NCBI RefSeq assembly: GCF_003610555.1
Contig: NZ_RAPQ01000009.1
Span: 1 to 64,000 of the forward strand
Reading direction: 5' to 3'
DNA length: 64,000 bases
DNA from: Marinifilum flexuosum
Lineage (GTDB): Bacteria; Bacteroidota; Bacteroidia; Bacteroidales; Marinifilaceae
Below are positions 1-64,000 of the stretch, one piece after another. The notes beneath the pieces were generated by a model. It saw only the letters and a list, made by a program, of their open reading frames with translations, made no database searches and was not told the DNA's origin. How positions within the stretch are numbered: the stretch's first letter is position 1; every line of letters starts with the position of its first letter. The translations under genes and the position numbers were made by a program.

Positions 1-69
1 GCTTTTTTTTCATGACTTAATATTTTAATGAATAAATACTTAAGCAAGTTACAACCTTATTTGTAAGCT

Positions 70-88
70 ACCGCTGTAGGCGGTTTTT
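70..88 (+). terminator. Short hairpin followed by T run
   Basis: ACCGC (70-74) pairs with GCGGT (80-84) across a 5-base loop and runs into TTTT. The stem is only 5 bp, so this is a weak intrinsic terminator candidate. If real, it would end a plus-strand transcript entering from the left edge of the window. Confidence 0.4.
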
Positions 89-101
89 GTTCAACTTCTA
101 T

Positions 102-125
102 ATAAAGTGCATTAATGCACTTTAT
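102..125. promoter_or_regulatory. 24-bp perfect palindrome
   Basis: The half-site ATAAAGTGCATT (102-113) is followed directly by its exact reverse complement (114-125). A related GGTGCACT half lies about 25 bases downstream. No gene starts immediately next to it. It could be an operator or a cruciform-forming repeat; the sequence alone does not say which. Confidence 0.45.
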
Positions 126-264
126 CCCTCCCAATTGGATGTATAAGGTGCACTAATTTGTTTTTCGCCAATGAAAGTACAAAACAATAATCCCTCAACA
201 AAGTATTCCTATGATTAATTTACAGGCATTATATTAGGATCGTTTTTCTTCGTAACGTACAGCT

Positions 265-700
265 ATGCTCCCATTAAAAGCTGAACTTTTAATGTTATTT
301 CCTGAGCTTTCAACATTAAATCCTGTTCTTTTAACATTAATACTTGTGTTTTCAATGTTAAAAGCTGTGCCGGCAACATTACTAGCTGTGGTTTCAATAT
401 TGTAAGCTGAGTGGGCAACATTGCCAGCTGAAGTTTCAACATTAAAAGTTCTTCTTTCAACGCAAAAGGCTGTCTTTTCAATCAAAAAACATGTCCTGCA
501 GGCATGGAAAGACAACAAAAAACATTGGAAGATAAGCTTTCAACATTGAAACCTCTGCTTTTAATATTGAAAGCTGAGGTTTTTAAGTTGCACACTCTCT
601 TCCGTACGTTAAAACATCAACTTTCAACTTTGTTATGTCAGCTTTCAACGTTAAATCTTCATGTTTTTACGTTAAATCTTCAACTTTCAACGCGAATCAT
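265..700. repeat. Degenerate 21-bp tandem array, about 20 units (array 1)
   Basis: Successive 21-base units share the core TTTCAAcATTgAAA followed by a CTG-containing tail. The core is itself an imperfect dyad: TTTCAA, two bases, TTGAAA. Units diverge strongly but stay in 21-base register, apart from one 20-base step near 493-513. Because 21 is divisible by 3, open frames appear on both strands: minus 234-518 and plus 504-704. Their heptad-like peptides are best read as by-products of the repeat, since the frame and apparent coding strand change within one continuous array. 21 bp equals two turns of B-DNA, so each dyad would lie on the same helix face. Confidence 0.85.
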
Positions 701-704
701 TTGA

Positions 705-952
705 CATTTACCCTGCATTTTTCTCTTATCTTAATTAGAATTTCACAATAAACTTATTAATCCACCACTTCACAAAACCCTCACCACTCCTACATCACAG
801 TTATAATTGCAACCCCAGAGACATATAAACATTCACACAATCACTATTTAAATTTATTATAAATACCAATTAAATAATATGATTAGCATTTCACCAAGCG
901 CATTTTTGTTAAATTTAATTGTTCCAAAAATTAATTTTTAAATTCAAATAAG
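705..952. other. AT-rich spacer without recognisable gene
   Basis: Between array 1 and the next gene I see only AT-rich sequence. It presumably carries the promoter of the 118-residue gene at 953. I cannot fix a -33/-7 pair with confidence. Confidence 0.5.
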
Positions 953-1309
953 ATGGCACAAATCAAAATCAAAGGCAATGCTAATTATTTAGCTGGTTTG
1001 TTCGCTGACATTAAACGAAAAAATGATGCGGATGGCGAAGCTAGCTTATTAAATTCTGTAATCGACATAGCCGCAATTGAAGGAAAGGTTAACAACATGA
1101 TCGATTATCAGGAAAAAGCAAATGATGCAAATCGATTAAAAGAAGAGTTAAACGAGCAAAAAGCGAAAATGGCTAAAGAAATCATTAATGATATCAAGCA
1201 AATTCGTGATTTGTTGAAAGCTCATTTCCCAAACGACACAAAAAAACTTGGTGCATGGGGCTTTACTATCGATGAAGTAAGCAAGAAAAAAGTGGAAGAA
1301 ACGGTTTAG
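953..1309 (+). CDS. Small conserved-looking coiled-coil protein, function unknown
   Basis: The 118-residue protein starts at ATG 953 and has no signal peptide or membrane segment. Residues about 40-95 are rich in Lys, Glu, Ala, Asn and Gln with heptad-like spacing, which predicts a helical or coiled-coil body. The N-terminal motif IKIKGNANYLAGLFADIK is basic and the C-terminus carries a KKK patch. I do not recognise the family. The gene stands alone, preceded by an AT-rich spacer and closed by a very strong hairpin at 1330-1365, so it is probably monocistronic. A cytosolic structural or regulatory role is only a guess. Confidence 0.75.
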   Translation: MAQIKIKGNANYLAGLFADIKRKNDADGEASLLNSVIDIAAIEGKVNNMIDYQEKANDANRLKEELNEQKAKMAKEIINDIKQIRDLLKAHFPNDTKKLGAWGFTIDEVSKKKVEETV

Positions 1310-1329
1310 TAATAAGCAATTCCACACAA

Positions 1330-1370
1330 CAAAGGGATGGTAGAAAACAATCTACCATCCCTTTGTTATA
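1330..1370. terminator. Bidirectional terminator, 15-bp perfect stem
   Basis: The arms at 1330-1344 and 1351-1365 pair perfectly over 15 bp around a 6-base loop. The site lies between two convergent genes (plus 953-1309 and minus 1391-2131) and probably ends both transcripts. Confidence 0.85.
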
Positions 1371-1390
1371 TAAAAAAGTATTGAAGCTTT

Positions 1391-2131
1391 TTATTTTATC
1401 CCATTGGCACTAACCGCAGCCCCAATAATTCCGGCTCCATTTTGAAACTGTGCAAGCAATACGGGCACTTCCACATCAATTTCGCTTTCGAACTTATCTA
1501 ATTTCTTGCTGATTCCTCCTCCAATGATAAAGTAATCGGGGGCACAGATTACATTCACATGATGAAGAAACTCATTGAATCTTTTTCCCCAGGCGGAAAA
1601 ACTCAAGTCTTGCTTTTTTCGAACCGAATCGGCAGCATATTTTTCAATTTTCTTGCCATTCTTGTATTTCAATTGGCCCAATTCAAAATTGGGTAACAAT
1701 TGTCCATTATAGAAAACTCCCGACCCGATTCCTGTGCCTATGGTTATCATTACCACCAGGCCTGACTTATCTTTCCCTACTCCATATTTCATTTCTGCCA
1801 AACCAGCCGCATCTGCATCATTCACAACAGTAACATCCAATCCGGTTTTATCACTGAAAAGTTGATCCACCTGAACACCTAACCAAGACTTATCCAAATT
1901 ACCATGTGCCATGGCCTTTCCATGAGATATAATGGTAGGAAATCCACAGCCTACAGGTCCTTGCCAATTGAAATGATCAACAATTTCCTTTATCACATTT
2001 GCAACGGCTTCCGGCGTAGATGGCTGAGGGGTTGGAATGCGAAATCTTTCCTCCAACTGCTTTCCCGTTTCTACATTAACCGGAGCTCCCTTAATTCCCG
2101 ACCCTCCAATATCAATTCCAAGTATTTCCAT
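1391..2131 (-). CDS. ppgK: Polyphosphate glucokinase (ROK family)
   Basis: The protein is 246 residues from ATG 2131. A longer in-frame start at 2173 would add 14 residues that do not fit the family, whose N-terminus begins just before the phosphate-1 loop. The sequence opens with [16 protein letters not shown], the acidic phosphate-1 motif of ROK sugar kinases. VVNDADAAG follows in the middle, then the phosphate-2 motif TIGTGIGSG. Near the C-terminus [10 protein letters not shown] supplies the adenosine-side glycine motif. Length and motif order match polyphosphate--glucose phosphotransferases, which phosphorylate glucose with polyphosphate and sometimes ATP. The gene is alone and faces a strong terminator. 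Polyphosphate rather than ATP preference is inferred from overall similarity. Confidence 0.88.
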
Positions 2132-2312
2132 AAATTCTAATTGTGGATTATATTTAATGAGTAAAAAATACAAAATTTCTATCGAATTAAATCACTTAAA
2201 AAAATCACAACACATCAATTTTAATCGCGAAAAGCTTGTAAATAGCGTAACATCATTCACAGTTTAACGGTATAATGAAATTGAATCAATCATTTTAACT
2301 TATCTTCCCCAT

Positions 2313-5036
2313 ATGAGTAAAAAAAGCATTAATTCCATACTTAAAAGATCTACCTTAATTATAATATCCACCATATTATTCAGTTTCATCTCTATTATTA
2401 TAGTTACTGAGTATTACCTATTTCAAAAAAATTACGAAGATGAAAAACAATTGATCGAAGATGAAAAAAAGCTGTTTCTTAAAAGTGCAGTCAAAAATGT
2501 TAAGGCATACTTGGATCATGAGGAAACCTCCTCGGAGAATAAAATGAAACTCAAACTGCAAAACGCAGTGAACAATGCTATTAACCAAGCTAATAGCATC
2601 TACACCCAGAACAAGGGAAGAAAAACCAATACAGAAATAAAAGCTTTAATCAAAAGTGCTCTGAGCGGAATACGACATTTTGACAACAGGGGCTATATTT
2701 ATATCATTGATTTACAAGGCAACTTAATAATGTATCCTTTTTGCACATCGGCTGAAGGATCTAATATATTGGGCGTCGAATCCCCCTCCGGCGAAAGTAT
2801 CATTTCAGAACAAATCAAAGCTATTAAAAACAAAGAAGAAACTTTTCATACCTATCTTTGGCACAAACCTTGGTTAAAAGACAGCATTCTTTATCCGAAA
2901 ACTTCGTTTGTTAAAAGGTTTAAGCAATTCGATTGGCTTATTGGTTGTGGCGAGTACATCGACGATCACAATATAGCCACTAAGGAACATGCAATTAATT
3001 ATCTAAAAAGCTCCTATTCGCCCAAAGATTGGAATTTATTTATTAATCATTACGATGGTACTTCTATTATTATTAATTCAGATAAATATAAGGCTGGCGT
3101 AAATATTAAGGATATTTCCAGCGATAATGGTTTAAAAATATTTAAGGAGGAATTGAAAATTGCTCAATCGGGTAATGCTGATTACTTATATTACAATTGG
3201 CCCATTAACGAAACCGAATTTACAGCAAAATTGGCATGTATTGATGGGTTTGAAAAATGGCAATGGATGATTGGAGCATCTTCGAGCTTAAAACAATTTA
3301 ACGATATAGAGCTCCAACGAATGCAATCATTCTATCAAATGTCCTGGCTGAGAATCATATTACTCATTATCCTCTCAATTCCTTTAATGTTTATAATATT
3401 AGGTCAATTCAGAAGAACCACAGGCAAATTTAAATCTGAGTTAAGCATGCTCTTCAATCAAATAGAATCTGCAGTATTTAAAGACAAGAAAATTACAAAC
3501 ACTGAATTCCAAACAAAAGAATTTCATCAACTTTCTGACAATATCAACAAACTATTAAATCAGCATTTTAAAAACATAAATGCTCTCAAGGAAAGTGAAG
3601 AAAAATTTCGAATCTTAGTTGAGTATGCTCCATTAACAATTTTAGGACTTGACAATAATGGAACCATTCAAATTTGGAACAAGCAATGTGAATCCTTTTT
3701 CGATTTAAGCAAAAAGGAGGTAATGAATCAAAAAGTGCCAATTGATAAAGTATTTACAGGAGACCAAAAAGAAAGAGTTCAAAATAAAATACTTGAAAAT
3801 GATCCTGAATTTAAGCTTTTTCCAATAAATCTTAAAAATGGCAAACTTGCCTACCAATACTGGGCATCTTTTAGAGTATCTGAAGATCTATTGATTTGGG
3901 TGGGAAGTGATGTCACAGAATTAAAAAACACTGAGAAAGAATTAAAAAAGAGTAGAAATTTTTTAGATACATTATTAGAGAGTATACCATCACCTATATT
4001 TTATAAAAATACGGATGGAATATATTTAGGAGGCAATAGGGCATTCTTTAATTTAATTGAGATGGACCCCGAAGAAGTAATTGGTAAAGGAGTTTTTGAT
4101 TTATACACCGAAGATTTAGCTAATGTTTACCATGAAAAAAATTTAGAAGTATTTAAGGGCAATTATCAACAATATGATCTTGAATACCATAAAGAAGGAC
4201 AGAATTTAAGAAATTTTACCTGCTACAACGCTCTATTTAAAAATCAAGATGAGCAAGTTGAAGGTTTAATTGGTGTATTGCTCGACATTACCGATAGAAT
4301 AAAATTTGAAACTGAATTGCAAAACAAACAAGAGGAACTTAAAGCTCTAAATGCCACTAAAGATAAGTTCTTTTCAATCATTGCTCACGACTTAATAAAC
4401 CCTTTTAACGTAATGCTTAATTCTGGTGAAATGTTAGCTGAGAGCGTTAATGAGAACGATATGCAAGGCGTTCAAGAAATGATTGAATTGCTTAATCCGG
4501 CAATAAAAAATGCTTACGACCTTTTATTAAACCTACTCGAGTGGTCAAGAGCACAAACCGGCACCATAAAGTTTCTCCCACAAAAGACAAATATTTGTGA
4601 TGATTTGCAATCCGCAATCAAACTTATGAGTGGCATGGCCAAGGCAAAAAATATTAATTTAATTTTTGAAAAAACGGAAAACCCAGAGGTATGTTTAGAT
4701 GTTAACATGCTACAAACCATTACCCGAAACCTAATCTCCAATGCCATTAAATTTACACCAGAAGGCGGACAAATTAAGGTTTACACAAATTCATACACCG
4801 ATTATTTACAGCTTTGTATCAGCGATAATGGCATAGGAATGGACAATGCCACCAAGGATAATTTATTTAAAATAGATAAGAGTACTTCTAAAAAAGGTAC
4901 AAATGATGAACCCGGTACTGGCTTAGGTTTATTACTGGTTAGTGATTTTGTAAAAAAACATGGTGGTAAAATAACAGTAATTAGTGAATTGGGAAAAGGC
5001 ACTGATGTTAGCGTTTGGTTTCCTACAAAACAATAG
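2313..5036 (+). CDS. Membrane sensor histidine kinase (Cache, two PAS, HisKA, HATPase)
   Basis: The 907-residue inner-membrane sensor starts at ATG 2313. A transmembrane helix at about 13-35 and another at about 345-365 flank a periplasmic Cache-type ligand domain (RGYIYIIDLQGNLIMYP near 130). Two PAS domains follow, about 430-540 and 550-665, each preceded by short coiled-coil linkers. The HisKA H-box is FFSIIAHDLINPF with the likely phosphoacceptor His692. The ATPase domain shows the N box NLISNAIKF, DNGIGMD, and GTGLGLLL. There is no receiver domain and no response regulator next door, so it is an orphan kinase. Cache domains often sense small organic acids or amino acids; the ligand here is unknown. 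Confidence 0.92.
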   Translation: MSKKSINSILKRSTLIIISTILFSFISIIIVTEYYLFQKNYEDEKQLIEDEKKLFLKSAVKNVKAYLDHEETSSENKMKLKLQNAVNNAINQANSIYTQNKGRKTNTEIKALIKSALSGIRHFDNRGYIYIIDLQGNLIMYPFCTSAEGSNILGVESPSGESIISEQIKAIKNKEETFHTYLWHKPWLKDSILYPKTSFVKRFKQFDWLIGCGEYIDDHNIATKEHAINYLKSSYSPKDWNLFINHYDGTSIIINSDKYKAGVNIKDISSDNGLKIFKEELKIAQSGNADYLYYNWPINETEFTAKLACIDGFEKWQWMIGASSSLKQFNDIELQRMQSFYQMSWLRIILLIILSIPLMFIILGQFRRTTGKFKSELSMLFNQIESAVFKDKKITNTEFQTKEFHQLSDNINKLLNQHFKNINALKESEEKFRILVEYAPLTILGLDNNGTIQIWNKQCESFFDLSKKEVMNQKVPIDKVFTGDQKERVQNKILENDPEFKLFPINLKNGKLAYQYWASFRVSEDLLIWVGSDVTELKNTEKELKKSRNFLDTLLESIPSPIFYKNTDGIYLGGNRAFFNLIEMDPEEVIGKGVFDLYTEDLANVYHEKNLEVFKGNYQQYDLEYHKEGQNLRNFTCYNALFKNQDEQVEGLIGVLLDITDRIKFETELQNKQEELKALNATKDKFFSIIAHDLINPFNVMLNSGEMLAESVNENDMQGVQEMIELLNPAIKNAYDLLLNLLEWSRAQTGTIKFLPQKTNICDDLQSAIKLMSGMAKAKNINLIFEKTENPEVCLDVNMLQTITRNLISNAIKFTPEGGQIKVYTNSYTDYLQLCISDNGIGMDNATKDNLFKIDKSTSKKGTNDEPGTGLGLLLVSDFVKKHGGKITVISELGKGTDVSVWFPTKQ

Positions 5037-5241
5037 ATTCAAAATTGATTATAAGAATACTTTGGTGCAAACTCTTTAAATGTATTGTTTACAGGTAGAA
5101 AAAAAATGAAAAAAGTCCATAAATTGATAATTATAAATCCACACGAAAATGTTTACTTTGATCTGGCAATTATCATCTGATTACATATAGAAAATTTAAC
5201 AGGTGCAATAAATCGTAAACACTTGATTGGGAAAAATAATT
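5037..5241. other. Spacer upstream of MscS gene
   Basis: This 205-base AT-rich stretch holds no open frame of note. It is presumably the promoter region of the mechanosensitive channel gene. I cannot assign specific elements. Confidence 0.4.
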
Positions 5242-6096
5242 ATGAATAAAGTAATTGAGTTTTTAGAATACGAAATTTTTAAAATTGGAAGCTTTTCCTT
5301 CACATTTGGAAAAATAACCAGTACTCTCATTACCATATTAATCACCATTTTTTTACTCTGGCTAATTAAAAAAGCAATATTCCGTAAAAAATCATTTCTA
5401 AGTATTGATAAAGGAAACCTATACTCCTTGTTTCAAATTATCAAATACCTGGTATGGATCATTTCCTCATTGATCATTCTGGAGACATTGGGATTTAAAC
5501 TAAATGTACTTTTGGCTGGATCGGCTGCCTTACTTGTTGGGGTTGGATTAGGCTTACAGAATACGTTCAATAATTTTGTTTCAGGGATCATATTGCTATT
5601 CGAAAGGTCGATAAAAGTTGGAGATATTTTAGAAATAGATGGAGATGTGGTTAAAATGGAAAGAATTGGCTTAAGAACTTCATCGGCAAAAAATCGCGAC
5701 GACATCATCATTATCATACCCAATTCACTAATCACAAGCAACAAGGTGATCAATTGGAGTCATCAATCAGACAAAACAAGATTTAAAATTTGTGTTGGTG
5801 TTGCTTATGGAAGCGATGTAGAATTGGTAACCAAAGTACTAAAAGAAAGCGCTCTGGAAAGCAGGGATATTACTGATAAAGACTCTATTCTTGTAAGATT
5901 TGTGAATTTTGGAAGCTCTTCTCTCGATTTCGAATTGTTGTTTTTCAGTAGGAATATTTTCAGGATTGAAAATCTTAAATCAGACATCAGAATGTTGATA
6001 AATAAAAAATTTATCGAGAATAACATTTCCATTCCATTTCCTCAAATGGATGTTCATTTTAAATCTGATGCAACTGGACATTTTAGCAAAAAGTAA
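5242..6096 (+). CDS. MscS-family small-conductance mechanosensitive channel
   Basis: I place the start at ATG 5242, giving 284 residues; an upstream TTG at 5227 is possible but adds nothing. Three transmembrane helices lie at about 15-40, 60-80 and 85-120. The third carries the pore motif GVGLGLQNTFNNFVSGIILL, typical of MscS TM3. The soluble beta domain follows, with SIKVGDILEIDGDVV and the conserved IPNSLI. A C-terminal alpha/beta domain ends near PQMDVHF. Such channels release solutes on hypo-osmotic shock. The protein is close to the compact E. coli MscS length (286) with no extra domains. It is monocistronic in appearance. Confidence 0.92.
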   Translation: MNKVIEFLEYEIFKIGSFSFTFGKITSTLITILITIFLLWLIKKAIFRKKSFLSIDKGNLYSLFQIIKYLVWIISSLIILETLGFKLNVLLAGSAALLVGVGLGLQNTFNNFVSGIILLFERSIKVGDILEIDGDVVKMERIGLRTSSAKNRDDIIIIIPNSLITSNKVINWSHQSDKTRFKICVGVAYGSDVELVTKVLKESALESRDITDKDSILVRFVNFGSSSLDFELLFFSRNIFRIENLKSDIRMLINKKFIENNISIPFPQMDVHFKSDATGHFSKK

Positions 6097-6444
6097 AAAC
6101 TCATCCGAATTAATTATCTGTAATTCTTAAAACAGGTACTGTTTTTAACAAACCGAACTGGCCTTATGTCTTGTTTCATATGACTAATGTCAGTTCTTTA
6201 GTGTTTTCCTTGATTTTACATCGCGAAAATTCCCATCATTATCGAAATTGTGAAAATTTCCTCCTTTTTTACCATCCTCTTCCCTACTTTTATTGTCCTA
6301 ATTGCATTATTGCATAAAAACAACAACCAATCATGAAACAAAGATGAATTTTAGCATACTAAATTTTTCATAGCAGTATATAAAAATTCATCAAAAGTTC
6401 CTCCCGATAACGATCGGGATGACACAACCAAAAATTACAACCAA
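6097..6444. other. Spacer with a CCCGAT palindrome
   Basis: There is no convincing gene. The notable item is TCCCGAT (6402-6408) paired with ATCGGGA (6413-6419) across AACG, 25 bases upstream of the S9 peptidase start. The same palindrome with another loop recurs at 24068-24085, so it is a dispersed repeat rather than a private operator. Confidence 0.6.
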
Positions 6445-8952
6445 ATGAAAAAACATTTACTAACATTCCTATTTCTTTTAATAGGAATTGGTGTTTTTGC
6501 ACAGAAAACACCTGTTACAAAGGCAAATTATGAATTACCTGCAAGGTTCTCTCCTACCAAATTGAGATCTATGGTATTCTCAACCAGAGTGCGTCCACAC
6601 TGGCTTAAAAACGGTGAAAAGTTTTGGTATGCCTACCAAACTTCCGAAGGATTAAACTATTATTTGGTTGATCCGGCAAGAAACATGAAAAGCAAGCTTT
6701 TTGATCCTGTAAAAATGGCTGCTGATATGAGCCGTTTAACTGGCGATCCCTTCGATGCAAAACACATGGACATTAAAAAAATGAAATTCATTAAGAACGA
6801 AAAAATTGTGCAGTTCGAAGTGAAAAGTAAATTGGCCGAAGAAGAGGAAAAAGATGAAGAAAACGGCGACAAGCAGGAAGAAGAAAAAGACGACAAGAAA
6901 AAAGACAAAAAGAAAAAAATGGTTGCTAAAGTTTGGCATTTCGAATACGAACTGGCAAGCCGTAAACTACGTCTTTTAGATGATTTTGAAAAGCCATTGG
7001 AACAAAAGAAATGGGCTTCGGTTGCTCCTAACCAGGAGTATGTAATTTTTGCCAAACATCACAACCTTTATTGGATGGATGCTGAGAACTACAAGAAAGC
7101 TCAGAAAAATGAAAAAGACACTACCATTGTTGAACACCAACTAACAACCGATGGTGTTAAGGATTATGCTTATGGCGATACCGGATATGGTAAAACCAAT
7201 ACCGAAAAAGAGAAAGAAAAAGATGACAGAAAAGCTGCTTACGTAACTTTCTCGCATGATTCAAAAAAGTTTGCAATTACCCGCGAAGACGAAAGAAAAG
7301 TGAAAGACCTTTGGGTATTGAACTCGGTTGCAAAAGGTCGTCCTACTTTGGAAACATACAAGTATCATATGGCAGGAGAAAAAGAAGCTCCTCAATATGA
7401 AATGCAAGTTTTCGACTGGGAAAGCAAAGAATCAGTTGTTATAAAAGCTGATGCATGGAAAGATCAAACGCTTCGTATCTTAAGAGCTCCTCGCAAAAAG
7501 GTAAATGCTGATGATGATTTGAAATACTCCAAATGGCTTTCGAAAAACAGCGTTTTGATTTACTTCCAACGCCAAAGTCGTGATATGAAACGAGTTGATA
7601 TCTGCTCGGCAAATACTACAACAGGTGAAGTAAAAGTAATTATCGAGGAAAGATTAAATACATATATCGAAACACGTAACCTGGTTACCATTAACAATGG
7701 CAAGGAGTTCATTCACTGGTCGGAACGTGATGGTTGGGCTCACTTCTACCTATACGATGCAGAAGGAAAGGTGAAAAACCAAATTACATCAGGTCCTTGG
7801 CATGCAGACGGAGTACAAGGTGTTGATGAAAAGAACAGAGTACTTTATTTCACTGCCAATGGTCATGAAAAAGGCGAAGATCCTTACTATTCTCACTTGT
7901 ACAGAGTAAACTTTGATGGTACTGGTTTGAAATTACTGAATAAAGGAGATTTCGACCATCAGGTAAGCCTGAATGATCAAAACCATTACTTTGTAAACAA
8001 CTCTTCAAGAGTAAACACCACTCCTGAATCGAAATTATACGATACACGTGGCAACAAGATTATGGATTTGGAAACAGCTGACCTTTCATTACTATTCGAA
8101 GCTGGCTACAAGTTTCCGGAAATCTTTACTGTGAAAGCTGGTGACGGTGTAACTGACCTTTACGGTGTAATGTACAAGCCATTTGATTTTGATGAGAACA
8201 AGAAATACCCAATCTTAACTTACGTATATCCTGGTCCACAAACCGAAGCGGTTTATAAGAGTTTCTCAACTCGCATGGATCGTGCTGATCGTATGGCCCA
8301 ATTCGGATTTATTGTTGTTACCATGGGTCACAGAGGTGGTCACCCTGATCGTTCCAAATGGTACCACAATTACGGATATCAAAACATGAGAGATTATCCT
8401 CTTCTTGACAAGAAAGTGGCTTTGGAACGTTTGGCTAACCGCCATGATTTCATTGACATCAACAGAGTTGGTATTTTCGGTCACTCAGGTGGTGGATTCA
8501 TGTCAACAGCTGCAATGTTTGTATATCCTGATTTCTTTAAAGTTGCTGTATCGGCTGCAGGTAACCACGATAACAACATTTACAACCGCTGGTGGAGTGA
8601 AACTCACCATGGAGTAAAAGAAGTTGTTACTGAAAAAGATACTACATTCCAGTACAAGATTGCAACCAACCCAAGCCTGGCTAAGAATCTAAAAGGTAAA
8701 CTATTACTGGTAACAGGTGATATTGATAACAATGTGCATCCTGCAAATACTGTAAGAGTTGCAAACGCATTGATTAAAGCGAATAAACGATTCGATTTCT
8801 TCATTTACCCAGGTCAGCGTCATGGCTTTGGTAACATGAGCGAATACTCTTTCTGGTTAAGAAGTGAATATTTCTGTAAGCACCTATTGGGTGATTACCG
8901 TGAAGGAGCTGATTTCATTGAAATGCAAAATGAAACACCTAAAACCTGGTAA
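6445..8952 (+). CDS. S9 family prolyl-oligopeptidase-type peptidase (DPP IV-like), exported
   Basis: The 835-residue protein has a signal peptide (MKKHLLTFLFLLIGIGVFAQ), so it acts in the periplasm or on the cell surface. An N-terminal beta-propeller-like region spans roughly 30-560. The C-terminal alpha/beta-hydrolase domain carries the nucleophile motif GHSGGG with Ser681, an Asp in GDIDNNVHP near 750, and His793 in GQRHGFG. Together these form the S9 triad. It should cleave short peptides, probably after proline or alanine. An unusual insert at about 132-155 is almost purely Glu, Asp and Lys, a flexible charged loop within the propeller. The gene is followed by a strong terminator and stands alone. 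Confidence 0.92.
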   Translation: MKKHLLTFLFLLIGIGVFAQKTPVTKANYELPARFSPTKLRSMVFSTRVRPHWLKNGEKFWYAYQTSEGLNYYLVDPARNMKSKLFDPVKMAADMSRLTGDPFDAKHMDIKKMKFIKNEKIVQFEVKSKLAEEEEKDEENGDKQEEEKDDKKKDKKKKMVAKVWHFEYELASRKLRLLDDFEKPLEQKKWASVAPNQEYVIFAKHHNLYWMDAENYKKAQKNEKDTTIVEHQLTTDGVKDYAYGDTGYGKTNTEKEKEKDDRKAAYVTFSHDSKKFAITREDERKVKDLWVLNSVAKGRPTLETYKYHMAGEKEAPQYEMQVFDWESKESVVIKADAWKDQTLRILRAPRKKVNADDDLKYSKWLSKNSVLIYFQRQSRDMKRVDICSANTTTGEVKVIIEERLNTYIETRNLVTINNGKEFIHWSERDGWAHFYLYDAEGKVKNQITSGPWHADGVQGVDEKNRVLYFTANGHEKGEDPYYSHLYRVNFDGTGLKLLNKGDFDHQVSLNDQNHYFVNNSSRVNTTPESKLYDTRGNKIMDLETADLSLLFEAGYKFPEIFTVKAGDGVTDLYGVMYKPFDFDENKKYPILTYVYPGPQTEAVYKSFSTRMDRADRMAQFGFIVVTMGHRGGHPDRSKWYHNYGYQNMRDYPLLDKKVALERLANRHDFIDINRVGIFGHSGGGFMSTAAMFVYPDFFKVAVSAAGNHDNNIYNRWWSETHHGVKEVVTEKDTTFQYKIATNPSLAKNLKGKLLLVTGDIDNNVHPANTVRVANALIKANKRFDFFIYPGQRHGFGNMSEYSFWLRSEYFCKHLLGDYREGADFIEMQNETPKTW

Positions 8953-8973
8953 TTCATTTGTCAGATAATATTC

Positions 8974-9006
8974 ATCCCGATTTGCAGTGCAAATCGGGAT
9001 TTTTTG
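8974..9006 (+). terminator. Intrinsic terminator of S9 peptidase gene
   Basis: A perfect 12-bp stem (8974-8985 with 8989-9000) around AGT is followed by six T residues. It sits 21 bases after the stop codon. Confidence 0.92.
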
Positions 9007-9485
9007 TGAGGCTCTCACTCCAAAGTGAGATTCTCACTAATTTAATTCCAATTTGATAACCAAAAACTGACAACCATAGCCATCATCCCCCCAAATTACA
9101 TGAACCTTGTGACTTGCAGCTAACCGAAACCCAATAACCACTAACTACCCAATCGCGAAAATCATAATCAGCATCTGCGTCCACACCTTTGTGTCCTTGG
9201 TGAATACCCTTCGTTTTCCTTTGTGGTTAATTTTACTTAAGATCTCTTCCGTCGCATGTTAAGATTCCATATTCATAAAGGCATGTAGTTGCGACGATTA
9301 TTTATAAAACTTACTAACCCAGGGCAACATTCGCGTAGCTCATTCGCCCTGGGCTATAAAGATCACGCTCCTCTGGAGCTTTATTCAAAAGTGACTAGTA
9401 ATCAGTTAGCATTTTTTCCCTGACATCCGATAACCGAAATCTGACAATGCGATAGCTTTGCTGAAAACATCAAATCATTCCATAT
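9007..9485. other. Long spacer with a dispersed palindromic element
   Basis: No open frame here looks coding. The stretch includes a CCCAGGG palindromic element (listed separately) and otherwise unstructured sequence. The promoter of the L,D-transpeptidase should lie near the right end. Confidence 0.5.
9314..9360 (-). repeat. CCCAGGG palindromic repeat, copy 1
   Basis: CCCAGGGC (9318-9325) pairs with GCCCTGGG (9346-9353). Read on the minus strand, the element resembles the one at 23843-23887, including the flanks ATAGCCCAGGG and CCCTGGGTT and an interior with an (A)GCGA core. Two diverged copies in opposite orientation indicate a dispersed REP-like family. A link to REP-associated transposases is inference. 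Confidence 0.65.
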
Positions 9486-10262
9486 ATGCATTACAAAATG
9501 TTATCTTGCAAAATGAAACTAATCCTTACCCTTATACTAACATCTTTTATTGTGACCAATTCAAGTTCATTCAAATCGGAACAACTTAAATACCCTCGTG
9601 TTCGTAATGCATATGCTGAAAAGGAAAATGGCATCCAGAAGCTTCTCAACAGCAAAAACATTAAAAGTGATGAATTAGAAGTGTATTTGCGTGCTTTTAA
9701 ATTCGGACAAAAAATTCAGCTGTGGGGTAAAAACAAATCAGATCAAAAGTTCAAATTGATCAAAGAATATAAAGTCTGTAGAAAATCCGGCACGCTTGGC
9801 CCCAAAAGAAAACAAGGAGATTTACAAGTTCCTGAAGGATTCTATTACATCGACCGATTTAATCCTGCCAGCAATTTCCACCTCTCTTTGGGCATTAACT
9901 ATCCAAACCAATCAGATTTATTTTGGGCAGATAAAACCGATCCTGGCGGAGATATCTTCATTCATGGTTCATGTGTAACCGTTGGATGTTTGCCAATTAC
10001 TGACGATCAAATTAAGGAATTGTACATCTTTTGTGTAGAGGCGAAAAACAATGGTCAGCAACAAATTCCGGTTCATATTTTCCCTGCCAAACTATCAGAT
10101 AAAAACTTTGAAGTGCTTCTTTCTAAATACAGGGACGATCAGGATAAAACAACAGTTTGGAAAGATTTAAAAATTGCCTACGATTCTTTCAACAAAACAA
10201 GACAAATTCCAAAAGTTACATTCCTAAAAAATGGAAAACATCTTATAGAACCCAAACAATAA
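9486..10262 (+). CDS. L,D-transpeptidase (YkuD) family protein, exported
   Basis: The 258-residue product has an N-terminal hydrophobic signal (KLILTLILTSFIV). Start choice is uncertain: ATG 9486, 9498 or 9513 are all in frame, and the last gives the most typical signal peptide. The YkuD catalytic motif is present as IHGSCVTVGCLPI, with His and the nucleophilic Cys of the HGxxxxxGC pattern. Upstream, FKLIKEYKVCRKSGTLGPK matches the substrate-side region of the YafK/ErfK subfamily. These enzymes make or exchange 3-3 crosslinks in peptidoglycan or attach lipoproteins to it. The gene is monocistronic and faces a shared terminator. The fine specificity is unknown. Confidence 0.88.
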   Translation: MHYKMLSCKMKLILTLILTSFIVTNSSSFKSEQLKYPRVRNAYAEKENGIQKLLNSKNIKSDELEVYLRAFKFGQKIQLWGKNKSDQKFKLIKEYKVCRKSGTLGPKRKQGDLQVPEGFYYIDRFNPASNFHLSLGINYPNQSDLFWADKTDPGGDIFIHGSCVTVGCLPITDDQIKELYIFCVEAKNNGQQQIPVHIFPAKLSDKNFEVLLSKYRDDQDKTTVWKDLKIAYDSFNKTRQIPKVTFLKNGKHLIEPKQ

Positions 10263-10264
10263 AA

Positions 10265-10290
10265 AAGGCACCACTAGAGTGCCTTAAATA
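10265..10290. terminator. Bidirectional hairpin between convergent genes
   Basis: AAGGCAC pairs with GTGCCTT around a 7-base loop, preceded by an A run and followed by AT-rich sequence. It lies between the convergent L,D-transpeptidase and M43 protease genes. Confidence 0.7.
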
Positions 10291-10308
10291 TTCAATCACA
10301 TTTATAAA

Positions 10309-11388
10309 TTACTGAACAAAACCTTCTCTTGCTCCGCCAGCAGCGAATAAAGCTCTCATTCGGTCATTCTGACCATTTGTAAACATGTACATGCAGTTAT
10401 CATTCACGTAATCCATGAAGTTCATAGTCATATCATTGGTACGACAATGTACTGTTGGATATGAAGGACACCCGTAGTTTGCTCTATCTGAGCTTGGAGT
10501 ATCAGTTACAAAGTCATCCTGACGACATCTACCATCACCCCAAATGTGACGAAGATTCAACCAGTGACCTACTTCGTGAGTAGCTGTACGACCGTAACCA
10601 TAATCACCACCTCTTGAGTTTTCACCGAAGAAGTCGCTACCAATAACTACACCATCAGTTTCTAGTGCTCCACCAGGGAATTGAGCATATCCTAGAATAC
10701 CTCCACCAATTTCACAAACCCAAAAGTTCAAGAAACTTGTTGGGTCAGTAGCATCGATACCACCTTGGCTTGCATACTTCATTGCATCATTGGTTCCCCA
10801 AGAAGATTTTGTTGAAGCTTTTCGATTAACACCTGCCAATACAAATGTAATGTTACAATCAGCAATATCATCATTAAATTCTGTAGGAACTCCACCAGTA
10901 TTAGGATTCAAATCGTTGAAATCTTCATTCAAAATATCAATTTGTGAATCGATATGAGCCTGAGTTATCGGATGTGCAGGATCTTCCAAAATATTTACAA
11001 TCACAGGGATTGTAATGTTTCCTTGGTATGGAACTGGATCTGGGTCTGGATCTGGCTTAACAGGTTTACCCTTGTTAGTATTAGCCGACTTCGCAGCAAT
11101 TAATTGTCTCGTATGTTTTTCAATCGCATACATACGCTTTTCCAAACCTGGATTTTCTTTTAATTTTTGGTTTAGAACTTTCATCGAGCCGCATTTACAT
11201 GCAGGACCATGAACATGACCAGCTTTTACACCTGTGGATTCTTCAACTGTTTCTGAAGTGTACACATAAAAGTCACTCATATCAACAGCAATGTCATTTG
11301 TCTGTTGAACTTTTAGATCATTAGATTCTTTTTGACATGAAGCCAAAAACAACCCTAAAACAAGTAAGGGGAAAAATAATTTTTTCAT
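10309..11388 (-). CDS. M43-family zinc metalloprotease, lipoprotein
   Basis: The 359-residue protein begins with a lipoprotein signal, LLVLGLFLASC, with the lipidated Cys at 18. It should be anchored in the outer membrane or at the surface. The zinc motif THEVGHWLNLRH (His271, Glu272, His275, His281) matches HExxHxxGxxH. The following Met-turn MNFMDYVND fits cytophagalysin/pappalysin-type M43 proteases. A Cys-containing stretch (VHGPACKCG, about 60-68) and a Pro-Asp rich linker (PDPDPDPVP) separate the leader from the catalytic domain at about 120-359. It probably degrades extracellular proteins. The gene is alone and ends at a shared terminator. Confidence 0.9.
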   Translation of the reverse strand: MKKLFFPLLVLGLFLASCQKESNDLKVQQTNDIAVDMSDFYVYTSETVEESTGVKAGHVHGPACKCGSMKVLNQKLKENPGLEKRMYAIEKHTRQLIAAKSANTNKGKPVKPDPDPDPVPYQGNITIPVIVNILEDPAHPITQAHIDSQIDILNEDFNDLNPNTGGVPTEFNDDIADCNITFVLAGVNRKASTKSSWGTNDAMKYASQGGIDATDPTSFLNFWVCEIGGGILGYAQFPGGALETDGVVIGSDFFGENSRGGDYGYGRTATHEVGHWLNLRHIWGDGRCRQDDFVTDTPSSDRANYGCPSYPTVHCRTNDMTMNFMDYVNDNCMYMFTNGQNDRMRALFAAGGAREGFVQ

Positions 11389-11739
11389 AAAAAATTAGTT
11401 TAAATGGTTAATGATCCCTCAATTTAAGAATATTATATCTAAACCACCAAATAATTTTTCACAGCAAGAACACTCAATTGCACATACACCTGATATAATG
11501 AACATTACAGAAGTGTAATTTTTAACAAAGCAAAATAAAAAACTTATCCTCCATCTATCTTATGATTACCACAATGATCGATTTACATCCTTTTATTGAA
11601 TGTAATATATGAAATATCACAATTAATTTTTCTCGAAAAACCCCTTGTTTTTGATAAAAAATAAAGAGGAATTACTCTTATTTAAAATGAAACATTATTG
11701 ACATATTTTTCAATTTAAATAGAATTATGAGAAAAGTTA
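11389..11739. other. AT-rich spacer, nothing recognised
   Basis: This 351-base interval separates the DAHP synthase gene end from the M43 protease start, both on the minus strand. It should hold the protease promoter. I see no open frame, strong hairpin or repeat. Confidence 0.45.
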
Positions 11740-12786
11740 CTATTTAATAGTACTACAAAATTCTCTTAATATCTTCTCCGTTGTTTCCCAGCCTATGCAT
11801 TCATCCGTAACGGAAACTCCATATTTCAATTCTGCTTTATTATCAGGAATGGACTGCTTTCCAAAAGCCAAGTTACTTTCAAGCATAAAGCCCATAATAG
11901 ATTGATTACCATTTTGTATTTGCTCAGCAATATCCTGAAGTACAATCTTTTGATTTTTGGCAAGCTTTCCTGAATTGGCATGACTGCAGTCAATCATGAT
12001 TTTAGGATCAATTCCCACTCCATTTAATTTGTCTTCTATTTCCTGAACAAATTTGCTTTCATAGTTTGATTCCTTTCCTCCACGAAGTATAATGTGAGTA
12101 TTGGGATTTCCCAATGTTCTTATCACCGATACATTTCCATCTGGATTGATACTTACAAAATTTTGTGGAGCTCCAACAGCTTGCATAGCATTTAAGGCGA
12201 TATCAATATTTCCATCAGTGCCATTTTTAAAGCCTACAACCGAAGACAATCCACTTGCCATATTTCTATGGCTTTGCGATTCAGTTGTTCTGGCACCAAT
12301 TGCTGTCCAAGAAAATAAATCCTGAATGTATTGTGGAGTAACAATATCCAATGCCTCTCCTGCTGCCGGCAAACCCAATTCTGCAATGTATACCAAAAGT
12401 TCTCTTGCCTGTTTTAATCCTTCCTGGATCTGACAAGAATTATCCATATGCGGATCATTGATTAAACCTTTCCATCCTACAGTAGTTCTTGGCTTCTCGA
12501 AATAAACTCTCATCACAATGAAGATTTTATCCTTTAACTCATCAGCCAATTGTTTAATTTTTTGAGCGTATTCTTTTGCCGCCTTAACATCGTGAATGGA
12601 ACAAGGACCGACAATAGCCAATATTCTCTTATCTCTCCCACTTAGTATATTTTTAATGGTACTTTGCCCCTTGTGAACTGTATTGATACATTTTTCAGTT
12701 AAAGGGTACAGCTCTTTTAAAGCTATGGGAGTTAATATAGGTTGTTCTACACTTACATTTAAATTTTCAATTCTTGGATCTACCAT
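11740..12786 (-). CDS. 3-deoxy-7-phosphoheptulonate synthase (DAHP synthase, class I)
   Basis: The 348-residue cytosolic enzyme condenses phosphoenolpyruvate with erythrose 4-phosphate, the first step of the shikimate pathway to aromatic amino acids. Length and sequence match the AroF/AroG/AroH type Ia family. Recognisable blocks are AIVGPCSIHD near 58, RVYFEKPRTTVGWKGLINDP near 92, GARTTESQSHR near 165, and DCSHANSGK near 264. No ACT or chorismate mutase domain is fused. The N-terminal extension that binds the feedback amino acid in E. coli is present, but I cannot tell which amino acid regulates it. It is not clustered with other aromatic genes here. Confidence 0.93.
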   Translation of the reverse strand: MVDPRIENLNVSVEQPILTPIALKELYPLTEKCINTVHKGQSTIKNILSGRDKRILAIVGPCSIHDVKAAKEYAQKIKQLADELKDKIFIVMRVYFEKPRTTVGWKGLINDPHMDNSCQIQEGLKQARELLVYIAELGLPAAGEALDIVTPQYIQDLFSWTAIGARTTESQSHRNMASGLSSVVGFKNGTDGNIDIALNAMQAVGAPQNFVSINPDGNVSVIRTLGNPNTHIILRGGKESNYESKFVQEIEDKLNGVGIDPKIMIDCSHANSGKLAKNQKIVLQDIAEQIQNGNQSIMGFMLESNLAFGKQSIPDNKAELKYGVSVTDECIGWETTEKILREFCSTIK

Positions 12787-12961
12787 AGGGGTATTCTAAT
12801 TGGTCAATATAGTTAATGAATACAGATGTTTCCTGATTCGATCCGAATTTAGTTTTTATTTTTTAGTGAATGAAAAATATAGCACGAAGAATATTTGATT
12901 TGATGCTCGTTTTAACAAAAACGATTAAATTTTTGAATTAGGCACCAATGCATATTTTTCC
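12787..12961. other. Intergenic region between divergent DAHP synthase and the rsgA leader
   Basis: This divergent promoter region is AT-rich. It should contain the minus-strand promoter of the DAHP synthase gene and the -33 region of the plus-strand leader. No further structure was seen. Confidence 0.4.
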
Positions 12962-12969
12962 TATTTTTG
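12962..12969 (+). promoter_or_regulatory. Bacteroidota-type -7 element (TAnnTTTG)
   Basis: TATTTTTG matches the -7 consensus of the Bacteroidota housekeeping promoter. A clear -33 TTG at the usual 19-21 base distance is not visible. Transcription would start about 12975-12977, almost at the leader ATG. Confidence 0.45.
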
Positions 12970-12975
12970 CACTTC

Positions 12976-13023
12976 ATGATTAAAAGAACAACTTCTACAT
13001 ATCATTCGGAGTCCGCATTATAG
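12976..13023 (+). CDS. Possible 15-codon leader peptide upstream of rsgA
   Basis: ATG at 12976 opens a 15-codon frame (MIKRTTSTYHSESAL) ending at TAG 13021-13023. It is followed directly by a hairpin and then a terminator-like structure before rsgA. Four of codons 5-10 are Thr or Ser (Thr-Thr-Ser-Thr), followed by Tyr-His. This is the architecture of a translation-attenuation leader, but the peptide is very short and may be accidental. The mRNA may begin almost at the ATG, which would make it leaderless. Confidence 0.35.
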   Translation: MIKRTTSTYHSESAL

Positions 13024-13102
13024 GCAAGTCATTGGATTTGTCTCGAATCAACTTGCCGCCACTTCACTTTTAGCATCATTTTTATTTGATGCCTGTTTTT
13101 TT
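13023..13102 (+). promoter_or_regulatory. Candidate attenuator: anti-terminator-like hairpin then terminator
   Basis: GGCAAGT (13023-13029) pairs with ACTTGCC (13051-13057), with an inner GGATT/AATC pairing. It is followed by GCATCA (13073-13078) pairing with TGATGC (13087-13092) and a T-rich tail CTGTTTTTTT. The second hairpin is a plausible terminator 67 bases before the rsgA start. A third stem (TTTCAGC/GCTGAAA, about 13128-13156) lies close to the rsgA start codon. The region may regulate rsgA or may encode a short independent RNA. Confidence 0.45.
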
Positions 13103-13168
13103 ATGCCGTAAATTTTAGTGAATTAATTTCAGCTATCACTTGCTAAGCTGAAAGTTAAACCGAATGTA

Positions 13169-14221
13169 ATGAATACATTAAATAAATTGGGATGGTCTCA
13201 TTTTTTTGAATCATCTCTTAGTTTTGAAGAAAAACAAAACATGACCATTGGTCGTGTTTCAACTGTAAATAAGTCGAATTGTATCGTAATCCATGAAAAT
13301 GGAAGTAAAACCTGCGAGTTAGCAGGAAATTTAATGTTTGGGCTAGATGAAAATGAAAAGCCCAAAACAGGCGACTGGGTATTGTTTCTTGATTATGGCG
13401 ATTTGGGGATCATATCGAAAGTATTGCCCAGATACAATTGTCTTTCCAGACAAAAATCAGGAAAAGAAATTGTGGAACAAATTATAGCTATAAATATCGA
13501 TTATGCTGTTATCGTTCAATGTCTTGAAATTGGTTTAAATCTAAGACGATTAGAACGCACATTAGTTCAATTGCAAAACTGTAATATTGAACCAATTGTT
13601 TTAATTAACAAAACAGATTTACCTATTGACGATGAACAACAAGAAATAATGAATTTCATGATTGACACTTATCAGGCAATTCCAATTAGCGCAAGTCATG
13701 GAAGCAACTTGAATTTATTAAAGGATAAGATTATAACCGGTAAATCCTATGTTTTTATTGGAGCATCGGGAGTCGGAAAATCCTCAATCATCAATTCTTT
13801 GCAAGAAGGAAATGATTTAAAAACCGGAACAATCAGTCAGTCTACGATGAAAGGAGCACATACCACCACTTCGAGAGAATTGTATATCCTACAAAATGGT
13901 GGGGTTGTAATAGACACGCCTGGCACTCGAGAATTTGGATTAACAGCTCCAAATTCAGAATCCGGATTATCTGGCTTTCATGGAATCGATGAGCTTGCAA
14001 AAGGCTGTAAGTTTCATAACTGTACACATACCAACGAAAAAGGCTGTAAAGTTTTAAAGGCTGTAAAGACTGGAGATATTTCAGAAGATGAATATGAAAA
14101 CTTTATGCGTTTGAATCGAGAAATGGAACATTATGAAAGCAGTTTACAAGATCGAAAACAGAAAGGAAAAAAGCTTTCCAAAATCATTAAGAATATGAAG
14201 AAATCGGGTTATAAAAGTTAA
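13169..14221 (+). CDS. rsgA: Ribosome small-subunit-dependent GTPase A
   Basis: The 350-residue protein matches RsgA (YjeQ), a circularly permuted GTPase that helps 30S maturation. An N-terminal OB-fold spans about 20-95. The G motifs occur in permuted order: NKTDLP (G4) near 150, SASHG (G5) near 174, the P-loop GASGVGKSSI (G1) near 195, and DTPGTREFG (G3) near 250. A zinc-binding C-terminal domain follows, with CKFHNCTHTNEKGCKV supplying Cys and His ligands. The tail is Lys-rich, as expected for rRNA contact. The gene is preceded by an attenuator-like leader and ends at a strong terminator. Single gene. Confidence 0.95.
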   Translation: MNTLNKLGWSHFFESSLSFEEKQNMTIGRVSTVNKSNCIVIHENGSKTCELAGNLMFGLDENEKPKTGDWVLFLDYGDLGIISKVLPRYNCLSRQKSGKEIVEQIIAINIDYAVIVQCLEIGLNLRRLERTLVQLQNCNIEPIVLINKTDLPIDDEQQEIMNFMIDTYQAIPISASHGSNLNLLKDKIITGKSYVFIGASGVGKSSIINSLQEGNDLKTGTISQSTMKGAHTTTSRELYILQNGGVVIDTPGTREFGLTAPNSESGLSGFHGIDELAKGCKFHNCTHTNEKGCKVLKAVKTGDISEDEYENFMRLNREMEHYESSLQDRKQKGKKLSKIIKNMKKSGYKS

Positions 14222-14232
14222 TCGTTATTAAA

Positions 14233-14271
14233 AACAAAGGGCTCAGATTATAAATCTAAGCCCTTTGTTCT
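14233..14271. terminator. Bidirectional terminator between rsgA and HAD gene
   Basis: The arms 14233-14248 and 14254-14269 pair over about 16 bp with one mismatch around a small ATA-type loop. The genes on both sides converge on it. Confidence 0.88.
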
Positions 14272-14282
14272 AATCTTTTTAT

Positions 14283-14678
14283 CTAACCAAAAATTCTACT
14301 TAAAATTCCCTTTCGGCGATTATTGTGATACTTTATTTCGTTTCCATTACAAATACTATCAAAGATTTGTCCCCAATCAGGTAAACCACCAAAATTCATA
14401 TCATCAATATACATATCCGCTTTAATTTTTCGACTTATATTTCCATCAAAAACCTCCTCAGGATAATTTTTATTGACCGCATAAAACTCGACTCCCTTCG
14501 ATTTACAAAATTCAATGGCATCACCAAGTTCTTTTCCTGATCGATAGGTCCACAAGATCAATCTATGTCCTTGGTTTTGTAACATCTTTAAAGTTTGTGT
14601 TGCAAAAGGAATCTCCTTGCCCAACTTAGGGTATTTCTGCTCAACAATAGTTCCGTCAAAATCAACTGCAATAATCAT
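14283..14678 (-). CDS. Small HAD-superfamily phosphatase-like hydrolase
   Basis: The 131-residue protein starts with MIIAVDFDGTIVEQ, the HAD motif I with nucleophile Asp6 and Asp8. LILWTYR near 40 is motif II. YIDDMNFG near 92 provides the motif IV acidic pair. No cap domain is present, so it is a minimal C0-type member, like the BT0820-type Bacteroidota hydrolases. The substrate is unknown; such small members often dephosphorylate sugars or nucleotides. It lies 29 bases downstream of the wzc-like gene on the same strand, so it may be the last gene of the export operon. Confidence 0.82.
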   Translation of the reverse strand: MIIAVDFDGTIVEQKYPKLGKEIPFATQTLKMLQNQGHRLILWTYRSGKELGDAIEFCKSKGVEFYAVNKNYPEEVFDGNISRKIKADMYIDDMNFGGLPDWGQIFDSICNGNEIKYHNNRRKGILSRIFG

Positions 14679-14707
14679 TTTTCTAAAATTTGGTAATAAG
14701 TAGATTT

Positions 14708-17089
14708 CTAATTCCTGGAGAAAATCCCCAATAATTTCTCTTTAAAAGATCTCTGAGTGTGATCTTCATCATAATAGCCATTTCCATATCCATAACTGCC
14801 ATAGGAGTTGCCATATCCTTTGTGAACTGTATCATTTAAAATGATACCAACTTCATCCATATCACCTTTTTGCGACAGTTGGTTTATGAATTTTATCTGA
14901 TTCTGCTTACTATAGCCTTGCCTCAGAACAAATAAATTAGAGTCCGCAAATTTGCTTGTTAATACTCCATCAGTTACCAAAGTAACCGGAGCATTATCTA
15001 ATACAATATAGTCATACTGTTTTTTAGCTTCTATTAAAAATTCTTCAAATTCTTTTCCTCCTAGCAGCTCCGCAGGATTAGGTGGAATTGCTCCAGAATT
15101 TACAAACTGAAGACATTCTAATTGAGTCCTGTTAATAATCTCATTAAATGAACTTTGTCCAACTAAATAGGTTGATAAACCTGCTCTATTAGGAACTTCA
15201 AATACATCATGCAATCGTGGTTTTCTCAAGTCACAGGCAACCAGAAGAACTTTTTTATTATCCATTGCAATGATAGTAGCTAAATTAGAGGCTGTAAAAG
15301 TTTTTCCCTCTCCTGGTATCATAGAGTGAACACCTATGACTTTCTTCAAATCCCCCTTGAACTTATAATGCAAATTGGTTCTCAGTCCTCGATATGATTC
15401 TGCTAAACCTGATCTTGGATGGCTAACAATTGCCATTTCCTGCTTATAATTATTACGTGCAATCTCTCCCATTATTGGCAAAGTTGTTCCCCTCTCTAAA
15501 TCATCCTTAGATTTGATTGAGTCATTGAAAAAGTCTTTCAACAGGATAATAACCAATGGTAATAGACCACCTAAAAACCCACCAATTACCATTAGAAGCA
15601 TTGTTTTTGGCCCTATTTTCTTTGTCGTTCGAACTCTTGCCGGATCAATAATTTGAACATCTGAGATATTCGATGCCGTTTGAATCGAAGCTTCTGCTCT
15701 CTTCTTCAATAAGAAAGTGTAAATTTCATTGTTCAGATCAAACCTACGCTTGATATTAATCATTTCTTGTTTAGTTTCAGGCAATCCAGCTAATCTAATG
15801 GTAATATTATCCTTCCTTTTTTTTAACGTTCTAGACTCTGTTTCTGCGTGAGTCAATAAGTTTCTAACATTTTCTTCCAAAGACTTAATTACATTCTTTA
15901 TTTCCTTATTTAAAATGATCAAGGTTGGATTCTTATCTTTTGCAACAAATGAAAGTTTGGTTTGTTCCCCGTAAAGTTCTGCTAGTTTCACTACTTGAGC
16001 ATTTAATCCAGCATCAGCAATTCCTACAAAAGATGGAGCAGCAATTTTTTCCATCTGCTCAGCATTTCCCATATAATTAAGAAGATCCTTAAAATAGGCA
16101 ATTCTAAAATCTAATGTAGATTGTTCTTTTTCGATATCTGCAACTTTATCAAGAACCAATTCTGCCTCATGACTCAAATCGATCGATTTGTTCTTTGATC
16201 TAAAATCTGAAAACTCCTGGCCTGCTATCTTAAGCGAATCTACAATCCCATCAAGCTGATTATCAATAAACTTTACCGTATTTAAAGAAATCTGGTTCTT
16301 TTTCCTTAAACCAAACTGAAGATATACATTACTAAGTTCATTCAAATAATCTACAATTCTTTGAGAATTACTTCCTTGTAAAGCCAATTGAATTAATTCT
16401 GAATTCTTATCAACTAAATTAACACCTACTTTTTCCACATAATCAAGTGCTAATACTTCCAAATTATTAAAATTGATGGAATATTTTTCTGTATGAAGTT
16501 CTGCTAATTTTTCAATGGTAAAATCAAAATATTCGTTTTTAAACGGAACACCAAACTCACCTGTGGCTTCAAATTCCACATCATATTCAGTACTTCCATC
16601 TACGAACTTATCGTCAACCTCAATGGTATAAGAGTTACCTTCCATTGGAGTGATTACAAGCTCTACTCCTTCCAAATTTTTATTCCCATTTTCAGTAAGT
16701 TTAAACGGACTTGCTTTGTACAAGTCTGTTTTTTTCATGAAGTTTTTCTTGTAGAGGCTAGTTCTCCAATTAAGATTATTAAGCGCCTGCAGGTTTAGGG
16801 TATAAGAATTCAAAATTCCTACATGATTCTGCATGTTAGGACCATTTCCAAGTTCCATTCCTTCAAATAGGTTTTCAACACCCATTCCCTTTTTATTCTC
16901 ATCCACAAGGATTACCGATTTGGCATCATAAACTGGCTGAGAAACTCTACTAAATAGAAATCCTAACACAATACCCAAAATTCCAAAAATGACAAACCAA
17001 TGCCATTGCGAAAGAAGCTTATAGAAAAGTTCTTTCAAATCGATTTCATCTTCGCCTACTGAAATATCCTGAACACTATTTGATTGCAT
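14708..17089 (-). CDS. Polysaccharide co-polymerase / tyrosine autokinase (Wzc-like)
   Basis: The 793-residue inner-membrane protein has the Wzc layout. Transmembrane helix 1 lies at about 32-52 and a large periplasmic coiled-coil region spans about 60-500. Transmembrane helix 2 at about 500-525 follows the Pro-containing VQIIDPARV. The cytosolic BY-kinase domain has Walker A MIPGEGKTFTASNLA, Walker A' VLLVACDLRKPR, and Walker B-like YIVLDNAPV. The C-terminal tail holds a tyrosine and glycine cluster (YGNSYGSYGYGNGYY), the autophosphorylation target. It controls chain length and export of capsule or exopolysaccharide with the Wza partner encoded 30 bases upstream. Cycles of phosphorylation drive assembly. 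No glycosyltransferases are in this window. Confidence 0.92.
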   Translation of the reverse strand: MQSNSVQDISVGEDEIDLKELFYKLLSQWHWFVIFGILGIVLGFLFSRVSQPVYDAKSVILVDENKKGMGVENLFEGMELGNGPNMQNHVGILNSYTLNLQALNNLNWRTSLYKKNFMKKTDLYKASPFKLTENGNKNLEGVELVITPMEGNSYTIEVDDKFVDGSTEYDVEFEATGEFGVPFKNEYFDFTIEKLAELHTEKYSINFNNLEVLALDYVEKVGVNLVDKNSELIQLALQGSNSQRIVDYLNELSNVYLQFGLRKKNQISLNTVKFIDNQLDGIVDSLKIAGQEFSDFRSKNKSIDLSHEAELVLDKVADIEKEQSTLDFRIAYFKDLLNYMGNAEQMEKIAAPSFVGIADAGLNAQVVKLAELYGEQTKLSFVAKDKNPTLIILNKEIKNVIKSLEENVRNLLTHAETESRTLKKRKDNITIRLAGLPETKQEMINIKRRFDLNNEIYTFLLKKRAEASIQTASNISDVQIIDPARVRTTKKIGPKTMLLMVIGGFLGGLLPLVIILLKDFFNDSIKSKDDLERGTTLPIMGEIARNNYKQEMAIVSHPRSGLAESYRGLRTNLHYKFKGDLKKVIGVHSMIPGEGKTFTASNLATIIAMDNKKVLLVACDLRKPRLHDVFEVPNRAGLSTYLVGQSSFNEIINRTQLECLQFVNSGAIPPNPAELLGGKEFEEFLIEAKKQYDYIVLDNAPVTLVTDGVLTSKFADSNLFVLRQGYSKQNQIKFINQLSQKGDMDEVGIILNDTVHKGYGNSYGSYGYGNGYYDEDHTQRSFKEKLLGIFSRN

Positions 17090-17118
17090 AGTAAATTATG
17101 TAGTTTTAAACAGAGAGA

Positions 17119-17876
17119 TTAAAGAACGTTAAACACCAAAATCAATGTAGAAATGGTTGATAAGAACAACGAATACATTGGAGAATTCAATTTCACATTT
17201 TTGTATTTGTCAGGTTCCACATACACTACATCATTTGGTTGTAGAAAGAAGGCTTTTGAATTAAGGAAACTTTTATCCGTTAAGTCGAGCCTATGTGTCT
17301 TACTACCCTTAGGAGTTGGTCTTAAAACTAGTACCTTTTTGATTCGTGCATAATCTGTCACGCCATTCGCCATACTAATTCCCTCCAGAACTGTTAAACT
17401 ATTGGTGTAGTTGTAGTAAACCCCAGGATTCTTTACTTCTCCCATCACTGTGATTTTAAAACTTAAAAGTTTTACCTTCACTGTAGCTTCTTTAATATAT
17501 TCATCGGCTTTGCTTTGTATTTCAATTCTAGCTTCTTCAAGAGTTTTATCTAATACATTAACAAATCCTATAATAGGTAAATTGATATTTCCTCTTAAAT
17601 CAACTAAAAAACCATTTAGGTATTGGCCTGAAACCTGCCCATAGTTCTGTTGTGTTCCACCTTGAGTTCCCATACCCTGTGCCGGATTAAAGATTGCATT
17701 AACTTCAGGGCTAAGAGATTTTATATCCACAAATAGATTATCATTAACCTTTATTTTGTATTCATCAGTACTTTCAGGCATATCGACAAGTAACTCATCA
17801 TCCTGAGTATTATTTAAGTAAACTAGATTTTTACTGGTTTTACATGAAATGATAACAATAGCAGATGTCTTCTCAT
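17119..17876 (-). pseudogene. Polysaccharide export lipoprotein (Wza-like) with apparent frameshift in its signal peptide
   Basis: The mature protein is clear: a Poly_export domain (DEYKIKVNDNLFVDIKSL), a SLBB domain (KITVMGEVKNPGVYYNY), and a C-terminal hydrophobic helix (YSLFLSTISTLILVF), about 240 residues. In its reading frame there is no ATG upstream of the lipobox-like Cys (IVIISC); the frame extends back only to a TTG at 17943 through implausible sequence. One frame over, ATG 17876 encodes MRRHLLLLSF, a perfect lipoprotein signal, but that frame hits TAG within 20 codons. A missing base near 17845-17852 (TTTCATG) would join both. It could be a sequencing error, a real mutation or programmed switching. 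The feature start assumes ATG 17876. Confidence 0.75.
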
Positions 17877-17943
17877 AAATAGATTTAATTGTGGGGCTTT
17901 TAATTTTGTAGTTTTTACACCTTATTTTTTTAAAGGCATGCAA

Positions 17944-18359
17944 AAGTAAAAAGTTAATTTTTTCTTAAACCCATCTAGTGAAACTCATTGACTAATAATC
18001 AAAATAACATGATAAAATGTTCTTTTTATTATGGCAACACCTAAAACCCTCAAACACAAGATATAAACCCCTCCTAATTAAAGATTTTCATCTTTAATTA
18101 GGAAAAAAAACCGAACGTAACTAGTATATATGTCAAGACTTTAGTCTAACTCAACTTAAACCCACTCTTGTATAAGAGTTATAACACCTATTATAATTTA
18201 CATTCATAATTATCCAAGTATCTAAATTATACAAAGAGCCTTTATAGGATAAGGAAAGAGTGTATTTAAGTTTACCAGGTTATAATAAAAAAACGAAAGA
18301 TGGTACAATTTGGAATTGGGTAGTAATTCTTATTGGTTTGTATCTTATTTGGGAATCAT
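17944..18359. other. Spacer with a 13-bp inverted repeat
   Basis: No gene is visible. An inverted repeat with a 13-bp perfect stem (18073-18085 with 18090-18102, loop TTTC) is followed by eight A residues on the plus strand. Neither strand has a T tract after it, so it is not a classical terminator. The promoter of the Wza/Wzc operon should lie near the left end. Confidence 0.55.
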
Positions 18360-19424
18360 TTAAACTACACCCACGCAATTAGCTGAAAACCTTCGAATAT
18401 CAATCTTTTTATCGAGGATGTAGTTTCTATTTACCAATGAATACATCATTTCACGAGCAAAATAAGGTGCTAATATCACTCCTTTTGTACCCAAGCCATT
18501 AAAAACTGCTATGTGTTGATTATTGGGATGTACGCCTAAAACAGGACGGCGATCGCTCACTGCAGGACGAATGCCTGACCAATGACTAATAATCTTGTAA
18601 GGCAAGGAAATCAGTTTGTCCAATCTATTTACAAGGTCTGCTTTGGTATCGATAACCGTTTTGCCATTTTGTTTTGAATAATCATAGGTTGCACCCACTT
18701 TAAAGCAAGAATTACCCATTGGCATCACAAATAAATTCTCGTCTATGATGTAATCATCAGGTAGTTTTTTGCATTCTATTTCAATCAGTTCACCTTTTGT
18801 AGGAATAAATGGGATACTTTTAAAATAAGGATTCTTCGTTGCATGATGACCTTCGCAAAACACAATGGTCTTAGCGCTTACACCACGCCAAGTAATATGC
18901 CCGTTTATAAATCCAATGTCTTGATATTTAAAATTAGCTTCGATTAGATTGCCGTTTTCTTTAAAAAACTGTTTCAACTCTGATAAAAGCTTTGCCAAAT
19001 CAAGATAACCCGACTTCCCTACTCGATTGAACAGGTTAAAGTTGTCCATTCCCCGTTTGATCCAACCTGTGTCGGCACTTTCCATATAATCTGAAAAGTC
19101 TCCATCGAATATTCGTTCGTTCCAAACTCGAATTTCGTTCTCGTTTAGTGGCTGGGTAAAATCTACTGGATGTAAAAACTGTTGACCAAGTTCATTCTCT
19201 ATATCTTGATAAAGATTGGTCATTACGGGCAGCAATTCATCAACATTCCAATTCTTGGCAAGTTTATCGAAAATGGCGGGATTATATCTTCTGGTTGCAA
19301 CATCCGAAGTCAAACTTCCTTCGGGACATGAAACAATCTTAAATTTATGACCTGCTTTGTACATATCGTAAGCAAGAAGAGAGCCGGCAATGCCTTGCCC
19401 AACAATCAGGAATTGATTATCCAT
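18360..19424 (-). CDS. FAD-dependent oxidoreductase (DAO/glycine-oxidase-like), divergent paralogue
   Basis: The 354-residue protein begins MDNQFLIVGQGIAGSLLA, the Rossmann FAD-binding motif. It is homologous along its whole length to the next upstream gene (19524-20570). Shared blocks include FVMPMGNSCFKVGATYD, HWSGIRPAVSDRRPVLG and VFNGLGTKGVILAPYFAREM, the last being the C-terminal FAD-contact region of the DAO fold. Where the paralogue has SDVAAGLFNP, this copy reads SDVATRRYNP, losing the small-residue motif that faces the flavin. It may have altered activity. The substrate is unknown; the family oxidises amines or amino acids. The two genes are 99 bases apart, probably one unit. Confidence 0.85.
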   Translation of the reverse strand: MDNQFLIVGQGIAGSLLAYDMYKAGHKFKIVSCPEGSLTSDVATRRYNPAIFDKLAKNWNVDELLPVMTNLYQDIENELGQQFLHPVDFTQPLNENEIRVWNERIFDGDFSDYMESADTGWIKRGMDNFNLFNRVGKSGYLDLAKLLSELKQFFKENGNLIEANFKYQDIGFINGHITWRGVSAKTIVFCEGHHATKNPYFKSIPFIPTKGELIEIECKKLPDDYIIDENLFVMPMGNSCFKVGATYDYSKQNGKTVIDTKADLVNRLDKLISLPYKIISHWSGIRPAVSDRRPVLGVHPNNQHIAVFNGLGTKGVILAPYFAREMMYSLVNRNYILDKKIDIRRFSANCVGVV

Positions 19425-19523
19425 AGGAATTTGTAGTTTAAGTCAATTGTTTTTTATGTACGCTGCATCTAACAAAATGTTACTGTTTCGCAGCAAAGAC
19501 AAACAAAAAACAATGGATGCCAA

Positions 19524-20570
19524 CTACTTCAAAAATCGTCGAATATCAATTTCAGGAGCCAAAGGATAATCGCTAACTGAAAGAAAACGTGTCATTTCAC
19601 GTGCAAAATAAGGTGCCAGCATTACACCTTTCGTACCCAAACCATTAAAAATGGCAATGTGTTCATGCAAAGGATGTATTCCTAAAATAGGACGACGATC
19701 AGAAACTGTTGGTCGGACTCCTGCCCACTGATTAATCACCTTGTAAGGCAAATCAATTAAATCGTCCAGCCTAGATATGATATCCATTTTTGCTTCTTCG
19801 GTTGTTTCCTCATCCAGCTGTGTCCAATCGTAGGTGGCTCCTACCTTGAAACGATGATTACCAACAGGCATAACAAACAACTTCTTGTTCAGGATGTAAT
19901 CCTCCAGCAATTCATCACAATGTATTTCAAGTAGCTCTCCCTTTGTTGGTTTAAAAGCCAGATCACCAAAGTATGGATTCTCGGTGGCCCGATATCCTTC
20001 ACAAAAGACAATGGTTTCGGCCATTAATCCATGCCATGAGATTTGATTGTCGATAAAGCCCAAATCCTTGTAGTCGAAATAAGAATCAATAATTAATCCC
20101 TCACGCTTAAAGAACTTACGCAGTTTCTTTAACATCTTGGGCAAATCAACATAGCCCGCCTGAGTTACTTTCCCATACGCATGCATTCCTTTGATGCCTT
20201 TGCTTACATTATTAACCAATATATCAGAAATAAAATCTCCAAAATTGTCCTGAGCTCTTCTCTCCTTCCACATCACACTTTCATGTTCAGATAATGGCTT
20301 TAGAATATCCTTCTCGTACAGAAACTTGTGTCCTAACAGCTCTTCCAACTCACGGTAGGTTTCAAACATTACGGGCAAACAATCATCCACCATCCAACTT
20401 TTGGTTAATCGTTTAAACACAAGCGGATTGAATAAACCTGCTGCAACATCAGAAGCTTTACGAAGCTCAAGGCTCGATATGATTTTAAAGCTTAAACCTG
20501 CCTTGTACATGTTGTAAGCCAACAATGAGCCAGCAATTCCTTGTCCGACGATTAAAAACTGTTTGTTCAT
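19524..20570 (-). CDS. FAD-dependent oxidoreductase (DAO/glycine-oxidase-like)
   Basis: The 348-residue protein starts MNKQFLIVGQGIAGSLLA, a dinucleotide-binding motif at residues 4-18. SDVAAGLFNPLVFKRLTKSW near 42 is the conserved second FAD loop of DAO-type enzymes. GATYDWTQLDEE near 243 and GVRPTVSDRRPILG near 286 precede the final flavin motif NGLGTKGVMLAPYF. It resembles the oxidase domain found in ThiO and in MnmC, but neither fusion partner nor thi genes are adjacent. It is transcribed first, followed by its diverged paralogue. A cytosolic amine or amino-acid oxidase or dehydrogenase is the best guess. Confidence 0.87.
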   Translation of the reverse strand: MNKQFLIVGQGIAGSLLAYNMYKAGLSFKIISSLELRKASDVAAGLFNPLVFKRLTKSWMVDDCLPVMFETYRELEELLGHKFLYEKDILKPLSEHESVMWKERRAQDNFGDFISDILVNNVSKGIKGMHAYGKVTQAGYVDLPKMLKKLRKFFKREGLIIDSYFDYKDLGFIDNQISWHGLMAETIVFCEGYRATENPYFGDLAFKPTKGELLEIHCDELLEDYILNKKLFVMPVGNHRFKVGATYDWTQLDEETTEEAKMDIISRLDDLIDLPYKVINQWAGVRPTVSDRRPILGIHPLHEHIAIFNGLGTKGVMLAPYFAREMTRFLSVSDYPLAPEIDIRRFLK

Positions 20571-20926
20571 TTGATTCTGTAGATTGATGATTGGTACTTT
20601 TTGATATAAAAGTTAAGAATTTCATGAGTAAACCTAAACATTTTCCATTAAATAAAGACTTAAAACTCCTTTTTTATCCCCAATTGCTTTGTGATTTATC
20701 CAAATGAACTACTTTTGCAATATTTATTTATTCTAAATAGCGATAACAAAAGCTTCTAGTATCAAGTTGTAAGCTATAAGATGATTGTATTTTTAATTAA
20801 TGTTTGGGTTTAAACACCCCTCAGCCTGTAGGCATCTCCCCTGAAGGGAAGAAATTAACATTAAGGACAGATGTACTTGTTAATTGATACTTGACACTTT
20901 ATACTTATTACATATTACTTAACAAC
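20571..20926. other. Divergent spacer with a CCCCT-GCCTG-GGCA repeat
   Basis: This spacer separates the oxidoreductase pair from trhO, transcribed away from each other. It contains the dispersed element at 20815-20854 (listed separately). The remainder is AT-rich, presumably promoters. Confidence 0.5.
20815..20854 (+). repeat. Dispersed intergenic repeat, copy 1
   Basis: The element reads CACCCCT, then GCCTGT.GGCA, then TCCCCT-AAGGG-AAGAA. It matches the copy at 21988-22029 at most positions. Both sit in the same orientation on either side of trhO. The internal CCCCTnAAGGG forms a small hairpin. Confidence 0.7.
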
Positions 20927-21967
20927 ATGCAACTGTATAATAAACTGAGTAAAGAAGAGCTAATGAAGGAAATGGAAGCCGAGGATTTTGCGCGCAAAAC
21001 CATTTCATTTTACCGATATGTGAATTTTGAGGATCCGAAGGCGTACCGCGACGAGTTGTTCAAGAAATGGTTCCTTTTGAACTGTAAAGGAAGAATCTAT
21101 ATTGCCAAAGAAGGGATTAATGCACAAATGAGTGTACCTGAGCATAACTTAGATGCCTTTTTTACCGATATGAACAGCCGAAAAGAATTGGCCGATATGC
21201 CGATTAAATGGGCTGTTGAAGATGATGGCAAATCATTTTACAAGCTTACCATTAAAGTGCGTGCTAAAATTGTTGCCGATGGCTTGGATGACAATACATT
21301 CGACACTTCCAATGTAGGTACACACCTAACGCCAGTTGAATTTCATGAGGAGCTAAGCAATCCAGACAACGTTGTTATCGATATGAGAAATCATTACGAA
21401 AGTGAAGTGGGCCATTTTGAGAATGCCGTTTGTCCCGATGTGGATACTTTCCGTGAAGAAATTGATCTAGTAGTGCGTGACTATGCCAAGGATAAAAACA
21501 AGAAGTTTTTATTGTATTGTACTGGTGGTGTACGCTGTGAAAAAGCCAGTGCATATTTAAAGCATCATGGATTTGAAGATGTGAACCAGTTACATGGTGG
21601 TATCATTGCCTATGCACAAGAGATAAATCAGCTTGGATTGAAATCGAAATTCAAGGGAAAGAACTTTGTTTTTGACGAACGATTGGGAGAAAGCATCAAT
21701 AATGAAGTAATAGCCAAATGTCACCAGTGTGGAAAAGCATGCGATACGCACACCAATTGTGCCAACGATGATTGTCACCTTTTGTTTATTCAGTGCGATG
21801 AATGTAGAGATCATTACAATGGATGTTGTACCGATGAGTGCAAGGAGATTATTGAACTGCCAGAGGAAGAAAGAGTAAAGCTGCGCTCAAAGTTCCACGA
21901 TAAGTATAGCAAGAGCCAAATTTATAGACAGAGGATTAGGCCAAAGCTAAAAAGAAGTGCAAAGTAA
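20927..21967 (+). CDS. trhO: tRNA uridine(34) hydroxylase, rhodanese family
   Basis: I choose ATG 20927 (346 residues); an in-frame TTG at 20891 adds an unlikely 12 residues. The N-terminal domain (about 20-130) matches the YceA/TrhO acylphosphatase-like fold. The rhodanese domain holds VIDMRNHYESEVGHF near 150 and the active loop CTGGVRC, with the catalytic Cys198 and Cys204. The C-terminus has a Cys-rich zinc-binding stretch (CHQCGKACDTHTNCANDDC and CDECRDHYNGCC). TrhO hydroxylates U34 of tRNAs with prephenate-independent chemistry, making 5-hydroxyuridine. It is followed by dus, another tRNA-modifying enzyme, on the same strand. They are probably regulated separately given the 120-base spacer. 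Confidence 0.92.
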   Translation: MQLYNKLSKEELMKEMEAEDFARKTISFYRYVNFEDPKAYRDELFKKWFLLNCKGRIYIAKEGINAQMSVPEHNLDAFFTDMNSRKELADMPIKWAVEDDGKSFYKLTIKVRAKIVADGLDDNTFDTSNVGTHLTPVEFHEELSNPDNVVIDMRNHYESEVGHFENAVCPDVDTFREEIDLVVRDYAKDKNKKFLLYCTGGVRCEKASAYLKHHGFEDVNQLHGGIIAYAQEINQLGLKSKFKGKNFVFDERLGESINNEVIAKCHQCGKACDTHTNCANDDCHLLFIQCDECRDHYNGCCTDECKEIIELPEEERVKLRSKFHDKYSKSQIYRQRIRPKLKRSAK

Positions 21968-21987
21968 TAAGAATAAAGTATAACAAG

Positions 21988-22029
21988 CACCCCTTCGCCT
22001 GTCGGCACTTCCCCTAAAAGGGGAAGAAT
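21988..22029 (+). repeat. Dispersed intergenic repeat, copy 2
   Basis: This is the second copy of the element at 20815-20854, with CACCCCTTCGCCTGTCGGCA followed by CTTCCCCT-AAAAGGGGAAGAA. The hairpin part (CTTCCCCT with AGGGGAAG) is stronger in this copy. It lies just after the trhO stop and may help end that transcript. Confidence 0.7.
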
Positions 22030-22090
22030 CAAAAATCATCTGATTACTAATAACTGTTTACTGCTCATTGTTAACTGATAACTGAATAAA

Positions 22091-23086
22091 ATGAATTTCT
22101 GGCACAACATACAAACACCAAACTTTTCGCTTGCTCCCATGGAAGATGTTACGGATACATCCTTTCGTGAGGTTGTTTTAAAAAGTGCAGCAAATGGCAA
22201 GCTCAATCTTCTGTTTTCAGAGTTTACTTCGGTTGAAGGCATGTGTCACCCTATTGGACACGAGAAGGTGAAGCATCGCCTGCAGATTAATGAATCGGAA
22301 AAGAAACTGCTAAAAGAAAAGAATGTAAAGCTGATTGCGCAGATCTGGGGAAAGGATCCTGATAAGTATTACAAAACGGCACAATACATTGCAAACGAGA
22401 CCGATTTTGATGGCATAGATATCAATATGGGTTGTCCCGTAAAGAATGTGGTGAAAAATGGTTGTTGTTCTGCTTTAATTGCTCAACCAGATTTGGCCAA
22501 AGAGATTATTCTGGCAACCAAGGATGCTACCAATTTACCATTGAGCGTAAAAACCAGGATTGGTTTTAAGGAGGTGGTTACCGAATCGTGGATTTCACAT
22601 TTGTTGCAAACACCTATTGATGCACTGACCATTCATGGTAGAATTCAGAAACAAATGTCGGAAGGCATGGCCGATTGGAACGAAATCGCGAAAGCGGTGC
22701 AATTGCGAAATGAATTGGCGCCACACATCAAACTGATTGGCAATGGAGATGTGGAATCGTACCAGGAAGGATTGGACAAGTGTGAGACTTATGGTGTTGA
22801 TGGTGTGATGATAGGGAGAGGGATTTTTAAGAATCCATGGTTCTTTCATCCTGAAAAGGAAGAGGTTGGAATGGAAGAAAAGCTTGAGATGATGTTGGAA
22901 CATACGCGTTTGTTCGACAAGACATGGGACAATTCGAAAAACTTTGCCATTCTGCGTCGTTTCTTTAAAATCTATACCAATGAATTTCGTGGTGCTTCTT
23001 CCCTGCGAAATGATTTGATGAACACCAGAAACGCTGAGGAAGTTTATGAGGCGGTTAGACAGTTTACAGGGAACAGTTATCAGTAA
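22091..23086 (+). CDS. tRNA-dihydrouridine synthase
   Basis: The 331-residue FMN enzyme reduces uridine to dihydrouridine in tRNA. The start MNFWHNIQTPNFSLAPMEDVTD includes the family's APMxxVTD motif. DINMGCPVKNVVKNG near 113 holds the catalytic Cys (GCP). LTIHGRIQKQMSEG and IGNGDVES contribute to FMN and phosphate binding, and DGVMIGRGIFKNPWF is the final phosphate-binding motif. The C-terminal helical domain is present. Among Dus subfamilies it is closer to the DusB/C-like bacterial group, but I cannot pin it further. It lies downstream of trhO. Confidence 0.93.
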   Translation: MNFWHNIQTPNFSLAPMEDVTDTSFREVVLKSAANGKLNLLFSEFTSVEGMCHPIGHEKVKHRLQINESEKKLLKEKNVKLIAQIWGKDPDKYYKTAQYIANETDFDGIDINMGCPVKNVVKNGCCSALIAQPDLAKEIILATKDATNLPLSVKTRIGFKEVVTESWISHLLQTPIDALTIHGRIQKQMSEGMADWNEIAKAVQLRNELAPHIKLIGNGDVESYQEGLDKCETYGVDGVMIGRGIFKNPWFFHPEKEEVGMEEKLEMMLEHTRLFDKTWDNSKNFAILRRFFKIYTNEFRGASSLRNDLMNTRNAEEVYEAVRQFTGNSYQ

Positions 23087-23210
23087 ACACCTATCAGAGA
23101 GCAGCATAAAAAACTAGTAAAGAATTTTTATTGCCGCTCACGCAACCAATTGTGCTTTCTGCATCTTACTCATGTAAGTTTCATAGAAACAATTCAAAAA
23201 TAGATGCCCA

Positions 23211-23816
23211 ATGAAAGCCAAAAGACTTGTTCCATTCGTATTTGTCCTTATCGCATTGTTCAGTGCATGTGATGATGATACCAATATTCCGGTAATTGAA
23301 TCGACAGATTATTTTCCTATACACATTGGCGATACTTGGGAGTATAAGAATCATATTCGAAAAGTTAGCGGATCGGAAATGATTAACAACAAAGAATACA
23401 GGGTGATTACGCACGAAACTTATCGTGCGGATACTTTATATTATACCTACAAAACCTACTTCAGAACAACAGGCAACAATAAGGTATACCAACTAAACGG
23501 TGATCAATCAGGAGAGTATTTATTTGCCGACTTTAACTTAAATGCTGATGATAGCTGGACATACACTAACAACTCGTTTGGTAGTGATGATGAGTGGACA
23601 GTTACATCTCTTCCTGAGATTACTTTTGAATTTGATGATACCGAATTGGAAAACTGCAAAAGATTCTTTTACAATGCAATGTTGATTGTTGATGAAGAGC
23701 ATACCATAGTATTTGCTGCTGGTATAGGGGAAATCAACAGCTTTTCGAATGCATGGGGATTGGGTGATACCATTCAAAGTGCGACCATTAATGGTGTTAC
23801 TTATCGTTTTAAGTAG
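23211..23816 (+). CDS. Lipoprotein of unknown function
   Basis: The 201-residue protein begins with a lipoprotein signal, VFVLIALFSACDDD, with the lipidated Cys at 20 followed by acidic residues. The mature part is beta-rich, with TDYFPIHIGDTWEYKNH near 33, a motif common in Bacteroidota surface lipoproteins. There is no catalytic signature. It is probably an outer-membrane-anchored protein. It is a single gene between dus and a repeat-rich spacer. Confidence 0.82.
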   Translation: MKAKRLVPFVFVLIALFSACDDDTNIPVIESTDYFPIHIGDTWEYKNHIRKVSGSEMINNKEYRVITHETYRADTLYYTYKTYFRTTGNNKVYQLNGDQSGEYLFADFNLNADDSWTYTNNSFGSDDEWTVTSLPEITFEFDDTELENCKRFFYNAMLIVDEEHTIVFAAGIGEINSFSNAWGLGDTIQSATINGVTYRFK

Positions 23817-23842
23817 GGGTTTGCCTGCAAGGCACAGATCAT

Positions 23843-23887
23843 ATAGCCCAGGGGAAGGAAGCATTAGCGACCGTCTCCCTGGGTTTA
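23843..23887 (+). repeat. CCCAGGG palindromic repeat, copy 2
   Basis: CCCAGGG (23847-23853) pairs with CCCTGGG (23877-23883). The shared flanks (ATAGCCCAGGG, CCCTGGGTT) match the minus-strand reading of copy 1 at 9314-9360. Confidence 0.65.
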
Positions 23888-24067
23888 TGATTTGGAATTG
23901 ATATTCTTGTAACAGGTAATGATATATGATTAAGTGGGCTTGTTGCGATGATAGTATTTTAATTCTTAGTCTCTAAGCCAGGCGAACTCTTACTTTTATT
24001 CATTTATAATTTTAGTGGGTATTCAGAAACTCGAAAAGATCGGTTATCATTGTTCTAAAAGAACCAA

Positions 24068-24085
24068 TCCCGATAGTGATCGGGA
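24068..24085. repeat. CCCGAT palindrome, copy 2
   Basis: TCCCGAT (24068-24074) pairs with ATCGGGA (24079-24085) over loop AGTG. It equals the palindrome at 6402-6419 except for the loop. Confidence 0.65.
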
Positions 24086-24202
24086 CTAGGAGTAAGCACT
24101 CAGTGCCCCATATTGGCTTGATGATGAAAAGAAATGATAGTTGCGGTCGTGCCTTAATTCACAGAAATTCTTTTAATGGAATTTAAAATTCAATACTCCA
24201 TA

Positions 24203-24225
24203 ATCCCTGATTACAAATCAGGGAT
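24203..24225. terminator. 10-bp hairpin downstream of 24244 gene
   Basis: ATCCCTGATT (24203-24212) pairs perfectly with AATCAGGGAT (24216-24225) around ACA. It lies just beyond the stop of the minus-strand gene at 24244. No T tract follows on the minus strand, so termination is tentative. Confidence 0.45.
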
Positions 24226-24243
24226 AACATTAGGCTTGCCATA

Positions 24244-25161
24244 TTAGCCAGGATGAGCAACGGGTAATGCTTGCAATTCGATTTTGAGGTTTAGGTGTTC
24301 GTTGCTGTATCGTTTTATGATTTGTTGGCTAGTGTGGTAGCGGATATTTTCTATTTTAAGTGTGAATTCGCCTTCGGGGAAGTTCATGAAATTGAAGTTG
24401 CCGTTTTTGGTAATTTTTGCTTGCAAATTGTTCTCCAAAACGCTAACGGTGCCATATGAAATGGGCTGTCCAGTGTCTTTGTTTACAATAGATCCGCGTA
24501 TACTGTAATGTCGTGAGTTGGATTTCTTCAGCTTACGCGCTGAATAATACTTGAAGTACAATTCGGGATGGGTTTCCTGGTAAGAATTGATGGTCCAGTC
24601 GAGTTTGTCCTTTAAAAATTGATTAATGCCAGCAACCAAATCGTTAAATTCCTTTCTGTTTCTTTCGTTCTGATCTTTTATTTTTTTCCTATTAAGAATA
24701 TTGCCTTCTATATCCAGAAGGATTTGGCGATAGGCCTGCAAAAACTCTTCGCTTGTGCCATATTGTTCCAATTGACTTTGGTATTTCTCGCACAAATTAT
24801 GCAGTAAATAGCCCGAGTTGATTCTCCTTAGCTGTATTCCCCTTTTGATGTTTCGAAGATGTATGTTCAGATTGATTAGCAGTTCAAAATCATTGGTATC
24901 CGCCACCAAACGATTGATGGCAATCTCCAATACTTGTGCATTCTTTACAAGCTGCTTAAATAACTTGTTATTTTCAGCTGTAATCCACTCTGTAGGCTGA
25001 TTCAGCTTTACGAACATTTTCTCTAGCCTTTTGCAATTCTGTAAAAAACTTTGAACTTGCGATTTGGCTGAAGGATCGGATTCAAAAGGATTCAAGTTCT
25101 GGTTTAAAATGTTCTGAATAGAAATGTAGCTTTCGATTTTGGCTCTGATTCTTTTGTGCAT
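24244..25161 (-). CDS. Helical protein with C-terminal carboxypeptidase-regulatory-like domain
   Basis: The 305-residue protein has no signal peptide by eye. Residues 1-200 are largely alpha-helical and rich in Lys, Asn, Gln and Leu. Residues about 215-295 form a CarboxypepD_reg-like beta-sandwich: IRGSIVNKDTGQPISYGTVSV, then GNFNFMNFPEGEFTLKIEN. Such domains are usually on secreted or TonB-linked proteins, so a cytosolic-looking N-terminus is odd; the true localisation is unclear. It is single, divergent from the array-2 region. Function unknown. Confidence 0.78.
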   Translation of the reverse strand: MHKRIRAKIESYISIQNILNQNLNPFESDPSAKSQVQSFLQNCKRLEKMFVKLNQPTEWITAENNKLFKQLVKNAQVLEIAINRLVADTNDFELLINLNIHLRNIKRGIQLRRINSGYLLHNLCEKYQSQLEQYGTSEEFLQAYRQILLDIEGNILNRKKIKDQNERNRKEFNDLVAGINQFLKDKLDWTINSYQETHPELYFKYYSARKLKKSNSRHYSIRGSIVNKDTGQPISYGTVSVLENNLQAKITKNGNFNFMNFPEGEFTLKIENIRYHTSQQIIKRYSNEHLNLKIELQALPVAHPG

Positions 25162-25311
25162 AAGTGTTTGTTTTAATGATTTCTTAAGTTAGTAGTTGTA
25201 TTATTTAATTTAATGGACCAATCATTAAATGTAGTCCTATGGTATACAATGTTTGCTTTCTTGTTTCTTGTGTTCTTTTATAAAACGATAATATTGCTGT
25301 ACCAAACATGC

Positions 25312-25773
25312 ATGTCGTTCTGTAAATCAGCTATGTCTCTTGGCATATCATGCGTGTCTCTTCATTTATCTGGCATGTCTTTGCATAAAACAGCAATGTC
25401 TTTGTGCTTATCATGTATGTCGTTCTACAAATCATCTATGTCTTTTGGCAAATCATGCGTGTCGTTTCATAAATCAGGCATGTCTTTGCGTAAAACAGCA
25501 ATGTCTTTGTGCTTATCATGTATGTCGTTCTACAAATCATCTATGTCTTTTGGCAAATCATGCGTGTCGTTTCATAAATCAGGCATGTCTTTGCGTAAAA
25601 CAGCAATGTCTTTGTGCTTATCATGTATGTCGTTCTACAAATCATCTATGTCTTTTGGCAAATCATGCGTGTCGTTTCATAAATCAGGCATGTCTTTACG
25701 TAAAACAGCAATGTCTTTGTATAAAACAGCTATGTCATTGGATAAAACATGTGTGTTGTTTAACGAATCGGCA
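25312..25773. repeat. 21-bp tandem array with 105-bp super-repeat (array 2)
   Basis: About 22 units of 21 bp follow the pattern ATGTCTTTGNNTAAAACAGCA. At a second level, five units form a 105-base block repeated at 25396-25500, 25501-25605 and 25606-25710 with very few differences. A diverged four-unit copy precedes it and three diverged units follow. An open frame runs through (25213-25791, repeats like MSLRKTA), preceded by a hydrophobic stretch, and a second frame is open too. I favour a non-coding reading, because two other loci show the same pitch without consistent frames. A small Ser/Cys-rich heptad-repeat membrane protein cannot be excluded. Confidence 0.88.
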
Positions 25774-25821
25774 TTGTTAATGGCTGCCTAAGAAATGTAA
25801 ATATTCTTGTTTGTAGTTTTT

Positions 25822-25844
25822 GCTTACAAAATGCTATTGTAAGC
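25822..25844. other. 8-bp hairpin beyond array 2
   Basis: GCTTACAA (25822-25829) pairs with TTGTAAGC (25837-25844). It sits between array 2 and the possible 33-codon gene and could end transcription of the latter, though the T tract is on the wrong side. Confidence 0.5.
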
Positions 25845-25847
25845 CCA

Positions 25848-25949
25848 TTAGGCAATGGTGCTAAGGAGTTCATACAATTGTTCGTCTGTGATTTCGGGTA
25901 GTACAATGTTTTCTACCGGATATTCGAATAAAGTTTGTTGGTCTGACAT
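25848..25949 (-). CDS. Possible 33-residue small protein
   Basis: ATG at 25949 opens a 33-codon frame ending at TAA 25848-25850. The peptide starts MSDQQTLFEYPVENIVLPEI and ends TDEQLYELLSTIA. It is acidic, has normal composition and lacks the low-complexity look of chance frames in this spacer. The C-terminal TDEQLYELLS segment resembles helical leader-type sequences of ribosomally made peptides, but no core or modifying gene is adjacent. A small regulatory or structural protein is equally possible. Confidence 0.4.
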   Translation of the reverse strand: MSDQQTLFEYPVENIVLPEITDEQLYELLSTIA

Positions 25950-26877
25950 AGTTGATTCTTTAAAAGATGAATAAACTCTCTCCCCTCAAAATCTCTCGTA
26001 TTGTGCTTCTTTGCTTACGCTGTTTAGGTTTGAATGCAGAGTTTAAGCAAACACCCAATCAATTTAAGAATAAATGATTACATAAAAAATTTTCATTGAA
26101 AGGTTTTGCTCTATCAGTGAGTTATTTGCCACAAAAATGGAATGCACAATACATGGAAAACTGTGATTTTTATTGGGCATGTCTTTAAATAGACTTCTCT
26201 TCTCCCTCCCTTCTTAATCTTTCTAACTAACAGATTGTAATAGCTCTTAAAATGCAGTTTTTCTTATTCTAAACTTAGAATTACACTTCAAAACTCGCTA
26301 TGCCTGTGAAGGCACAAGACTTATAAAGACATTAGCATTACAATACCATATGAAATATCGTAGAAAGCAAATTCATTTAATTAGAATATTATTATTACCT
26401 AAGCTTTGAATTTGCTCAAGCCGCATGGCTCTGACTTTTTGCATTGATCAAAAAGTCAGCAAAAAATCTAGGGCGCGTAAGATCAAACTTCTTATACTTG
26501 AAAAATTTAAGTGCGGCGGGGTGATCTTCGAACAAGTTCTTAGCTTCCCCGTCTTACTAAAAATTTTTCTACGTCTAAGCAGCTTGACCTTCCAATGCCC
26601 ACTGTGGGCTCTGGAGAAAAATAAAGGTCAGCAATGATAATTCTAAGGATTTATCCACTATGAATCATACAGAGCCATTATTATTTAGTATCAACTAAAA
26701 TTACATAAGCATGATACTTTTTTATTATAAAATAAATGTTATTGTGTAATAGATTTATTAGATTTGGTAGGCATAAAATTGGTTTTATATGCTTATGTCC
26801 TTCTTTTGAATGATAGAATCGTACAAAAGGACTCGTTGAAAAGTATAAGGACATATTAAAAATAATTTATTAGAAGT
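25950..26877. other. Gene-poor spacer of about 0.9 kb
   Basis: I see no convincing gene. The stretch holds a conserved-looking intergenic element at about 26420-26640. A small hairpin (GCATAAAAT/TTTTATATGC, near 26770) lies ahead of the membrane-protein operon, whose promoter should be near the right end. Confidence 0.5.
26420..26640 (+). repeat. Candidate dispersed intergenic element with 11-bp stem
   Basis: CTGACTTTTTG (26431-26441) pairs with CAAAAAGTCAG (26449-26459). The surrounding sequence translates to a frame (FCIDQKVSKKSRA...) that I recall from intergenic regions of many Bacteroidota genomes, where it is annotated as spurious short ORFs. I therefore treat it as a dispersed non-coding element. 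Only one copy is in this window. Confidence 0.5.
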
Positions 26878-27204
26878 ATGAAAGAATTTAACAGGTTGGT
26901 GATTAAATATTTTTTAATTGGCATAGGAGTTGGTCTATTTAATTTCCTATTGATTGCTGGTCAGCCTTACTATTTTGATGGCATTAATTCTTTACAGCTA
27001 GAAGATATCAACTTTTTTTACACCCATATTTTAAGATACTCTTCAAATGCAATTGTTGGCATTTTCATTGTTTTTGATGCCTTTAAGTATGCCCAGAATA
27101 AGTATTGGATTTCGTTACTTGGTTTTTTAATGCCTGTGTTTGGTGTTTGCTTTGTATTACTTGAAAAGTATTTAAATCAGAAAGTTTACAATCATGGAAA
27201 ATAG
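26878..27204 (+). CDS. Small membrane protein, first of a tandem pair
   Basis: The 108-residue protein has a hydrophobic segment at about 10-30, another at 55-70 and a third at 77-95. Its C-terminal half (SNAIVGIFIVFDAFKYAQ) lines up with the same region of the next protein (LNAITAAFVFSDSKKEN), so the two are tandem paralogues. No family is recognised. It overlaps the next start by 11 bases, so they are translated together. Confidence 0.72.
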   Translation: MKEFNRLVIKYFLIGIGVGLFNFLLIAGQPYYFDGINSLQLEDINFFYTHILRYSSNAIVGIFIVFDAFKYAQNKYWISLLGFLMPVFGVCFVLLEKYLNQKVYNHGK

Positions 27205-27532
27205 AGCGATAAAATTAATAGGCAAATATGCCTTATTACTTTGTATATTATCTGGAATACAAATTCTAACAAATCACCTTGTTTCCCAATTAATAAAGAA
27301 TTCAATGGATACTGAATTCGAAACTTATTTAGTAGTTGCAAGCAACCTCTTTCCTTTTTTATTGAATGCCATAACAGCTGCATTTGTGTTTTCTGATAGT
27401 AAAAAAGAAAATCTTGAATGTAAATATTCAATACTATTAACTGTGTTTTACAGACCTATTGGGATAGTCTTATTCCTACTTTATGTAATTGACAAGGAAA
27501 TAAAGAGAAAATATATTACAAAGGCACATTAA
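27194..27532 (+). CDS. Small membrane protein, second of a tandem pair
   Basis: The 112-residue protein has about three predicted transmembrane segments (about 10-28, 45-65, 78-97). It is weakly similar to the preceding protein in topology and in the C-terminal half. Its start lies inside the preceding gene, implying translational coupling. Function unknown; a two-subunit membrane complex is possible. Confidence 0.72.
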   Translation: MENRAIKLIGKYALLLCILSGIQILTNHLVSQLIKNSMDTEFETYLVVASNLFPFLLNAITAAFVFSDSKKENLECKYSILLTVFYRPIGIVLFLLYVIDKEIKRKYITKAH

Positions 27533-27642
27533 AAACCAAACTATGACCACACGAGAGGACTCATGCGGTAGCGAAGGGAGCTGAAAGCTCAGAATATTGA
27601 CAGTAAATAAATAAAAACACTCACTATTAATCAAACTAAACA

Positions 27643-28059
27643 ATGAACGACATAAGCACAATTATTCTATTAATCGTATTCATATTAATTGGGATACCCG
27701 TATTTTTCTATTTGGTCCCAGTTGCACTCTGGTTTTCTGCACTACTATCAGGGGTAAATCTCACATTAATGGAATTAATATTTATGCGACTGAGAAAATC
27801 TCCTGTTCAGGATATTGTAATGGGTTTGATTACAGCAAGCAAAGGTGGTATTCCAATAAACAGAACTGAATTGGAAGCTCATGCACTAGCTGGAGGCAAT
27901 ACTGCAAATGTTATTAATGGATTAGTTGCCGCAAAACACGCTGGATTAAAATTATCATTTAAAAATGCATGCTCATCAGACTTTAAAGGCATCGATTTGG
28001 TGAAGTTAGTGCATAAAGAAGTGGAATCACGAAAAGAAGAAGAAAAAATTTTTGAGTAA
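27643..28059 (+). pseudogene. Truncated flotillin-like FloA (N-terminal part only)
   Basis: The 138-residue product matches the N-terminus of FloA. It has a membrane anchor (about 5-40, with FYLVPVALWFSALLSGVNLTL), then RLRKSPVQDIVMGLITASKGGI, and ELEAHALAGGNTANVINGLVAAKHAGL, all typical of the family. Normal FloA is about 330 residues. Here the sequence stops near the SFKNACSSDFKGIDLVKLVHKEV block with a charged tail. The repeat-rich C-terminal oligomerisation region is absent, and I do not see it downstream in any frame. It may be a pseudogene, or a short membrane-anchored regulator derived from flotillin. The intact start, clean membrane anchor and single stop leave the second option open. 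Confidence 0.75.
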
Positions 28060-28133
28060 AGTTTATTCTTATAGATAATGCGAATAGAATAACTAAACAT
28101 GAATCAAAACAAGAATATTTTATAACTACAGAT

Positions 28134-29606
28134 ATGCAAAAATTCACATTACTAAGCCATCAATGGAAGGCGGCCACCCGATCGGCATCGGCCTCCAAGA
28201 GTGCTGGCATCAAAGTCTTTATGGGCTTTGTCTTTTTTATTTTATTCCTTGAGTTACTGGGAGGAGGCTTTTACGTGGGTTCAAAACTTGCCGAAAGCTC
28301 TGCAAATCCTATTGCCGATTTAATGCGCTATGGATTGTATTTCTTTTTGGCTATTCTTCTGTTCCGCTACATGCTTCAGAAACTGCCAACTTTTATGGTA
28401 AAACCTTATTTGGTTCTGCCCATAAAAAAAAGCAAATTGGTGAATTTCATGTTGACCAAACCCTTGTTTAACAGTCTTAACATCCTGCCGCTTAGTTTTG
28501 TTTTGGCTATTACCCTTGGTTTACACAAGCAGATGGATGCATATAGCTTTTGGGTGATTGTTGGTACTGTTATGACTGGCGATTTATTTGTGAACTACCT
28601 GTCTATCTACATCAAAAGAGTACAGATAAAGCATGAATATGTCTTTTACCTGTTCCTGGCCAGTGTTGCGGCTCTGCTTTTTCTGGATCAGTTTGGTATT
28701 ATCGATCTGCAGGCCTTTTCTTCCCTTGTGTTTATGCAAGTAATAGAACAGCCATTGTACTTACTGATTGGATTGTTGCTTTTTGCAATGGCTTATTACC
28801 TGAATTTCCAATTGCTATACAATCACTTTTCGTTGGAAGACTTTGGAAAGGGCGATACCAACCAGAGAAGCAGTTTGGAGAACCTGAACTACCTGGATCG
28901 TTTCGGAAAAATTGGAACATTTGCCCTGCTGGAACTTAAAATGTGCGTAAGAAATAAGCGAACCAGAACCATGCTGTTTATGGCGCCTTTGTTCCTGCTG
29001 TATGGATTGTTCTTTTACAATGATCCGAAATATCTCGAAATGAATGGTTTTCTGATTTTTGTAGGCTTATTCATATCAGGTGGGTTTATGATGAGCTTTG
29101 GCTTGTACTTCTTTGCCTGGGAATCGGGACATTTTGATTTGGTGCTGACCGCCAATAATACTTATAAGGATTACATCAAAGCCAAATACTATTTGATGAT
29201 GTCGACCAGTACGGTGATTTACCTTTTATCGACATTCTATGTTTTTTATGGTATCGAAATCCTGATTATAAACAGCATGTGCTTCTTGTTTAACATAGGT
29301 GTTAATAGCCTGTTGCTTCTCTATTTTGCAACCAACAACAATCAACACATGGATCTTTCGAAAGGTTCAGCATTTAATTATCAAGGGGTTGGCGGAAGAC
29401 ATTTTGTTTTAATGATTCCTTTGTTGGTGATTCCATTGTTCATTTACCTGCCTTTTGGTTTGTTCGATCAGGCCAATTTGGGTTTTGCTGTTATCGGCAT
29501 ACTAGGCGTATTGGGTTTACTGTTCCGCGAAAAGTTGCTGGATATCATTACCCAACGTTTTATTGAGAAGCGATACCAAATGTCAGAAGGATTTAGAAAT
29601 AAGTAA
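28134..29606 (+). CDS. DUF5687-family ABC transporter permease-like protein
   Basis: The 490-residue protein starts at ATG 28134 and has about 10-12 hydrophobic segments. The N-terminus (FTLLSHQWKAATRSASASKSAG) and the central ALLELKMCVRNKRTRTMLFMAP are typical of this Bacteroidota permease group. The ATP-binding partner gene begins 20 bases downstream. It is likely an ABC-2 type exporter permease in the inner membrane. The substrate is unknown; the family is often near lipid or peptide export genes. Operon with the ATPase. Confidence 0.85.
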   Translation: MQKFTLLSHQWKAATRSASASKSAGIKVFMGFVFFILFLELLGGGFYVGSKLAESSANPIADLMRYGLYFFLAILLFRYMLQKLPTFMVKPYLVLPIKKSKLVNFMLTKPLFNSLNILPLSFVLAITLGLHKQMDAYSFWVIVGTVMTGDLFVNYLSIYIKRVQIKHEYVFYLFLASVAALLFLDQFGIIDLQAFSSLVFMQVIEQPLYLLIGLLLFAMAYYLNFQLLYNHFSLEDFGKGDTNQRSSLENLNYLDRFGKIGTFALLELKMCVRNKRTRTMLFMAPLFLLYGLFFYNDPKYLEMNGFLIFVGLFISGGFMMSFGLYFFAWESGHFDLVLTANNTYKDYIKAKYYLMMSTSTVIYLLSTFYVFYGIEILIINSMCFLFNIGVNSLLLLYFATNNNQHMDLSKGSAFNYQGVGGRHFVLMIPLLVIPLFIYLPFGLFDQANLGFAVIGILGVLGLLFREKLLDIITQRFIEKRYQMSEGFRNK

Positions 29607-29626
29607 TTAAAAAAGAGATTAATATC

Positions 29627-30346
29627 ATGATACATATCGATAATTTAAGCAAAGCATATAACACAGTTAAGGTTCTAGACATAGAACAATTGGAGATTCC
29701 ACAAGGTGAATCGTTTGGTTTGGTTGGGAATAATGGAGCAGGAAAAACTACATTGTTTCGACTGATACTCGATTTGATTAAGGCAGACAAAGGACAGGTA
29801 TTGAGTAAAAATATTGCTGTACACGCCGACAGTCAATGGAAAAACTATACGGGTTCGTTTCTTGACGAAGGCTTTTTAATTGACTTCTTAAAACCTGAAG
29901 AGTACTTTAAGTTTATTGCTGATATTAATGGGGTTACCAAAGAAGAACTGCAAGCATTTTACAATGATTTTGCAGATTTCTTTGGTGATGAAATCCTGAA
30001 TAAGAACAAGTATGTTCGTGATTTCTCGAAAGGGAATCAAAAGAAGATTGGCATTTTTGGTGCTATCATTAGTCAACCTGAAGTTTTAATTTTGGATGAA
30101 CCTTTTGCCAACCTGGATCCCTCCTCTCAGATACGTCTGAAGATGTTGTTGAAGGATTTACATCAGAAAAAGAACTTGACCATGCTCATCTCCAGTCACG
30201 ACCTGAATCATATTGCCGAAGTAAGTGAGCGCATCGTAATTTTGGAAAAAGGTGAAGTGGTTAAGGACCTATTAACCTCTGATGATACTTTGGGTGAATT
30301 GGAAGGATATTTCAATCCTGAGGCTGCTGTTAAGGCTGAAAGTTAA
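29627..30346 (+). CDS. ABC transporter ATP-binding protein
   Basis: The 239-residue ATPase has Walker A GNNGAGKTT near 36, a signature FSKGNQKKIG near 135, and Walker B VLILDEPFANLD near 153, followed by the H-loop SSHD. It pairs with the DUF5687 permease encoded 20 bases upstream to form an ABC-2 type exporter. The signature is FSKGN rather than the usual LSGGQ, common in this permease-linked subfamily. Confidence 0.92.
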   Translation: MIHIDNLSKAYNTVKVLDIEQLEIPQGESFGLVGNNGAGKTTLFRLILDLIKADKGQVLSKNIAVHADSQWKNYTGSFLDEGFLIDFLKPEEYFKFIADINGVTKEELQAFYNDFADFFGDEILNKNKYVRDFSKGNQKKIGIFGAIISQPEVLILDEPFANLDPSSQIRLKMLLKDLHQKKNLTMLISSHDLNHIAEVSERIVILEKGEVVKDLLTSDDTLGELEGYFNPEAAVKAES

Positions 30347-30370
30347 GCTAAAACATTGAATAGATCTAAA

Positions 30371-30401
30371 CATGTCTGGCATCGTTGAGGTGCCTGACAT
30401 G
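30371..30401. other. Imperfect palindrome downstream of ABC genes
   Basis: CATGTCTGGCA (30371-30381) pairs with TGCCTGACATG (30391-30401) with one internal mismatch. No T tract follows. It may be a weak terminator or a REP-like element between the ABC pair and the next genes. Confidence 0.5.
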
Positions 30402-30452
30402 TGCTACTTCGATCTTGGGCATGAATAATAAACAAGCATTAAATCTTAACCA

Positions 30453-30902
30453 ATGAATTACCATAAAGATTTCATAAAGGAACAACACAAATCGAAACTT
30501 AGGATAGGAATTGGATTAGCCTTTTTACTTGTAGCAATTGCATGGATTGGCATGAAACTAATGGAGCAAGATACCATTGAGGCATTTGATTGGTTTTATT
30601 CTGGAATATTTGCACTTAATGCTCTGTTTCATATACTGGGAGGACTTGGTATACCGATTCAAAAACTTTTTGGAAGTGCCTTTATTGAGATAGATGAAAC
30701 ATGCATGAGAATTAAATTGGAAGTTTATAAAAAGGAGCAATTGGTAAAATGGGAAGACATTAGATCAATAGATTACAACAACAATTGCATTCGTATATCA
30801 ACTGATAAAGAAAGTATTGAAATGGCTTTATCGAAATTAGATTATGGCTCGGTGCAGGAAGTAAAAAAGGCAATCAGTTTATACGCAAAGCAAAATCTGT
30901 AA
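30453..30902 (+). CDS. Small membrane protein with PH-like C-terminal part
   Basis: The 149-residue protein has two hydrophobic helices (about 18-36 and 50-70). The following segment (AFIEIDETCMRIKLEV...VKWEDIRSIDYNNNCIRI) has the alternating pattern of PH-like YdbT/bPH domains. Function unknown. It is first in a run of small genes from 30453 to 33903. Confidence 0.7.
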   Translation: MNYHKDFIKEQHKSKLRIGIGLAFLLVAIAWIGMKLMEQDTIEAFDWFYSGIFALNALFHILGGLGIPIQKLFGSAFIEIDETCMRIKLEVYKKEQLVKWEDIRSIDYNNNCIRISTDKESIEMALSKLDYGSVQEVKKAISLYAKQNL

Positions 30903-30923
30903 ACTCAAAGGAAAAGATTGAAG

Positions 30924-31505
30924 ATGACACAATCAATAGAGAAACGAATAGAAGTTATCGAAGGGTTCAAACCTGCATACCAATGGAAAGGCAAAAGCCA
31001 GGAGAAAAAAGATAAAAAACTTAGGCAGTATGCTTTTCTTGATTATGGATTTGTAATGATATTGCTTTGCCTGGTAATATATGCTAGCTTGTTTGCCTAC
31101 CTGGAGTATGATTTTGTATCGAAAAAGTGGGATAATGCAGCATTGCTGGTTCAGTTTACCATGTTGTTTGCATTTAAGGCTCCTTTTGCTTACCTGGAAG
31201 TTTTGCTAAAGAAACATGCGAAGGAAATTAAAGATTCGAACATCAGCTTTAACGAAAAAGTAAACATGGATTTAGAATTCATGATCTCTAAACTGAACGA
31301 TCGTACGAAATACATATACCTTACAGGAATTCCCTTGATCGTAATCATGCTGGCTGCCTTTTTTCAAGTAATGGACTTGAATCCGCTGTGGGATAAATTT
31401 CCGGTAGCTGTATTTGCAATTAGCTTGTATCTTTTAATCAGAATTAATTTTGATGTTTTTAGGCTAAAAAGAAATATTAAAAAAGTGAATGACATTATGC
31501 AATAG
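30924..31505 (+). CDS. Membrane protein of unknown function
   Basis: I take ATG 30924 (193 residues); an in-frame TTG at 30918 is two codons upstream. It has four hydrophobic segments (about 45-66, 75-95, 130-150, 155-175). A charged N-terminus and a short cytoplasmic C-tail flank them. No family recognised. Part of the small-gene run after the ABC transporter. Confidence 0.72.
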   Translation: MTQSIEKRIEVIEGFKPAYQWKGKSQEKKDKKLRQYAFLDYGFVMILLCLVIYASLFAYLEYDFVSKKWDNAALLVQFTMLFAFKAPFAYLEVLLKKHAKEIKDSNISFNEKVNMDLEFMISKLNDRTKYIYLTGIPLIVIMLAAFFQVMDLNPLWDKFPVAVFAISLYLLIRINFDVFRLKRNIKKVNDIMQ

Positions 31506-31561
31506 AAATTGCACCGATTACTACTCAAATTGTTACAAATACCACATAAACTCATAAACAC

Positions 31562-31975
31562 ATGTTAGAACTAGAACCTGAGTATTTAAACAAAATCGCC
31601 AATCAGTTAATTGTAATTAGTTCATTATTGAGCGGCTTTTCGATTGCAGTAATGGCGAATATCTTGGTTAGTAATACCGAAAAAAGAATATCAAATCATA
31701 TTTTAAAAGTTACGACCGTTGCTGCAGCCTGCTTTTTAATCACTTTGTTTGCCATGACTAAAATTCTATTGATGACAACCAATGGCTTCCCTTTCAAAGT
31801 TGAGAATGCTGATCTTGCACTTCCAAAGATCATTGGTTTTATAGCTTTTATATTGGGAATAATTGCCCTTTCAGTTTTAATAGCTCTTTCTGGCTGGACA
31901 AAATCAAGGAAAACTGGAATATTTACCACAATTATTGGAGTCCTAAGCTTTATTGCAATATTGATCAATTTATAA
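31562..31975 (+). CDS. Small four-helix membrane protein of unknown function
   Basis: The 137-residue protein has four hydrophobic segments (about 10-30, 43-65, 83-105, 112-135). The even spacing suggests a compact bundle. No family is recognised. Same strand as its neighbours; spacers of 56 and 61 bases are compatible with an operon. Confidence 0.7.
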   Translation: MLELEPEYLNKIANQLIVISSLLSGFSIAVMANILVSNTEKRISNHILKVTTVAAACFLITLFAMTKILLMTTNGFPFKVENADLALPKIIGFIAFILGIIALSVLIALSGWTKSRKTGIFTTIIGVLSFIAILINL

Positions 31976-32036
31976 AACGACAACACAATTCTATCACCTA
32001 TATTTATTTAAATCAAAAACATTAAAATAGTTACAA

Positions 32037-32471
32037 ATGGCAAACGGACTGGATGACTTATTAGGAGATGCTAAAAAGAAAGGCTCTGAACTTTGGAGCA
32101 ATATCAAAAGCTCTGGGAAGGATAAACTAAAAATTGGCATACAAAAACTAAATGATGCTCTTCCCGATATTGAGAAAGCAGGTTTTGTTTTGGTTCGTTT
32201 GGATGTTGACATCGCTCTTCTGCCCCGTTTGTTTGCTCGATTTAAGCAAGTGCATCAAATTAGCGACGAAGAGAAAGAAGCCATTCTTACCAAAACCAAA
32301 AAGAACAAGTTTCTAAACTTCATACTAATGGGCCTGTTTAAAGCTGTTGAAATAAAAGGAGAAGTAAAGATTGACAGCATGAACCTGGAAGAAATTGAAT
32401 TGGAAATTGGCCTCACTCCTTCTGCAAAAATCATTTTCCGCCGAGAGGAAAGATTGAAGTTGATGGAGTAA
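32037..32471 (+). CDS. Soluble protein of unknown function
   Basis: The 144-residue protein has no membrane segment. An N-terminal helical region rich in Lys, Gly and Asp (MANGLDDLLGDAKKKGSELW) is followed by a mixed alpha/beta body. It contains IEKAGFVLVRLDVDIALLPRLFARF near 43. The only soluble member of the run. Function not recognised. Confidence 0.7.
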   Translation: MANGLDDLLGDAKKKGSELWSNIKSSGKDKLKIGIQKLNDALPDIEKAGFVLVRLDVDIALLPRLFARFKQVHQISDEEKEAILTKTKKNKFLNFILMGLFKAVEIKGEVKIDSMNLEEIELEIGLTPSAKIIFRREERLKLME

Positions 32472-32486
32472 TTTATTTGCATCACT

Positions 32487-32513
32487 TGCTAAGCATCTTG
32501 GAGATGCTAAGCA
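32487..32513. other. Hairpin between two small genes
   Basis: TGCTAAGCATC (32487-32497) pairs with GATGCTAAGCA (32503-32513) over 10 of 11 positions. No T tract follows, so it may process or stabilise mRNA rather than terminate. Confidence 0.45.
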
Positions 32514-32537
32514 TGTTTACCAAAATATAAAACTTAC

Positions 32538-33122
32538 ATGAAAAAAACCGAAAAAATACTAGCTGTAATTGCCTTTACCTCTATAATACTTAGCATGAAT
32601 CATGTGCCTTTTGGTGGAGCTATATCGGCATTGAGCTTTTCCGTTTTAGCACTTTTATACATGTATTTAAGTTTTGCTTTATTCAACAAAATTCCTTTCA
32701 CAAGAATATTAAAGAAAAAAGCTTACCTGAATGTTAGTAAATTACGAATTTTGGGAACAGTTCTTACCGGAATGTTTTTATCATTAAGCCTTATTGGAAT
32801 GCTATTCAAATTGCAATTGTATCCAATGGCAGACATAAATTTGCTTACAGGCATATTAGGACTATTAATTGCTGCCATAATTTCTATAATTAAATATTCA
32901 ACAGGTAAAGACAAGTTCTACCTTGATATTTTAAAACGAATTATCCTTGTTGGAGTATTCGGGTTTCTTTTCACCATCACTCCCAAAGAAAGCATTTTAG
33001 AAATCAGACACAGAAAACATCCAGAATATGTAGAAGCCGTTAAGAAAGCCTGGGCCGATCCTGATAATCAAGCTCTATGGAAAAAAGTTGAAGAAGAGAG
33101 TTTAAAGATATACGATGAATAA
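32538..33122 (+). CDS. Membrane protein of unknown function
   Basis: The 194-residue protein has five or so hydrophobic segments (about 8-25, 30-48, 70-90, 100-120, 135-150). It ends in a soluble charged tail (HRKHPEYVEAVKKAWADPDNQ). The TM4-5 region and the tail after PKESI have no recognisable motif. Part of the small-gene run. Confidence 0.7.
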   Translation: MKKTEKILAVIAFTSIILSMNHVPFGGAISALSFSVLALLYMYLSFALFNKIPFTRILKKKAYLNVSKLRILGTVLTGMFLSLSLIGMLFKLQLYPMADINLLTGILGLLIAAIISIIKYSTGKDKFYLDILKRIILVGVFGFLFTITPKESILEIRHRKHPEYVEAVKKAWADPDNQALWKKVEEESLKIYDE

Positions 33123-33153
33123 ATAATATATTTCCTAACCAAAGCACCCAATA

Positions 33154-33903
33154 ATGAAAAAACATGTAACCCAATTCCTTCAAGTAACGCTTATGTTATT
33201 TGTGTTGGCTTGTTCTCCACAATCACAAATCCAATATGTCGACAATTTAACAAGACATGACATTGCTTATCAATACCAATTCAAACAAAACAAAGACAAG
33301 GAGCTTGTAAAAGTTAAAAAGTCTGATAGTATTTTCAATTATCACATTCTCGATACTGTACTTGAAATTCATCAGTTTATTAGAGATCCTCAAGAACGTT
33401 TTAAGGAACTTAAAGCAATGATGGAAAAGTTGAAAGATAGAAAGCATATGCCACAAATTGAGGCTGATTCAGCATTCTATTTTCAGTCATGTAAATTTGA
33501 TGGACAAACTTGTTTTTCTTTTGCCTTGGAGAACTTCTTCAAGAATAACAATATTAATCCTCATCCTTACTTTGATTCTGAAAGCTTAATTGGTTCCAAA
33601 ACTTACCTTCTTGTATTGGACGCTATCAATTTGGAAAGTAAGGCAATTTCATGGAAAGAGTTCAAAAAGAACAAACACAATATGCCAAAAGAGGCATTGC
33701 TAGCTCTACAAGAGCAAGACAGGATTAATCATGGTATCTATTACAAAGATGGATTGTTCTATTCTAAAAATGGGTATTCAAAACCAGCTATATTTCCTAA
33801 TTTAAACAGCATTGTGAAATCATACAAATACACAGATACCGTTTGGGTTTACACAATTGATAACAGCAAATTGCATAAACATATTGAAACCATTAAAAAA
33901 TAA
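33154..33903 (+). CDS. Lipoprotein of unknown function
   Basis: The 249-residue protein starts with a lipoprotein signal, VTLMLFVLACSPQ, lipidated at Cys20. The mature part is alpha/beta and polar with FQSCKFDGQTCFSFALENFF around 110-130, which includes Cys residues in a papain-like context (DGQTCFSFAL). I cannot confirm a His partner. A C39- or papain-like fold is speculative. It is the last gene of the run and ends at a terminator. Confidence 0.72.
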   Translation: MKKHVTQFLQVTLMLFVLACSPQSQIQYVDNLTRHDIAYQYQFKQNKDKELVKVKKSDSIFNYHILDTVLEIHQFIRDPQERFKELKAMMEKLKDRKHMPQIEADSAFYFQSCKFDGQTCFSFALENFFKNNNINPHPYFDSESLIGSKTYLLVLDAINLESKAISWKEFKKNKHNMPKEALLALQEQDRINHGIYYKDGLFYSKNGYSKPAIFPNLNSIVKSYKYTDTVWVYTIDNSKLHKHIETIKK

Positions 33904-33980
33904 GGAGTTAAAAACGAAATAAACCCATTGGCAATTCTCAACTGCTTAATTTAAGTAATCCACAAGAGATTTCTATAAAA

Positions 33981-34020
33981 AACTAAAGTACGGACTTACA
34001 ATTCAGGCTTTAGTTTTTTG
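33981..34020 (+). terminator. Terminator after the small-gene run
   Basis: AACTAAAG (33981-33988) pairs with CTTTAGTT (34008-34015), followed by a T run. The loop is long (19 bases). It lies between convergent genes. Confidence 0.65.
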
Positions 34021-34046
34021 TAGAACAAGTAACATTCAATTCTTCT

Positions 34047-35210
34047 CTACATTTTATTATTTATTTGTATTCCCGATTGAATAAAGTTTTCTCCCCTCAT
34101 CTCATCCAACAGTTTGGTTTCCTTTAAGAACTGAGGCCAATGTTTCGAAAGATCTTCGCTTAGCATGTATGCTTCACACTCTTTTAGTTGGCTAATTACC
34201 AATTCTGGAATTTGTTTTTTTTCTGCCCAGCTGTAAAACTTCTGGTATTCTGCAACAACAGTTTGTTTCAAGTCTTCAGGCATTACTTTGGTGTTGTAGT
34301 ACAGTGGTCTGTCCAGTATGTTAATGTAAAGTCCATCAGGTTCAATAATCTGTTCCATCAGGCAAGTACGGTACAATTCAGGTAAATTCTTAATGGATAA
34401 TACCGAAATGGTTGGAGCAATTACAAAACGAAGCTGTTTCAAAGATCGAATTGCCTCTCTATTCTCCTGAAACTTCTGCCAATTGAAACCTTTACGGATG
34501 TATTCGCCTAATTTTCCATGTGCATCTATGCTCGCAAGAATTTCCACCTCAGGAAAGTGCTTCCAATAATCAAGCACATCATATTCACCAAACTTCAAAA
34601 CCGAAAAGTTAGTGTTGTAGCGCAATTTCATTTGTGTTGTCTTATTCTTTACCAACCAATCCAACAATTGATAATGTTCTTTGGTAACCAAAGGCTCACC
34701 TCCTGCAAAATAAATCTCCCTTGCTTGCAACAAGGCCTCTCCAGTTTCAGCAATAAAGTTTTCGAAATCAGTAATATTTTGTAGTAAAGCTATTTCTCCC
34801 AGATTACGTTTTAATTGTTTGCCTTCGGTAAACCATGCAGAACTAGCTCCATGCCAACAAGTGCGGCAAGCGAAATTACAGGCATTGGAAAAACGAATGT
34901 CGAAGTAAATGGGTAATTGAGGCGGTTCTTTTTCAAACAGATCCCCGAACTTCTCATGGGTTTCTTGTCGGATGCTCTTCCCTCCTGTTGCTTCCAATCT
35001 TTGACAAACACCGCATCTGTTATCCCCTTCACCTTTCTTGAATTTCTCACGAATCGCTTTAATTTCATCTCCATTCCAGATTTCATTAAAGCTTTGCATA
35101 TTGCAATCGCCATAAGGGATATTAGCCACGCAACAGGCCTTTACTTTTCCTGCATTTCCTACATGGTAGTGAATCCAAGGCATTAAGCAGTATGGGGTTT
35201 GTTTTGTCAT
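34047..35210 (-). CDS. Radical SAM protein with twitch/SPASM-like cysteine regions
   Basis: I choose ATG 35210 (387 residues). The in-frame ATG at 35303 lies across a palindrome and adds 31 atypical residues. The radical SAM cluster motif is CNFACRTC, binding the 4Fe-4S that cleaves S-adenosylmethionine. Before it, CLMPWIHYHV, ACCVAN and CGVCQRLE provide extra Cys that probably bind an auxiliary cluster, as in twitch-domain members. GGEPLVTKEHY is the GGE SAM-binding motif. The substrate is unknown: no peptide precursor or PqqD-like recognition protein is adjacent. The upstream co-directional gene is an S41 peptidase, 100 bases away. Confidence 0.87.
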   Translation of the reverse strand: MTKQTPYCLMPWIHYHVGNAGKVKACCVANIPYGDCNMQSFNEIWNGDEIKAIREKFKKGEGDNRCGVCQRLEATGGKSIRQETHEKFGDLFEKEPPQLPIYFDIRFSNACNFACRTCWHGASSAWFTEGKQLKRNLGEIALLQNITDFENFIAETGEALLQAREIYFAGGEPLVTKEHYQLLDWLVKNKTTQMKLRYNTNFSVLKFGEYDVLDYWKHFPEVEILASIDAHGKLGEYIRKGFNWQKFQENREAIRSLKQLRFVIAPTISVLSIKNLPELYRTCLMEQIIEPDGLYINILDRPLYYNTKVMPEDLKQTVVAEYQKFYSWAEKKQIPELVISQLKECEAYMLSEDLSKHWPQFLKETKLLDEMRGENFIQSGIQINNKM

Positions 35211-35233
35211 GGGGCAAAGATAAGATTTAAACA

Positions 35234-35261
35234 GTAGCGACCATGCATGCATGGTCGCTAC
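35234..35261. repeat. 28-bp perfect palindrome (GTAGCGAC type)
   Basis: The half GTAGCGACCATGCA (35234-35247) is followed by its exact reverse complement (35248-35261). It lies between the radical SAM and S41 genes. The GTAG-GAC outer arms resemble those at 40206-40229, suggesting a dispersed REP-like element. Confidence 0.75.
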
Positions 35262-35310
35262 AAAAGCAAAAAAGGAGGCTTTCCTCCCTGTTGCCCCAAT
35301 CATGGATATG

Positions 35311-37155
35311 CTATTTCGTAAGCAATAATTTGGCTTTCGAGAGCTGGGTATCGGTTAGCCCAAATCTATCCGTTAAGGTATAATCCTTTTTAATATCAGG
35401 GATTACACCATGTCCATCGTACATGTTACCATCGGGTTGATAAGAATAGATTCTCGACATTTTCACCTTGATTCTGGAATTTGGCAGGCGTCTGCTTTTC
35501 GAAAAGCCACTACCCCCTCCGGTTGTATTTCCCAGCAAACGCACGTTATCGCCCTGGCGAATCCCTGCTGCAAAAATATCTGATGCACTAAAACAGCCTT
35601 CGTCCACCAACACGATTACCGGCTTATTGTAGTAGTAGATGCCATGCTCCTTTGTAGGACTCACAACCATGTAGTGATATTCTGTGAATTTATCATCGCT
35701 AACCGAACGGACAGGCTTAAAAGATCTTTTGACTTTTTTGATTGCCTTTCTCTCGGCCTTGGTGTATGCCTCATAATTGAAAGGATAGGCATAACGTGCA
35801 GGCAAATAGCCATTTTTAGGATGAATATCCTTTTCTGCATCGATTCGGTAACGCGCCACATTGGTAACTTTTGGCTCTTTAATAAAGTAAGGCAACAAAG
35901 CTTTTAAAGGAGCTCTGCTACCTCCACCATTACCACGGATGTCGATAATCAGGCCATTGGTATTCTTAAATTCCCCCATGGCTTTGTGCAAAGACTCGAT
36001 AAATTCATCCTCATCATCCATATGTTCCTGAAATGCCAAATACCCCAGGTTTCCATCCATAATCTCCTTCTTAAAATGGCTTCTTTCCATAGCCCCCTGA
36101 GGATTGTATTTCTGAAGATCCACCTCTTCTGTGATCTGCTTTTCACCATTACCAAAGCACAATGTGACACTCTTATTGATCTCTTTGCCTGCAAGCTTCA
36201 ACATCAAACCACTAAAAGAAAGATAATCCAAAGCATTGCGCTCAACAAATTTAGATGTGGTTTTGGGTATGAACCTCTCTGCAATATCATAGAACTCCTC
36301 GGTTGGGATTCCATTAACCGAAAGAAGCTGCGGATAGTCTTTATTGTAGAAGGTTTTCTCACCAACATTTACAGCAACAAAGCCTTCCTCTTCTTTTATC
36401 ACCTGAAAAGGAAAAGAGAGCAGTTCCGATTTCTCGGCAAAAATATATCGCATGCTAACCCGGCTGTGTCCATCACCGAAATTGGCCATGAACATTTTTA
36501 GCTGAAGTGCGAAGTCCCTTTTCGAAATACCATCTCTCAAATCCATACGAATCACATCCAGGGCTGTCTTGTAATCGAAGTGACGCAAATCGGCATAGGA
36601 GTAGTTGTTCACAATTTGCCACTCCAGGTGCTCCAGATCATGAATTGCCTCTTCCGCACCAATCCAATCCTCTTGTGCTGGAGCATAACCATCCAACCTG
36701 TGCTGAAGGTATTTCAGGTCAGCCGGAACCACAGAGGAATGCTTTCGTTGAATTCTATTCTCCCCTATCAACTTCTCCATATAACCGGTTGCCAAATCAC
36801 GATTTTCCTTCTTCAGCTCAAAATCTTTGGTAATGATGATTCCATTTTGCTCAAAAGTTACCTTCACGGTCTTGCCACGCTCCATCTTCATATCATCCAT
36901 GATATAATGAAGGTATCGGGTAAAACAAAACTTCCAATCGCTGGGTTCCATATCCTGAGCATACTCAATATACTCACCAACGGGCTTTCCCTCTATACTT
37001 ATCAACTTCACCCAATCCTGCTGATACTCTACATAGGGAAGGTTCTCACGATATTCGACTTTTGGGAAAGGTGTTCGTTTGTCCTTTTTTTCCCTGCCCA
37101 CCACCACCCCAGCAAGCATTAGCAGGGCGATTATTAAAAAACTTAACTTTTTCAT
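35311..37155 (-). CDS. S41 family peptidase (C-terminal-processing protease-like), exported
   Basis: The 614-residue protein has a signal peptide (LSFLIIALLMLAGVVVG). The N-terminal half has a PDZ-like region (NLPYVEYQQDWVKLISIEGKPVGEY). The catalytic S41 core spans about 370-600: NTNGLIIDIRGNGGGSRAP, then DEGCFSASDIFAAGIRQ with the nucleophile Ser, and GGGSGFSKSRRLPNSRIKV. Tail-specific proteases degrade or mature periplasmic proteins; the substrate is unknown. It is transcribed toward the radical SAM gene, and diverges from the LytS/LytTR pair at 37367. Confidence 0.87.
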   Translation of the reverse strand: MKKLSFLIIALLMLAGVVVGREKKDKRTPFPKVEYRENLPYVEYQQDWVKLISIEGKPVGEYIEYAQDMEPSDWKFCFTRYLHYIMDDMKMERGKTVKVTFEQNGIIITKDFELKKENRDLATGYMEKLIGENRIQRKHSSVVPADLKYLQHRLDGYAPAQEDWIGAEEAIHDLEHLEWQIVNNYSYADLRHFDYKTALDVIRMDLRDGISKRDFALQLKMFMANFGDGHSRVSMRYIFAEKSELLSFPFQVIKEEEGFVAVNVGEKTFYNKDYPQLLSVNGIPTEEFYDIAERFIPKTTSKFVERNALDYLSFSGLMLKLAGKEINKSVTLCFGNGEKQITEEVDLQKYNPQGAMERSHFKKEIMDGNLGYLAFQEHMDDEDEFIESLHKAMGEFKNTNGLIIDIRGNGGGSRAPLKALLPYFIKEPKVTNVARYRIDAEKDIHPKNGYLPARYAYPFNYEAYTKAERKAIKKVKRSFKPVRSVSDDKFTEYHYMVVSPTKEHGIYYYNKPVIVLVDEGCFSASDIFAAGIRQGDNVRLLGNTTGGGSGFSKSRRLPNSRIKVKMSRIYSYQPDGNMYDGHGVIPDIKKDYTLTDRFGLTDTQLSKAKLLLTK

Positions 37156-37366
37156 TCATATCAATTTTAATACTCTCGCCTTGCTGACCACACAAAGCTT
37201 AAGCTGATTTCTAATTTTCATTTCTTTCGAGCGAATATATTGGAGCAGTCATGGAAAGAAAAACCAAATCGACGTAGGGCAGTTCTCAATCGATTTGACG
37301 AGAGAGTTCATCGACTTGTTTTGAATCAAATTATCTACTTTTACTTTCGAACCAATTCAAGTAAAA

Positions 37367-38419
37367 ATGATCACTTACCAGAAGTTTTTGGAACACTTAA
37401 AACACCCGAAAATCAAAAATCGCATTCGGATATTTTTTCATAGTCTTTATATATTGGCCTTCCTGTTTATATATGTTCCCGCTTTTAATATCAATTGGCC
37501 TCTGGAATTCCCGGACTTCTTTTACCGCGATGTATTTGAATATGGGTTGACAAGTTTATTCGTTTACATCCTCTACTTTTGTAAGGGGAAATGGGAACTG
37601 AATAAAAAACACCATTTACTAGCTGGAATAATAAGTATCATGCTTATTTCTCTTATCTCGATAGCGTATTTTAAGAATTCTCAAGCACATCTGTCAGGCC
37701 CTACATTTACATCGATATTTGATGACATGATGCAATACATTGGTTTTGGAGGTGTACTCTTCCTTACGTTCCTTGCAATTGATCATCTCGACTATATTTT
37801 CACAAGCAGATATTACAAAGTAAAAGAGGCACTGGATGCAACACGCAACCAATTGCTTCGTCAACAGTTTCATCCCCATTTTCTTTTCAATGCTTTGAAT
37901 TCGGTGTACAGCATGTCACTGAACAATCACCCCTCTACTCCAGATACCATCTTGAAACTATCGGGAATGATGCGCTACCTTACCGACGAAGTAAATATTA
38001 GCAGAATCCCGATTGATAGGGAGCTTAAATTCTTAAAAGAATACATTGCCATTGAGAAAATCAGGTTTGGAGAAAAAGCGAATATCATTTTCGAGATTGA
38101 AGGAGAAAGCAAAGGGAAATTCATAGAGCCTTTACTGCTAATTCCTTTGGTTGAAAATGCATTTAAACATGGCTTTTATACCAACAACACATCAGCCTTT
38201 GTCCACATTAACTTGAAACTTGAAGATAAGGTGATGAAGTTTACGGTTCAAAACAGTATATTGACCAGCAAGCCGGAAAAATATGAAGAAAGAGAAGGCA
38301 AAGGGCTTGACAACTTAAAAAACAGGCTACAGTTGAGCTATCCTAAGACTTCTAAACTATCGCTAACAGAACAAAACAAGATTTACCTGGCAGAACTGGA
38401 ACTTAAATTGGAGGTATGA
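37367..38419 (+). CDS. LytS-type sensor histidine kinase
   Basis: The 350-residue inner-membrane kinase has four hydrophobic helices in about 18-145. The His_kinase domain carries the H-box QQFHPHFLFNALNSV (His169 and His171 region), and the HATPase domain shows LLLIPLVENAFKHG. The C-terminal glycine box is present (EGKGLDNLKNRL). It signals with the LytTR regulator encoded 95 bases downstream. The signal is unknown. Divergent from an S41 peptidase, as is the second LytS pair's neighbour. Confidence 0.9.
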   Translation: MITYQKFLEHLKHPKIKNRIRIFFHSLYILAFLFIYVPAFNINWPLEFPDFFYRDVFEYGLTSLFVYILYFCKGKWELNKKHHLLAGIISIMLISLISIAYFKNSQAHLSGPTFTSIFDDMMQYIGFGGVLFLTFLAIDHLDYIFTSRYYKVKEALDATRNQLLRQQFHPHFLFNALNSVYSMSLNNHPSTPDTILKLSGMMRYLTDEVNISRIPIDRELKFLKEYIAIEKIRFGEKANIIFEIEGESKGKFIEPLLLIPLVENAFKHGFYTNNTSAFVHINLKLEDKVMKFTVQNSILTSKPEKYEEREGKGLDNLKNRLQLSYPKTSKLSLTEQNKIYLAELELKLEV

Positions 38420-38514
38420 AACGTCCATGATTAAATCATTATTAACTCACATATGGTAATGGTTATTTAATCATGGTAAGTTCCATCTGACAACTATAAG
38501 AAAATTATATACGG

Positions 38515-39219
38515 ATGAAAAGCTATACAACAATCATTATAGACGACGAACAACTGGCTATTGATGTTATAAAAAACTACCTGGCCAGGTATCCACAGTT
38601 CAAACTATTGGCGTGTTTTACAAATCCTGAGGAGGCATTTGCCTACCTGAATTCGCATAAGGTAGATTTGGCATTTACCGATATTGCCATGCCTAACATT
38701 TCAGGAACCGAACTGGTGAAGCTGACAACATCAAATACAAAATTTGTGATGGTCACCTCCTATTCCGATTATGCCATTGAGAGCTTTGAGCTGGATGTGA
38801 TAGACTACCTGCTAAAGCCTGTTCCCTTCGATCGGTTTGCAAAAACCATCGACCGTTTCCTGAGCCTGGACTTAGAGACTACAGAGACAAATAAAACCAC
38901 CTCTCCTTCCTTTTTCATTAAAGAGGGAGATGAATATGTAAAAGTTTGGGTGAAAGACATCGACTACATTGAAGGCATGAAAGATTATGCCAAGATCTAT
39001 TGTGGAAAGAATTACTACCTGGCACTTAAAACCTTAAAATCATTGGAAGAAACATTAGCTCCTTATGGTTTCATGCGTGTACATAAATCTCACATCGTGC
39101 CACTCGAGAAGATTACCCAATTCAATGGTCGGGTGATTCTTATCAATACGAATCAAATTCCTGTTGGATCGAGCTACCGGGAAGCCTTAAAAATTTACCT
39201 GGAAAATAAACGCTTATAA
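38515..39219 (+). CDS. LytTR-family response regulator
   Basis: The 234-residue regulator has a receiver domain: DDEQLAID near 10, phosphoacceptor Asp56 in FTDIAMPN, and Lys in LLKPVPFDRF near 103. The LytTR DNA-binding domain covers about 130-234, with YIEGMKDYAKIY near 150 and MRVHKSHIVPLEKI near 190. It is paired with the LytS-type kinase just upstream. LytTR proteins bind direct repeats near target promoters; the neighbouring S41 peptidase is an obvious candidate target. Confidence 0.93.
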   Translation: MKSYTTIIIDDEQLAIDVIKNYLARYPQFKLLACFTNPEEAFAYLNSHKVDLAFTDIAMPNISGTELVKLTTSNTKFVMVTSYSDYAIESFELDVIDYLLKPVPFDRFAKTIDRFLSLDLETTETNKTTSPSFFIKEGDEYVKVWVKDIDYIEGMKDYAKIYCGKNYYLALKTLKSLEETLAPYGFMRVHKSHIVPLEKITQFNGRVILINTNQIPVGSSYREALKIYLENKRL

Positions 39220-39225
39220 CAAAAA

Positions 39226-39252
39226 AAGAGAGGTATGTTCGCACCTCTCTTA
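39226..39252. terminator. Bidirectional terminator
   Basis: AAGAGAGGT (39226-39234) pairs with ACCTCTCTT (39243-39251), with an A run before and a T-rich run after. It sits between convergent LytTR and acyltransferase genes. Confidence 0.82.
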
Positions 39253-39272
39253 ATTGATAATTATAATTTATA

Positions 39273-40184
39273 TCAGTCTGCCATTAAAACGGATAATGCG
39301 ATACAGTAGAATTTCGACTTTTCGCTCTCGCTCCTCGACATTACTACAACAGGTTTCGTTGTTCCTTGAATCAATCCTCCAAGTTCTCCTCCTCCAAACA
39401 ACATCAATCCTTTGTAGAATGAATTACATGCTTCCAAAGATGGGAAAATCAAACAATCTGCTTCTCCATTAATTGGTGTTGGGATTCCCTTGATTTCCAC
39501 CGATGCAGGATCGCAAGCAAGGAATACATCCAATGGTCCATCAACAATACAATCTTTAATCTGACCACGATCAGCCATTTTACAGATAATTGAATCATCC
39601 ACTGACCCCTGGAAAGCAGGATTTGGTTTTTCAGTAGCTGAAATCAAAGCTACTTTTGGTTTCTCAATTCCGAATCGCTTCGCCATCTTTACCGAATAGT
39701 TCACCATTGCAATCTTCTGATTCAAATCAGGATAAGGTAAAACTGCTGTATCAGATACAAATAGAAGCTTGTCATACTTTGGTAAATCAAGAGCACAAAC
39801 ATAGCTCATCACGGCTTTTGGAGGCAATAAGCCCTTTTCTTTGTTTAAAACTGCTTTAAGGAATTTATCTGTTCCTACCAAACCTTTCATTACAACATCC
39901 GCCTCATCTTCTCGAGCCATACGTACAGCCTCTGTTGTTGCTTCAACATCATTTGGAATATGAACAATGGTAAAGATTTCTGGATTGATTCCTTCCGCTT
40001 CAGCCTTTGAACGAATTTCCTTCTCATCACCAATCATTACAGCTTCTACAAAACCTTCGTTAATGGCTTTTGCAATAGCTCCAATAGTGTTTGGATCCTG
40101 TGCGTAAGCAACAGCAATTTTCTTTTTCTTTCCGCTTTCGCGAAGATGGTCGACCATTTGGTCAAGGGAACGAATTGGGGACAT
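39273..40184 (-). CDS. Phosphate acyltransferase, PTA/PTB family (paralogue 1)
   Basis: The 303-residue enzyme belongs to the phosphate acetyl/butyryltransferase family, which swaps CoA for phosphate on acyl-CoA. Conserved blocks include VAYAQDPNTIGAIAKA, MKGLVGTDKFLKAVLNK, SYVCALDLPKYDKLLFVSD, and KMADRGQIKDCIVDGPLDV. The tail carries GGLIQGTTKPVVVMSR. It is about 45-50% identical by eye to the next protein upstream, so the two are tandem paralogues. No butyrate kinase is adjacent. Acyl preference (butyryl, isobutyryl, propionyl) is unknown. Confidence 0.87.
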   Translation of the reverse strand: MSPIRSLDQMVDHLRESGKKKKIAVAYAQDPNTIGAIAKAINEGFVEAVMIGDEKEIRSKAEAEGINPEIFTIVHIPNDVEATTEAVRMAREDEADVVMKGLVGTDKFLKAVLNKEKGLLPPKAVMSYVCALDLPKYDKLLFVSDTAVLPYPDLNQKIAMVNYSVKMAKRFGIEKPKVALISATEKPNPAFQGSVDDSIICKMADRGQIKDCIVDGPLDVFLACDPASVEIKGIPTPINGEADCLIFPSLEACNSFYKGLMLFGGGELGGLIQGTTKPVVVMSRSESEKSKFYCIALSVLMAD

Positions 40185-40205
40185 ATATTTTAAGTTTATA
40201 TAATT

Positions 40206-40229
40206 AGAGACGTACGGTCGTACGTCTCT
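40206..40229. repeat. Palindrome with GTAC core between the acyltransferase genes
   Basis: AGAGACGTACG (40206-40216) and its reverse complement (40219-40229) surround GT. The outer arms read TAGAGAC/GTCTCTA, recalling GTAG-GAC REP-like palindromes such as 35234-35261. It lies in the 57-base spacer between the paralogues. Confidence 0.72.
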
Positions 40230-40241
40230 ACATGAAATATA

Positions 40242-41147
40242 TTATTTTGAAGCAACTAAAGCTGCTAAAGCAATCGAATATAATTTTGTAAGAACACTAT
40301 CTCCACGAGATGAAAGAATAGCTGGACATTTTGCACCAACTACAAATGCACCAAGTTCAGCTTTAGCTAATTTGGTATTTGTTTTGTAGAAAACATTACC
40401 CGATTCGATATTTGGGAACACCAAACAGTCAGCATCACCAGCAACTTTCGATTCTAACTTCTTAATCTCTACTGATTCCTTATCGATAGCAACATCAATT
40501 GCCAAAGGTCCATCAACATAAGCATTTTTAATCTGACCTCGATCAGCCATTTTAGAGATAATTGTCGCATCAACACAAGCTTCCATTTTTGGTAAAACTT
40601 GCTCCGAAGCAGCAACCAATGCAACTTTTGGAGTATCGATACCTAAAGCTCTTGCTACATTGATTACGTAGTTTGTTAAAGCAACTTTTTGGTTTAGATC
40701 TGGCTGAGGAATAACAGCAACATCACTACACACCAATAGTTTGTGATAGTTTGGATTCTCCATTACTGTAACATGACTCAAAACAGCTTTTGGAGGCATC
40801 AATCCAGTTTCTTTGTTCAAGATTGCTTTCATGTACTTATCGGTACTTACCAATCCTTTCATAATCATATCACCTTCACCATTGCGAATCAACTCAACTG
40901 CTTTTTGAGCAGCTTTTATTTCAACTGGCTCATGCACTACAGTGAATTTAGTAACATCAATATTGTGCTCAGCACAAGTCTTCTTAATGGTTTCCTCATC
41001 ACCTACTAATGTAGCATCAACAATGCCTTTCTCTACAGCATTGTTTACAGCTTCAATTGTATGAGCATCGTTAGCATAAGCAGCTACCAAACGCTTTTTC
41101 TCGTTACTTTTCAGAACGTCAATGATTTGCTCCAAACGTGTAATCAT
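40242..41147 (-). CDS. Phosphate acyltransferase, PTA/PTB family (paralogue 2)
   Basis: The 301-residue enzyme is a second family member, transcribed before paralogue 1. Key blocks are AAYANDAHTIEAVNNA, MKGLVSTDKYMKAILNK, SHVTVMENPNYHKLLVCSD, KMADRGQIKNAYVDGPLAID, and ELGAFVVGAKCPAILSSRGD. In the CoA and phosphate-binding positions it matches the paralogue, so both are probably active. In fermentative Bacteroidota such genes sit with butyrate kinase for butyrate formation, but here only acetate kinase is nearby. The substrate is uncertain. Confidence 0.87.
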   Translation of the reverse strand: MITRLEQIIDVLKSNEKKRLVAAYANDAHTIEAVNNAVEKGIVDATLVGDEETIKKTCAEHNIDVTKFTVVHEPVEIKAAQKAVELIRNGEGDMIMKGLVSTDKYMKAILNKETGLMPPKAVLSHVTVMENPNYHKLLVCSDVAVIPQPDLNQKVALTNYVINVARALGIDTPKVALVAASEQVLPKMEACVDATIISKMADRGQIKNAYVDGPLAIDVAIDKESVEIKKLESKVAGDADCLVFPNIESGNVFYKTNTKLAKAELGAFVVGAKCPAILSSRGDSVLTKLYSIALAALVASK

Positions 41148-41365
41148 CTTCTTTATCTATTTTAGTGTTTGTTTTTCGGAATTAATCCCGTTTGATTTAG
41201 TTGTAAGGCAAAAATATGAAATAATTACGAATCATATCTAATACTACAAATAAAACTTACGATTAATTACAAATATTAGAATTATTCTAACAATGTGAAA
41301 TTTCAATAACAGAAAGCAATGAGCAATTAGAAACGTTCAAATATTGAGCGCAACTGATAACTGAT

Positions 41366-44300
41366 TTAGTCTTGCTTAAGCGGAATAGAAAAATAGAAGG
41401 ATGTACCTTTTCCTTTGACACTGCTAACCCGAATTTGTCCACCATTCAATTCAACAAACTCCTTACTCAACATCAGTCCGAAACCAGTTCCTGTTTCATT
41501 GGCAGTTCCTTCGCTAGTAACCATTTTATCAATTTTAAACAGGTTTTTAACTTGCGTTTCTGTCATTCCGACACCTTCGTCCTTCACCTGAACAATGGCA
41601 AAATTTTCTTTCTTAATCGCTCTTAGTAAAATGTTTTGGTTGGCGTGAGAGAACTTAATTGCATTCGACATCAGGTTTCTGATAACAGTATCTACCATGG
41701 ACTTGTCAGCATTTACTTGCAAGCTCTTAAAATCTCCCTCTACATGAATATCCTTTAGCGAAGCCTGACTCTTATGAAGCTCTAGGTTTGTTTGCAATAC
41801 CTCGGCCAGATCGAACTCTACTCTATTAAGTTTGAACTTCCCTTTCTGAACATTTGCCCATTCCAATAAACTTTCCAAAAGCTTGAAGGTATCATCTGAA
41901 CTTTTGTAGATCATCTCGGTAAGCTCTTTTTTCTCCTCTTCCGATAACATATCTTCATCGCGTATCAGCATTTTAGAAAATCCACGAATGGCATTAAATG
42001 GATTTCTTAAGTCATGACCTATAATTGACAAGAATCTATCTTTTGCCTTATTGGCCAATAGTAGACTCTGATTGGCATCTTGAAGCTGAACAGTACGTTC
42101 GGAAACTATTTTCTCCAACTCTATCATATGCTGCTGCGCTCTTCGTTTACTGTATTGACTTGACATATACACAATCAATAGAATTAGAACCAATTCGGTA
42201 AGAATGGTGTACCAACGTAAATACCAAACCTGGTTTACTCGCAGAGGAATAATCCTATTTTCGCTCCAGGAGTAGTTTCCTTCATGTTTACAGCGAATAC
42301 AAATCTCATAACCACCAGGTTCTAAACCTGATACAATCACTTGATTTTTGTCAGATAGGGCTTTCCAATCCTTTATTTTATCTTTTCCTCTCATCACACA
42401 ATATTGAAACTGATTTTGCTTTTGAGGATAGATAATAGCTGTTACATCCATTAATAACATTGAGCCTTTAGTTACTTCAAGAGAACTATTCGGTTGAATA
42501 AACCAAGACTCTTCCTTAGCGATATGCACAATTGGTTTGGGTGTATTGGGAATCGTATCTGTAATGTGTGCAAAAGCCAAACCATTGGACGTACCAACCC
42601 AAAGAAACCCCTTATCGTCGATTAATAGATTTCCAACAGTAAAAGTTTTTGATGGTAAACCTTGGTCAGGAGTAAATAAGGAGATCTCTTCTTTGCGTTT
42701 TCGAATTATTCCATGACTAGTAGTAAGCCATATTGCATTATACTGGTCGATTACCACTGCATTAATTTCGCTATTAGTATAATCACCAAGATTAACTTGA
42801 TTAATATTAGAATCAAAATATTTAAATAGTCCTGAAGAACTACCGATGTATAATGTATCCTTCACCGACCACATGTCTCGAATCCAAAAATCCATGTTAC
42901 CAACATCAGGAATATCGATGCTAATATTTTCAAACTTATCTTTATTCCGATTGTATCGATACAAATACGAATGTTGATATTCCCCTCCAACGAACAGCGT
43001 ATTATTTTGATCTATAAAGATATCCTGAACAATTCTTCTTTCGTTAAAATCTTTAAAATAGCTTTTAATTGTACCTTCACTCAAGTTTACCTGGAACAAC
43101 TCCTTGTCTGCCACAACCCAAACAATATCAGCATTGTCAAATTCGATTTCCGATATAGTTTGTGTACTAACTTGTATGGTTTTTAGTAATTCATTTCTTA
43201 AATACAATAAGAGTTGTCCTTGTTCTGTTCCTATTAAAGTATATTCCTCAAATTGCTGAAATACATTCAAAGATCCTTCAAACTCTATGTCGATCACATC
43301 AATATGTTGTTCATCGACAACTTTAAAGAAATGACTTCTTCCAGCACAAATCAATTGACCATCAGGTGACTTTCTTATGCTAGCTACATATTCTGAGTTG
43401 GCAGTGAGAAATTGAGAAGTAAAGAACTTCTTCTCCATAACAATTACCCCTGAATTTGTGGAAACCCATAACTTACCAAAATGATCTTTGTATAAGTCAT
43501 TTACAGTAAAATATGGAAATCCTCCAACAGGATAAAATTTGTGTTCATCATTCAATTCAATTTCAACCAAGCCCTGAAACCATGTTCCTGCAATTACCCT
43601 ATTTTTATTAATCTGTTCAAAGCAAGAAGCAATTATATCCTTCGATATAGTCTCGGTATGAACTACTCTGCCTTTAAAATCGAAAATGATTTTTATGATT
43701 CCCAATGATGTACCCAATAAAAATTCATTGGAACCAATCTTAAAGGAAGAATGAACCAAAAAACCAGGCTGATATGCTGATTTATCAAATGAATTGCTTT
43801 TCTGATTAAAATTGTAAAACCATCCCTTTTGAGAGACAACGATAAGATTGCCATTATCACACTCCAAAAACTGAAAAGATCTGGCATAAGAACTCGTTAA
43901 GTTTTTTTCATCCATATGATACTTCTCAACCGTGCCATTATTTAACCTATACAAATGATTGTAATCTGAAATCCAAACCTGTTGCTTCTTATCCTCAAAA
44001 ACATGCTTGGGGTATTTTGGAGATACAGGATCCAAGTTACATTCGAGTATCAATTCCAAACCATTGGATTCAAAAGAAGGTGTGATCTTGTAAATTGCAT
44101 CATCAGATAATGCTAATAAGTTGCCACTCTGAAGCTTAATTAACTCTTTAAAATAGTTTGATTTACCATCAGGTACTTCGTATAAATAAAAGTTGTCATT
44201 AATCAAAGAATATACGCCAGCATCTGTGGCAAAATAATAGATCCCCAATGAATCTTGAACTGTATATTTAACAAGCTCTTCGTTTAATTTATTCTGCTTA

Positions 44301-44407
44301 TTGTATTCATGGAATCGAAAATCAGTTCTTTGAGCAAAAACCTCACAGAACACCATCATCAATAGTGCTGTAATCAAAAGTTTATAAAAAGGTAGCAGCT
44401 TGGTCAT
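41366..44407 (-). CDS. Reg_prop beta-propeller sensor histidine kinase
   Basis: The 1013-residue sensor has a signal peptide (LLITALLMMVFCEVFAQ), then two seven-bladed propellers built from Reg_prop repeats (about 25-620). It has a YYY-type domain (FQYCVMRGKDKIKDW...SGLEPGGYEICIRCKH) near 680-750 and a transmembrane helix at about 757-775. The kinase part has the H-box FLSIIGHDLRNPF with His798, and the ATPase motifs NLMSNAIKFS, DEGVGMT and GTGFGLML. Unlike typical hybrid PUL regulators it lacks REC and AraC domains, so it needs a separate regulator. The neighbours are acyltransferases and ackA/pta. Confidence 0.9.
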   Translation of the reverse strand: MTKLLPFYKLLITALLMMVFCEVFAQRTDFRFHEYNKQNKLNEELVKYTVQDSLGIYYFATDAGVYSLINDNFYLYEVPDGKSNYFKELIKLQSGNLLALSDDAIYKITPSFESNGLELILECNLDPVSPKYPKHVFEDKKQQVWISDYNHLYRLNNGTVEKYHMDEKNLTSSYARSFQFLECDNGNLIVVSQKGWFYNFNQKSNSFDKSAYQPGFLVHSSFKIGSNEFLLGTSLGIIKIIFDFKGRVVHTETISKDIIASCFEQINKNRVIAGTWFQGLVEIELNDEHKFYPVGGFPYFTVNDLYKDHFGKLWVSTNSGVIVMEKKFFTSQFLTANSEYVASIRKSPDGQLICAGRSHFFKVVDEQHIDVIDIEFEGSLNVFQQFEEYTLIGTEQGQLLLYLRNELLKTIQVSTQTISEIEFDNADIVWVVADKELFQVNLSEGTIKSYFKDFNERRIVQDIFIDQNNTLFVGGEYQHSYLYRYNRNKDKFENISIDIPDVGNMDFWIRDMWSVKDTLYIGSSSGLFKYFDSNINQVNLGDYTNSEINAVVIDQYNAIWLTTSHGIIRKRKEEISLFTPDQGLPSKTFTVGNLLIDDKGFLWVGTSNGLAFAHITDTIPNTPKPIVHIAKEESWFIQPNSSLEVTKGSMLLMDVTAIIYPQKQNQFQYCVMRGKDKIKDWKALSDKNQVIVSGLEPGGYEICIRCKHEGNYSWSENRIIPLRVNQVWYLRWYTILTELVLILLIVYMSSQYSKRRAQQHMIELEKIVSERTVQLQDANQSLLLANKAKDRFLSIIGHDLRNPFNAIRGFSKMLIRDEDMLSEEEKKELTEMIYKSSDDTFKLLESLLEWANVQKGKFKLNRVEFDLAEVLQTNLELHKSQASLKDIHVEGDFKSLQVNADKSMVDTVIRNLMSNAIKFSHANQNILLRAIKKENFAIVQVKDEGVGMTETQVKNLFKIDKMVTSEGTANETGTGFGLMLSKEFVELNGGQIRVSSVKGKGTSFYFSIPLKQD

Positions 44408-44678
44408 ATAGTCATTTTTAAAGAATCCCAGCCAATTAAGTGTGTCATCAATGCACTAAACGGCAATCCTTCTGATTTGTTACAATAAAATACGGCAAAA
44501 TCGACTATTCATCAAATTAAATATCAACTTCACACGTGATTAAAAGCAATTAATCATGAATCGAACACTTCATCTCATACTTTTTGATTTTCAAAAACAA
44601 TTGATAGGATGAAACTTACTACAAAAAACTTCTCTAAGCTCTGTAAATACTATGCTTTTCAAAGAATGGTATAAAAAA
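44408..44678. other. Spacer between Reg_prop kinase and ackA
   Basis: The stretch has no open frame of note and no strong repeat. It should include the kinase promoter. Confidence 0.45.
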
Positions 44679-44700
44679 AGCCTGGCTATTCACCAGGCTT
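44671..44700 (-). terminator. Intrinsic terminator of pta-ackA operon
   Basis: On the minus strand, AAGCCTGG (44700-44693) pairs with CCAGGCTT (44686-44679) and runs into seven T residues. It lies just downstream of the ackA stop. Confidence 0.9.
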
Positions 44701-44723
44701 CCAAAATATATCTTAAGGATATC

Positions 44724-45932
44724 TTATTTCAATCCGTTCAAGATTCTCTGAGTATCAGATGCAATTACCAACTCCTCGTTAGTAGTTATCACCATAGCAG
44801 CTACTTTTGATCCTTCTTTAGAAATCACAGCATCTTTACCTCTTAAACCGTCATTCTTTTCAGCATCGAAATCAAGTCCTAAATAACCGAAATCTTTAAT
44901 GATTTTCTCACGAGAAACAGAATCGTTTTCACCAATACCACCAGTGAAAAGAACCAAATCAACACCACCCATTGATGCAGAATAAGAACCTACAAATCTC
45001 TTCACACGATATGCGAACATATCTAAAGCCAATTGAGCTCTTTCGTTTCCACCTTCAGCAGCAATTTCAAGGTCTCTCATATCAGATGAAATTCCTGAAA
45101 CACCAGCCAAACCTGACTGTTTGTTAATTAACTTATTCGTTTCTTCGATAGAAAGATTTTTCTTCTCTGCAATATAAAGTAGTGCACCCAAATCAAGGTT
45201 ACCTGTACGAGTACCCATCAATAAACCTTCATTTGGAGTGAATCCCATTGAAGTTTCAATAGATTTACCACCATCAATTGCACATACAGAAGCACCGTTA
45301 CCTAAGTGACAACTAACAATCTTCTTGTCTTCAATGTTCCACCCTAAGATATCACAAGCTTTGCTTGCAACATACTTGTGACTTGTTCCGTGGAAACCAT
45401 ACTTACGAACTCTGTACTTGTCGTAGCACTCGTATGGCAATCCATACATAAATGCTTCAGCAGGAAGAGTTTGGTGGAATGATGTATCGAATACAGCAAC
45501 CTGTGGTAAACCTGGAAGTAATTTTTCCATTGAAAGAATTCCTTCAAGGTTAGCTGGATTGTGAAGTGGAGCCAATTCACAACAAGCTGCTATGTTTTCT
45601 TTAGCTTTTTCGTCGATTAATGCACTGTCTTTAAAGAACTCACCACCATGAGCAACACGGTGACCCGCTGCGTTAATTTCTTTCAAATCAGAAATCACAC
45701 CATGCTCTGGACTTACCAACGCCTTCAATACCAAATCAATACCTACGCTATGATTTGGAATATCCTGTACCAACTCAAATTTATCTTTTCCTTCTGGCTT
45801 GTGAGTTAATACTCCCTCTTTTAAACCAATTCTCTCTACAAGACCTTTAGCTAACAATGTAGCCTCATCACCCATGTGAAGCAATTGATATTTCAAAGAA
45901 GAACTACCGCAATTAAAAACTAAAACGTTCAT
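44724..45932 (-). CDS. ackA: Acetate kinase
   Basis: The 402-residue enzyme makes acetate and ATP from acetyl phosphate. Start MNVLVFNCGSSSLKYQLL includes the ASKHA phosphate-1 motif. HRVAHGGEFF near 90, VFDTSFHQTLPAEAF near 144, RKYGFHGTSHKYV near 172, SCHLGNGASVCAI near 202, and MGTRTGNLDLGALL near 232 are the canonical acetate-kinase blocks. LFTGGIGENDS near 320 is the adenosine motif. The length matches the family. It is downstream of pta in one operon (51-base gap) and ends at a strong terminator. Confidence 0.97.
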   Translation of the reverse strand: MNVLVFNCGSSSLKYQLLHMGDEATLLAKGLVERIGLKEGVLTHKPEGKDKFELVQDIPNHSVGIDLVLKALVSPEHGVISDLKEINAAGHRVAHGGEFFKDSALIDEKAKENIAACCELAPLHNPANLEGILSMEKLLPGLPQVAVFDTSFHQTLPAEAFMYGLPYECYDKYRVRKYGFHGTSHKYVASKACDILGWNIEDKKIVSCHLGNGASVCAIDGGKSIETSMGFTPNEGLLMGTRTGNLDLGALLYIAEKKNLSIEETNKLINKQSGLAGVSGISSDMRDLEIAAEGGNERAQLALDMFAYRVKRFVGSYSASMGGVDLVLFTGGIGENDSVSREKIIKDFGYLGLDFDAEKNDGLRGKDAVISKEGSKVAAMVITTNEELVIASDTQRILNGLK

Positions 45933-45983
45933 TAGATTTTTTTGTTTATTTGTTAAGTTTGGATTTTACTACTTAATATTCAT

Positions 45984-46985
45984 TTACATTCCTGCTGCCT
46001 GGTTTGCAGTAATCGCAACAAGATTTACGATATCGCTTACCGAACAACCTCTTGATAGGTCATTAATCGGAGCTGCCATACCTTGAAGAACAGGACCAAC
46101 TGCTTCAGCACCTGCTAAACGTTGTACCAATTTGTATCCAATATTTCCTACTTCCAAAGTTGGGAATACCAATACGTTTGCCTTACCAGCAACCTTGCTA
46201 CCCGGAGCTTTTTTCGCACCAATAGCTTCTACGATTGCAGCATCAGCTTGCATTTCACCATCAATTTGGAATTCCGGAGCCATTTCTTTAGCCAATCGAG
46301 TTGCTTCTGCAACTTTATCAACCATTTCGTGTTTTGCTGATCCCATAGTTGAGAAGCTCAACATTGCAACACGAGGTTCCATTTCAGCAATTGCTTTTGT
46401 AGTTTTAGCTGTTGCAACTGCAATTTCCGCCAATTCGCTAGCTGTTGGGTTCGGATGAACAGCACAATCAGCAAATACCATCATACCATCATCTCCGTAG
46501 TTCTTGTCTTTCAAAATCATAATGAAAGCACCAGAAACAACCGAAATACCTGGCATAGTTTTAACAATCTGGAATGCTGGACGCAATACATCTCCTGTTG
46601 CATTTAATGCTCCTGCAACTTCTCCATCAGCATCACCAGCCTTTATCATTAAAGTAGCCAAATAAAGAGGATCTTGAACCAATTCCATAGCTTGTTCCAT
46701 GGTCATCCCCTTTTTCTTTCTTAATTCAACCAAAATTTCAGCATAAGCTTCCATTTTGTCATGACTTTTAGGATCAACGATAATTGCCTTATCGATGTTT
46801 TTCAATCCCAAACGATCAGCTTCTCCTTTGATTTCTTCAGGAGCACCAATCAAAATAATTTGTGCGATACCTTCCTCCAATAAGATATCTGTTGCTTGCA
46901 AAGTTCTCTCCTCAGTTCCTTCCGGAAGAACAATTCTCTTGTTGTGTAGTTTGGCGTTTTCTTTAATCTTTTGCAATAAGTCCAT
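45984..46985 (-). CDS. pta: Phosphate acetyltransferase
   Basis: The 333-residue enzyme converts acetyl-CoA to acetyl phosphate. It is the short class I form without the N-terminal DRTGG domains. Blocks RIVLPEGTEERTLQA, AGDADGEVAGALNATGDVLRP, VSGAFIMIL, LSFSTMGSAKHE and NVLVFPTLEVGNIGYKLVQR are diagnostic. It is transcribed first, followed by ackA, making acetate with ATP gain. The PTA/PTB paralogues at 39-41 kb are distinct and shorter. Confidence 0.97.
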   Translation of the reverse strand: MDLLQKIKENAKLHNKRIVLPEGTEERTLQATDILLEEGIAQIILIGAPEEIKGEADRLGLKNIDKAIIVDPKSHDKMEAYAEILVELRKKKGMTMEQAMELVQDPLYLATLMIKAGDADGEVAGALNATGDVLRPAFQIVKTMPGISVVSGAFIMILKDKNYGDDGMMVFADCAVHPNPTASELAEIAVATAKTTKAIAEMEPRVAMLSFSTMGSAKHEMVDKVAEATRLAKEMAPEFQIDGEMQADAAIVEAIGAKKAPGSKVAGKANVLVFPTLEVGNIGYKLVQRLAGAEAVGPVLQGMAAPINDLSRGCSVSDIVNLVAITANQAAGM

Positions 46986-47204
46986 TGTAGATCAATATAT
47001 TAATCAGTTTTGTAATCTCGACATTGCAAATTTAGGAATAAAAAGTAAACTGTAGATTTCTAAATTCATAATTTTTGTCAGTTTTGGCTTCATTTTTTTA
47101 ATAAATAATCATTCTTGATAAGGCGCGGTTCAAAAATAAAAATGTAACTTCAATTTTTGAGAATCACACAGGCACTAGAATTGCTTAAAACTGGCTTATT
47201 TACT

Positions 47205-50135
47205 ATGAACACCGATAATTATTCGAATCGATTTATCCAATTACAAAAACAAATTTCAGGAGAGGTTTTTACCGATAATACAACACGAATTTTATATGCT
47301 ACAGATGCATCGGCATATAAAGTAATGCCTTTGGCAGTTGTTTACCCGAAAAATGAAGAGGATATCAAAACATTGGTTCAATTCGCCAATCAGGAATCAT
47401 TATCATTAATCCCCAGAGCAGCTGGAACATCCCTAGCCGGGCAAGTTGTTGGAAATGGAATTGTGGTAGATATATCAAAACATCTTACGAAAATATTAGA
47501 GCTAAATACCGAAGAAAAGTGGGTAAAAGTTCAACCAGGCGTCATTCTAGATGAACTGAATCTGTATTTAAAAGATTACAATTTGTTTTTTGGTCCGGAA
47601 ACTTCTACCTCAGGTCGATGCATGATGGGCGGTATGCTTGGAAACAACTCATGTGGTTCCCACTCTATTATATATGGAAGCACTCGAGACCATACCCTGG
47701 AAGTAAGTGCCATTTTAAGTGATGGAAGCAAAGCTGTATTTGGAGATCTGAACAAAAATGAATTTGAGCAAAAGTGTGCAGGCTCCAATTTAGAGTCTAA
47801 ACTATATAATAATATACACTCCATCCTATCTGATCAGGAAAATCAGAAAGGTATTCGACAAGAATATCCCGATATAAATATTAAAAGGCGTAACACTGGT
47901 TATGCAATTGACCTTTTGCTTGAGTCTAATTTGTATACGAAGGGCGGCGACCAATTTAATTTTAGTAAACTGCTAGCCGGTTCAGAAGGAACTTTGGCTT
48001 TTACGACTGAAATAAAGCTGAACCTCGTTCCAGCTCCTCCAAAAGAAAAAGCTTTAATATGTGCTCACTTCGAAAGACTTGAAGAAGCAATTCAAGGTAA
48101 TCTTATTGCCCTAAAATACAAACCTGGTGCCGTAGAACTTATGGATGATCAAATCCTTAAACTTACAGAAGGAAACATTCTACAGGCAAAAAACAGATTT
48201 TTCCTAAAAGGAAATCCCGGAGCTTTACTGATTATAGAATTCGCACGAGAAACAACAGCTGAAATCGAAGAGATTGCCAACAAAATGGAAGATGAATTCA
48301 AAGCCAGCTCGTTAGGATATCATTTCCCTATGGTTACAGGAACCGAGAACATTGCAAGAGTTTGGGATTTGCGAAAATCTGCATTGGGAGTACTTTCCAA
48401 TATGCCAGGTGATGCCAAACCGGTTTCCTTGATTGAGGACACATCGGTAATGCCAGAGGTTTTGTATGATTACATTGCAGAATTTAAGGAGCTGATGAAA
48501 AAACACGATATCAGCTGTGTATTTCATGCTCATATTGGTAGTGGAGAAATTCACTTACGACCGGTATTAAACCTAAAAGATCAAGGCGATCAGGAAAAGT
48601 TCCATGCCATTGGCCTGGATTCTGCCAAACTTGTGAAGAAATACAAAGGATCCTTAAGTGGAGAACATGGCGATGGACGTTTGCGAGGAGAGTTTATTCC
48701 TATAATGATTGGCGAAAAGAATTATGAACTTCTTCGGGATATCAAAAATGCCTGGGACCCCAATCACATTTTCAATCCTGGAAAGATTGTTGATACACCA
48801 AAAATGAATACGCATTTGCGCTATGAACCCAATCAGGAAACCAAAGAAATAAATACCTATTTTGATTTCTCGTCCGATATGGGAATTGTTCGTGCAACAG
48901 AGCGCTGTAATGGTTCTGGAGATTGCAGAAACACTCATTTAACGGGAAAAGCTTTGTGTCCAAGTTACCAGGCCAGTTTGGATGAAAAGCTAAGCACCCG
49001 AGCCAGGGCAAACCTTTTTAGAGAATTCATTAGCAATTCTGAACAAAAGAATCCATTCGACCATAAAGAATTGTACGACATTTTAGATTTGTGTCTTTCG
49101 TGCAAAGCTTGTAAATCGGAATGTCCGTCGAATGTTGACATGGCCAAGCTGAAAGCCGAGTTTTTGCAACAGTATTACGATTCGAATCCTGTTCCCTTAA
49201 GAAGCAAACTCATTGCAAATATCAGCAGAATAAATAAATTGGGTAGCCATGCTCCTTCCCTTTTCAATTTTGTGAATCAGCATCCAATAATCGGAAAGTT
49301 GGTAAAACGAAATTTGGGATTTGCAGAAGAGAGAAGCATACCGAAGCTGCATCATACAACACTCAAAAAATGGCATTCCAATAATGGAAATATTGAATCA
49401 AATAGAAAGGTTTATCTGTTTGCCGATGAATTTACCGAGTACAATGACACCCCAATTGGGATCAAAACCATTGAGTTGCTTCAAAAACTTGGATATGATG
49501 TAATTATACCTAAACATGAGGAAAGTGGGAGAACTTATCTTTCTAAAGGATTGGTGAAAAAAGCCAAATTCCTTGCCATTAAAAATGTAAACCTCTTGCA
49601 AGATATCATTAGCGAAGAAACTCCTCTAATTGGGATAGAACCATCAGCTATTCTTACATTCAGAGATGAATATATCGATTTGGTTCCTGAAAACATGCGT
49701 GAATCGGCAAAACAATTGGCGAATCATGTATTCATGATTGAAGAATTTCTGTACAATGAAATGCAGAAAGGAAACATTAGTCCAAATCAATTTACCACAG
49801 AAGCAAAAGAAATTAAATTCCATGCTCATTGCTATCAAAAATCATTGGCCTCTTCCCTTCCAATTAAAGAGATATTGAGTTTCCCTGTAAACTACTCTGC
49901 CATTGAAATAAAATCAGGTTGTTGTGGTATGGCTGGCTCTTTTGGTTACGAAAAAGAGCATTACAATTTAAGCAAAAAGGTAGGCGAGTTAATTTTACTC
50001 CCGGAAGTTCGAAGAACACCACAGTCTGTTTTAATTGCAGCTTCAGGAACTTCTTGTCGTCATCAGATTAAAGATGAAACTGAGCGGGAAGCACAACATC
50101 CGGTTGAGATTTTATGGGAGGCTTCGAAAAAATAA
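47205..50135 (+). CDS. FAD-linked oxidase with Fe-S domain (D-lactate/2-hydroxyacid dehydrogenase-like)
   Basis: I take ATG 47205 (976 residues); an in-frame TTG at 47157 adds 16 residues. The N-terminal FAD_binding_4 domain contains IPRAAGTSLAGQVVGNG. The FAD_oxidase_C domain spans about 250-530 and ends with GEHGDGRLRGEFIP and NPGKIVD. Two 4Fe-4S clusters follow, the second in CLSCKACKSECPSNVD near 640. The C-terminus includes CCG-like elements, such as CCGMAGSFGYEKEHY near 923. The layout matches YdiJ/D-lactate dehydrogenase-type fusion proteins that oxidise D-2-hydroxyacids and feed electrons to the quinone pool. The electron acceptor and substrate are inferred. Confidence 0.9.
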   Translation: MNTDNYSNRFIQLQKQISGEVFTDNTTRILYATDASAYKVMPLAVVYPKNEEDIKTLVQFANQESLSLIPRAAGTSLAGQVVGNGIVVDISKHLTKILELNTEEKWVKVQPGVILDELNLYLKDYNLFFGPETSTSGRCMMGGMLGNNSCGSHSIIYGSTRDHTLEVSAILSDGSKAVFGDLNKNEFEQKCAGSNLESKLYNNIHSILSDQENQKGIRQEYPDINIKRRNTGYAIDLLLESNLYTKGGDQFNFSKLLAGSEGTLAFTTEIKLNLVPAPPKEKALICAHFERLEEAIQGNLIALKYKPGAVELMDDQILKLTEGNILQAKNRFFLKGNPGALLIIEFARETTAEIEEIANKMEDEFKASSLGYHFPMVTGTENIARVWDLRKSALGVLSNMPGDAKPVSLIEDTSVMPEVLYDYIAEFKELMKKHDISCVFHAHIGSGEIHLRPVLNLKDQGDQEKFHAIGLDSAKLVKKYKGSLSGEHGDGRLRGEFIPIMIGEKNYELLRDIKNAWDPNHIFNPGKIVDTPKMNTHLRYEPNQETKEINTYFDFSSDMGIVRATERCNGSGDCRNTHLTGKALCPSYQASLDEKLSTRARANLFREFISNSEQKNPFDHKELYDILDLCLSCKACKSECPSNVDMAKLKAEFLQQYYDSNPVPLRSKLIANISRINKLGSHAPSLFNFVNQHPIIGKLVKRNLGFAEERSIPKLHHTTLKKWHSNNGNIESNRKVYLFADEFTEYNDTPIGIKTIELLQKLGYDVIIPKHEESGRTYLSKGLVKKAKFLAIKNVNLLQDIISEETPLIGIEPSAILTFRDEYIDLVPENMRESAKQLANHVFMIEEFLYNEMQKGNISPNQFTTEAKEIKFHAHCYQKSLASSLPIKEILSFPVNYSAIEIKSGCCGMAGSFGYEKEHYNLSKKVGELILLPEVRRTPQSVLIAASGTSCRHQIKDETEREAQHPVEILWEASKK

Positions 50136-50272
50136 GTACTTATTTACCTGTTACGATTTAACAACAAAAAATAATCTGTTTATCGGAATATTAACATACT
50201 TTATCCGATTTATCTTGTAGTTTTATGCTTCTGAAGGTTTCTTTAATCTTGAAATCTTTAAAACAATAAACT

Positions 50273-52063
50273 ATGAGGCAAATATTAGTAGCTATATTTT
50301 TATTAAGCAACTTGGCTCCAGTTTTACTATTTGGGCAATCAAATAAAATTCACCCAAATATGGAACATACCTATTGGAATTTTATACGTGCTAAAATTTT
50401 ACCACCTAATGCCAAAGCTTATCGATTCGAAAAAGATATTCGCGTTCATCTTAAAGGAGGTTTTAACAAACAAGATTCTGTTTGTATTCAACAATTAATC
50501 GAAAAAGTAAAACCTCTTATCAATAATGTAAACATTGAACTCAATGATTCTCTTCCTAATATTACTTTATGGATAAGAAATGGGACGGGAGCTAGAGAAA
50601 TCCATAATTTTTATGGTCTAAAAAAGTATGGAACCATTACATCTCAAGAGCATCAATTCTCATTTGATGATATGGAGCAAACTTTACGAAAACCATATTT
50701 AGAATATTATTTGATTAGTAGTTTAACTGCAAAGCAACACAATCCTACTGGAGATACAGGCATTGCGCAAAGTATTTTTCATGAAGATGATCCCATCAAA
50801 ACTAATTTTACCGAAGTAGATCAATTTTTGATACAGAAACTATATTCAAAAGATTTTTACAGTCAATTTAAATCCAATTTTAATGGTTCGCTTATTGATT
50901 ATTATTATTATCGGTTTGGAGATAGAATTCAATTTACCAGTGAGGCAATCGCAATTATACTAGCATTTGTTTCTCTGCTCTTACTGCTAAAATTCCATTT
51001 AATTAAAACCGAATCGAAAAACTGGAAAGAATTTGTAAAACAAGGCTTTCTGATCATCAATTGTATACTTTTCTTTTACCTGCTTTCACAACGATTTACT
51101 GAATATAAATTCATTGTCTGGCCAGATATTCTAAAAATCGTTTTGCTAACGCAAGTATTGTTATTTTTTGAATTATTATTCATTTATCTAATCGAGAAAA
51201 GATTCAAAGTTCAAAAGATTTCAACCAAGCTCATCAAACAATCGGTAACAACATCCGTTTTTACCTATTTATTCTTTATTGGATATTCTTATATTTTGCC
51301 TTTAAGTTTATCGTATAAAGTTTATTGGAATTGGGAATTGAGCTTTGAGCAAATGACAATTGTAATCATGGTAGTTTGCTTTAGGCTGATTTTTAACTTC
51401 ACCAATTTTCAAAACATACAAGAAATCAGACTTCGCGATATGGAGTTGTCAAAGTTGAAGCTATTAAAAACCAAGGCTGAACTTCAATCATTACATTCAA
51501 GAATTAATCCGCATTTCTTATACAATTCATTAAACTCGATTGCAACACTTGCCCATATCAGCCCAGAAAAAACTGAAGATATGGCTCTTGAACTATCTGA
51601 TTTTTTCAGATATGCAATAAACCACAACAATCAGGATATGATTGAAATAAAAAAGGAGGTTGAAATCACTAGAACTTATTTGCAAATAGAGAAAGTTCGT
51701 TTTGGTGAAAAATTAGATTTTCAGATTGATATAGATGAAGAAATTGAAACCAGTTTGGTTCCACGCTTCTTAATACAACCACTTATTGAGAACTCCATAA
51801 AACACGGTATTTCGAAGATTCAGGATACAGGTAAAATTAAATTAGAAATCAAAAAGAAAGCTGATGAATTGACAATTATAATTCATGATAATGGTCCGGA
51901 TTTCCCTGACACTCCAATTTCTGGTTATGGCCTAAGAAGTCTGTATGAGAAATTAGATATTATTTATGAAAAATCAGCAAGAATCACATGGCAGAACCAG
52001 CCCAACAAACACATTTGCATAAGCCTGCCACTTTCACAAAAACCTTTACCGCATGAAAACTAA
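50273..52063 (+). CDS. LytS-type sensor histidine kinase with extracytoplasmic N-terminus
   Basis: The 596-residue kinase has a signal peptide (ILVAIFLLSNLAPVLLF) and a periplasmic region (about 20-220) of unknown family. Four to five transmembrane helices (about 222-370) follow. The H-box HSRINPHFLYNSLNSI has its PHF histidine at 414, and the ATPase motif is FLIQPLIENSIKHG. The C-terminal glycine motif is SGYGLRSLYEKL. It overlaps the LytTR regulator start by 11 bases, so the two are co-translated. An S41 peptidase follows. Confidence 0.9.
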   Translation: MRQILVAIFLLSNLAPVLLFGQSNKIHPNMEHTYWNFIRAKILPPNAKAYRFEKDIRVHLKGGFNKQDSVCIQQLIEKVKPLINNVNIELNDSLPNITLWIRNGTGAREIHNFYGLKKYGTITSQEHQFSFDDMEQTLRKPYLEYYLISSLTAKQHNPTGDTGIAQSIFHEDDPIKTNFTEVDQFLIQKLYSKDFYSQFKSNFNGSLIDYYYYRFGDRIQFTSEAIAIILAFVSLLLLLKFHLIKTESKNWKEFVKQGFLIINCILFFYLLSQRFTEYKFIVWPDILKIVLLTQVLLFFELLFIYLIEKRFKVQKISTKLIKQSVTTSVFTYLFFIGYSYILPLSLSYKVYWNWELSFEQMTIVIMVVCFRLIFNFTNFQNIQEIRLRDMELSKLKLLKTKAELQSLHSRINPHFLYNSLNSIATLAHISPEKTEDMALELSDFFRYAINHNNQDMIEIKKEVEITRTYLQIEKVRFGEKLDFQIDIDEEIETSLVPRFLIQPLIENSIKHGISKIQDTGKIKLEIKKKADELTIIIHDNGPDFPDTPISGYGLRSLYEKLDIIYEKSARITWQNQPNKHICISLPLSQKPLPHEN

Positions 52064-52817
52064 ATACAAATCAATTGTGATTGATGACGAACAACTGGCA
52101 AGACGGCGTTTGATCAACTTATTAGCTCCACATAATGACAGAGTTGAAATTATTGGAGAGGCAGGCAATGGCAAGCAGGCAATTGAAATGATTAATCAAT
52201 TGAAACCTGATTTAATTTTCTTAGATATTCAAATGCCAGAAAAATCAGGTTTTGATATACTAAAGGAACTGCATCATCAACCTCTTGTAATTTTTTGTAC
52301 TGCACACGATGAATATGCTCTTTTGGCTTTCGAAACTGCAAGCATTGACTACCTTTTAAAGCCAATCAAAAAAGAGCGTTTGGAAAAAACCATTGCAAAA
52401 CTAGGGCTCATCGAAAGGGAAAATAATCTAAGTAAACTGGAAGAAATTCTTGCAAAACAGTTCAGTACAATTACAAAAAAAGAGTTGAGCTCAATACCAG
52501 TAAAACTAGGAGATCGAGTAGCCTTTGTCGCCATAGAAGACATCACTCATTTTAAAGCTGAAGATAAATACGTAAGCATCAATAATAATGAAGGAAAAGA
52601 ATTCATTATTGATCATAGCTTGAACTACCTTGAACAAAAGTTAGATGAAAACTTTTTACGTGTTCATAGATCCTGTATCGTAAATACCATGTATATAAAA
52701 GAAATAAAACGATACCTGGGAGGGCGGTACATTCTTCAACTTAATGATGTAAGGCAAACCAAAATCTCAAGTGGAAAGAATTATCACGATAAAATTAAGA
52801 GTTTAATGAATTTCTAA
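52053..52817 (+). CDS. LytTR-family response regulator
   Basis: The 254-residue regulator has a receiver domain: DDEQLARRRL near 9, phosphoacceptor Asp58 in FLDIQMPEKSG, and YLLKPIKKERL near 105. The LytTR domain covers about 145-254, with ITHFKAEDKYVSI near 167 and FLRVHRSCIVN near 206. It is translationally coupled to the upstream kinase. The S41 peptidase gene begins 33 bases downstream, so all three are probably one operon. Confidence 0.94.
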   Translation: MKTKYKSIVIDDEQLARRRLINLLAPHNDRVEIIGEAGNGKQAIEMINQLKPDLIFLDIQMPEKSGFDILKELHHQPLVIFCTAHDEYALLAFETASIDYLLKPIKKERLEKTIAKLGLIERENNLSKLEEILAKQFSTITKKELSSIPVKLGDRVAFVAIEDITHFKAEDKYVSINNNEGKEFIIDHSLNYLEQKLDENFLRVHRSCIVNTMYIKEIKRYLGGRYILQLNDVRQTKISSGKNYHDKIKSLMNF

Positions 52818-52850
52818 TTTACTCACCTCATCTAAAGCAATTAAACACAT

Positions 52851-54284
52851 ATGAAACAATTCATAATAACAATCTCCCTTCTTCTCGGGTTCATTTATAG
52901 TAACGCACAGGATAAAAAACAATTGTCCGATTTTGATTTCATTATCAACAAAATTAAGAATGACTACCCCGGATATTCTGATAAAGTAAATGATGAGAAT
53001 ATTCAAGAATTAAAAAAACTGGAAAAGAAAACAAGAAAAATGATGATCCAATATCCTGATTCTTGTTATAAATATTTAAAAGATTATACAGCTTGGTTTA
53101 AAGATCATCATTTACGAGTATCGAAAATTCGAAAGTCCAGTAAAAGAGAATCTCATGAGAGAAAATATTCAAATTTTAATTTGGATTCATTGCAGAAAAC
53201 ATCCCAAACAATTGAAGGCATTTGGATTGGATACCGAGGAAGTTTTGCCGTAAAAAAAGAGCTTCATAAATACATTGCCATTTCAATAGATCTGCGTGGT
53301 TATGAGAAAAATCAAATCATATTTGAGGCTATTGAAAAAAAGAACAACGAATTTGATTTAATCACATACCGAAATAACAGAGGCTTTAAACCTCGCCAGG
53401 AGGAAGCATCCTTATTATTAAACAATTCGGTTCTTGAAATTCACAATGATACCAGGTTCGTTAGAAAAACTGCAAATAAGAAAGCCGATATGGCATTTTT
53501 GCTATCATACATTCCAATACACCCAAATGGTTTAAATACCTATCCTGTAGCTCTGAGTCTTAACGATAGTACTTTTTATTTGAGAGTCCCTGGTTTTTCT
53601 ACAAATACTGCCAATGATTTAGTAGAGAAACATTGGAATGAGATTACTACCAGGCCAAATTTAATCGTAGATATTAGAAACAATGGTGGAGGCCAAGACA
53701 ATTATTATAGAAAATTAGCAGAATTGATTTACACCAATCCATATGAAAGTAAAGGTGTTGAATGGTATTCCACAAAAGGAATTATTGAAGATTGGGAAGA
53801 CGCAATAAAGAAAGGTCATATAAAAAAAGGCGGTGAGGAATGGGCTAATGTTCTGCTAAAAAAAATGAAAGAAAAGGTTGGTGGATTTGTAATCCATCCT
53901 TTTCACGAAGGTGACACAAAAATTGAACGTGATACGGTTTATAGTTATCCTAAAAATGTAGGCATAATAATAAATAGCGGAAATGCATCTTCCGCCGAGC
54001 AATTTCTTTTAACTGCCAAGAACAGTTCAAAAGTCATTTTGTTTGGAAATGAAAATACAGCTGGAGTTTTAGATTATTCCAATATAACACCCAAAGAATT
54101 ACCCTCAGGAAAATACAAACTATGGTTGCCAGCTACACGTTCAAGAAGGTTACCTGATCATCCAATTGATAATATTGGAATTGCACCAGATATTCATATC
54201 CCATTGGAACCAACATTACAATTATTTGACAGACTTGATGATTGGGTATATTTTGTAAAGAATTATTTAGAATATAAAGAATAA
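52851..54284 (+). CDS. S41 family peptidase, exported
   Basis: The 477-residue protein has a signal peptide (FIITISLLLGFIYSNAQ). The S41 core shows LIVDIRNNGGGQDNYYRKL near 282 and IINSGNASSAEQFLL near 375, with the nucleophile Ser in the ASSAE segment. Its N-terminal region is atypical, without a clear PDZ domain. It is the third gene of the LytS/LytTR operon, so its production or activity may be linked to that system. The substrate is unknown. Confidence 0.85.
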   Translation: MKQFIITISLLLGFIYSNAQDKKQLSDFDFIINKIKNDYPGYSDKVNDENIQELKKLEKKTRKMMIQYPDSCYKYLKDYTAWFKDHHLRVSKIRKSSKRESHERKYSNFNLDSLQKTSQTIEGIWIGYRGSFAVKKELHKYIAISIDLRGYEKNQIIFEAIEKKNNEFDLITYRNNRGFKPRQEEASLLLNNSVLEIHNDTRFVRKTANKKADMAFLLSYIPIHPNGLNTYPVALSLNDSTFYLRVPGFSTNTANDLVEKHWNEITTRPNLIVDIRNNGGGQDNYYRKLAELIYTNPYESKGVEWYSTKGIIEDWEDAIKKGHIKKGGEEWANVLLKKMKEKVGGFVIHPFHEGDTKIERDTVYSYPKNVGIIINSGNASSAEQFLLTAKNSSKVILFGNENTAGVLDYSNITPKELPSGKYKLWLPATRSRRLPDHPIDNIGIAPDIHIPLEPTLQLFDRLDDWVYFVKNYLEYKE

Positions 54285-54309
54285 AAGTTGATGATATTTT
54301 ACAATACCC

Positions 54310-54401
54310 TGTATAAGTCGATAACATGCCCCTGTAAAGGTAGTTCCCTTGACCATGTATAGGTAATTACATTGTCTATGTAAAGGTAGTTGCTTTATAT
54401 A
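54310..54401. repeat. Four tandem 23-bp repeats
   Basis: Units start at 54310, 54333, 54356 and 54379, each resembling TGTAAAGGTAGTTNCNTTG. They diverge at several positions but keep exact 23-base spacing. They lie between the S41 gene and the hydrolase gene, which converge. The pitch differs from the 21-bp arrays elsewhere in the window. Confidence 0.75.
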
Positions 54402-54410
54402 CTGAAAATT

Positions 54411-54974
54411 TTAAAGCAATTTCATTAGATCTGAAGTTTGAATTACCATTGCAAACTCCTCATGCAAACTGGCCAATGCAGTATCATGAATCAGCTGAGC
54501 AGGATATTTTTCTCCATTCACTCCTATTTTATCGAAGGTGGCAAGCGCATCTTCGATTAAATAGGTTTCGAAACCAAAGTTCCCCGCCATTCTGCTTGTG
54601 GTAGAAATACAATGGTCGGTAGTTAAACCAACAATCACCAATTTTGAGATCCCTTTTTCATAGAGTTGCTTTTTCAAATCAGTGCCAATAAAGGCAGAAT
54701 TTACACTCTTCTGAATGATGGGTTCACTTTTAATTGGTTTTGTTAAATCCATGAACTCGTTGCCAGGCATATTGGGTTCCAAAGGTGAGCCCTTAGTAGT
54801 AGAACAGTGCTGAACATGATATAAAGGCAAGCCTTTATCGCGCCAGACTTTTAAAATTTTTGAGGCTTTCAGTTCTGCATCCGGATTGTTTCTTCCTCCA
54901 CCCCAATACTCAATATCTTCAAATCCTTTTTGAAGATCGATTAATAGCAATGCTGTTTTATGGTCTATTTTCAT
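54411..54974 (-). CDS. Isochorismatase-family cysteine hydrolase
   Basis: The 187-residue enzyme has the family triad. Asp in LLIDLQKGF near 12, Lys in IIQKSVNSAF near 90, and Cys in VGLTTDHCISTTSR near 119. The oxyanion-hole cis-peptide region VGLTT is intact. Members hydrolyse nicotinamide, isochorismate, ureidoacrylate or other amides; no specificity loop is recognised here. It is co-directional with the thi operon but 124 bases downstream of its last gene, so it may or may not belong to it. Confidence 0.88.
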   Translation of the reverse strand: MKIDHKTALLLIDLQKGFEDIEYWGGGRNNPDAELKASKILKVWRDKGLPLYHVQHCSTTKGSPLEPNMPGNEFMDLTKPIKSEPIIQKSVNSAFIGTDLKKQLYEKGISKLVIVGLTTDHCISTTSRMAGNFGFETYLIEDALATFDKIGVNGEKYPAQLIHDTALASLHEEFAMVIQTSDLMKLL

Positions 54975-55098
54975 CTTTTAATATCTTTTCTACTATAACG
55001 AATCAAGGGTTAAAAACACCTAAAGTTGAGAAAAAACTTTTGCATTACCAGTTCCTTTAACAAGTCAAAGGGTGACTCATAATATTTTTGAGAATTAG

Positions 55099-55752
55099 TT
55101 ACCCTTTGACTGAAAGTTCATAAGGTTCTTCGAAAACAGCCAATTCATGCCTACAGGCTTCAACAAAAGCTTCTTTCACTTGTTTTTTACATTCCGATTC
55201 AACAGAATTACACTCAACAATTTCAATAAATTTTTGAGTGTAATGTTGATACTCATCACCAGCATAGGTATCGATAAATTTCTGGTACGGATTGTAGCTA
55301 ACATTCCTTTGAATAATGACATCTGCAACAGCGCCATAAATCCAAAAACAAGGCAATAATGCAGCATAAGCTACTTCCAGAGGTGAGTTTTTTGCATGAT
55401 TCAGTAAGAAGTTAGAATAATCGGCGAAAGCCTTAGATTGAACTCTTGCCTCTTGTAAGTTAAAGTGCCATAGATATTCATCTCTCAACACAAACTCAAC
55501 TTCTAAACCATCCTTTTCCAGACTTTTAAAGAAGTCTTTATCCTCTTCATTCCTACTTCTTTCAGCTACCTTTCCAAGTGCTTCAGCATCCTTTTTCAAA
55601 TAAAGAATATCTTGAGTTAAGTAATGCGAAAAACTCTTCTTGCTTAAAGTTCCTGCCGCCAATTCGGTAACAAAGCGACAGGAAATTAATTTTTGATATA
55701 TGGGGAAAGCAGCTTCCCAAAGTTCTTTTGTAAAAGTTCCTACTGCTTGCAT
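55099..55752 (-). CDS. tenA: TenA-family thiaminase II / aminopyrimidine aminohydrolase (copy 1)
   Basis: The 217-residue protein has the TenA helical bundle. The motif YAALLPCFWIYGAV holds the conserved Cys of the TenA_C class, and DTYAGDEYQHYTQKF near 175 holds the conserved Glu. TenA salvages thiamine breakdown products by removing the 4-amino group, giving HMP for ThiD. It overlaps the thiD stop by 13 bases and is the last gene of the TPP-controlled operon. A second TenA is encoded before thiD; two copies suggest different substrates. Confidence 0.9.
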   Translation of the reverse strand: MQAVGTFTKELWEAAFPIYQKLISCRFVTELAAGTLSKKSFSHYLTQDILYLKKDAEALGKVAERSRNEEDKDFFKSLEKDGLEVEFVLRDEYLWHFNLQEARVQSKAFADYSNFLLNHAKNSPLEVAYAALLPCFWIYGAVADVIIQRNVSYNPYQKFIDTYAGDEYQHYTQKFIEIVECNSVESECKKQVKEAFVEACRHELAVFEEPYELSVKG

Positions 55753-56558
55753 GTTTCCAAAAGCTGATAAAAATGATTTACAGGACCGTGTCCTTCTCCT
55801 ATCTCGTAATCTGCTCCAGCAACAATTGCATTATTAATGTAATCCTTGGCCTTTTTTGCAGATTGCTGAAGATCATTTCCCTGCGATAGGAAAGCAGCAA
55901 ATGCCGATGACATGGTGCATCCTGTGCCATGGGTGTTTTTCGTTGTTAATCGATTCGATTTCATCTCTACGCTCTCCTGCTTTTCAAAATCGTAAAACAC
56001 ATCAATCAACTCATCTTCATTCAAATGCCCAGCTTTTAGCAATACCGAAACCTTATAGTGATTTGCCAATTCAGCAGCACACTCAAACACATCTTCCTGT
56101 GTTGGGATTTGTCTGCCCAACAGAATTTCTGCTTCAGGAATATTAGGAGTAATTACCTTCACCATAGGTATCAACACCTCTTTTAGTGTTGTAATGGCCT
56201 CGTCCAACAACAACTTATCTCCTGAGGTTGCCACCATTACTGGGTCGAGAACCACATTTTTAATTTGATATTTATTCAAAGCATCAGCCACCACATGAAT
56301 GGTTTCCGATGAATGCAACATTCCAATTTTAATGGCATCAGCACCAATATCACTCAAAACCGCATCTATTTGCTCTGCTAATATCTGATTGGGAACAGCA
56401 TGCACATTACTTACCCCTATTGTATTTTGTACCGTGATTGCAGTGATAGCCGTAGCGGCATATGAGCCACATGCCGAAATGGCTTTAATATCAGCCTGTA
56501 TTCCTGCTCCTCCGCCAGAATCGCTTCCGGCAATACTTAAAACTTTATTGTATTTCAT
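55740..56558 (-). CDS. thiD: Hydroxymethylpyrimidine/phosphomethylpyrimidine kinase
   Basis: I choose ATG 56558 (272 residues). The in-frame extension to 56672 would run through the tenA stop region and adds 38 unlikely residues. The start MKYNKVLSIAGSDSGGGAG is the ThiD N-terminal motif. Further blocks are DPVMVATSGDKLL near 112 and the anion-hole GTGCTMSSAFAAFL near 213. The enzyme phosphorylates HMP and HMP-P to HMP-PP, the pyrimidine half of thiamine. It lies 13 bases after tenA copy 2 and overlaps tenA copy 1. Confidence 0.94.
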   Translation of the reverse strand: MKYNKVLSIAGSDSGGGAGIQADIKAISACGSYAATAITAITVQNTIGVSNVHAVPNQILAEQIDAVLSDIGADAIKIGMLHSSETIHVVADALNKYQIKNVVLDPVMVATSGDKLLLDEAITTLKEVLIPMVKVITPNIPEAEILLGRQIPTQEDVFECAAELANHYKVSVLLKAGHLNEDELIDVFYDFEKQESVEMKSNRLTTKNTHGTGCTMSSAFAAFLSQGNDLQQSAKKAKDYINNAIVAGADYEIGEGHGPVNHFYQLLETCKQ

Positions 56559-56571
56559 TAAATTTACTTTT

Positions 56572-57219
56572 TTAAACTGGCCACGTTTCCTTTTTGTAAG
56601 CACTATCCCAAAACATCCACTCCATTTTTGATGCTTTAACAAAGGCATTCCACATCTGCTTTCTTTTCTCAATGGAAGTATTCACTGCCAGATGATCACA
56701 AATTCTTATGGCTTTTTCTACCGCTAGTGCAAACTCTTCGCCTCCATAGGTATCAATCCAATTTTGGTATTGATTGTCTTCTTGATCCTGATGCTTCAGA
56801 ATATAATCACCCACTTTTTTGTAGATCCAAAAACAAGGCAAGACAGCCGCTGCAGCTTCTTCAACCGAGGCGGTAGCCAATTGTTTATGAATAAAAGAGG
56901 TGTATAGAAGACAAGAAGGCGACACGCTGCCATTCTGCTTTTGATCTTTCAAATAAAATTGATGCAAGGCTTGTTCAACCGCAACTGTATCACTGGCAAA
57001 GTTTAAAAAGTCTTTTCTTTGCTCCGAATCTTCCAGTTTAACAGCGATTCCTGCCAACACCTTGCCAAACTCAGCCAAATAAAGAGAATCCTGAGTCAAA
57101 TAAAATTTGAATTTTTCTCTGTCCAGTTCGCCACTCATCAGTTCAATAATAAAAGGATGTTCGAGTATTTGCGTATAAATTCCTTCTATTCTTCTCCAAG
57201 CTTCGTCAGACCATTTCAT
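56572..57219 (-). CDS. tenA: TenA-family protein (copy 2)
   Basis: The 215-residue protein is a second TenA, only about 30% similar to copy 1. It keeps the Cys motif AAAVLPCFWIYKKV and the Glu/Asp region DTYGGEEFALAVEKA. WSDEAWRRIEGIYTQILEHPF at the N-terminus is typical of the family. Its ATG overlaps the thiE stop (ATGA). Divergence from copy 1 suggests they handle different pyrimidine analogues, such as formylaminopyrimidine versus thiamine. Confidence 0.9.
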   Translation of the reverse strand: MKWSDEAWRRIEGIYTQILEHPFIIELMSGELDREKFKFYLTQDSLYLAEFGKVLAGIAVKLEDSEQRKDFLNFASDTVAVEQALHQFYLKDQKQNGSVSPSCLLYTSFIHKQLATASVEEAAAAVLPCFWIYKKVGDYILKHQDQEDNQYQNWIDTYGGEEFALAVEKAIRICDHLAVNTSIEKRKQMWNAFVKASKMEWMFWDSAYKKETWPV

Positions 57220-57869
57220 GAATCAATTGATTTAAGTGATAAACTCGTATTAACGATTTCCTTCAATTCTTTTGCTGCATTGCAAGGATCTTCAGCACAA
57301 ACAATCGCCGAAACAACTGCAATTCCATCTGCTCCAGCCTTAATGATATCTGCTGTATTTGTCGAATTGATTCCTCCAATAGCCACAGCCGGATGCTTTG
57401 AAAAACTCATAATTTCCTTCACACCATCCAATTCCAAAGGCTTGGCAATATCATTCTTGGTTTGAGTAGAAAATACCGGAGATAAACCAATGTAATCAAC
57501 ATCAAGTTGGTTTGCTTGCCTTGCTTGTTCAATATTCTCAACCGAAAGTCCGATAATTTTATTTGGCCCTAATATTTTACGAGCCACATGATATGGCAAA
57601 TCGCTCTGACCAATGTGCAAACCATCAGCATCTACCGCCAAAGCAATATCTAATCGATCATTAATAATTAAAGGCACTTTATATTTTTCAAGCACTTTCT
57701 TGACTGTGTCAGCCAACTGGTAAAAATCTTTTGAGTTTGCCTCCTTCTCTCGGATTTGCACCATGCTAACACCTCCTTTTACTGCCTCTTCAACAATATC
57801 TTCAAGCGCTTTACCATTGGCCAATTCCTTATCTGTTACCAGATATAAATTTAAATCTTCTCTGTTCAT
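57216..57869 (-). CDS. thiE: Thiamine-phosphate synthase
   Basis: The start is ATG 57869, fixed by a 4-base ATGA overlap with the thiM stop (the longer start at 57881 would overlap further). The 217-residue enzyme joins HMP-PP and thiazole phosphate to give thiamine phosphate. Motifs are VSMVQIREKEANSKDF near 36, INDRLDIALAVDADGLHIGQSDL near 75, and PAVAIGGINSTN near 165. It is coupled to thiM before and tenA after by ATGA overlaps. Confidence 0.95.
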   Translation of the reverse strand: MNREDLNLYLVTDKELANGKALEDIVEEAVKGGVSMVQIREKEANSKDFYQLADTVKKVLEKYKVPLIINDRLDIALAVDADGLHIGQSDLPYHVARKILGPNKIIGLSVENIEQARQANQLDVDYIGLSPVFSTQTKNDIAKPLELDGVKEIMSFSKHPAVAIGGINSTNTADIIKAGADGIAVVSAIVCAEDPCNAAKELKEIVNTSLSLKSIDS

Positions 57870-58663
57870 TCTACCGTACAAAATGCTTGTTCAATTTCAA
57901 CTTCGCTCAGCTTATACAAACAATCCAGAAAATGCATTTGCATACTTCCAGGTCCATTTGCTTTTGCACTTGCCAGTTCTCCGGTAATTCCCATTACTGT
58001 CATTCCATTAACGGCTGCTTCAAACAAATTATCGTTGGTAGCAACAAAAGCTCCCAATAAAGCTGTTGCCGTACATCCCATTCCAGTTACCTTTTCCATC
58101 ATCGAATTTCCAAAAGCAACCCTTTCAACTCGATTCCCATCGGTGATATAGTCTACCTCTCCACTGATTACAACAATACACTCATGCAATTGAGCCAGAT
58201 ATTTGGCAGAATCAAGAGCTGATTTTGTAGATACAACACTATCAACACCCTTGGTTTTCATTTCCTGATTCACCAAGGCCATGATTTCAGATGCATTGCC
58301 TCTAATAATTTCCGGATTGCAATTGTTGATTATTCTCGTTGCTATTTCGTTTCGGTAAGCTGTAGCTCCAGCGCCTACAGGATCGAAGACAATTGGAATT
58401 TTTCTTTCATTGGCCCTTAAGCCTGCAATAATCATCGACTCAACCCATTCTTTTGATAGGGTTCCCATATTTAACACCAAAGCAGAAGCAATTCCAACCA
58501 TGTCCTTTACCTCTTCCTGGGCATGTGCCATAACCGGCGATGCCCCAATGGCAAGAAGTGCATTGGCAGTATTATTCATCACCACATAATTGGTGATATT
58601 GTGTACTAAGGGAGAATTTTTCCTGATTGCTTCCAGGTTTTCTGTAATCATTTTTGGGTTCAT
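57866..58663 (-). CDS. thiM: Hydroxyethylthiazole kinase
   Basis: The start is ATG 58663, which overlaps the methyltransferase stop by 4 bases (ATGA). The 265-residue enzyme phosphorylates 5-(2-hydroxyethyl)-4-methylthiazole, the salvage route to the thiazole half. Motifs include SPLVHNITNYVVMN near 22, PIVFDPVGAGATAYR near 92, and MEKVTGMGCTATALLGAF near 190. The catalytic Cys is in GMGCT. It is the second gene of the TPP operon and points to salvage rather than de novo thiazole synthesis. Confidence 0.95.
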   Translation of the reverse strand: MNPKMITENLEAIRKNSPLVHNITNYVVMNNTANALLAIGASPVMAHAQEEVKDMVGIASALVLNMGTLSKEWVESMIIAGLRANERKIPIVFDPVGAGATAYRNEIATRIINNCNPEIIRGNASEIMALVNQEMKTKGVDSVVSTKSALDSAKYLAQLHECIVVISGEVDYITDGNRVERVAFGNSMMEKVTGMGCTATALLGAFVATNDNLFEAAVNGMTVMGITGELASAKANGPGSMQMHFLDCLYKLSEVEIEQAFCTVE

Positions 58664-59370
58664 AGCATCTGGTTTTTCACAGCACAAATCGCTACATAAT
58701 CACCACAATCATATCCTTCAATTGGTTCTTCGGCCACCTGATTTGAATACAGAGGATGCTTGGTTAGTGTTTGTGCAAATTGAAGATTCTTAAAGTTAGC
58801 ATTTTTTATGATATCGATTTTCTCTGAAGTGGTTCTCCACTTGGCAACTTTAACCAATTCTATTGGATATGGATCTCTTGGATGAACTCCTCCTAATAAT
58901 TCATGATCCCAGGTGCCCACTGATTTGGCCAAGTTGTAAAGAACACCATAAGAACTCTCTTTGGGAACATCAATCATTACAATTTTACCACCAGGACGCA
59001 ATGCTTCATAAGCTTTCTCAACAGCCTTCTGTAAATCGGTAATATAACTTGGAGTACCATTAAACAGAATTGTATCGAACTTTTCTTTACCCAATTCCAT
59101 TTCTTCGGCCGTGGTAATTTCAACATTTAAACCTCGTTCTTTGGCAATAGCTGCCATTCCTTCTGAAGGTTCAATACCATTCTTAATGCTAATACCGAAT
59201 TCTTTGTCCAAAATGGTTTCGAACAAACCACTGCCACATCCTACCGAGAATACTTCTCCTGCATTTTCTAAGAAATGTGCCACCAATTTTACTTCCGAAT
59301 AAAGAACATTTTCATTTTCCAAAAACCATGCATCATAATCCGATGCATATTGATTAAATTTTGATCCCAT
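58660..59370 (-). CDS. Class I SAM-dependent methyltransferase in the thiamine operon
   Basis: The 236-residue enzyme has the Rossmann methyltransferase fold: VFSVGCGSGLFETIL near 37 (motif I), EPSEGMAAIAKE near 62, and RPGGKIVMIDVPKES near 125. It is the first gene behind the TPP riboswitch and its stop overlaps the thiM start. I know of no standard thiamine step that needs a methyltransferase in this position. It could methylate a thiamine precursor, detoxify an analogue or act on an unrelated substrate co-regulated with thiamine. Membership of the operon is clear; function is not. Confidence 0.9.
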   Translation of the reverse strand: MGSKFNQYASDYDAWFLENENVLYSEVKLVAHFLENAGEVFSVGCGSGLFETILDKEFGISIKNGIEPSEGMAAIAKERGLNVEITTAEEMELGKEKFDTILFNGTPSYITDLQKAVEKAYEALRPGGKIVMIDVPKESSYGVLYNLAKSVGTWDHELLGGVHPRDPYPIELVKVAKWRTTSEKIDIIKNANFKNLQFAQTLTKHPLYSNQVAEEPIEGYDCGDYVAICAVKNQML

Positions 59371-59410
59371 TTTATGCTTTTGTTTTAAGTATTTTGCACA
59401 ACAGCAGGAA

Positions 59411-59445
59411 ACAAAAAAACCGCTCCACGAAAGTGAAACGGTTGT
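59411..59445 (-). terminator. Riboswitch-linked terminator
   Basis: On the minus strand AACCG...CAC pairs with GTG...CGGTT around a GAAA-like tetraloop region, followed by at least seven T residues. It sits between the TPP aptamer and the methyltransferase start, so it is the likely OFF-state terminator. Confidence 0.85.
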
Positions 59446-59477
59446 ATCTATATCTTAAAAATTATATCAGACAAATC

Positions 59478-59556
59478 GTTTCCCTACGCTACTATTATGC
59501 AGATCAGGTAAAAGGGTAAAATCTCAGCCTGAATACATGATTCAAGCACCCCTAAC
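59478..59556 (-). ncRNA. TPP riboswitch (THI element)
   Basis: Read on the minus strand, the sequence has the diagnostic blocks in order. These are AGGGGTGC, then GGCTGAGA near 59521-59528, ACCC, ACCTGATCTG, then ATAATAGTAGCGTAGGGAA at the end. Only the variable P3 stem differs from the consensus. It binds thiamine pyrophosphate and, with the downstream terminator, turns off the thi operon when TPP is plentiful. Confidence 0.96.
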
Positions 59557-59563
59557 GTTTCGA

Positions 59564-59571
59564 CAAAGGTA
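59564..59571 (-). promoter_or_regulatory. Candidate -7 element for the thi operon
   Basis: On the minus strand TACCTTTG matches TAnnTTTG, the Bacteroidota -7 consensus, and lies about 8 bases upstream of the aptamer 5' end. It sits immediately beyond the stop codon of the 59575 gene. A clear -33 TTG is not visible. Confidence 0.5.
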
Positions 59572-59574
59572 AAA

Positions 59575-59940
59575 TTATTTCATGAAATCTCTTGTATTTG
59601 TATAATAACCCGGAATAAAATATTTGGCTGGATCCTGGGCTATTCGTTCGTGATATCGAACACTTTCATAAAATGCTTCTGTAAGATGTAATGCAACTCC
59701 TAAAACTTCCTGTCCAACAGTAAACGATTCTTTCTGGTAACTTAAATTACCCAAATTTGGCCTCTTAAATTCCATATGATCCTCTAATACGATCACGTCC
59801 TTTTTTACATCAAAATTAAAAGGAGCTTTCTGTTCCTTGTATTCTTGCCATTTGTTCAGGTATTCATCTTCATTTGTTGATTGCGCAGATATGGACAAAG
59901 CAATCAACAAAAGAACTAATAGTGCACTTATTGACTTCAT
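59575..59940 (-). CDS. Small exported protein of unknown function
   Basis: The 121-residue protein has a signal peptide (ISALLVLLLIALSISAQ). The mature part is polar with a short beta-alpha pattern; GQEVLGVALHLTEAFYES near 77-94 suggests a helix. No catalytic motif is seen. It lies upstream of the thi operon on the same strand but ends before its promoter. The operon is expressed separately. Function unknown. Confidence 0.72.
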   Translation of the reverse strand: MKSISALLVLLLIALSISAQSTNEDEYLNKWQEYKEQKAPFNFDVKKDVIVLEDHMEFKRPNLGNLSYQKESFTVGQEVLGVALHLTEAFYESVRYHERIAQDPAKYFIPGYYTNTRDFMK

Positions 59941-60003
59941 AACATTGTGATTTGATTATGATTTAAATTTAAGCTTATCATTACTAAAAAACAAGTGAAT
60001 GGC

Positions 60004-60354
60004 TCAATGAGTCCAATCCAGGAGAATTGCCTTAGCACCAACTTGTTTCTCAATGGCCTTTTTCATTGTTTCGAAATGCGGACAAGGATAGCCAATCGGA
60101 TTTCCTCTCTTGATACATGAAGCCATGGCTATAATTTCTGCTCCTCTTTCTATCATCATTTTTGCTCTTGTTACAGCTTTTTTTCCCGGGCAGCCTCCAC
60201 AAGTAACAAAGCCTGTAATTTCACAAGGTCCATATTCCTTAAATGCTAATTTTCCGGAGCTAGCCACCTTAAAATCTGCACTACCCGGACACATGTCCTC
60301 AGTTTGCTGGCAACGTATAATTCCTACTTTCTTCATCAACTTATAATTACCCAT
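60004..60354 (-). CDS. CGGC-domain protein
   Basis: The 116-residue protein carries the family signature CGGCPGKKA near 52. Additional Cys occur in IRCQQTEDMCPGSADF (15-30) and in MASCIKRGNPIGYPCPHF near 78-95. The multiple Cys suggest metal or Fe-S binding. ATG 60354 and ATG 60336 are both possible starts; the shorter begins MKKVGIIRC, as in most members. The biochemical role of the family is unknown to me. It is divergent from the helicase at 60475. Confidence 0.88.
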   Translation of the reverse strand: MGNYKLMKKVGIIRCQQTEDMCPGSADFKVASSGKLAFKEYGPCEITGFVTCGGCPGKKAVTRAKMMIERGAEIIAMASCIKRGNPIGYPCPHFETMKKAIEKQVGAKAILLDWTH

Positions 60355-60474
60355 AAATTAAAACACAATAATAAAATATTGTTCTCTCATCATCAAACGA
60401 TTTCTATTGAAATCAATTCTCCAATATAAAAATCCTTTGTTTTAGATTAACTTTGGAGCTTCACTCATTAGATT

Positions 60475-63183
60475 ATGCATACAATACAAGAAATATTGGC
60501 AACATACGCCAATCGAATTCTATCAAAAAAAATATTGCCAGCCCGTAAAGCCAGCTTCTCATCCATTCCTGATGAAATGAATCAAGAATTGAAAGATTGC
60601 ATACAGCAAATGGGCTACAAACAATTGTATTCTCACCAGGCTGAAATGTACAAGAAGGCCATGCAAGGGAAATCAGTAGTAATTACTACCGGAACAGCCA
60701 GTGGAAAATCTTTATCCTTTTACCTTCCGGTGATTGAGAGAATACTTGAGAATCCTAGCCGAAGAGCTCTTTTTATCTATCCTACCAAAGCTTTAACCAA
60801 AGATCAACTCCGCAATATTGTTGAGTTTGTAGAGTATTTTGGCAAACATCGCATACAAGCAGGCATTTACGATGGAGACACTCCTGCCAACGAACGATCC
60901 AGAATTCGTGAGGAAGCAAATATCATTCTTACCAATCCGGATATGATTAACGCCACTTTTCTTCCCAACCACAATCGATATGGTTTCCCGCATTTGTTTG
61001 CCAATCTCGATTTTATTGTAATTGATGAGCTACATGCCTATCGTGGCGCCTTTGGTTCACATGTTTCAAATGTAATGCGCCGTTTGCTTCGAATTTGCAA
61101 TTATCATGGCAACACACCCAAGTTTTTATGCAGTTCAGCTACCATTGCCAATCCGGCTGAACTGGCTGAGAACATCTGTCACCAGCCTTTCGAATTAATT
61201 GAAAAAGATGGATCGCCAGCACCTGAGAAAGAAATTCTTTTTTGGCAACCCGAATTCATTAAAGAGGCACAAAGAAAAAGATCGGTAACGGAAGAGTTGA
61301 AAGGTCTACTACCCGATTTAATAGAAAATTGCACTCGTGTAATCACCTTTTGCATGTCGCGCAGAGAAACCGAGGTGGTAACCAAAGAGTGCCGTGATAT
61401 TTTGGCACAAGATCCTTTAAAACTAGGTCCGGATTTCTCGGATAAAATATCGGCTTACCGTGGTGGATATACACCTTTGGAAAGAGCCAAGATTGAAAAG
61501 GATTTGGTAGAAGGCAATATTTACGGTGTTGTATCAACTTCAGCATTGGAGTTGGGAATCGATATTGGTGCTTTGGATATGGTAGTAATGGGTGGATTTC
61601 CGGGAACTCGAGCTAGTTTTTGGCAGCAATTGGGACGAGCAGGTAGGAAGGGCAACAAAGCCTATGCGGTTCTGATGCTCAAAGAAAAACCTATGGATCA
61701 GTATGTAGGAATGAATCCGAATTGGTTGTTGCAATCGGAATCGGAAAATGCTGTAATCGACAAGAACAATTTATACATACAGTTGGCACACATTCGCGCT
61801 GCTTCGGCCGAATTGCCTCTTAGTATCGATGACATTGCTACATTCCCTGATTTGGGAGAGATTATCCCTTTATTACAAAAAGAGGGTGAAATTAGCGAGC
61901 ACAATGCGCAGTATCAGTGGAGCGGACAGGTATCTCCTGCTCACGAAATCAGCTTGAGAAACATTACCAGCGATACCATTAAAGTGGTTGATCGCGAAAA
62001 GGAAAAGACCATCACTACCGTTGATTTGGTCCAGGCGAAAAAGGAATTTTATCCGGGAGCCATTTATCTTCACGATAGCATACAATACAAGAGTCTTGAT
62101 TTGGATTTGGAAAGCAAAACTGCCTGGGTAAAAGAGGTGGATTCGAACTATTATACCGAACCTCACAAACCGGGAACCATAGACATTTTAATGGAACATG
62201 ACCAAAACGAGAAGCACCGAATTTATTCCTGCTTTGGCGATGTTCGGGTAAGTGTTTTGGTATCGGGCTATAAAATGATTCAGTTCAACACGCATCAAAA
62301 CTTGGGTTACGAGGGGCTTTCACAGATTTTACAAACCCAAATGGAAACCGAAGCTTGTTGGATTCAAATTCCCGATAATGTAGTAAAAGTATTTGTTGCA
62401 ACAGGAAAAGCACCAAGTTTGGAGCCTCAAAAACCTTTGGAAGAGGACAAAAGCATTCCTCGATTCGATTATACCGAAGGATTGGTGCATTGCATAAATG
62501 CTGCAGCAGCCATGCGAGTTATGGCTACCCATTCTGATTTGGGTGGTACGATTTTTGGTTTTGCACACCCTAAATCGCACAAACACAAGCATGCCATTAT
62601 TTTGTACGATGAGTATCCTGGCGGCTTGGGATTTTCTGAAAAAGCATTCGAATATATCGATGAAATCATCAAAAGTGCTGGCCAACTAGTTAAGAACTGT
62701 GCTTGCCAGGATGGATGCCCGGCTTGTGTGGGAGATCATAGAATTAATAAGCATTTAATTCTGTGGGCACTGCGCTCTTTTTATAAGGAAGTTGATTTAC
62801 CAAAAGACATTAAGGTTGAAGGTTTAACAAACTACACAAATGCTCCAATCCCAAAAATTGACTGGAACAATTTGAAAGAAAACTGGCAAATTGTTTTAAG
62901 TCGATTTGAAAAAGAAAATTTATTTGGTTCTCGATTCTTACAACAAAGCAGTGCATTGGAAATTAAAGGTTCTCAATTGATCCTATACTATGCTGATAGC
63001 AGCTTAAAATTGGCTCAAAAACCCGAAGTAATAGAAGGAATCAAATCCGAGTTATCGAAAGTAATTCTTTTACCGGAACATTTTGAATTGCATTTACGCC
63101 CCGACAATGGAGAAGCAAATCTAAAAAATCAGCTGAAGCTGCAACGCATGATGAGCAATGGTAAAGGGTATTTGAACAATTAA
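60475..63183 (+). CDS. DEAD/DEAH-box helicase with DUF1998 (MrfA-like)
   Basis: The 902-residue superfamily 2 helicase has Walker A TTGTASGKSLSF near 76, DELH box FIVIDELHAY near 185, and motif VI QLGRAGRKG near 385. The helicase C domain ends near 440. A long C-terminal region includes the DUF1998 domain with the zinc-binding cysteines CACQDGCPACVGD near 744-755. MrfA in Bacillus is a 3'-5' DNA helicase for repair of mitomycin-type damage; orthology is inferred. It is followed by array 3 and a UvrD-like helicase in the same orientation. Confidence 0.9.
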   Translation: MHTIQEILATYANRILSKKILPARKASFSSIPDEMNQELKDCIQQMGYKQLYSHQAEMYKKAMQGKSVVITTGTASGKSLSFYLPVIERILENPSRRALFIYPTKALTKDQLRNIVEFVEYFGKHRIQAGIYDGDTPANERSRIREEANIILTNPDMINATFLPNHNRYGFPHLFANLDFIVIDELHAYRGAFGSHVSNVMRRLLRICNYHGNTPKFLCSSATIANPAELAENICHQPFELIEKDGSPAPEKEILFWQPEFIKEAQRKRSVTEELKGLLPDLIENCTRVITFCMSRRETEVVTKECRDILAQDPLKLGPDFSDKISAYRGGYTPLERAKIEKDLVEGNIYGVVSTSALELGIDIGALDMVVMGGFPGTRASFWQQLGRAGRKGNKAYAVLMLKEKPMDQYVGMNPNWLLQSESENAVIDKNNLYIQLAHIRAASAELPLSIDDIATFPDLGEIIPLLQKEGEISEHNAQYQWSGQVSPAHEISLRNITSDTIKVVDREKEKTITTVDLVQAKKEFYPGAIYLHDSIQYKSLDLDLESKTAWVKEVDSNYYTEPHKPGTIDILMEHDQNEKHRIYSCFGDVRVSVLVSGYKMIQFNTHQNLGYEGLSQILQTQMETEACWIQIPDNVVKVFVATGKAPSLEPQKPLEEDKSIPRFDYTEGLVHCINAAAAMRVMATHSDLGGTIFGFAHPKSHKHKHAIILYDEYPGGLGFSEKAFEYIDEIIKSAGQLVKNCACQDGCPACVGDHRINKHLILWALRSFYKEVDLPKDIKVEGLTNYTNAPIPKIDWNNLKENWQIVLSRFEKENLFGSRFLQQSSALEIKGSQLILYYADSSLKLAQKPEVIEGIKSELSKVILLPEHFELHLRPDNGEANLKNQLKLQRMMSNGKGYLNN

Positions 63184-63198
63184 AGAAGTAATTCGAGT

Positions 63199-63447
63199 AA
63201 AAGTTTTGATGATTTTATTAAAGCTTTGGTAATTTTATCAAAGCTTTCAAGGTTTTACTAAAGCTTTGATGATTTTATCAAAACCTTTCAAGAATTTACT
63301 AAAGCTTTGGTGATTTTATCAAAACCTTTCAAGAATTTATTAAAGCTTTGGTGATTTTACCAAAACCTTTCAAGAATTTACTAAAGCTTTGATGATTTTA
63401 TCAAAGCTTTCAAGAATTTACTAAAGCTTTGGTGATTTTATCAAAGA
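63199..63447. repeat. Tandem array of about 20.3-bp pitch with nested hairpins (array 3)
   Basis: Units start with AAAG or AAAC at 63220, 63240, 63260, 63281, 63301, 63322, 63342, 63363, 63383, 63403 and 63423, so the pitch alternates between 20 and 21. Two unit types alternate, a GCTTTGgTGATTTTaTC type and a CTTTCAAGAATTTACT type. GCTTTGAT and ATCAAAGC form 8-bp hairpins in the first type. No open frame runs through. It lies between two helicase genes. The unit sequence is unrelated to arrays 1 and 2. Confidence 0.85.
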
Positions 63448-63499
63448 TCAAGATAGTCATTAGTATGTTGTTATAACCATCACTTACAAACATTTAAGA

Positions 63500-64000
63500 T
63501 TGAGCTTAAAACACTTACATAGAAAATTAAGAAACACTGACTTACCAAGTGAAGAATTCGATCCAATATCTGCATTCGAATCTTTTGAAACCCCAGTAAT
63601 AAGTAATATTATTCCTCCGGATCGATACACTGAACCGAAGGAAGATTACAGCGATATTATCACGAAAGTGGAAGCGAAAAAGCCACAATTGGCTTCTGCT
63701 TTAAAAAAACTCAATTTGTATCAGCAACAAGCTGTATTTTCTGAGGATCAGAAATTATTGCTCTCGGCGATGGTAGGAAGTGGAAAAACCACGGTGCTGA
63801 CTCACAAGGTGCTCTATCTGCACTTTATTAAAGGAATTCCCCTATCGCAAATGGCTGTGTTGACTTTTACAAATAAGGCTGCGCGCGAAATCAAAGAGAG
63901 GATACTGTCTTTTTACGAAAATTCAACACCACCCAATAGCGATGAACTGAGGTACTTTGGCACTTTTCATTCGGTTGCTCGCCAATTGATTAAAGAACAT
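63500..64000 (+). CDS. UvrD/PcrA-like ATP-dependent helicase (5' part, runs off the window)
   Basis: The frame is open from an in-frame stop at 63461 to the window end and has no ATG before the catalytic domain; the best start is TTG 63500. The first about 85 residues are a polar extension rich in charged and Pro residues. After this come the Q-like LNLYQQQAVFSEDQ and Walker A AMVGSGKTT, then VLTFTNKAAREIKERI (motif Ia) and YFGTFHSVARQLI (motif Ib region). This is a superfamily 1A helicase start; the remainder is outside the window. Confidence 0.87.
   Translation, partial: MSLKHLHRKLRNTDLPSEEFDPISAFESFETPVISNIIPPDRYTEPKEDYSDIITKVEAKKPQLASALKKLNLYQQQAVFSEDQKLLLSAMVGSGKTTVLTHKVLYLHFIKGIPLSQMAVLTFTNKAAREIKERILSFYENSTPPNSDELRYFGTFHSVARQLIKEH

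Follow-up and report, generated by a model that had tools for sequence, protein, structure and literature searches.

Plasmid iterons and partition centromeres (iteron/Rep, parC/ParR, StbA) have tandem DNA sites at intervals of about two helical turns, next to the gene whose product binds them. In systems of REP sequences and RAYT transposases, a gene is found with cognate palindromic repeats nearby and with copies of these repeats dispersed in intergenic DNA. In type III toxin-antitoxin systems, a private tandem RNA repeat (ToxI) is located next to the gene for its reader protein. The HU-Ig proteins of Bacteroidota reportedly belong to the HU/IHF superfamily (PF14848, PF18291 'HU-HIG'). Burroughs et al. 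(2017) is cited in PMC5906684.

The window, i.e., the whole stretch of 64,000 nucleotides from Marinifilum flexuosum analysed here, contains the three tandem arrays of the original prediction. These arrays are part of a larger non-coding set with repeat lengths of about 20 to 24 or 41 to 46 bases. Most arrays either adjoin genes from a small number of little-studied protein families or copy such an array. The linked genes, which the original prediction had overlooked, are the key to the set.

Arrays of the window and their pitch across the genome

Array 1 (265..700) consists of approximately 20 quasi-palindromic 21-bp units with the consensus GCTGAGCTTTCAACATTAAAA. By TRF and autocorrelation, the identity is 0.57 at lag 21 versus a mean of 0.27 over lags; the self-complementarity is significant (p 0.0005). 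The array is located 253 bp upstream of a putative linked gene coding for a 118-aa protein (953..1309, plus strand), for which no convincing family match was found. Related arrays are present at C1:782k, C2:668k and C3:352k. A homologue of the 118-aa gene (L113:797-1129; 25%, E 6e-13) adjoins another array of the array-1 type. The array side differs in this group: array 1 is found 5' of its gene and its relative 3' of the paralog.

Array 2 (approximately 25303..25773) is made of 22 units of 21 bp without indels (identity 0.66 at lag 21 by TRF and autocorrelation). Two blocks of the unit are conserved, approximately ATGTCNTT and AAAWCA, and a higher repeat of 105 bp (five units, 95%) is found inside the array. 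The putative linked gene (24244..25161, minus strand) encodes a 305-aa protein with a C-terminal CarbopepD_reg_2 domain, and the array lies 139 bp upstream. Orthologous arrays are present in the relatives G002 and G003. A 22-bp array is likewise located upstream of L055:2868-3797, whose protein end shows a weaker CarbopepD_reg_2 match; neither of the two proteins finds the other by tblastn. A PDB search by sequence with the array-2 protein gave nothing convincing, and no relative of its gene was found in viral contigs.

Array 3 (63199..63447) is composed of 41-bp doublets of 20 + 21 bp, with identity of 0.74 at lag 41 and 0.62 at lag 20. It is a satellite; the corresponding array is linked to a 175-aa gene at L040, elsewhere in the genome. 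Among the loci of eight relatives, array 3 is found at the orthologous place in L001 only. A shorter array of 23 bp (54300..54391) is located between convergent genes, with no linked gene identified. Elsewhere in the window than at arrays 1 to 3, no lag of 12 to 60 exceeded an identity of 0.58 over 150 bp by autocorrelation. Compared by blastn (E 1e-4), arrays 1, 2 and 3 show no match between them, in agreement with the original prediction of three real and unrelated arrays. The predicted pitches of 21 bp for arrays 1 and 2 were confirmed, while that of array 3, given as about 20.3, is 20.5 on average (20 and 21 alternating).

In a survey of 1.25 Mb (24% of the genome), 30 of 43 repeat segments show a pitch of 20 to 23 or 41 to 46 bp, where multiples such as 62, 104 and 105 were counted with their unit and the sample includes two 12-kb stretches chosen for holding relatives of array 3. 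A pitch class common to unrelated units, as anticipated, is seen across the sampled genome. Of the other 13 segments, six are 7/8-bp arrays, four are coding repeats and two are tRNA clusters, while a single 102-bp repeat is unclear. The pitch varies by gene family (20-21, 21/42, 22/44, 22-24/45-46 and 41/42 bp). Since it tracks the neighbouring gene family, there is not one universal two-turn spacing, and the proposed single pitch of about 21 bp finds no support in that form. Nor would all sites lie on one helix face, as had been suggested, because a 23-bp pitch does not strictly keep them there at 10.5 bp per turn. For six of 29 arrays there is neither a linked gene nor a partner, and the gene next to the L043 array belongs to no recurrent family. 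The arrays sit on contigs of 0.1 to 2.4 Mb and are probably chromosomal. A plasmid or phage origin was considered and appears unlikely: array 3 is unmatched in plasmid and phage records and array 2 in plasmid records, in which this clade may be thinly covered.

Linked gene families and array units

A 41/42-bp array was found upstream of 12 out of 12 DUF6261 genes of this genome that score over the Pfam cut-off, compared to 16 of 884 control genes (Fisher 6e-20). Such an array is also found upstream of 11 of the 12 DUF6261 genes sampled from seven further genomes of the order (12 of 24 matches in eight genomes were sampled, mostly the best-scoring) versus 4 of 853 control genes from eleven groups of relatives (Fisher 3e-21; 0 of 415 in seven of these groups). 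The array is missing upstream of the DUF6261 gene of G060. No pairwise match was detected among the 12 arrays of this genome (E 1e-4). Their dyad symmetry is strong (Stouffer z 11.8), and so is that of the 11 arrays from the other genomes (z 12.8). DUF6261 has nothing convincing in PDB by sequence.

All nine HU-Ig genes of this genome (PF14848 + PF14734) score over both Pfam cut-offs, so they carry the HU-type DNA-binding domain. An array of 22-24 bp (45/46 bp) is located just 3' of the stop codon in each of the nine, against 14 of 906 control genes of the same genome (Fisher 7e-16). In relatives, a downstream array is present at 18 of 26 HU-Ig loci; it was missed at L213 (G060), L219 and L231 (G011), L218, L222 and L232 (G016), and L228 and L234 (G001). 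L222 has a lag-24 array on the 5' side instead, and the gene at L234 contains internal stops. The nine arrays of this genome do not match each other in pairwise comparison (E 1e-4). Among 28 loci, array sequence is common to none of the 362 pairs with less than 60% protein identity. Six of 11 pairs with more than 80% identity also lack detectable common array sequence, which weakens strict sequence recognition. The dyad symmetry of HU-Ig arrays reaches a Stouffer z of 10.4 (24 arrays at lag 22-24, four loci dropped); this lower figure is used here instead of 13.8, obtained over 28 loci with free lag. A weak PDB match to 4fmr was found by sequence (E 0.001).

HU-Ig is the only linked family with a known DNA-binding domain, and this domain makes a DNA-binding protein a good candidate reader, as the original prediction had supposed. 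Among the members scanned, DUF6261 and the other linked groups show no Pfam match to an HU-type domain, and their hhalign probability to HU-Ig is below 1%. We infer that the CarbopepD_reg-tailed, PQLLE-like, 250-aa, 175-aa and 118-aa groups are further array-linked groups; several members of the small groups came from queries containing arrays, so the linkage was favoured by the search design. The linked families show no detectable mutual homology, and a common ancestry was rejected (hhalign probabilities at most 20%). Ten linked proteins found no match in PHROGs. The pitch is typical of the family, and the array side is typical in the two well-sampled families (5' for DUF6261 and 3' for HU-Ig).

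Each paralog has a private unit sequence and the arrays of different paralogs do not match. This privacy is not absolute, since the L058 array (250-aa group) also matches the DUF6261 array L249 over 44 bp. Satellites match their linked arrays at 69-90%. The units are degenerate and arranged end to end, with a mean column conservation of 0.63-0.95. Conservation is uneven among columns (Stouffer 8.5 over 27 arrays with near-identical units removed; the z of 14 with such units kept is inflated). Tested against a column-permutation null, dyad symmetry gave a Stouffer z of 11.1 over 19 arrays, but dyads are not universal (p<0.006 in 9 of 19 arrays; p 0.46 in array 2). A-tracts are strongly phased in array 1 (z 7) and in the 41-bp arrays L052 and L065 (z 3.6-3.7) and less so in L073 and L075 (z 2.3-2.6); most others give weak or negative values (Stouffer 3.6 for 29 arrays together). 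General intrinsic curvature, listed originally as a possible role, was therefore rejected.

A proposed reading as cognate DNA sites and its alternatives

We consider it probable (roughly 0.6) that each array is a cluster of cognate DNA sites for the protein of the adjacent gene, or a dispersed copy (satellite) of such a cluster. The gene-array association is strong. The linked protein, probably a dimer, would cover about two helical turns per site. Sites would often be dyad-symmetric and packed edge to edge, so that the pitch would equal one footprint (20-24 bp) or two alternating footprints (41-46 bp). Cooperative loading of the protein, together with bridges from the linked array to its satellites, may then shape the nucleoid or local expression.

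The best surviving alternative, although an unlikely one, is that the arrays are transcribed and act as RNA. Short hairpins would form chains in an untranslated region (5' or 3') of the linked gene and serve as a leader, terminator or RNA antitoxin-like repeat. Gene-linked arrays are indeed no more than a few hundred bases away from the gene, and many units are hairpin-capable. Sense-strand stems of HU-Ig arrays show 47 G-T versus 29 A-C cells (p 0.05, borderline), and the single arrays L137 (13 vs 2) and L039 (7 vs 1) lean in the same direction. DUF6261 stems, however, show 38 G-T versus 51 A-C cells (arrays with dyad z > 1.5) and thus no sign of RNA pairing, and there is no overall excess. 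Several arrays are without dyads, no Rfam family was found at the arrays of the window, and the narrow pitch and the satellites would be left unexplained. The ten linked proteins had no convincing toxin or defence match in PADLOC (one weak stretch only, to Avs2, E 0.003), and no ToxN/TenpN/CptN endoribonuclease was matched by Pfam or PADLOC among those scanned.

Slightly less probable still are selfish elements of the REP/RAYT kind. The linked protein would multiply or move the array, the satellites would be transposed copies and the pitch would reflect the enzyme substrate. No transposase (Y1/HUH included) or nuclease match was found in the linked proteins scanned; the satellites have diverged and none looks like a recent copy, and HU-Ig has a DNA-binding architecture. 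On the other hand, genes with arrays plus dispersed copies would fit such elements, as would the presence of array 3 in one of eight relatives' loci. At the one orthologous site found for L043 (in G001), the gene is absent and about one unit of the array is present, and in G001-G003 the orthologous flank of L073 lacks the array.

Ordinary minisatellites, generated by replication slippage with a mutational bias near 21 bp, are improbable. Arrays mostly gain or lose whole units, as this origin would predict: the L055 array differs from its G002 ortholog by a single 22-bp unit and by one base within the last unit, and array 2 by a 42-bp gap. Such a bare mutational process, proposed originally, fails to explain that the pitch, and mostly the side, track the gene family while controls are very different. 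It also does not account for the uneven column conservation or for the ratio of about 41 mismatches per indel step (29 arrays; detection favours indel-free arrays). Degenerate protein-coding heptad repeats (21 bp = 7 codons) can be dismissed almost entirely: array 2 of this genome has two open frames across 476 bp, but arrays 1 and 3 and three array-2 homologues in sister genomes (two in G002, one in G003) have stops in all six frames, as expected from the earlier view that peptide selection was unlikely, and pitches of 20, 20.5, 22, 23 and 41 are not divisible by 3.

The reading of the arrays as cognate DNA sites turns a 21-bp curiosity into a rule that ties DUF6261 (function unknown) and the expanded HU-Ig family to the DNA beside their own genes. 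It gives an immediately testable function, in that each protein should bind its own array, and it offers natural sets of protein-DNA pairs that may be orthogonal. A large part of the longer repeats between genes in this genome may be accounted for in this way, and the reading suggests convergence of unrelated families on one array architecture. A broader proposal is more tentative, and we rate it at somewhat less than even odds: Bacteroidales chromosomes may carry protein and private array pairs of multiple families that discriminate self from other, unrelated families having converged on footprint-spaced tandem sites. Paralog addresses would be orthogonal and satellites would be remote addresses. 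The pairs could act as parallel, non-cross-talking labels for nucleoid bridging or partition, or as an invader-recognition repertoire.

Comparison with known systems

A literature search, with most subscription papers outside its reach, returned no report of such arrays, and no description of the pairing of a protein with its private DNA array that they suggest. In contrast to CRISPR arrays, which have near-identical repeats with unique spacers, the units here are degenerate and run end to end. Like ToxI, a private tandem repeat is found next to the gene of its would-be reader; unlike ToxI, some families have the array 5' and some 3', the units are degenerate and the DUF6261 arrays show DNA-like symmetry. 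As in REP/RAYT systems, repeats are located both beside the gene and dispersed, with a putative reading by the protein; here there are many unrelated private units per genome, and the pitch is fixed along extended arrays. The linked proteins scanned gave no match to Rep or Par. The arrays resemble iterons and centromeres in having private sites about two helical turns apart that adjoin the gene of a putative binding protein, and differ from them in the many families per genome and in the satellites. The HU-Ig genes here share with the HU/IHF superfamily proteins of Bacteroidota that they are expanded paralogs with a DNA-binding domain (nine genes); what may set them apart is the private 22-24-bp array beside each gene.

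Repeat arrays in the window and across the genome

The three predicted arrays (265-700, 25303-25773 and 63199-63447) were all confirmed, and no match was found among their units. The predicted pitch (repeat spacing) of 21 bp held for arrays 1 and 2; array 3 has a pitch of 20.5 bp rather than ~20.3 bp, its top lag of 41 consisting of 20 and 21 bp in alternation. The arrays are unlikely to encode peptide repeats, as had been supposed: all six reading frames are interrupted by stops in arrays 1 and 3, and array 2 has two frames open in the window, yet its homologues in the related genomes G002 (n=2) and G003 (n=1) stop in every frame. Two conserved blocks of array 2, about one turn apart, are kept at four loci in three genomes. 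The DEAD-box helicase adjoining array 3 is 98% identical in protein to its Marinifilum breve JC075 counterpart; among eight loci of relatives, the array itself was found at this site in L001 only. A further shorter array (23 bp pitch) is located at 54300-54391. In the gap that separates array 2 from the following gene, a 33-aa small open frame (25848-25949, minus strand) was seen by eye, and similar DNA adjoins the G002 and G003 orthologs of the array. The window also carries a TPP riboswitch (59464-59563, minus strand, 63.5 bits).

We scanned 1,248,002 bases, 24% of the genome (5,169,742 bases, 16 contigs), at lags 5-129 with identity >0.60 over 100 bp. The sample consisted of the window (contig C2:1-64000), two 12-kb stretches picked because array 3 has relatives there, and 58 stretches of 20 kb at regular spacing, mainly from the largest contig. 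In this sample, the period scan proposed with the original prediction put, by our reading, 30 of the 43 segments passing it at 20-23 or 41-46 bp, with 62, 104 and 105 taken as multiples. They represent 29 arrays (one was split in two) with unrelated units, from AT-rich to GC-rich. The remaining 13 segments are six 7/8-bp arrays, four repeats inside long open frames (483-1107 aa), two tRNA gene clusters in tandem, one with five tRNA-Asp and one with four tRNA-Asn copies (L073:1058-1585 and L126:10923-11359), and one 102-bp repeat (L123:4627-4912). Heptamer (7-bp) arrays (L046:14510-14693; L142:8994-11571; L178, L180, L193) also occur in relatives showing no 20-46-bp array, and a 7-bp sub-period is present inside array-1-type arrays. 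For 26 of the 29 arrays both neighbouring genes fall within the sampled sequence: the two genes run in the same direction in 15 cases, converge in 8 and diverge in 3. Each of the four 23-bp arrays in this set occupies a convergent gap, compared with 107 of 891 array-free gaps.

Protein families linked to arrays

In an all-against-all comparison of flanking proteins, DUF6261 relatives were found next to four unrelated 41-bp arrays. Upstream of every one of the 12 DUF6261 genes above the family cut-off in this genome, at most 800 bp away, lies a 41/42-bp array (41 or 42 being the best of lags 12-59, at an identity of 0.61-0.96 across 70 bp); the one at L250 is short and AT-rich. A thirteenth gene (L072), below the cut-off, has such an array too. 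The background is 16/884 genes, the sample's DUF6261 genes included. DUF6261 is present in 9 of 80 genomes of the order, this one counted, with 24 matches in the other eight. Twelve of these upstream stretches, mainly the best-scoring, were examined from seven genomes, and 11 carry the array (identity 0.63-0.97; the miss is in G060), against 4/853 genes in eleven groups of relatives (G015, 3/135; named loci, 1/122; the other nine, 0). A 41-bp array in Mangrovibacterium marinum (L007:20660-20881), seen by eye without an evident adjoining DUF6261 gene, is perhaps a satellite (a dispersed copy of a gene-linked array).

HU-Ig genes gave the first lead to linked families: each of two 23-bp arrays lies 3' of one. 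The genome has nine PF14848 genes, all above the cut-offs of PF14848 and PF14734, and each of the nine is followed, no more than 320 bp past its stop codon, by an array of 22-24 or 45/46 bp (background 14/906 genes, the sample's HU-Ig genes included). From relatives, 26 of 32 PF14848 matches were extracted as loci. Thirteen of the 18 scorable for a downstream array have one, and a whole-locus scan of the other eight, read against gene positions, placed a lag-22/23 array at the gene 3' end in five (L221, L226, L233, L236, L237), giving 18/26 overall (same genus 15/17; G016 2/5; G011 1/3; G060 0/1). At L222:1062 (G016) a strong lag-24 array (0.97 over 60 bp) lies on the opposite side, ~400 bp 5' of the HU-Ig gene.

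Smaller groups are less certain in membership, and several of their loci came from queries containing the arrays themselves. CarbopepD_reg-tailed genes have an upstream array at array 2 (21 bp) and at L055 and its relatives L166 and L167 (22 and 44 bp); a fragment in L153 has a 44 bp array upstream, and L155 gives a weak lag-21 signal only. The array 2 and L055 proteins have the same C-terminal domain type (the L055 match is below cut-off), and neither retrieves the other by tblastn. Weakly PQLLE-like genes under the model cut-off (L125, L128) have 21/42-bp arrays upstream. Downstream arrays accompany a 250-aa group (L123, L058 and, weakly, L046; 20-21 bp) and a 175-aa group (L040, L080, L086; 20.5-21 bp), for which L089 and L071 are weak and L057 unconvincing. 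Array-1-type arrays accompany two 110-118-aa relatives on opposite gene sides. Comparison of the linked groups with one another detected no homology. A 21-bp array lies 100 bp past a LytTR response-regulator gene (L045:18455-19450); LytTR proteins bind direct repeats ~21 bp apart. Two loci from different genera with matching flanking genes (L133:4280-4500 and L091:16430-16650) both hold 42-bp arrays, whose units differ as judged by eye.

Private units, satellites and turnover

Pitch follows the protein family, and each paralog carries its own private unit; in the two large families, DUF6261 and HU-Ig, the array side follows the family as well. At E 1e-4, no pairwise match was found among the 12 DUF6261 arrays or among the nine HU-Ig arrays of the genome. 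Across 28 HU-Ig loci, seven pairs have common array sequence, all at ≥68% protein identity, compared with 0/362 pairs below 60%. Six of 11 pairs above 80% identity share no array sequence, which indicates that HU-Ig arrays can turn over beside a protein that is retained. One cross-match runs against privacy (44 bp between the L058 array of the 250-aa group and the DUF6261 array L249).

Several arrays for which no linked gene was recognised match gene-linked arrays as satellites: L131 to L244 (80%), L138 to L240, L177 to L246, L052 to L248, L065 to the L072 array, L137 to L128, L134:85 to L209, L045:12161 to L210 (29 bp only), and both array 3 and L039 to L040. By our tally, 22 of the 29 arrays are gene-linked or satellites, the L043 array adjoins an orphan gene, and six have no assigned gene or partner (window 54300, L045:19265, L062, L075, L133, L134:9545). 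Relative to L043:15286-16310, the orthologous G001 site (L169) lacks the gene and nearly the whole 41-bp array; about one unit is left.

Length differences between compared orthologs are chiefly whole units. At L055, the array is one 22-bp unit apart from its ortholog in G002 (the last unit is one base longer), and array 2 shows a 42-bp gap to its own ortholog there. Compared with M. breve, array 3 has a single-base length difference (half-unit of 20 versus 21 bp) and substitutions. Over the 29 arrays there are ~41 mismatches per indel step, a ratio from a detection that favours indel-free arrays.

Unit anatomy and possible DNA binding

When each array was folded on its own unit against permuted columns, self-complementarity exceeded chance (Stouffer 11.1, 19 arrays including one heptamer array), individually at p<0.006 in nine of 19; the array 2 unit shows none beyond this null (p 0.46). 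With near-identical units dropped, conservation is uneven across columns (Stouffer 8.5, 27 arrays; two of the 29 have too few distinct units). On the sense strand, G-T should be favoured in an RNA stem. For arrays with dyad z >1.5, counted in gene orientation over cells that are not independent, DUF6261 stems have 38 G-T versus 51 A-C cells (p 0.20), without RNA sign, and HU-Ig stems 47 versus 29 (p 0.05), which is ambiguous. As DUF6261 has no sense-strand G-T excess and HU-Ig is ambiguous, dyads acting at the DNA level are favoured.

Family-wise pitch with paralog-private units is the expected look of a binding-site array for the linked protein, and each array is a candidate row of such sites. 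The pitch would be set by a protein footprint of about two turns. Such a footprint would account for the shared two-turn spacing of the original prediction, with no need for a universal helical rule; at 10.5 bp per turn, the 23-bp class falls out of strict phase. A DNA-binding domain is present in HU-Ig, and DNA binding is inferred for the other linked groups. The arrays may serve in nucleoid bridging, autoregulation, partition or invader recognition. The last of these is a role that Burroughs and colleagues (2017) are said to have proposed for this HU clade.
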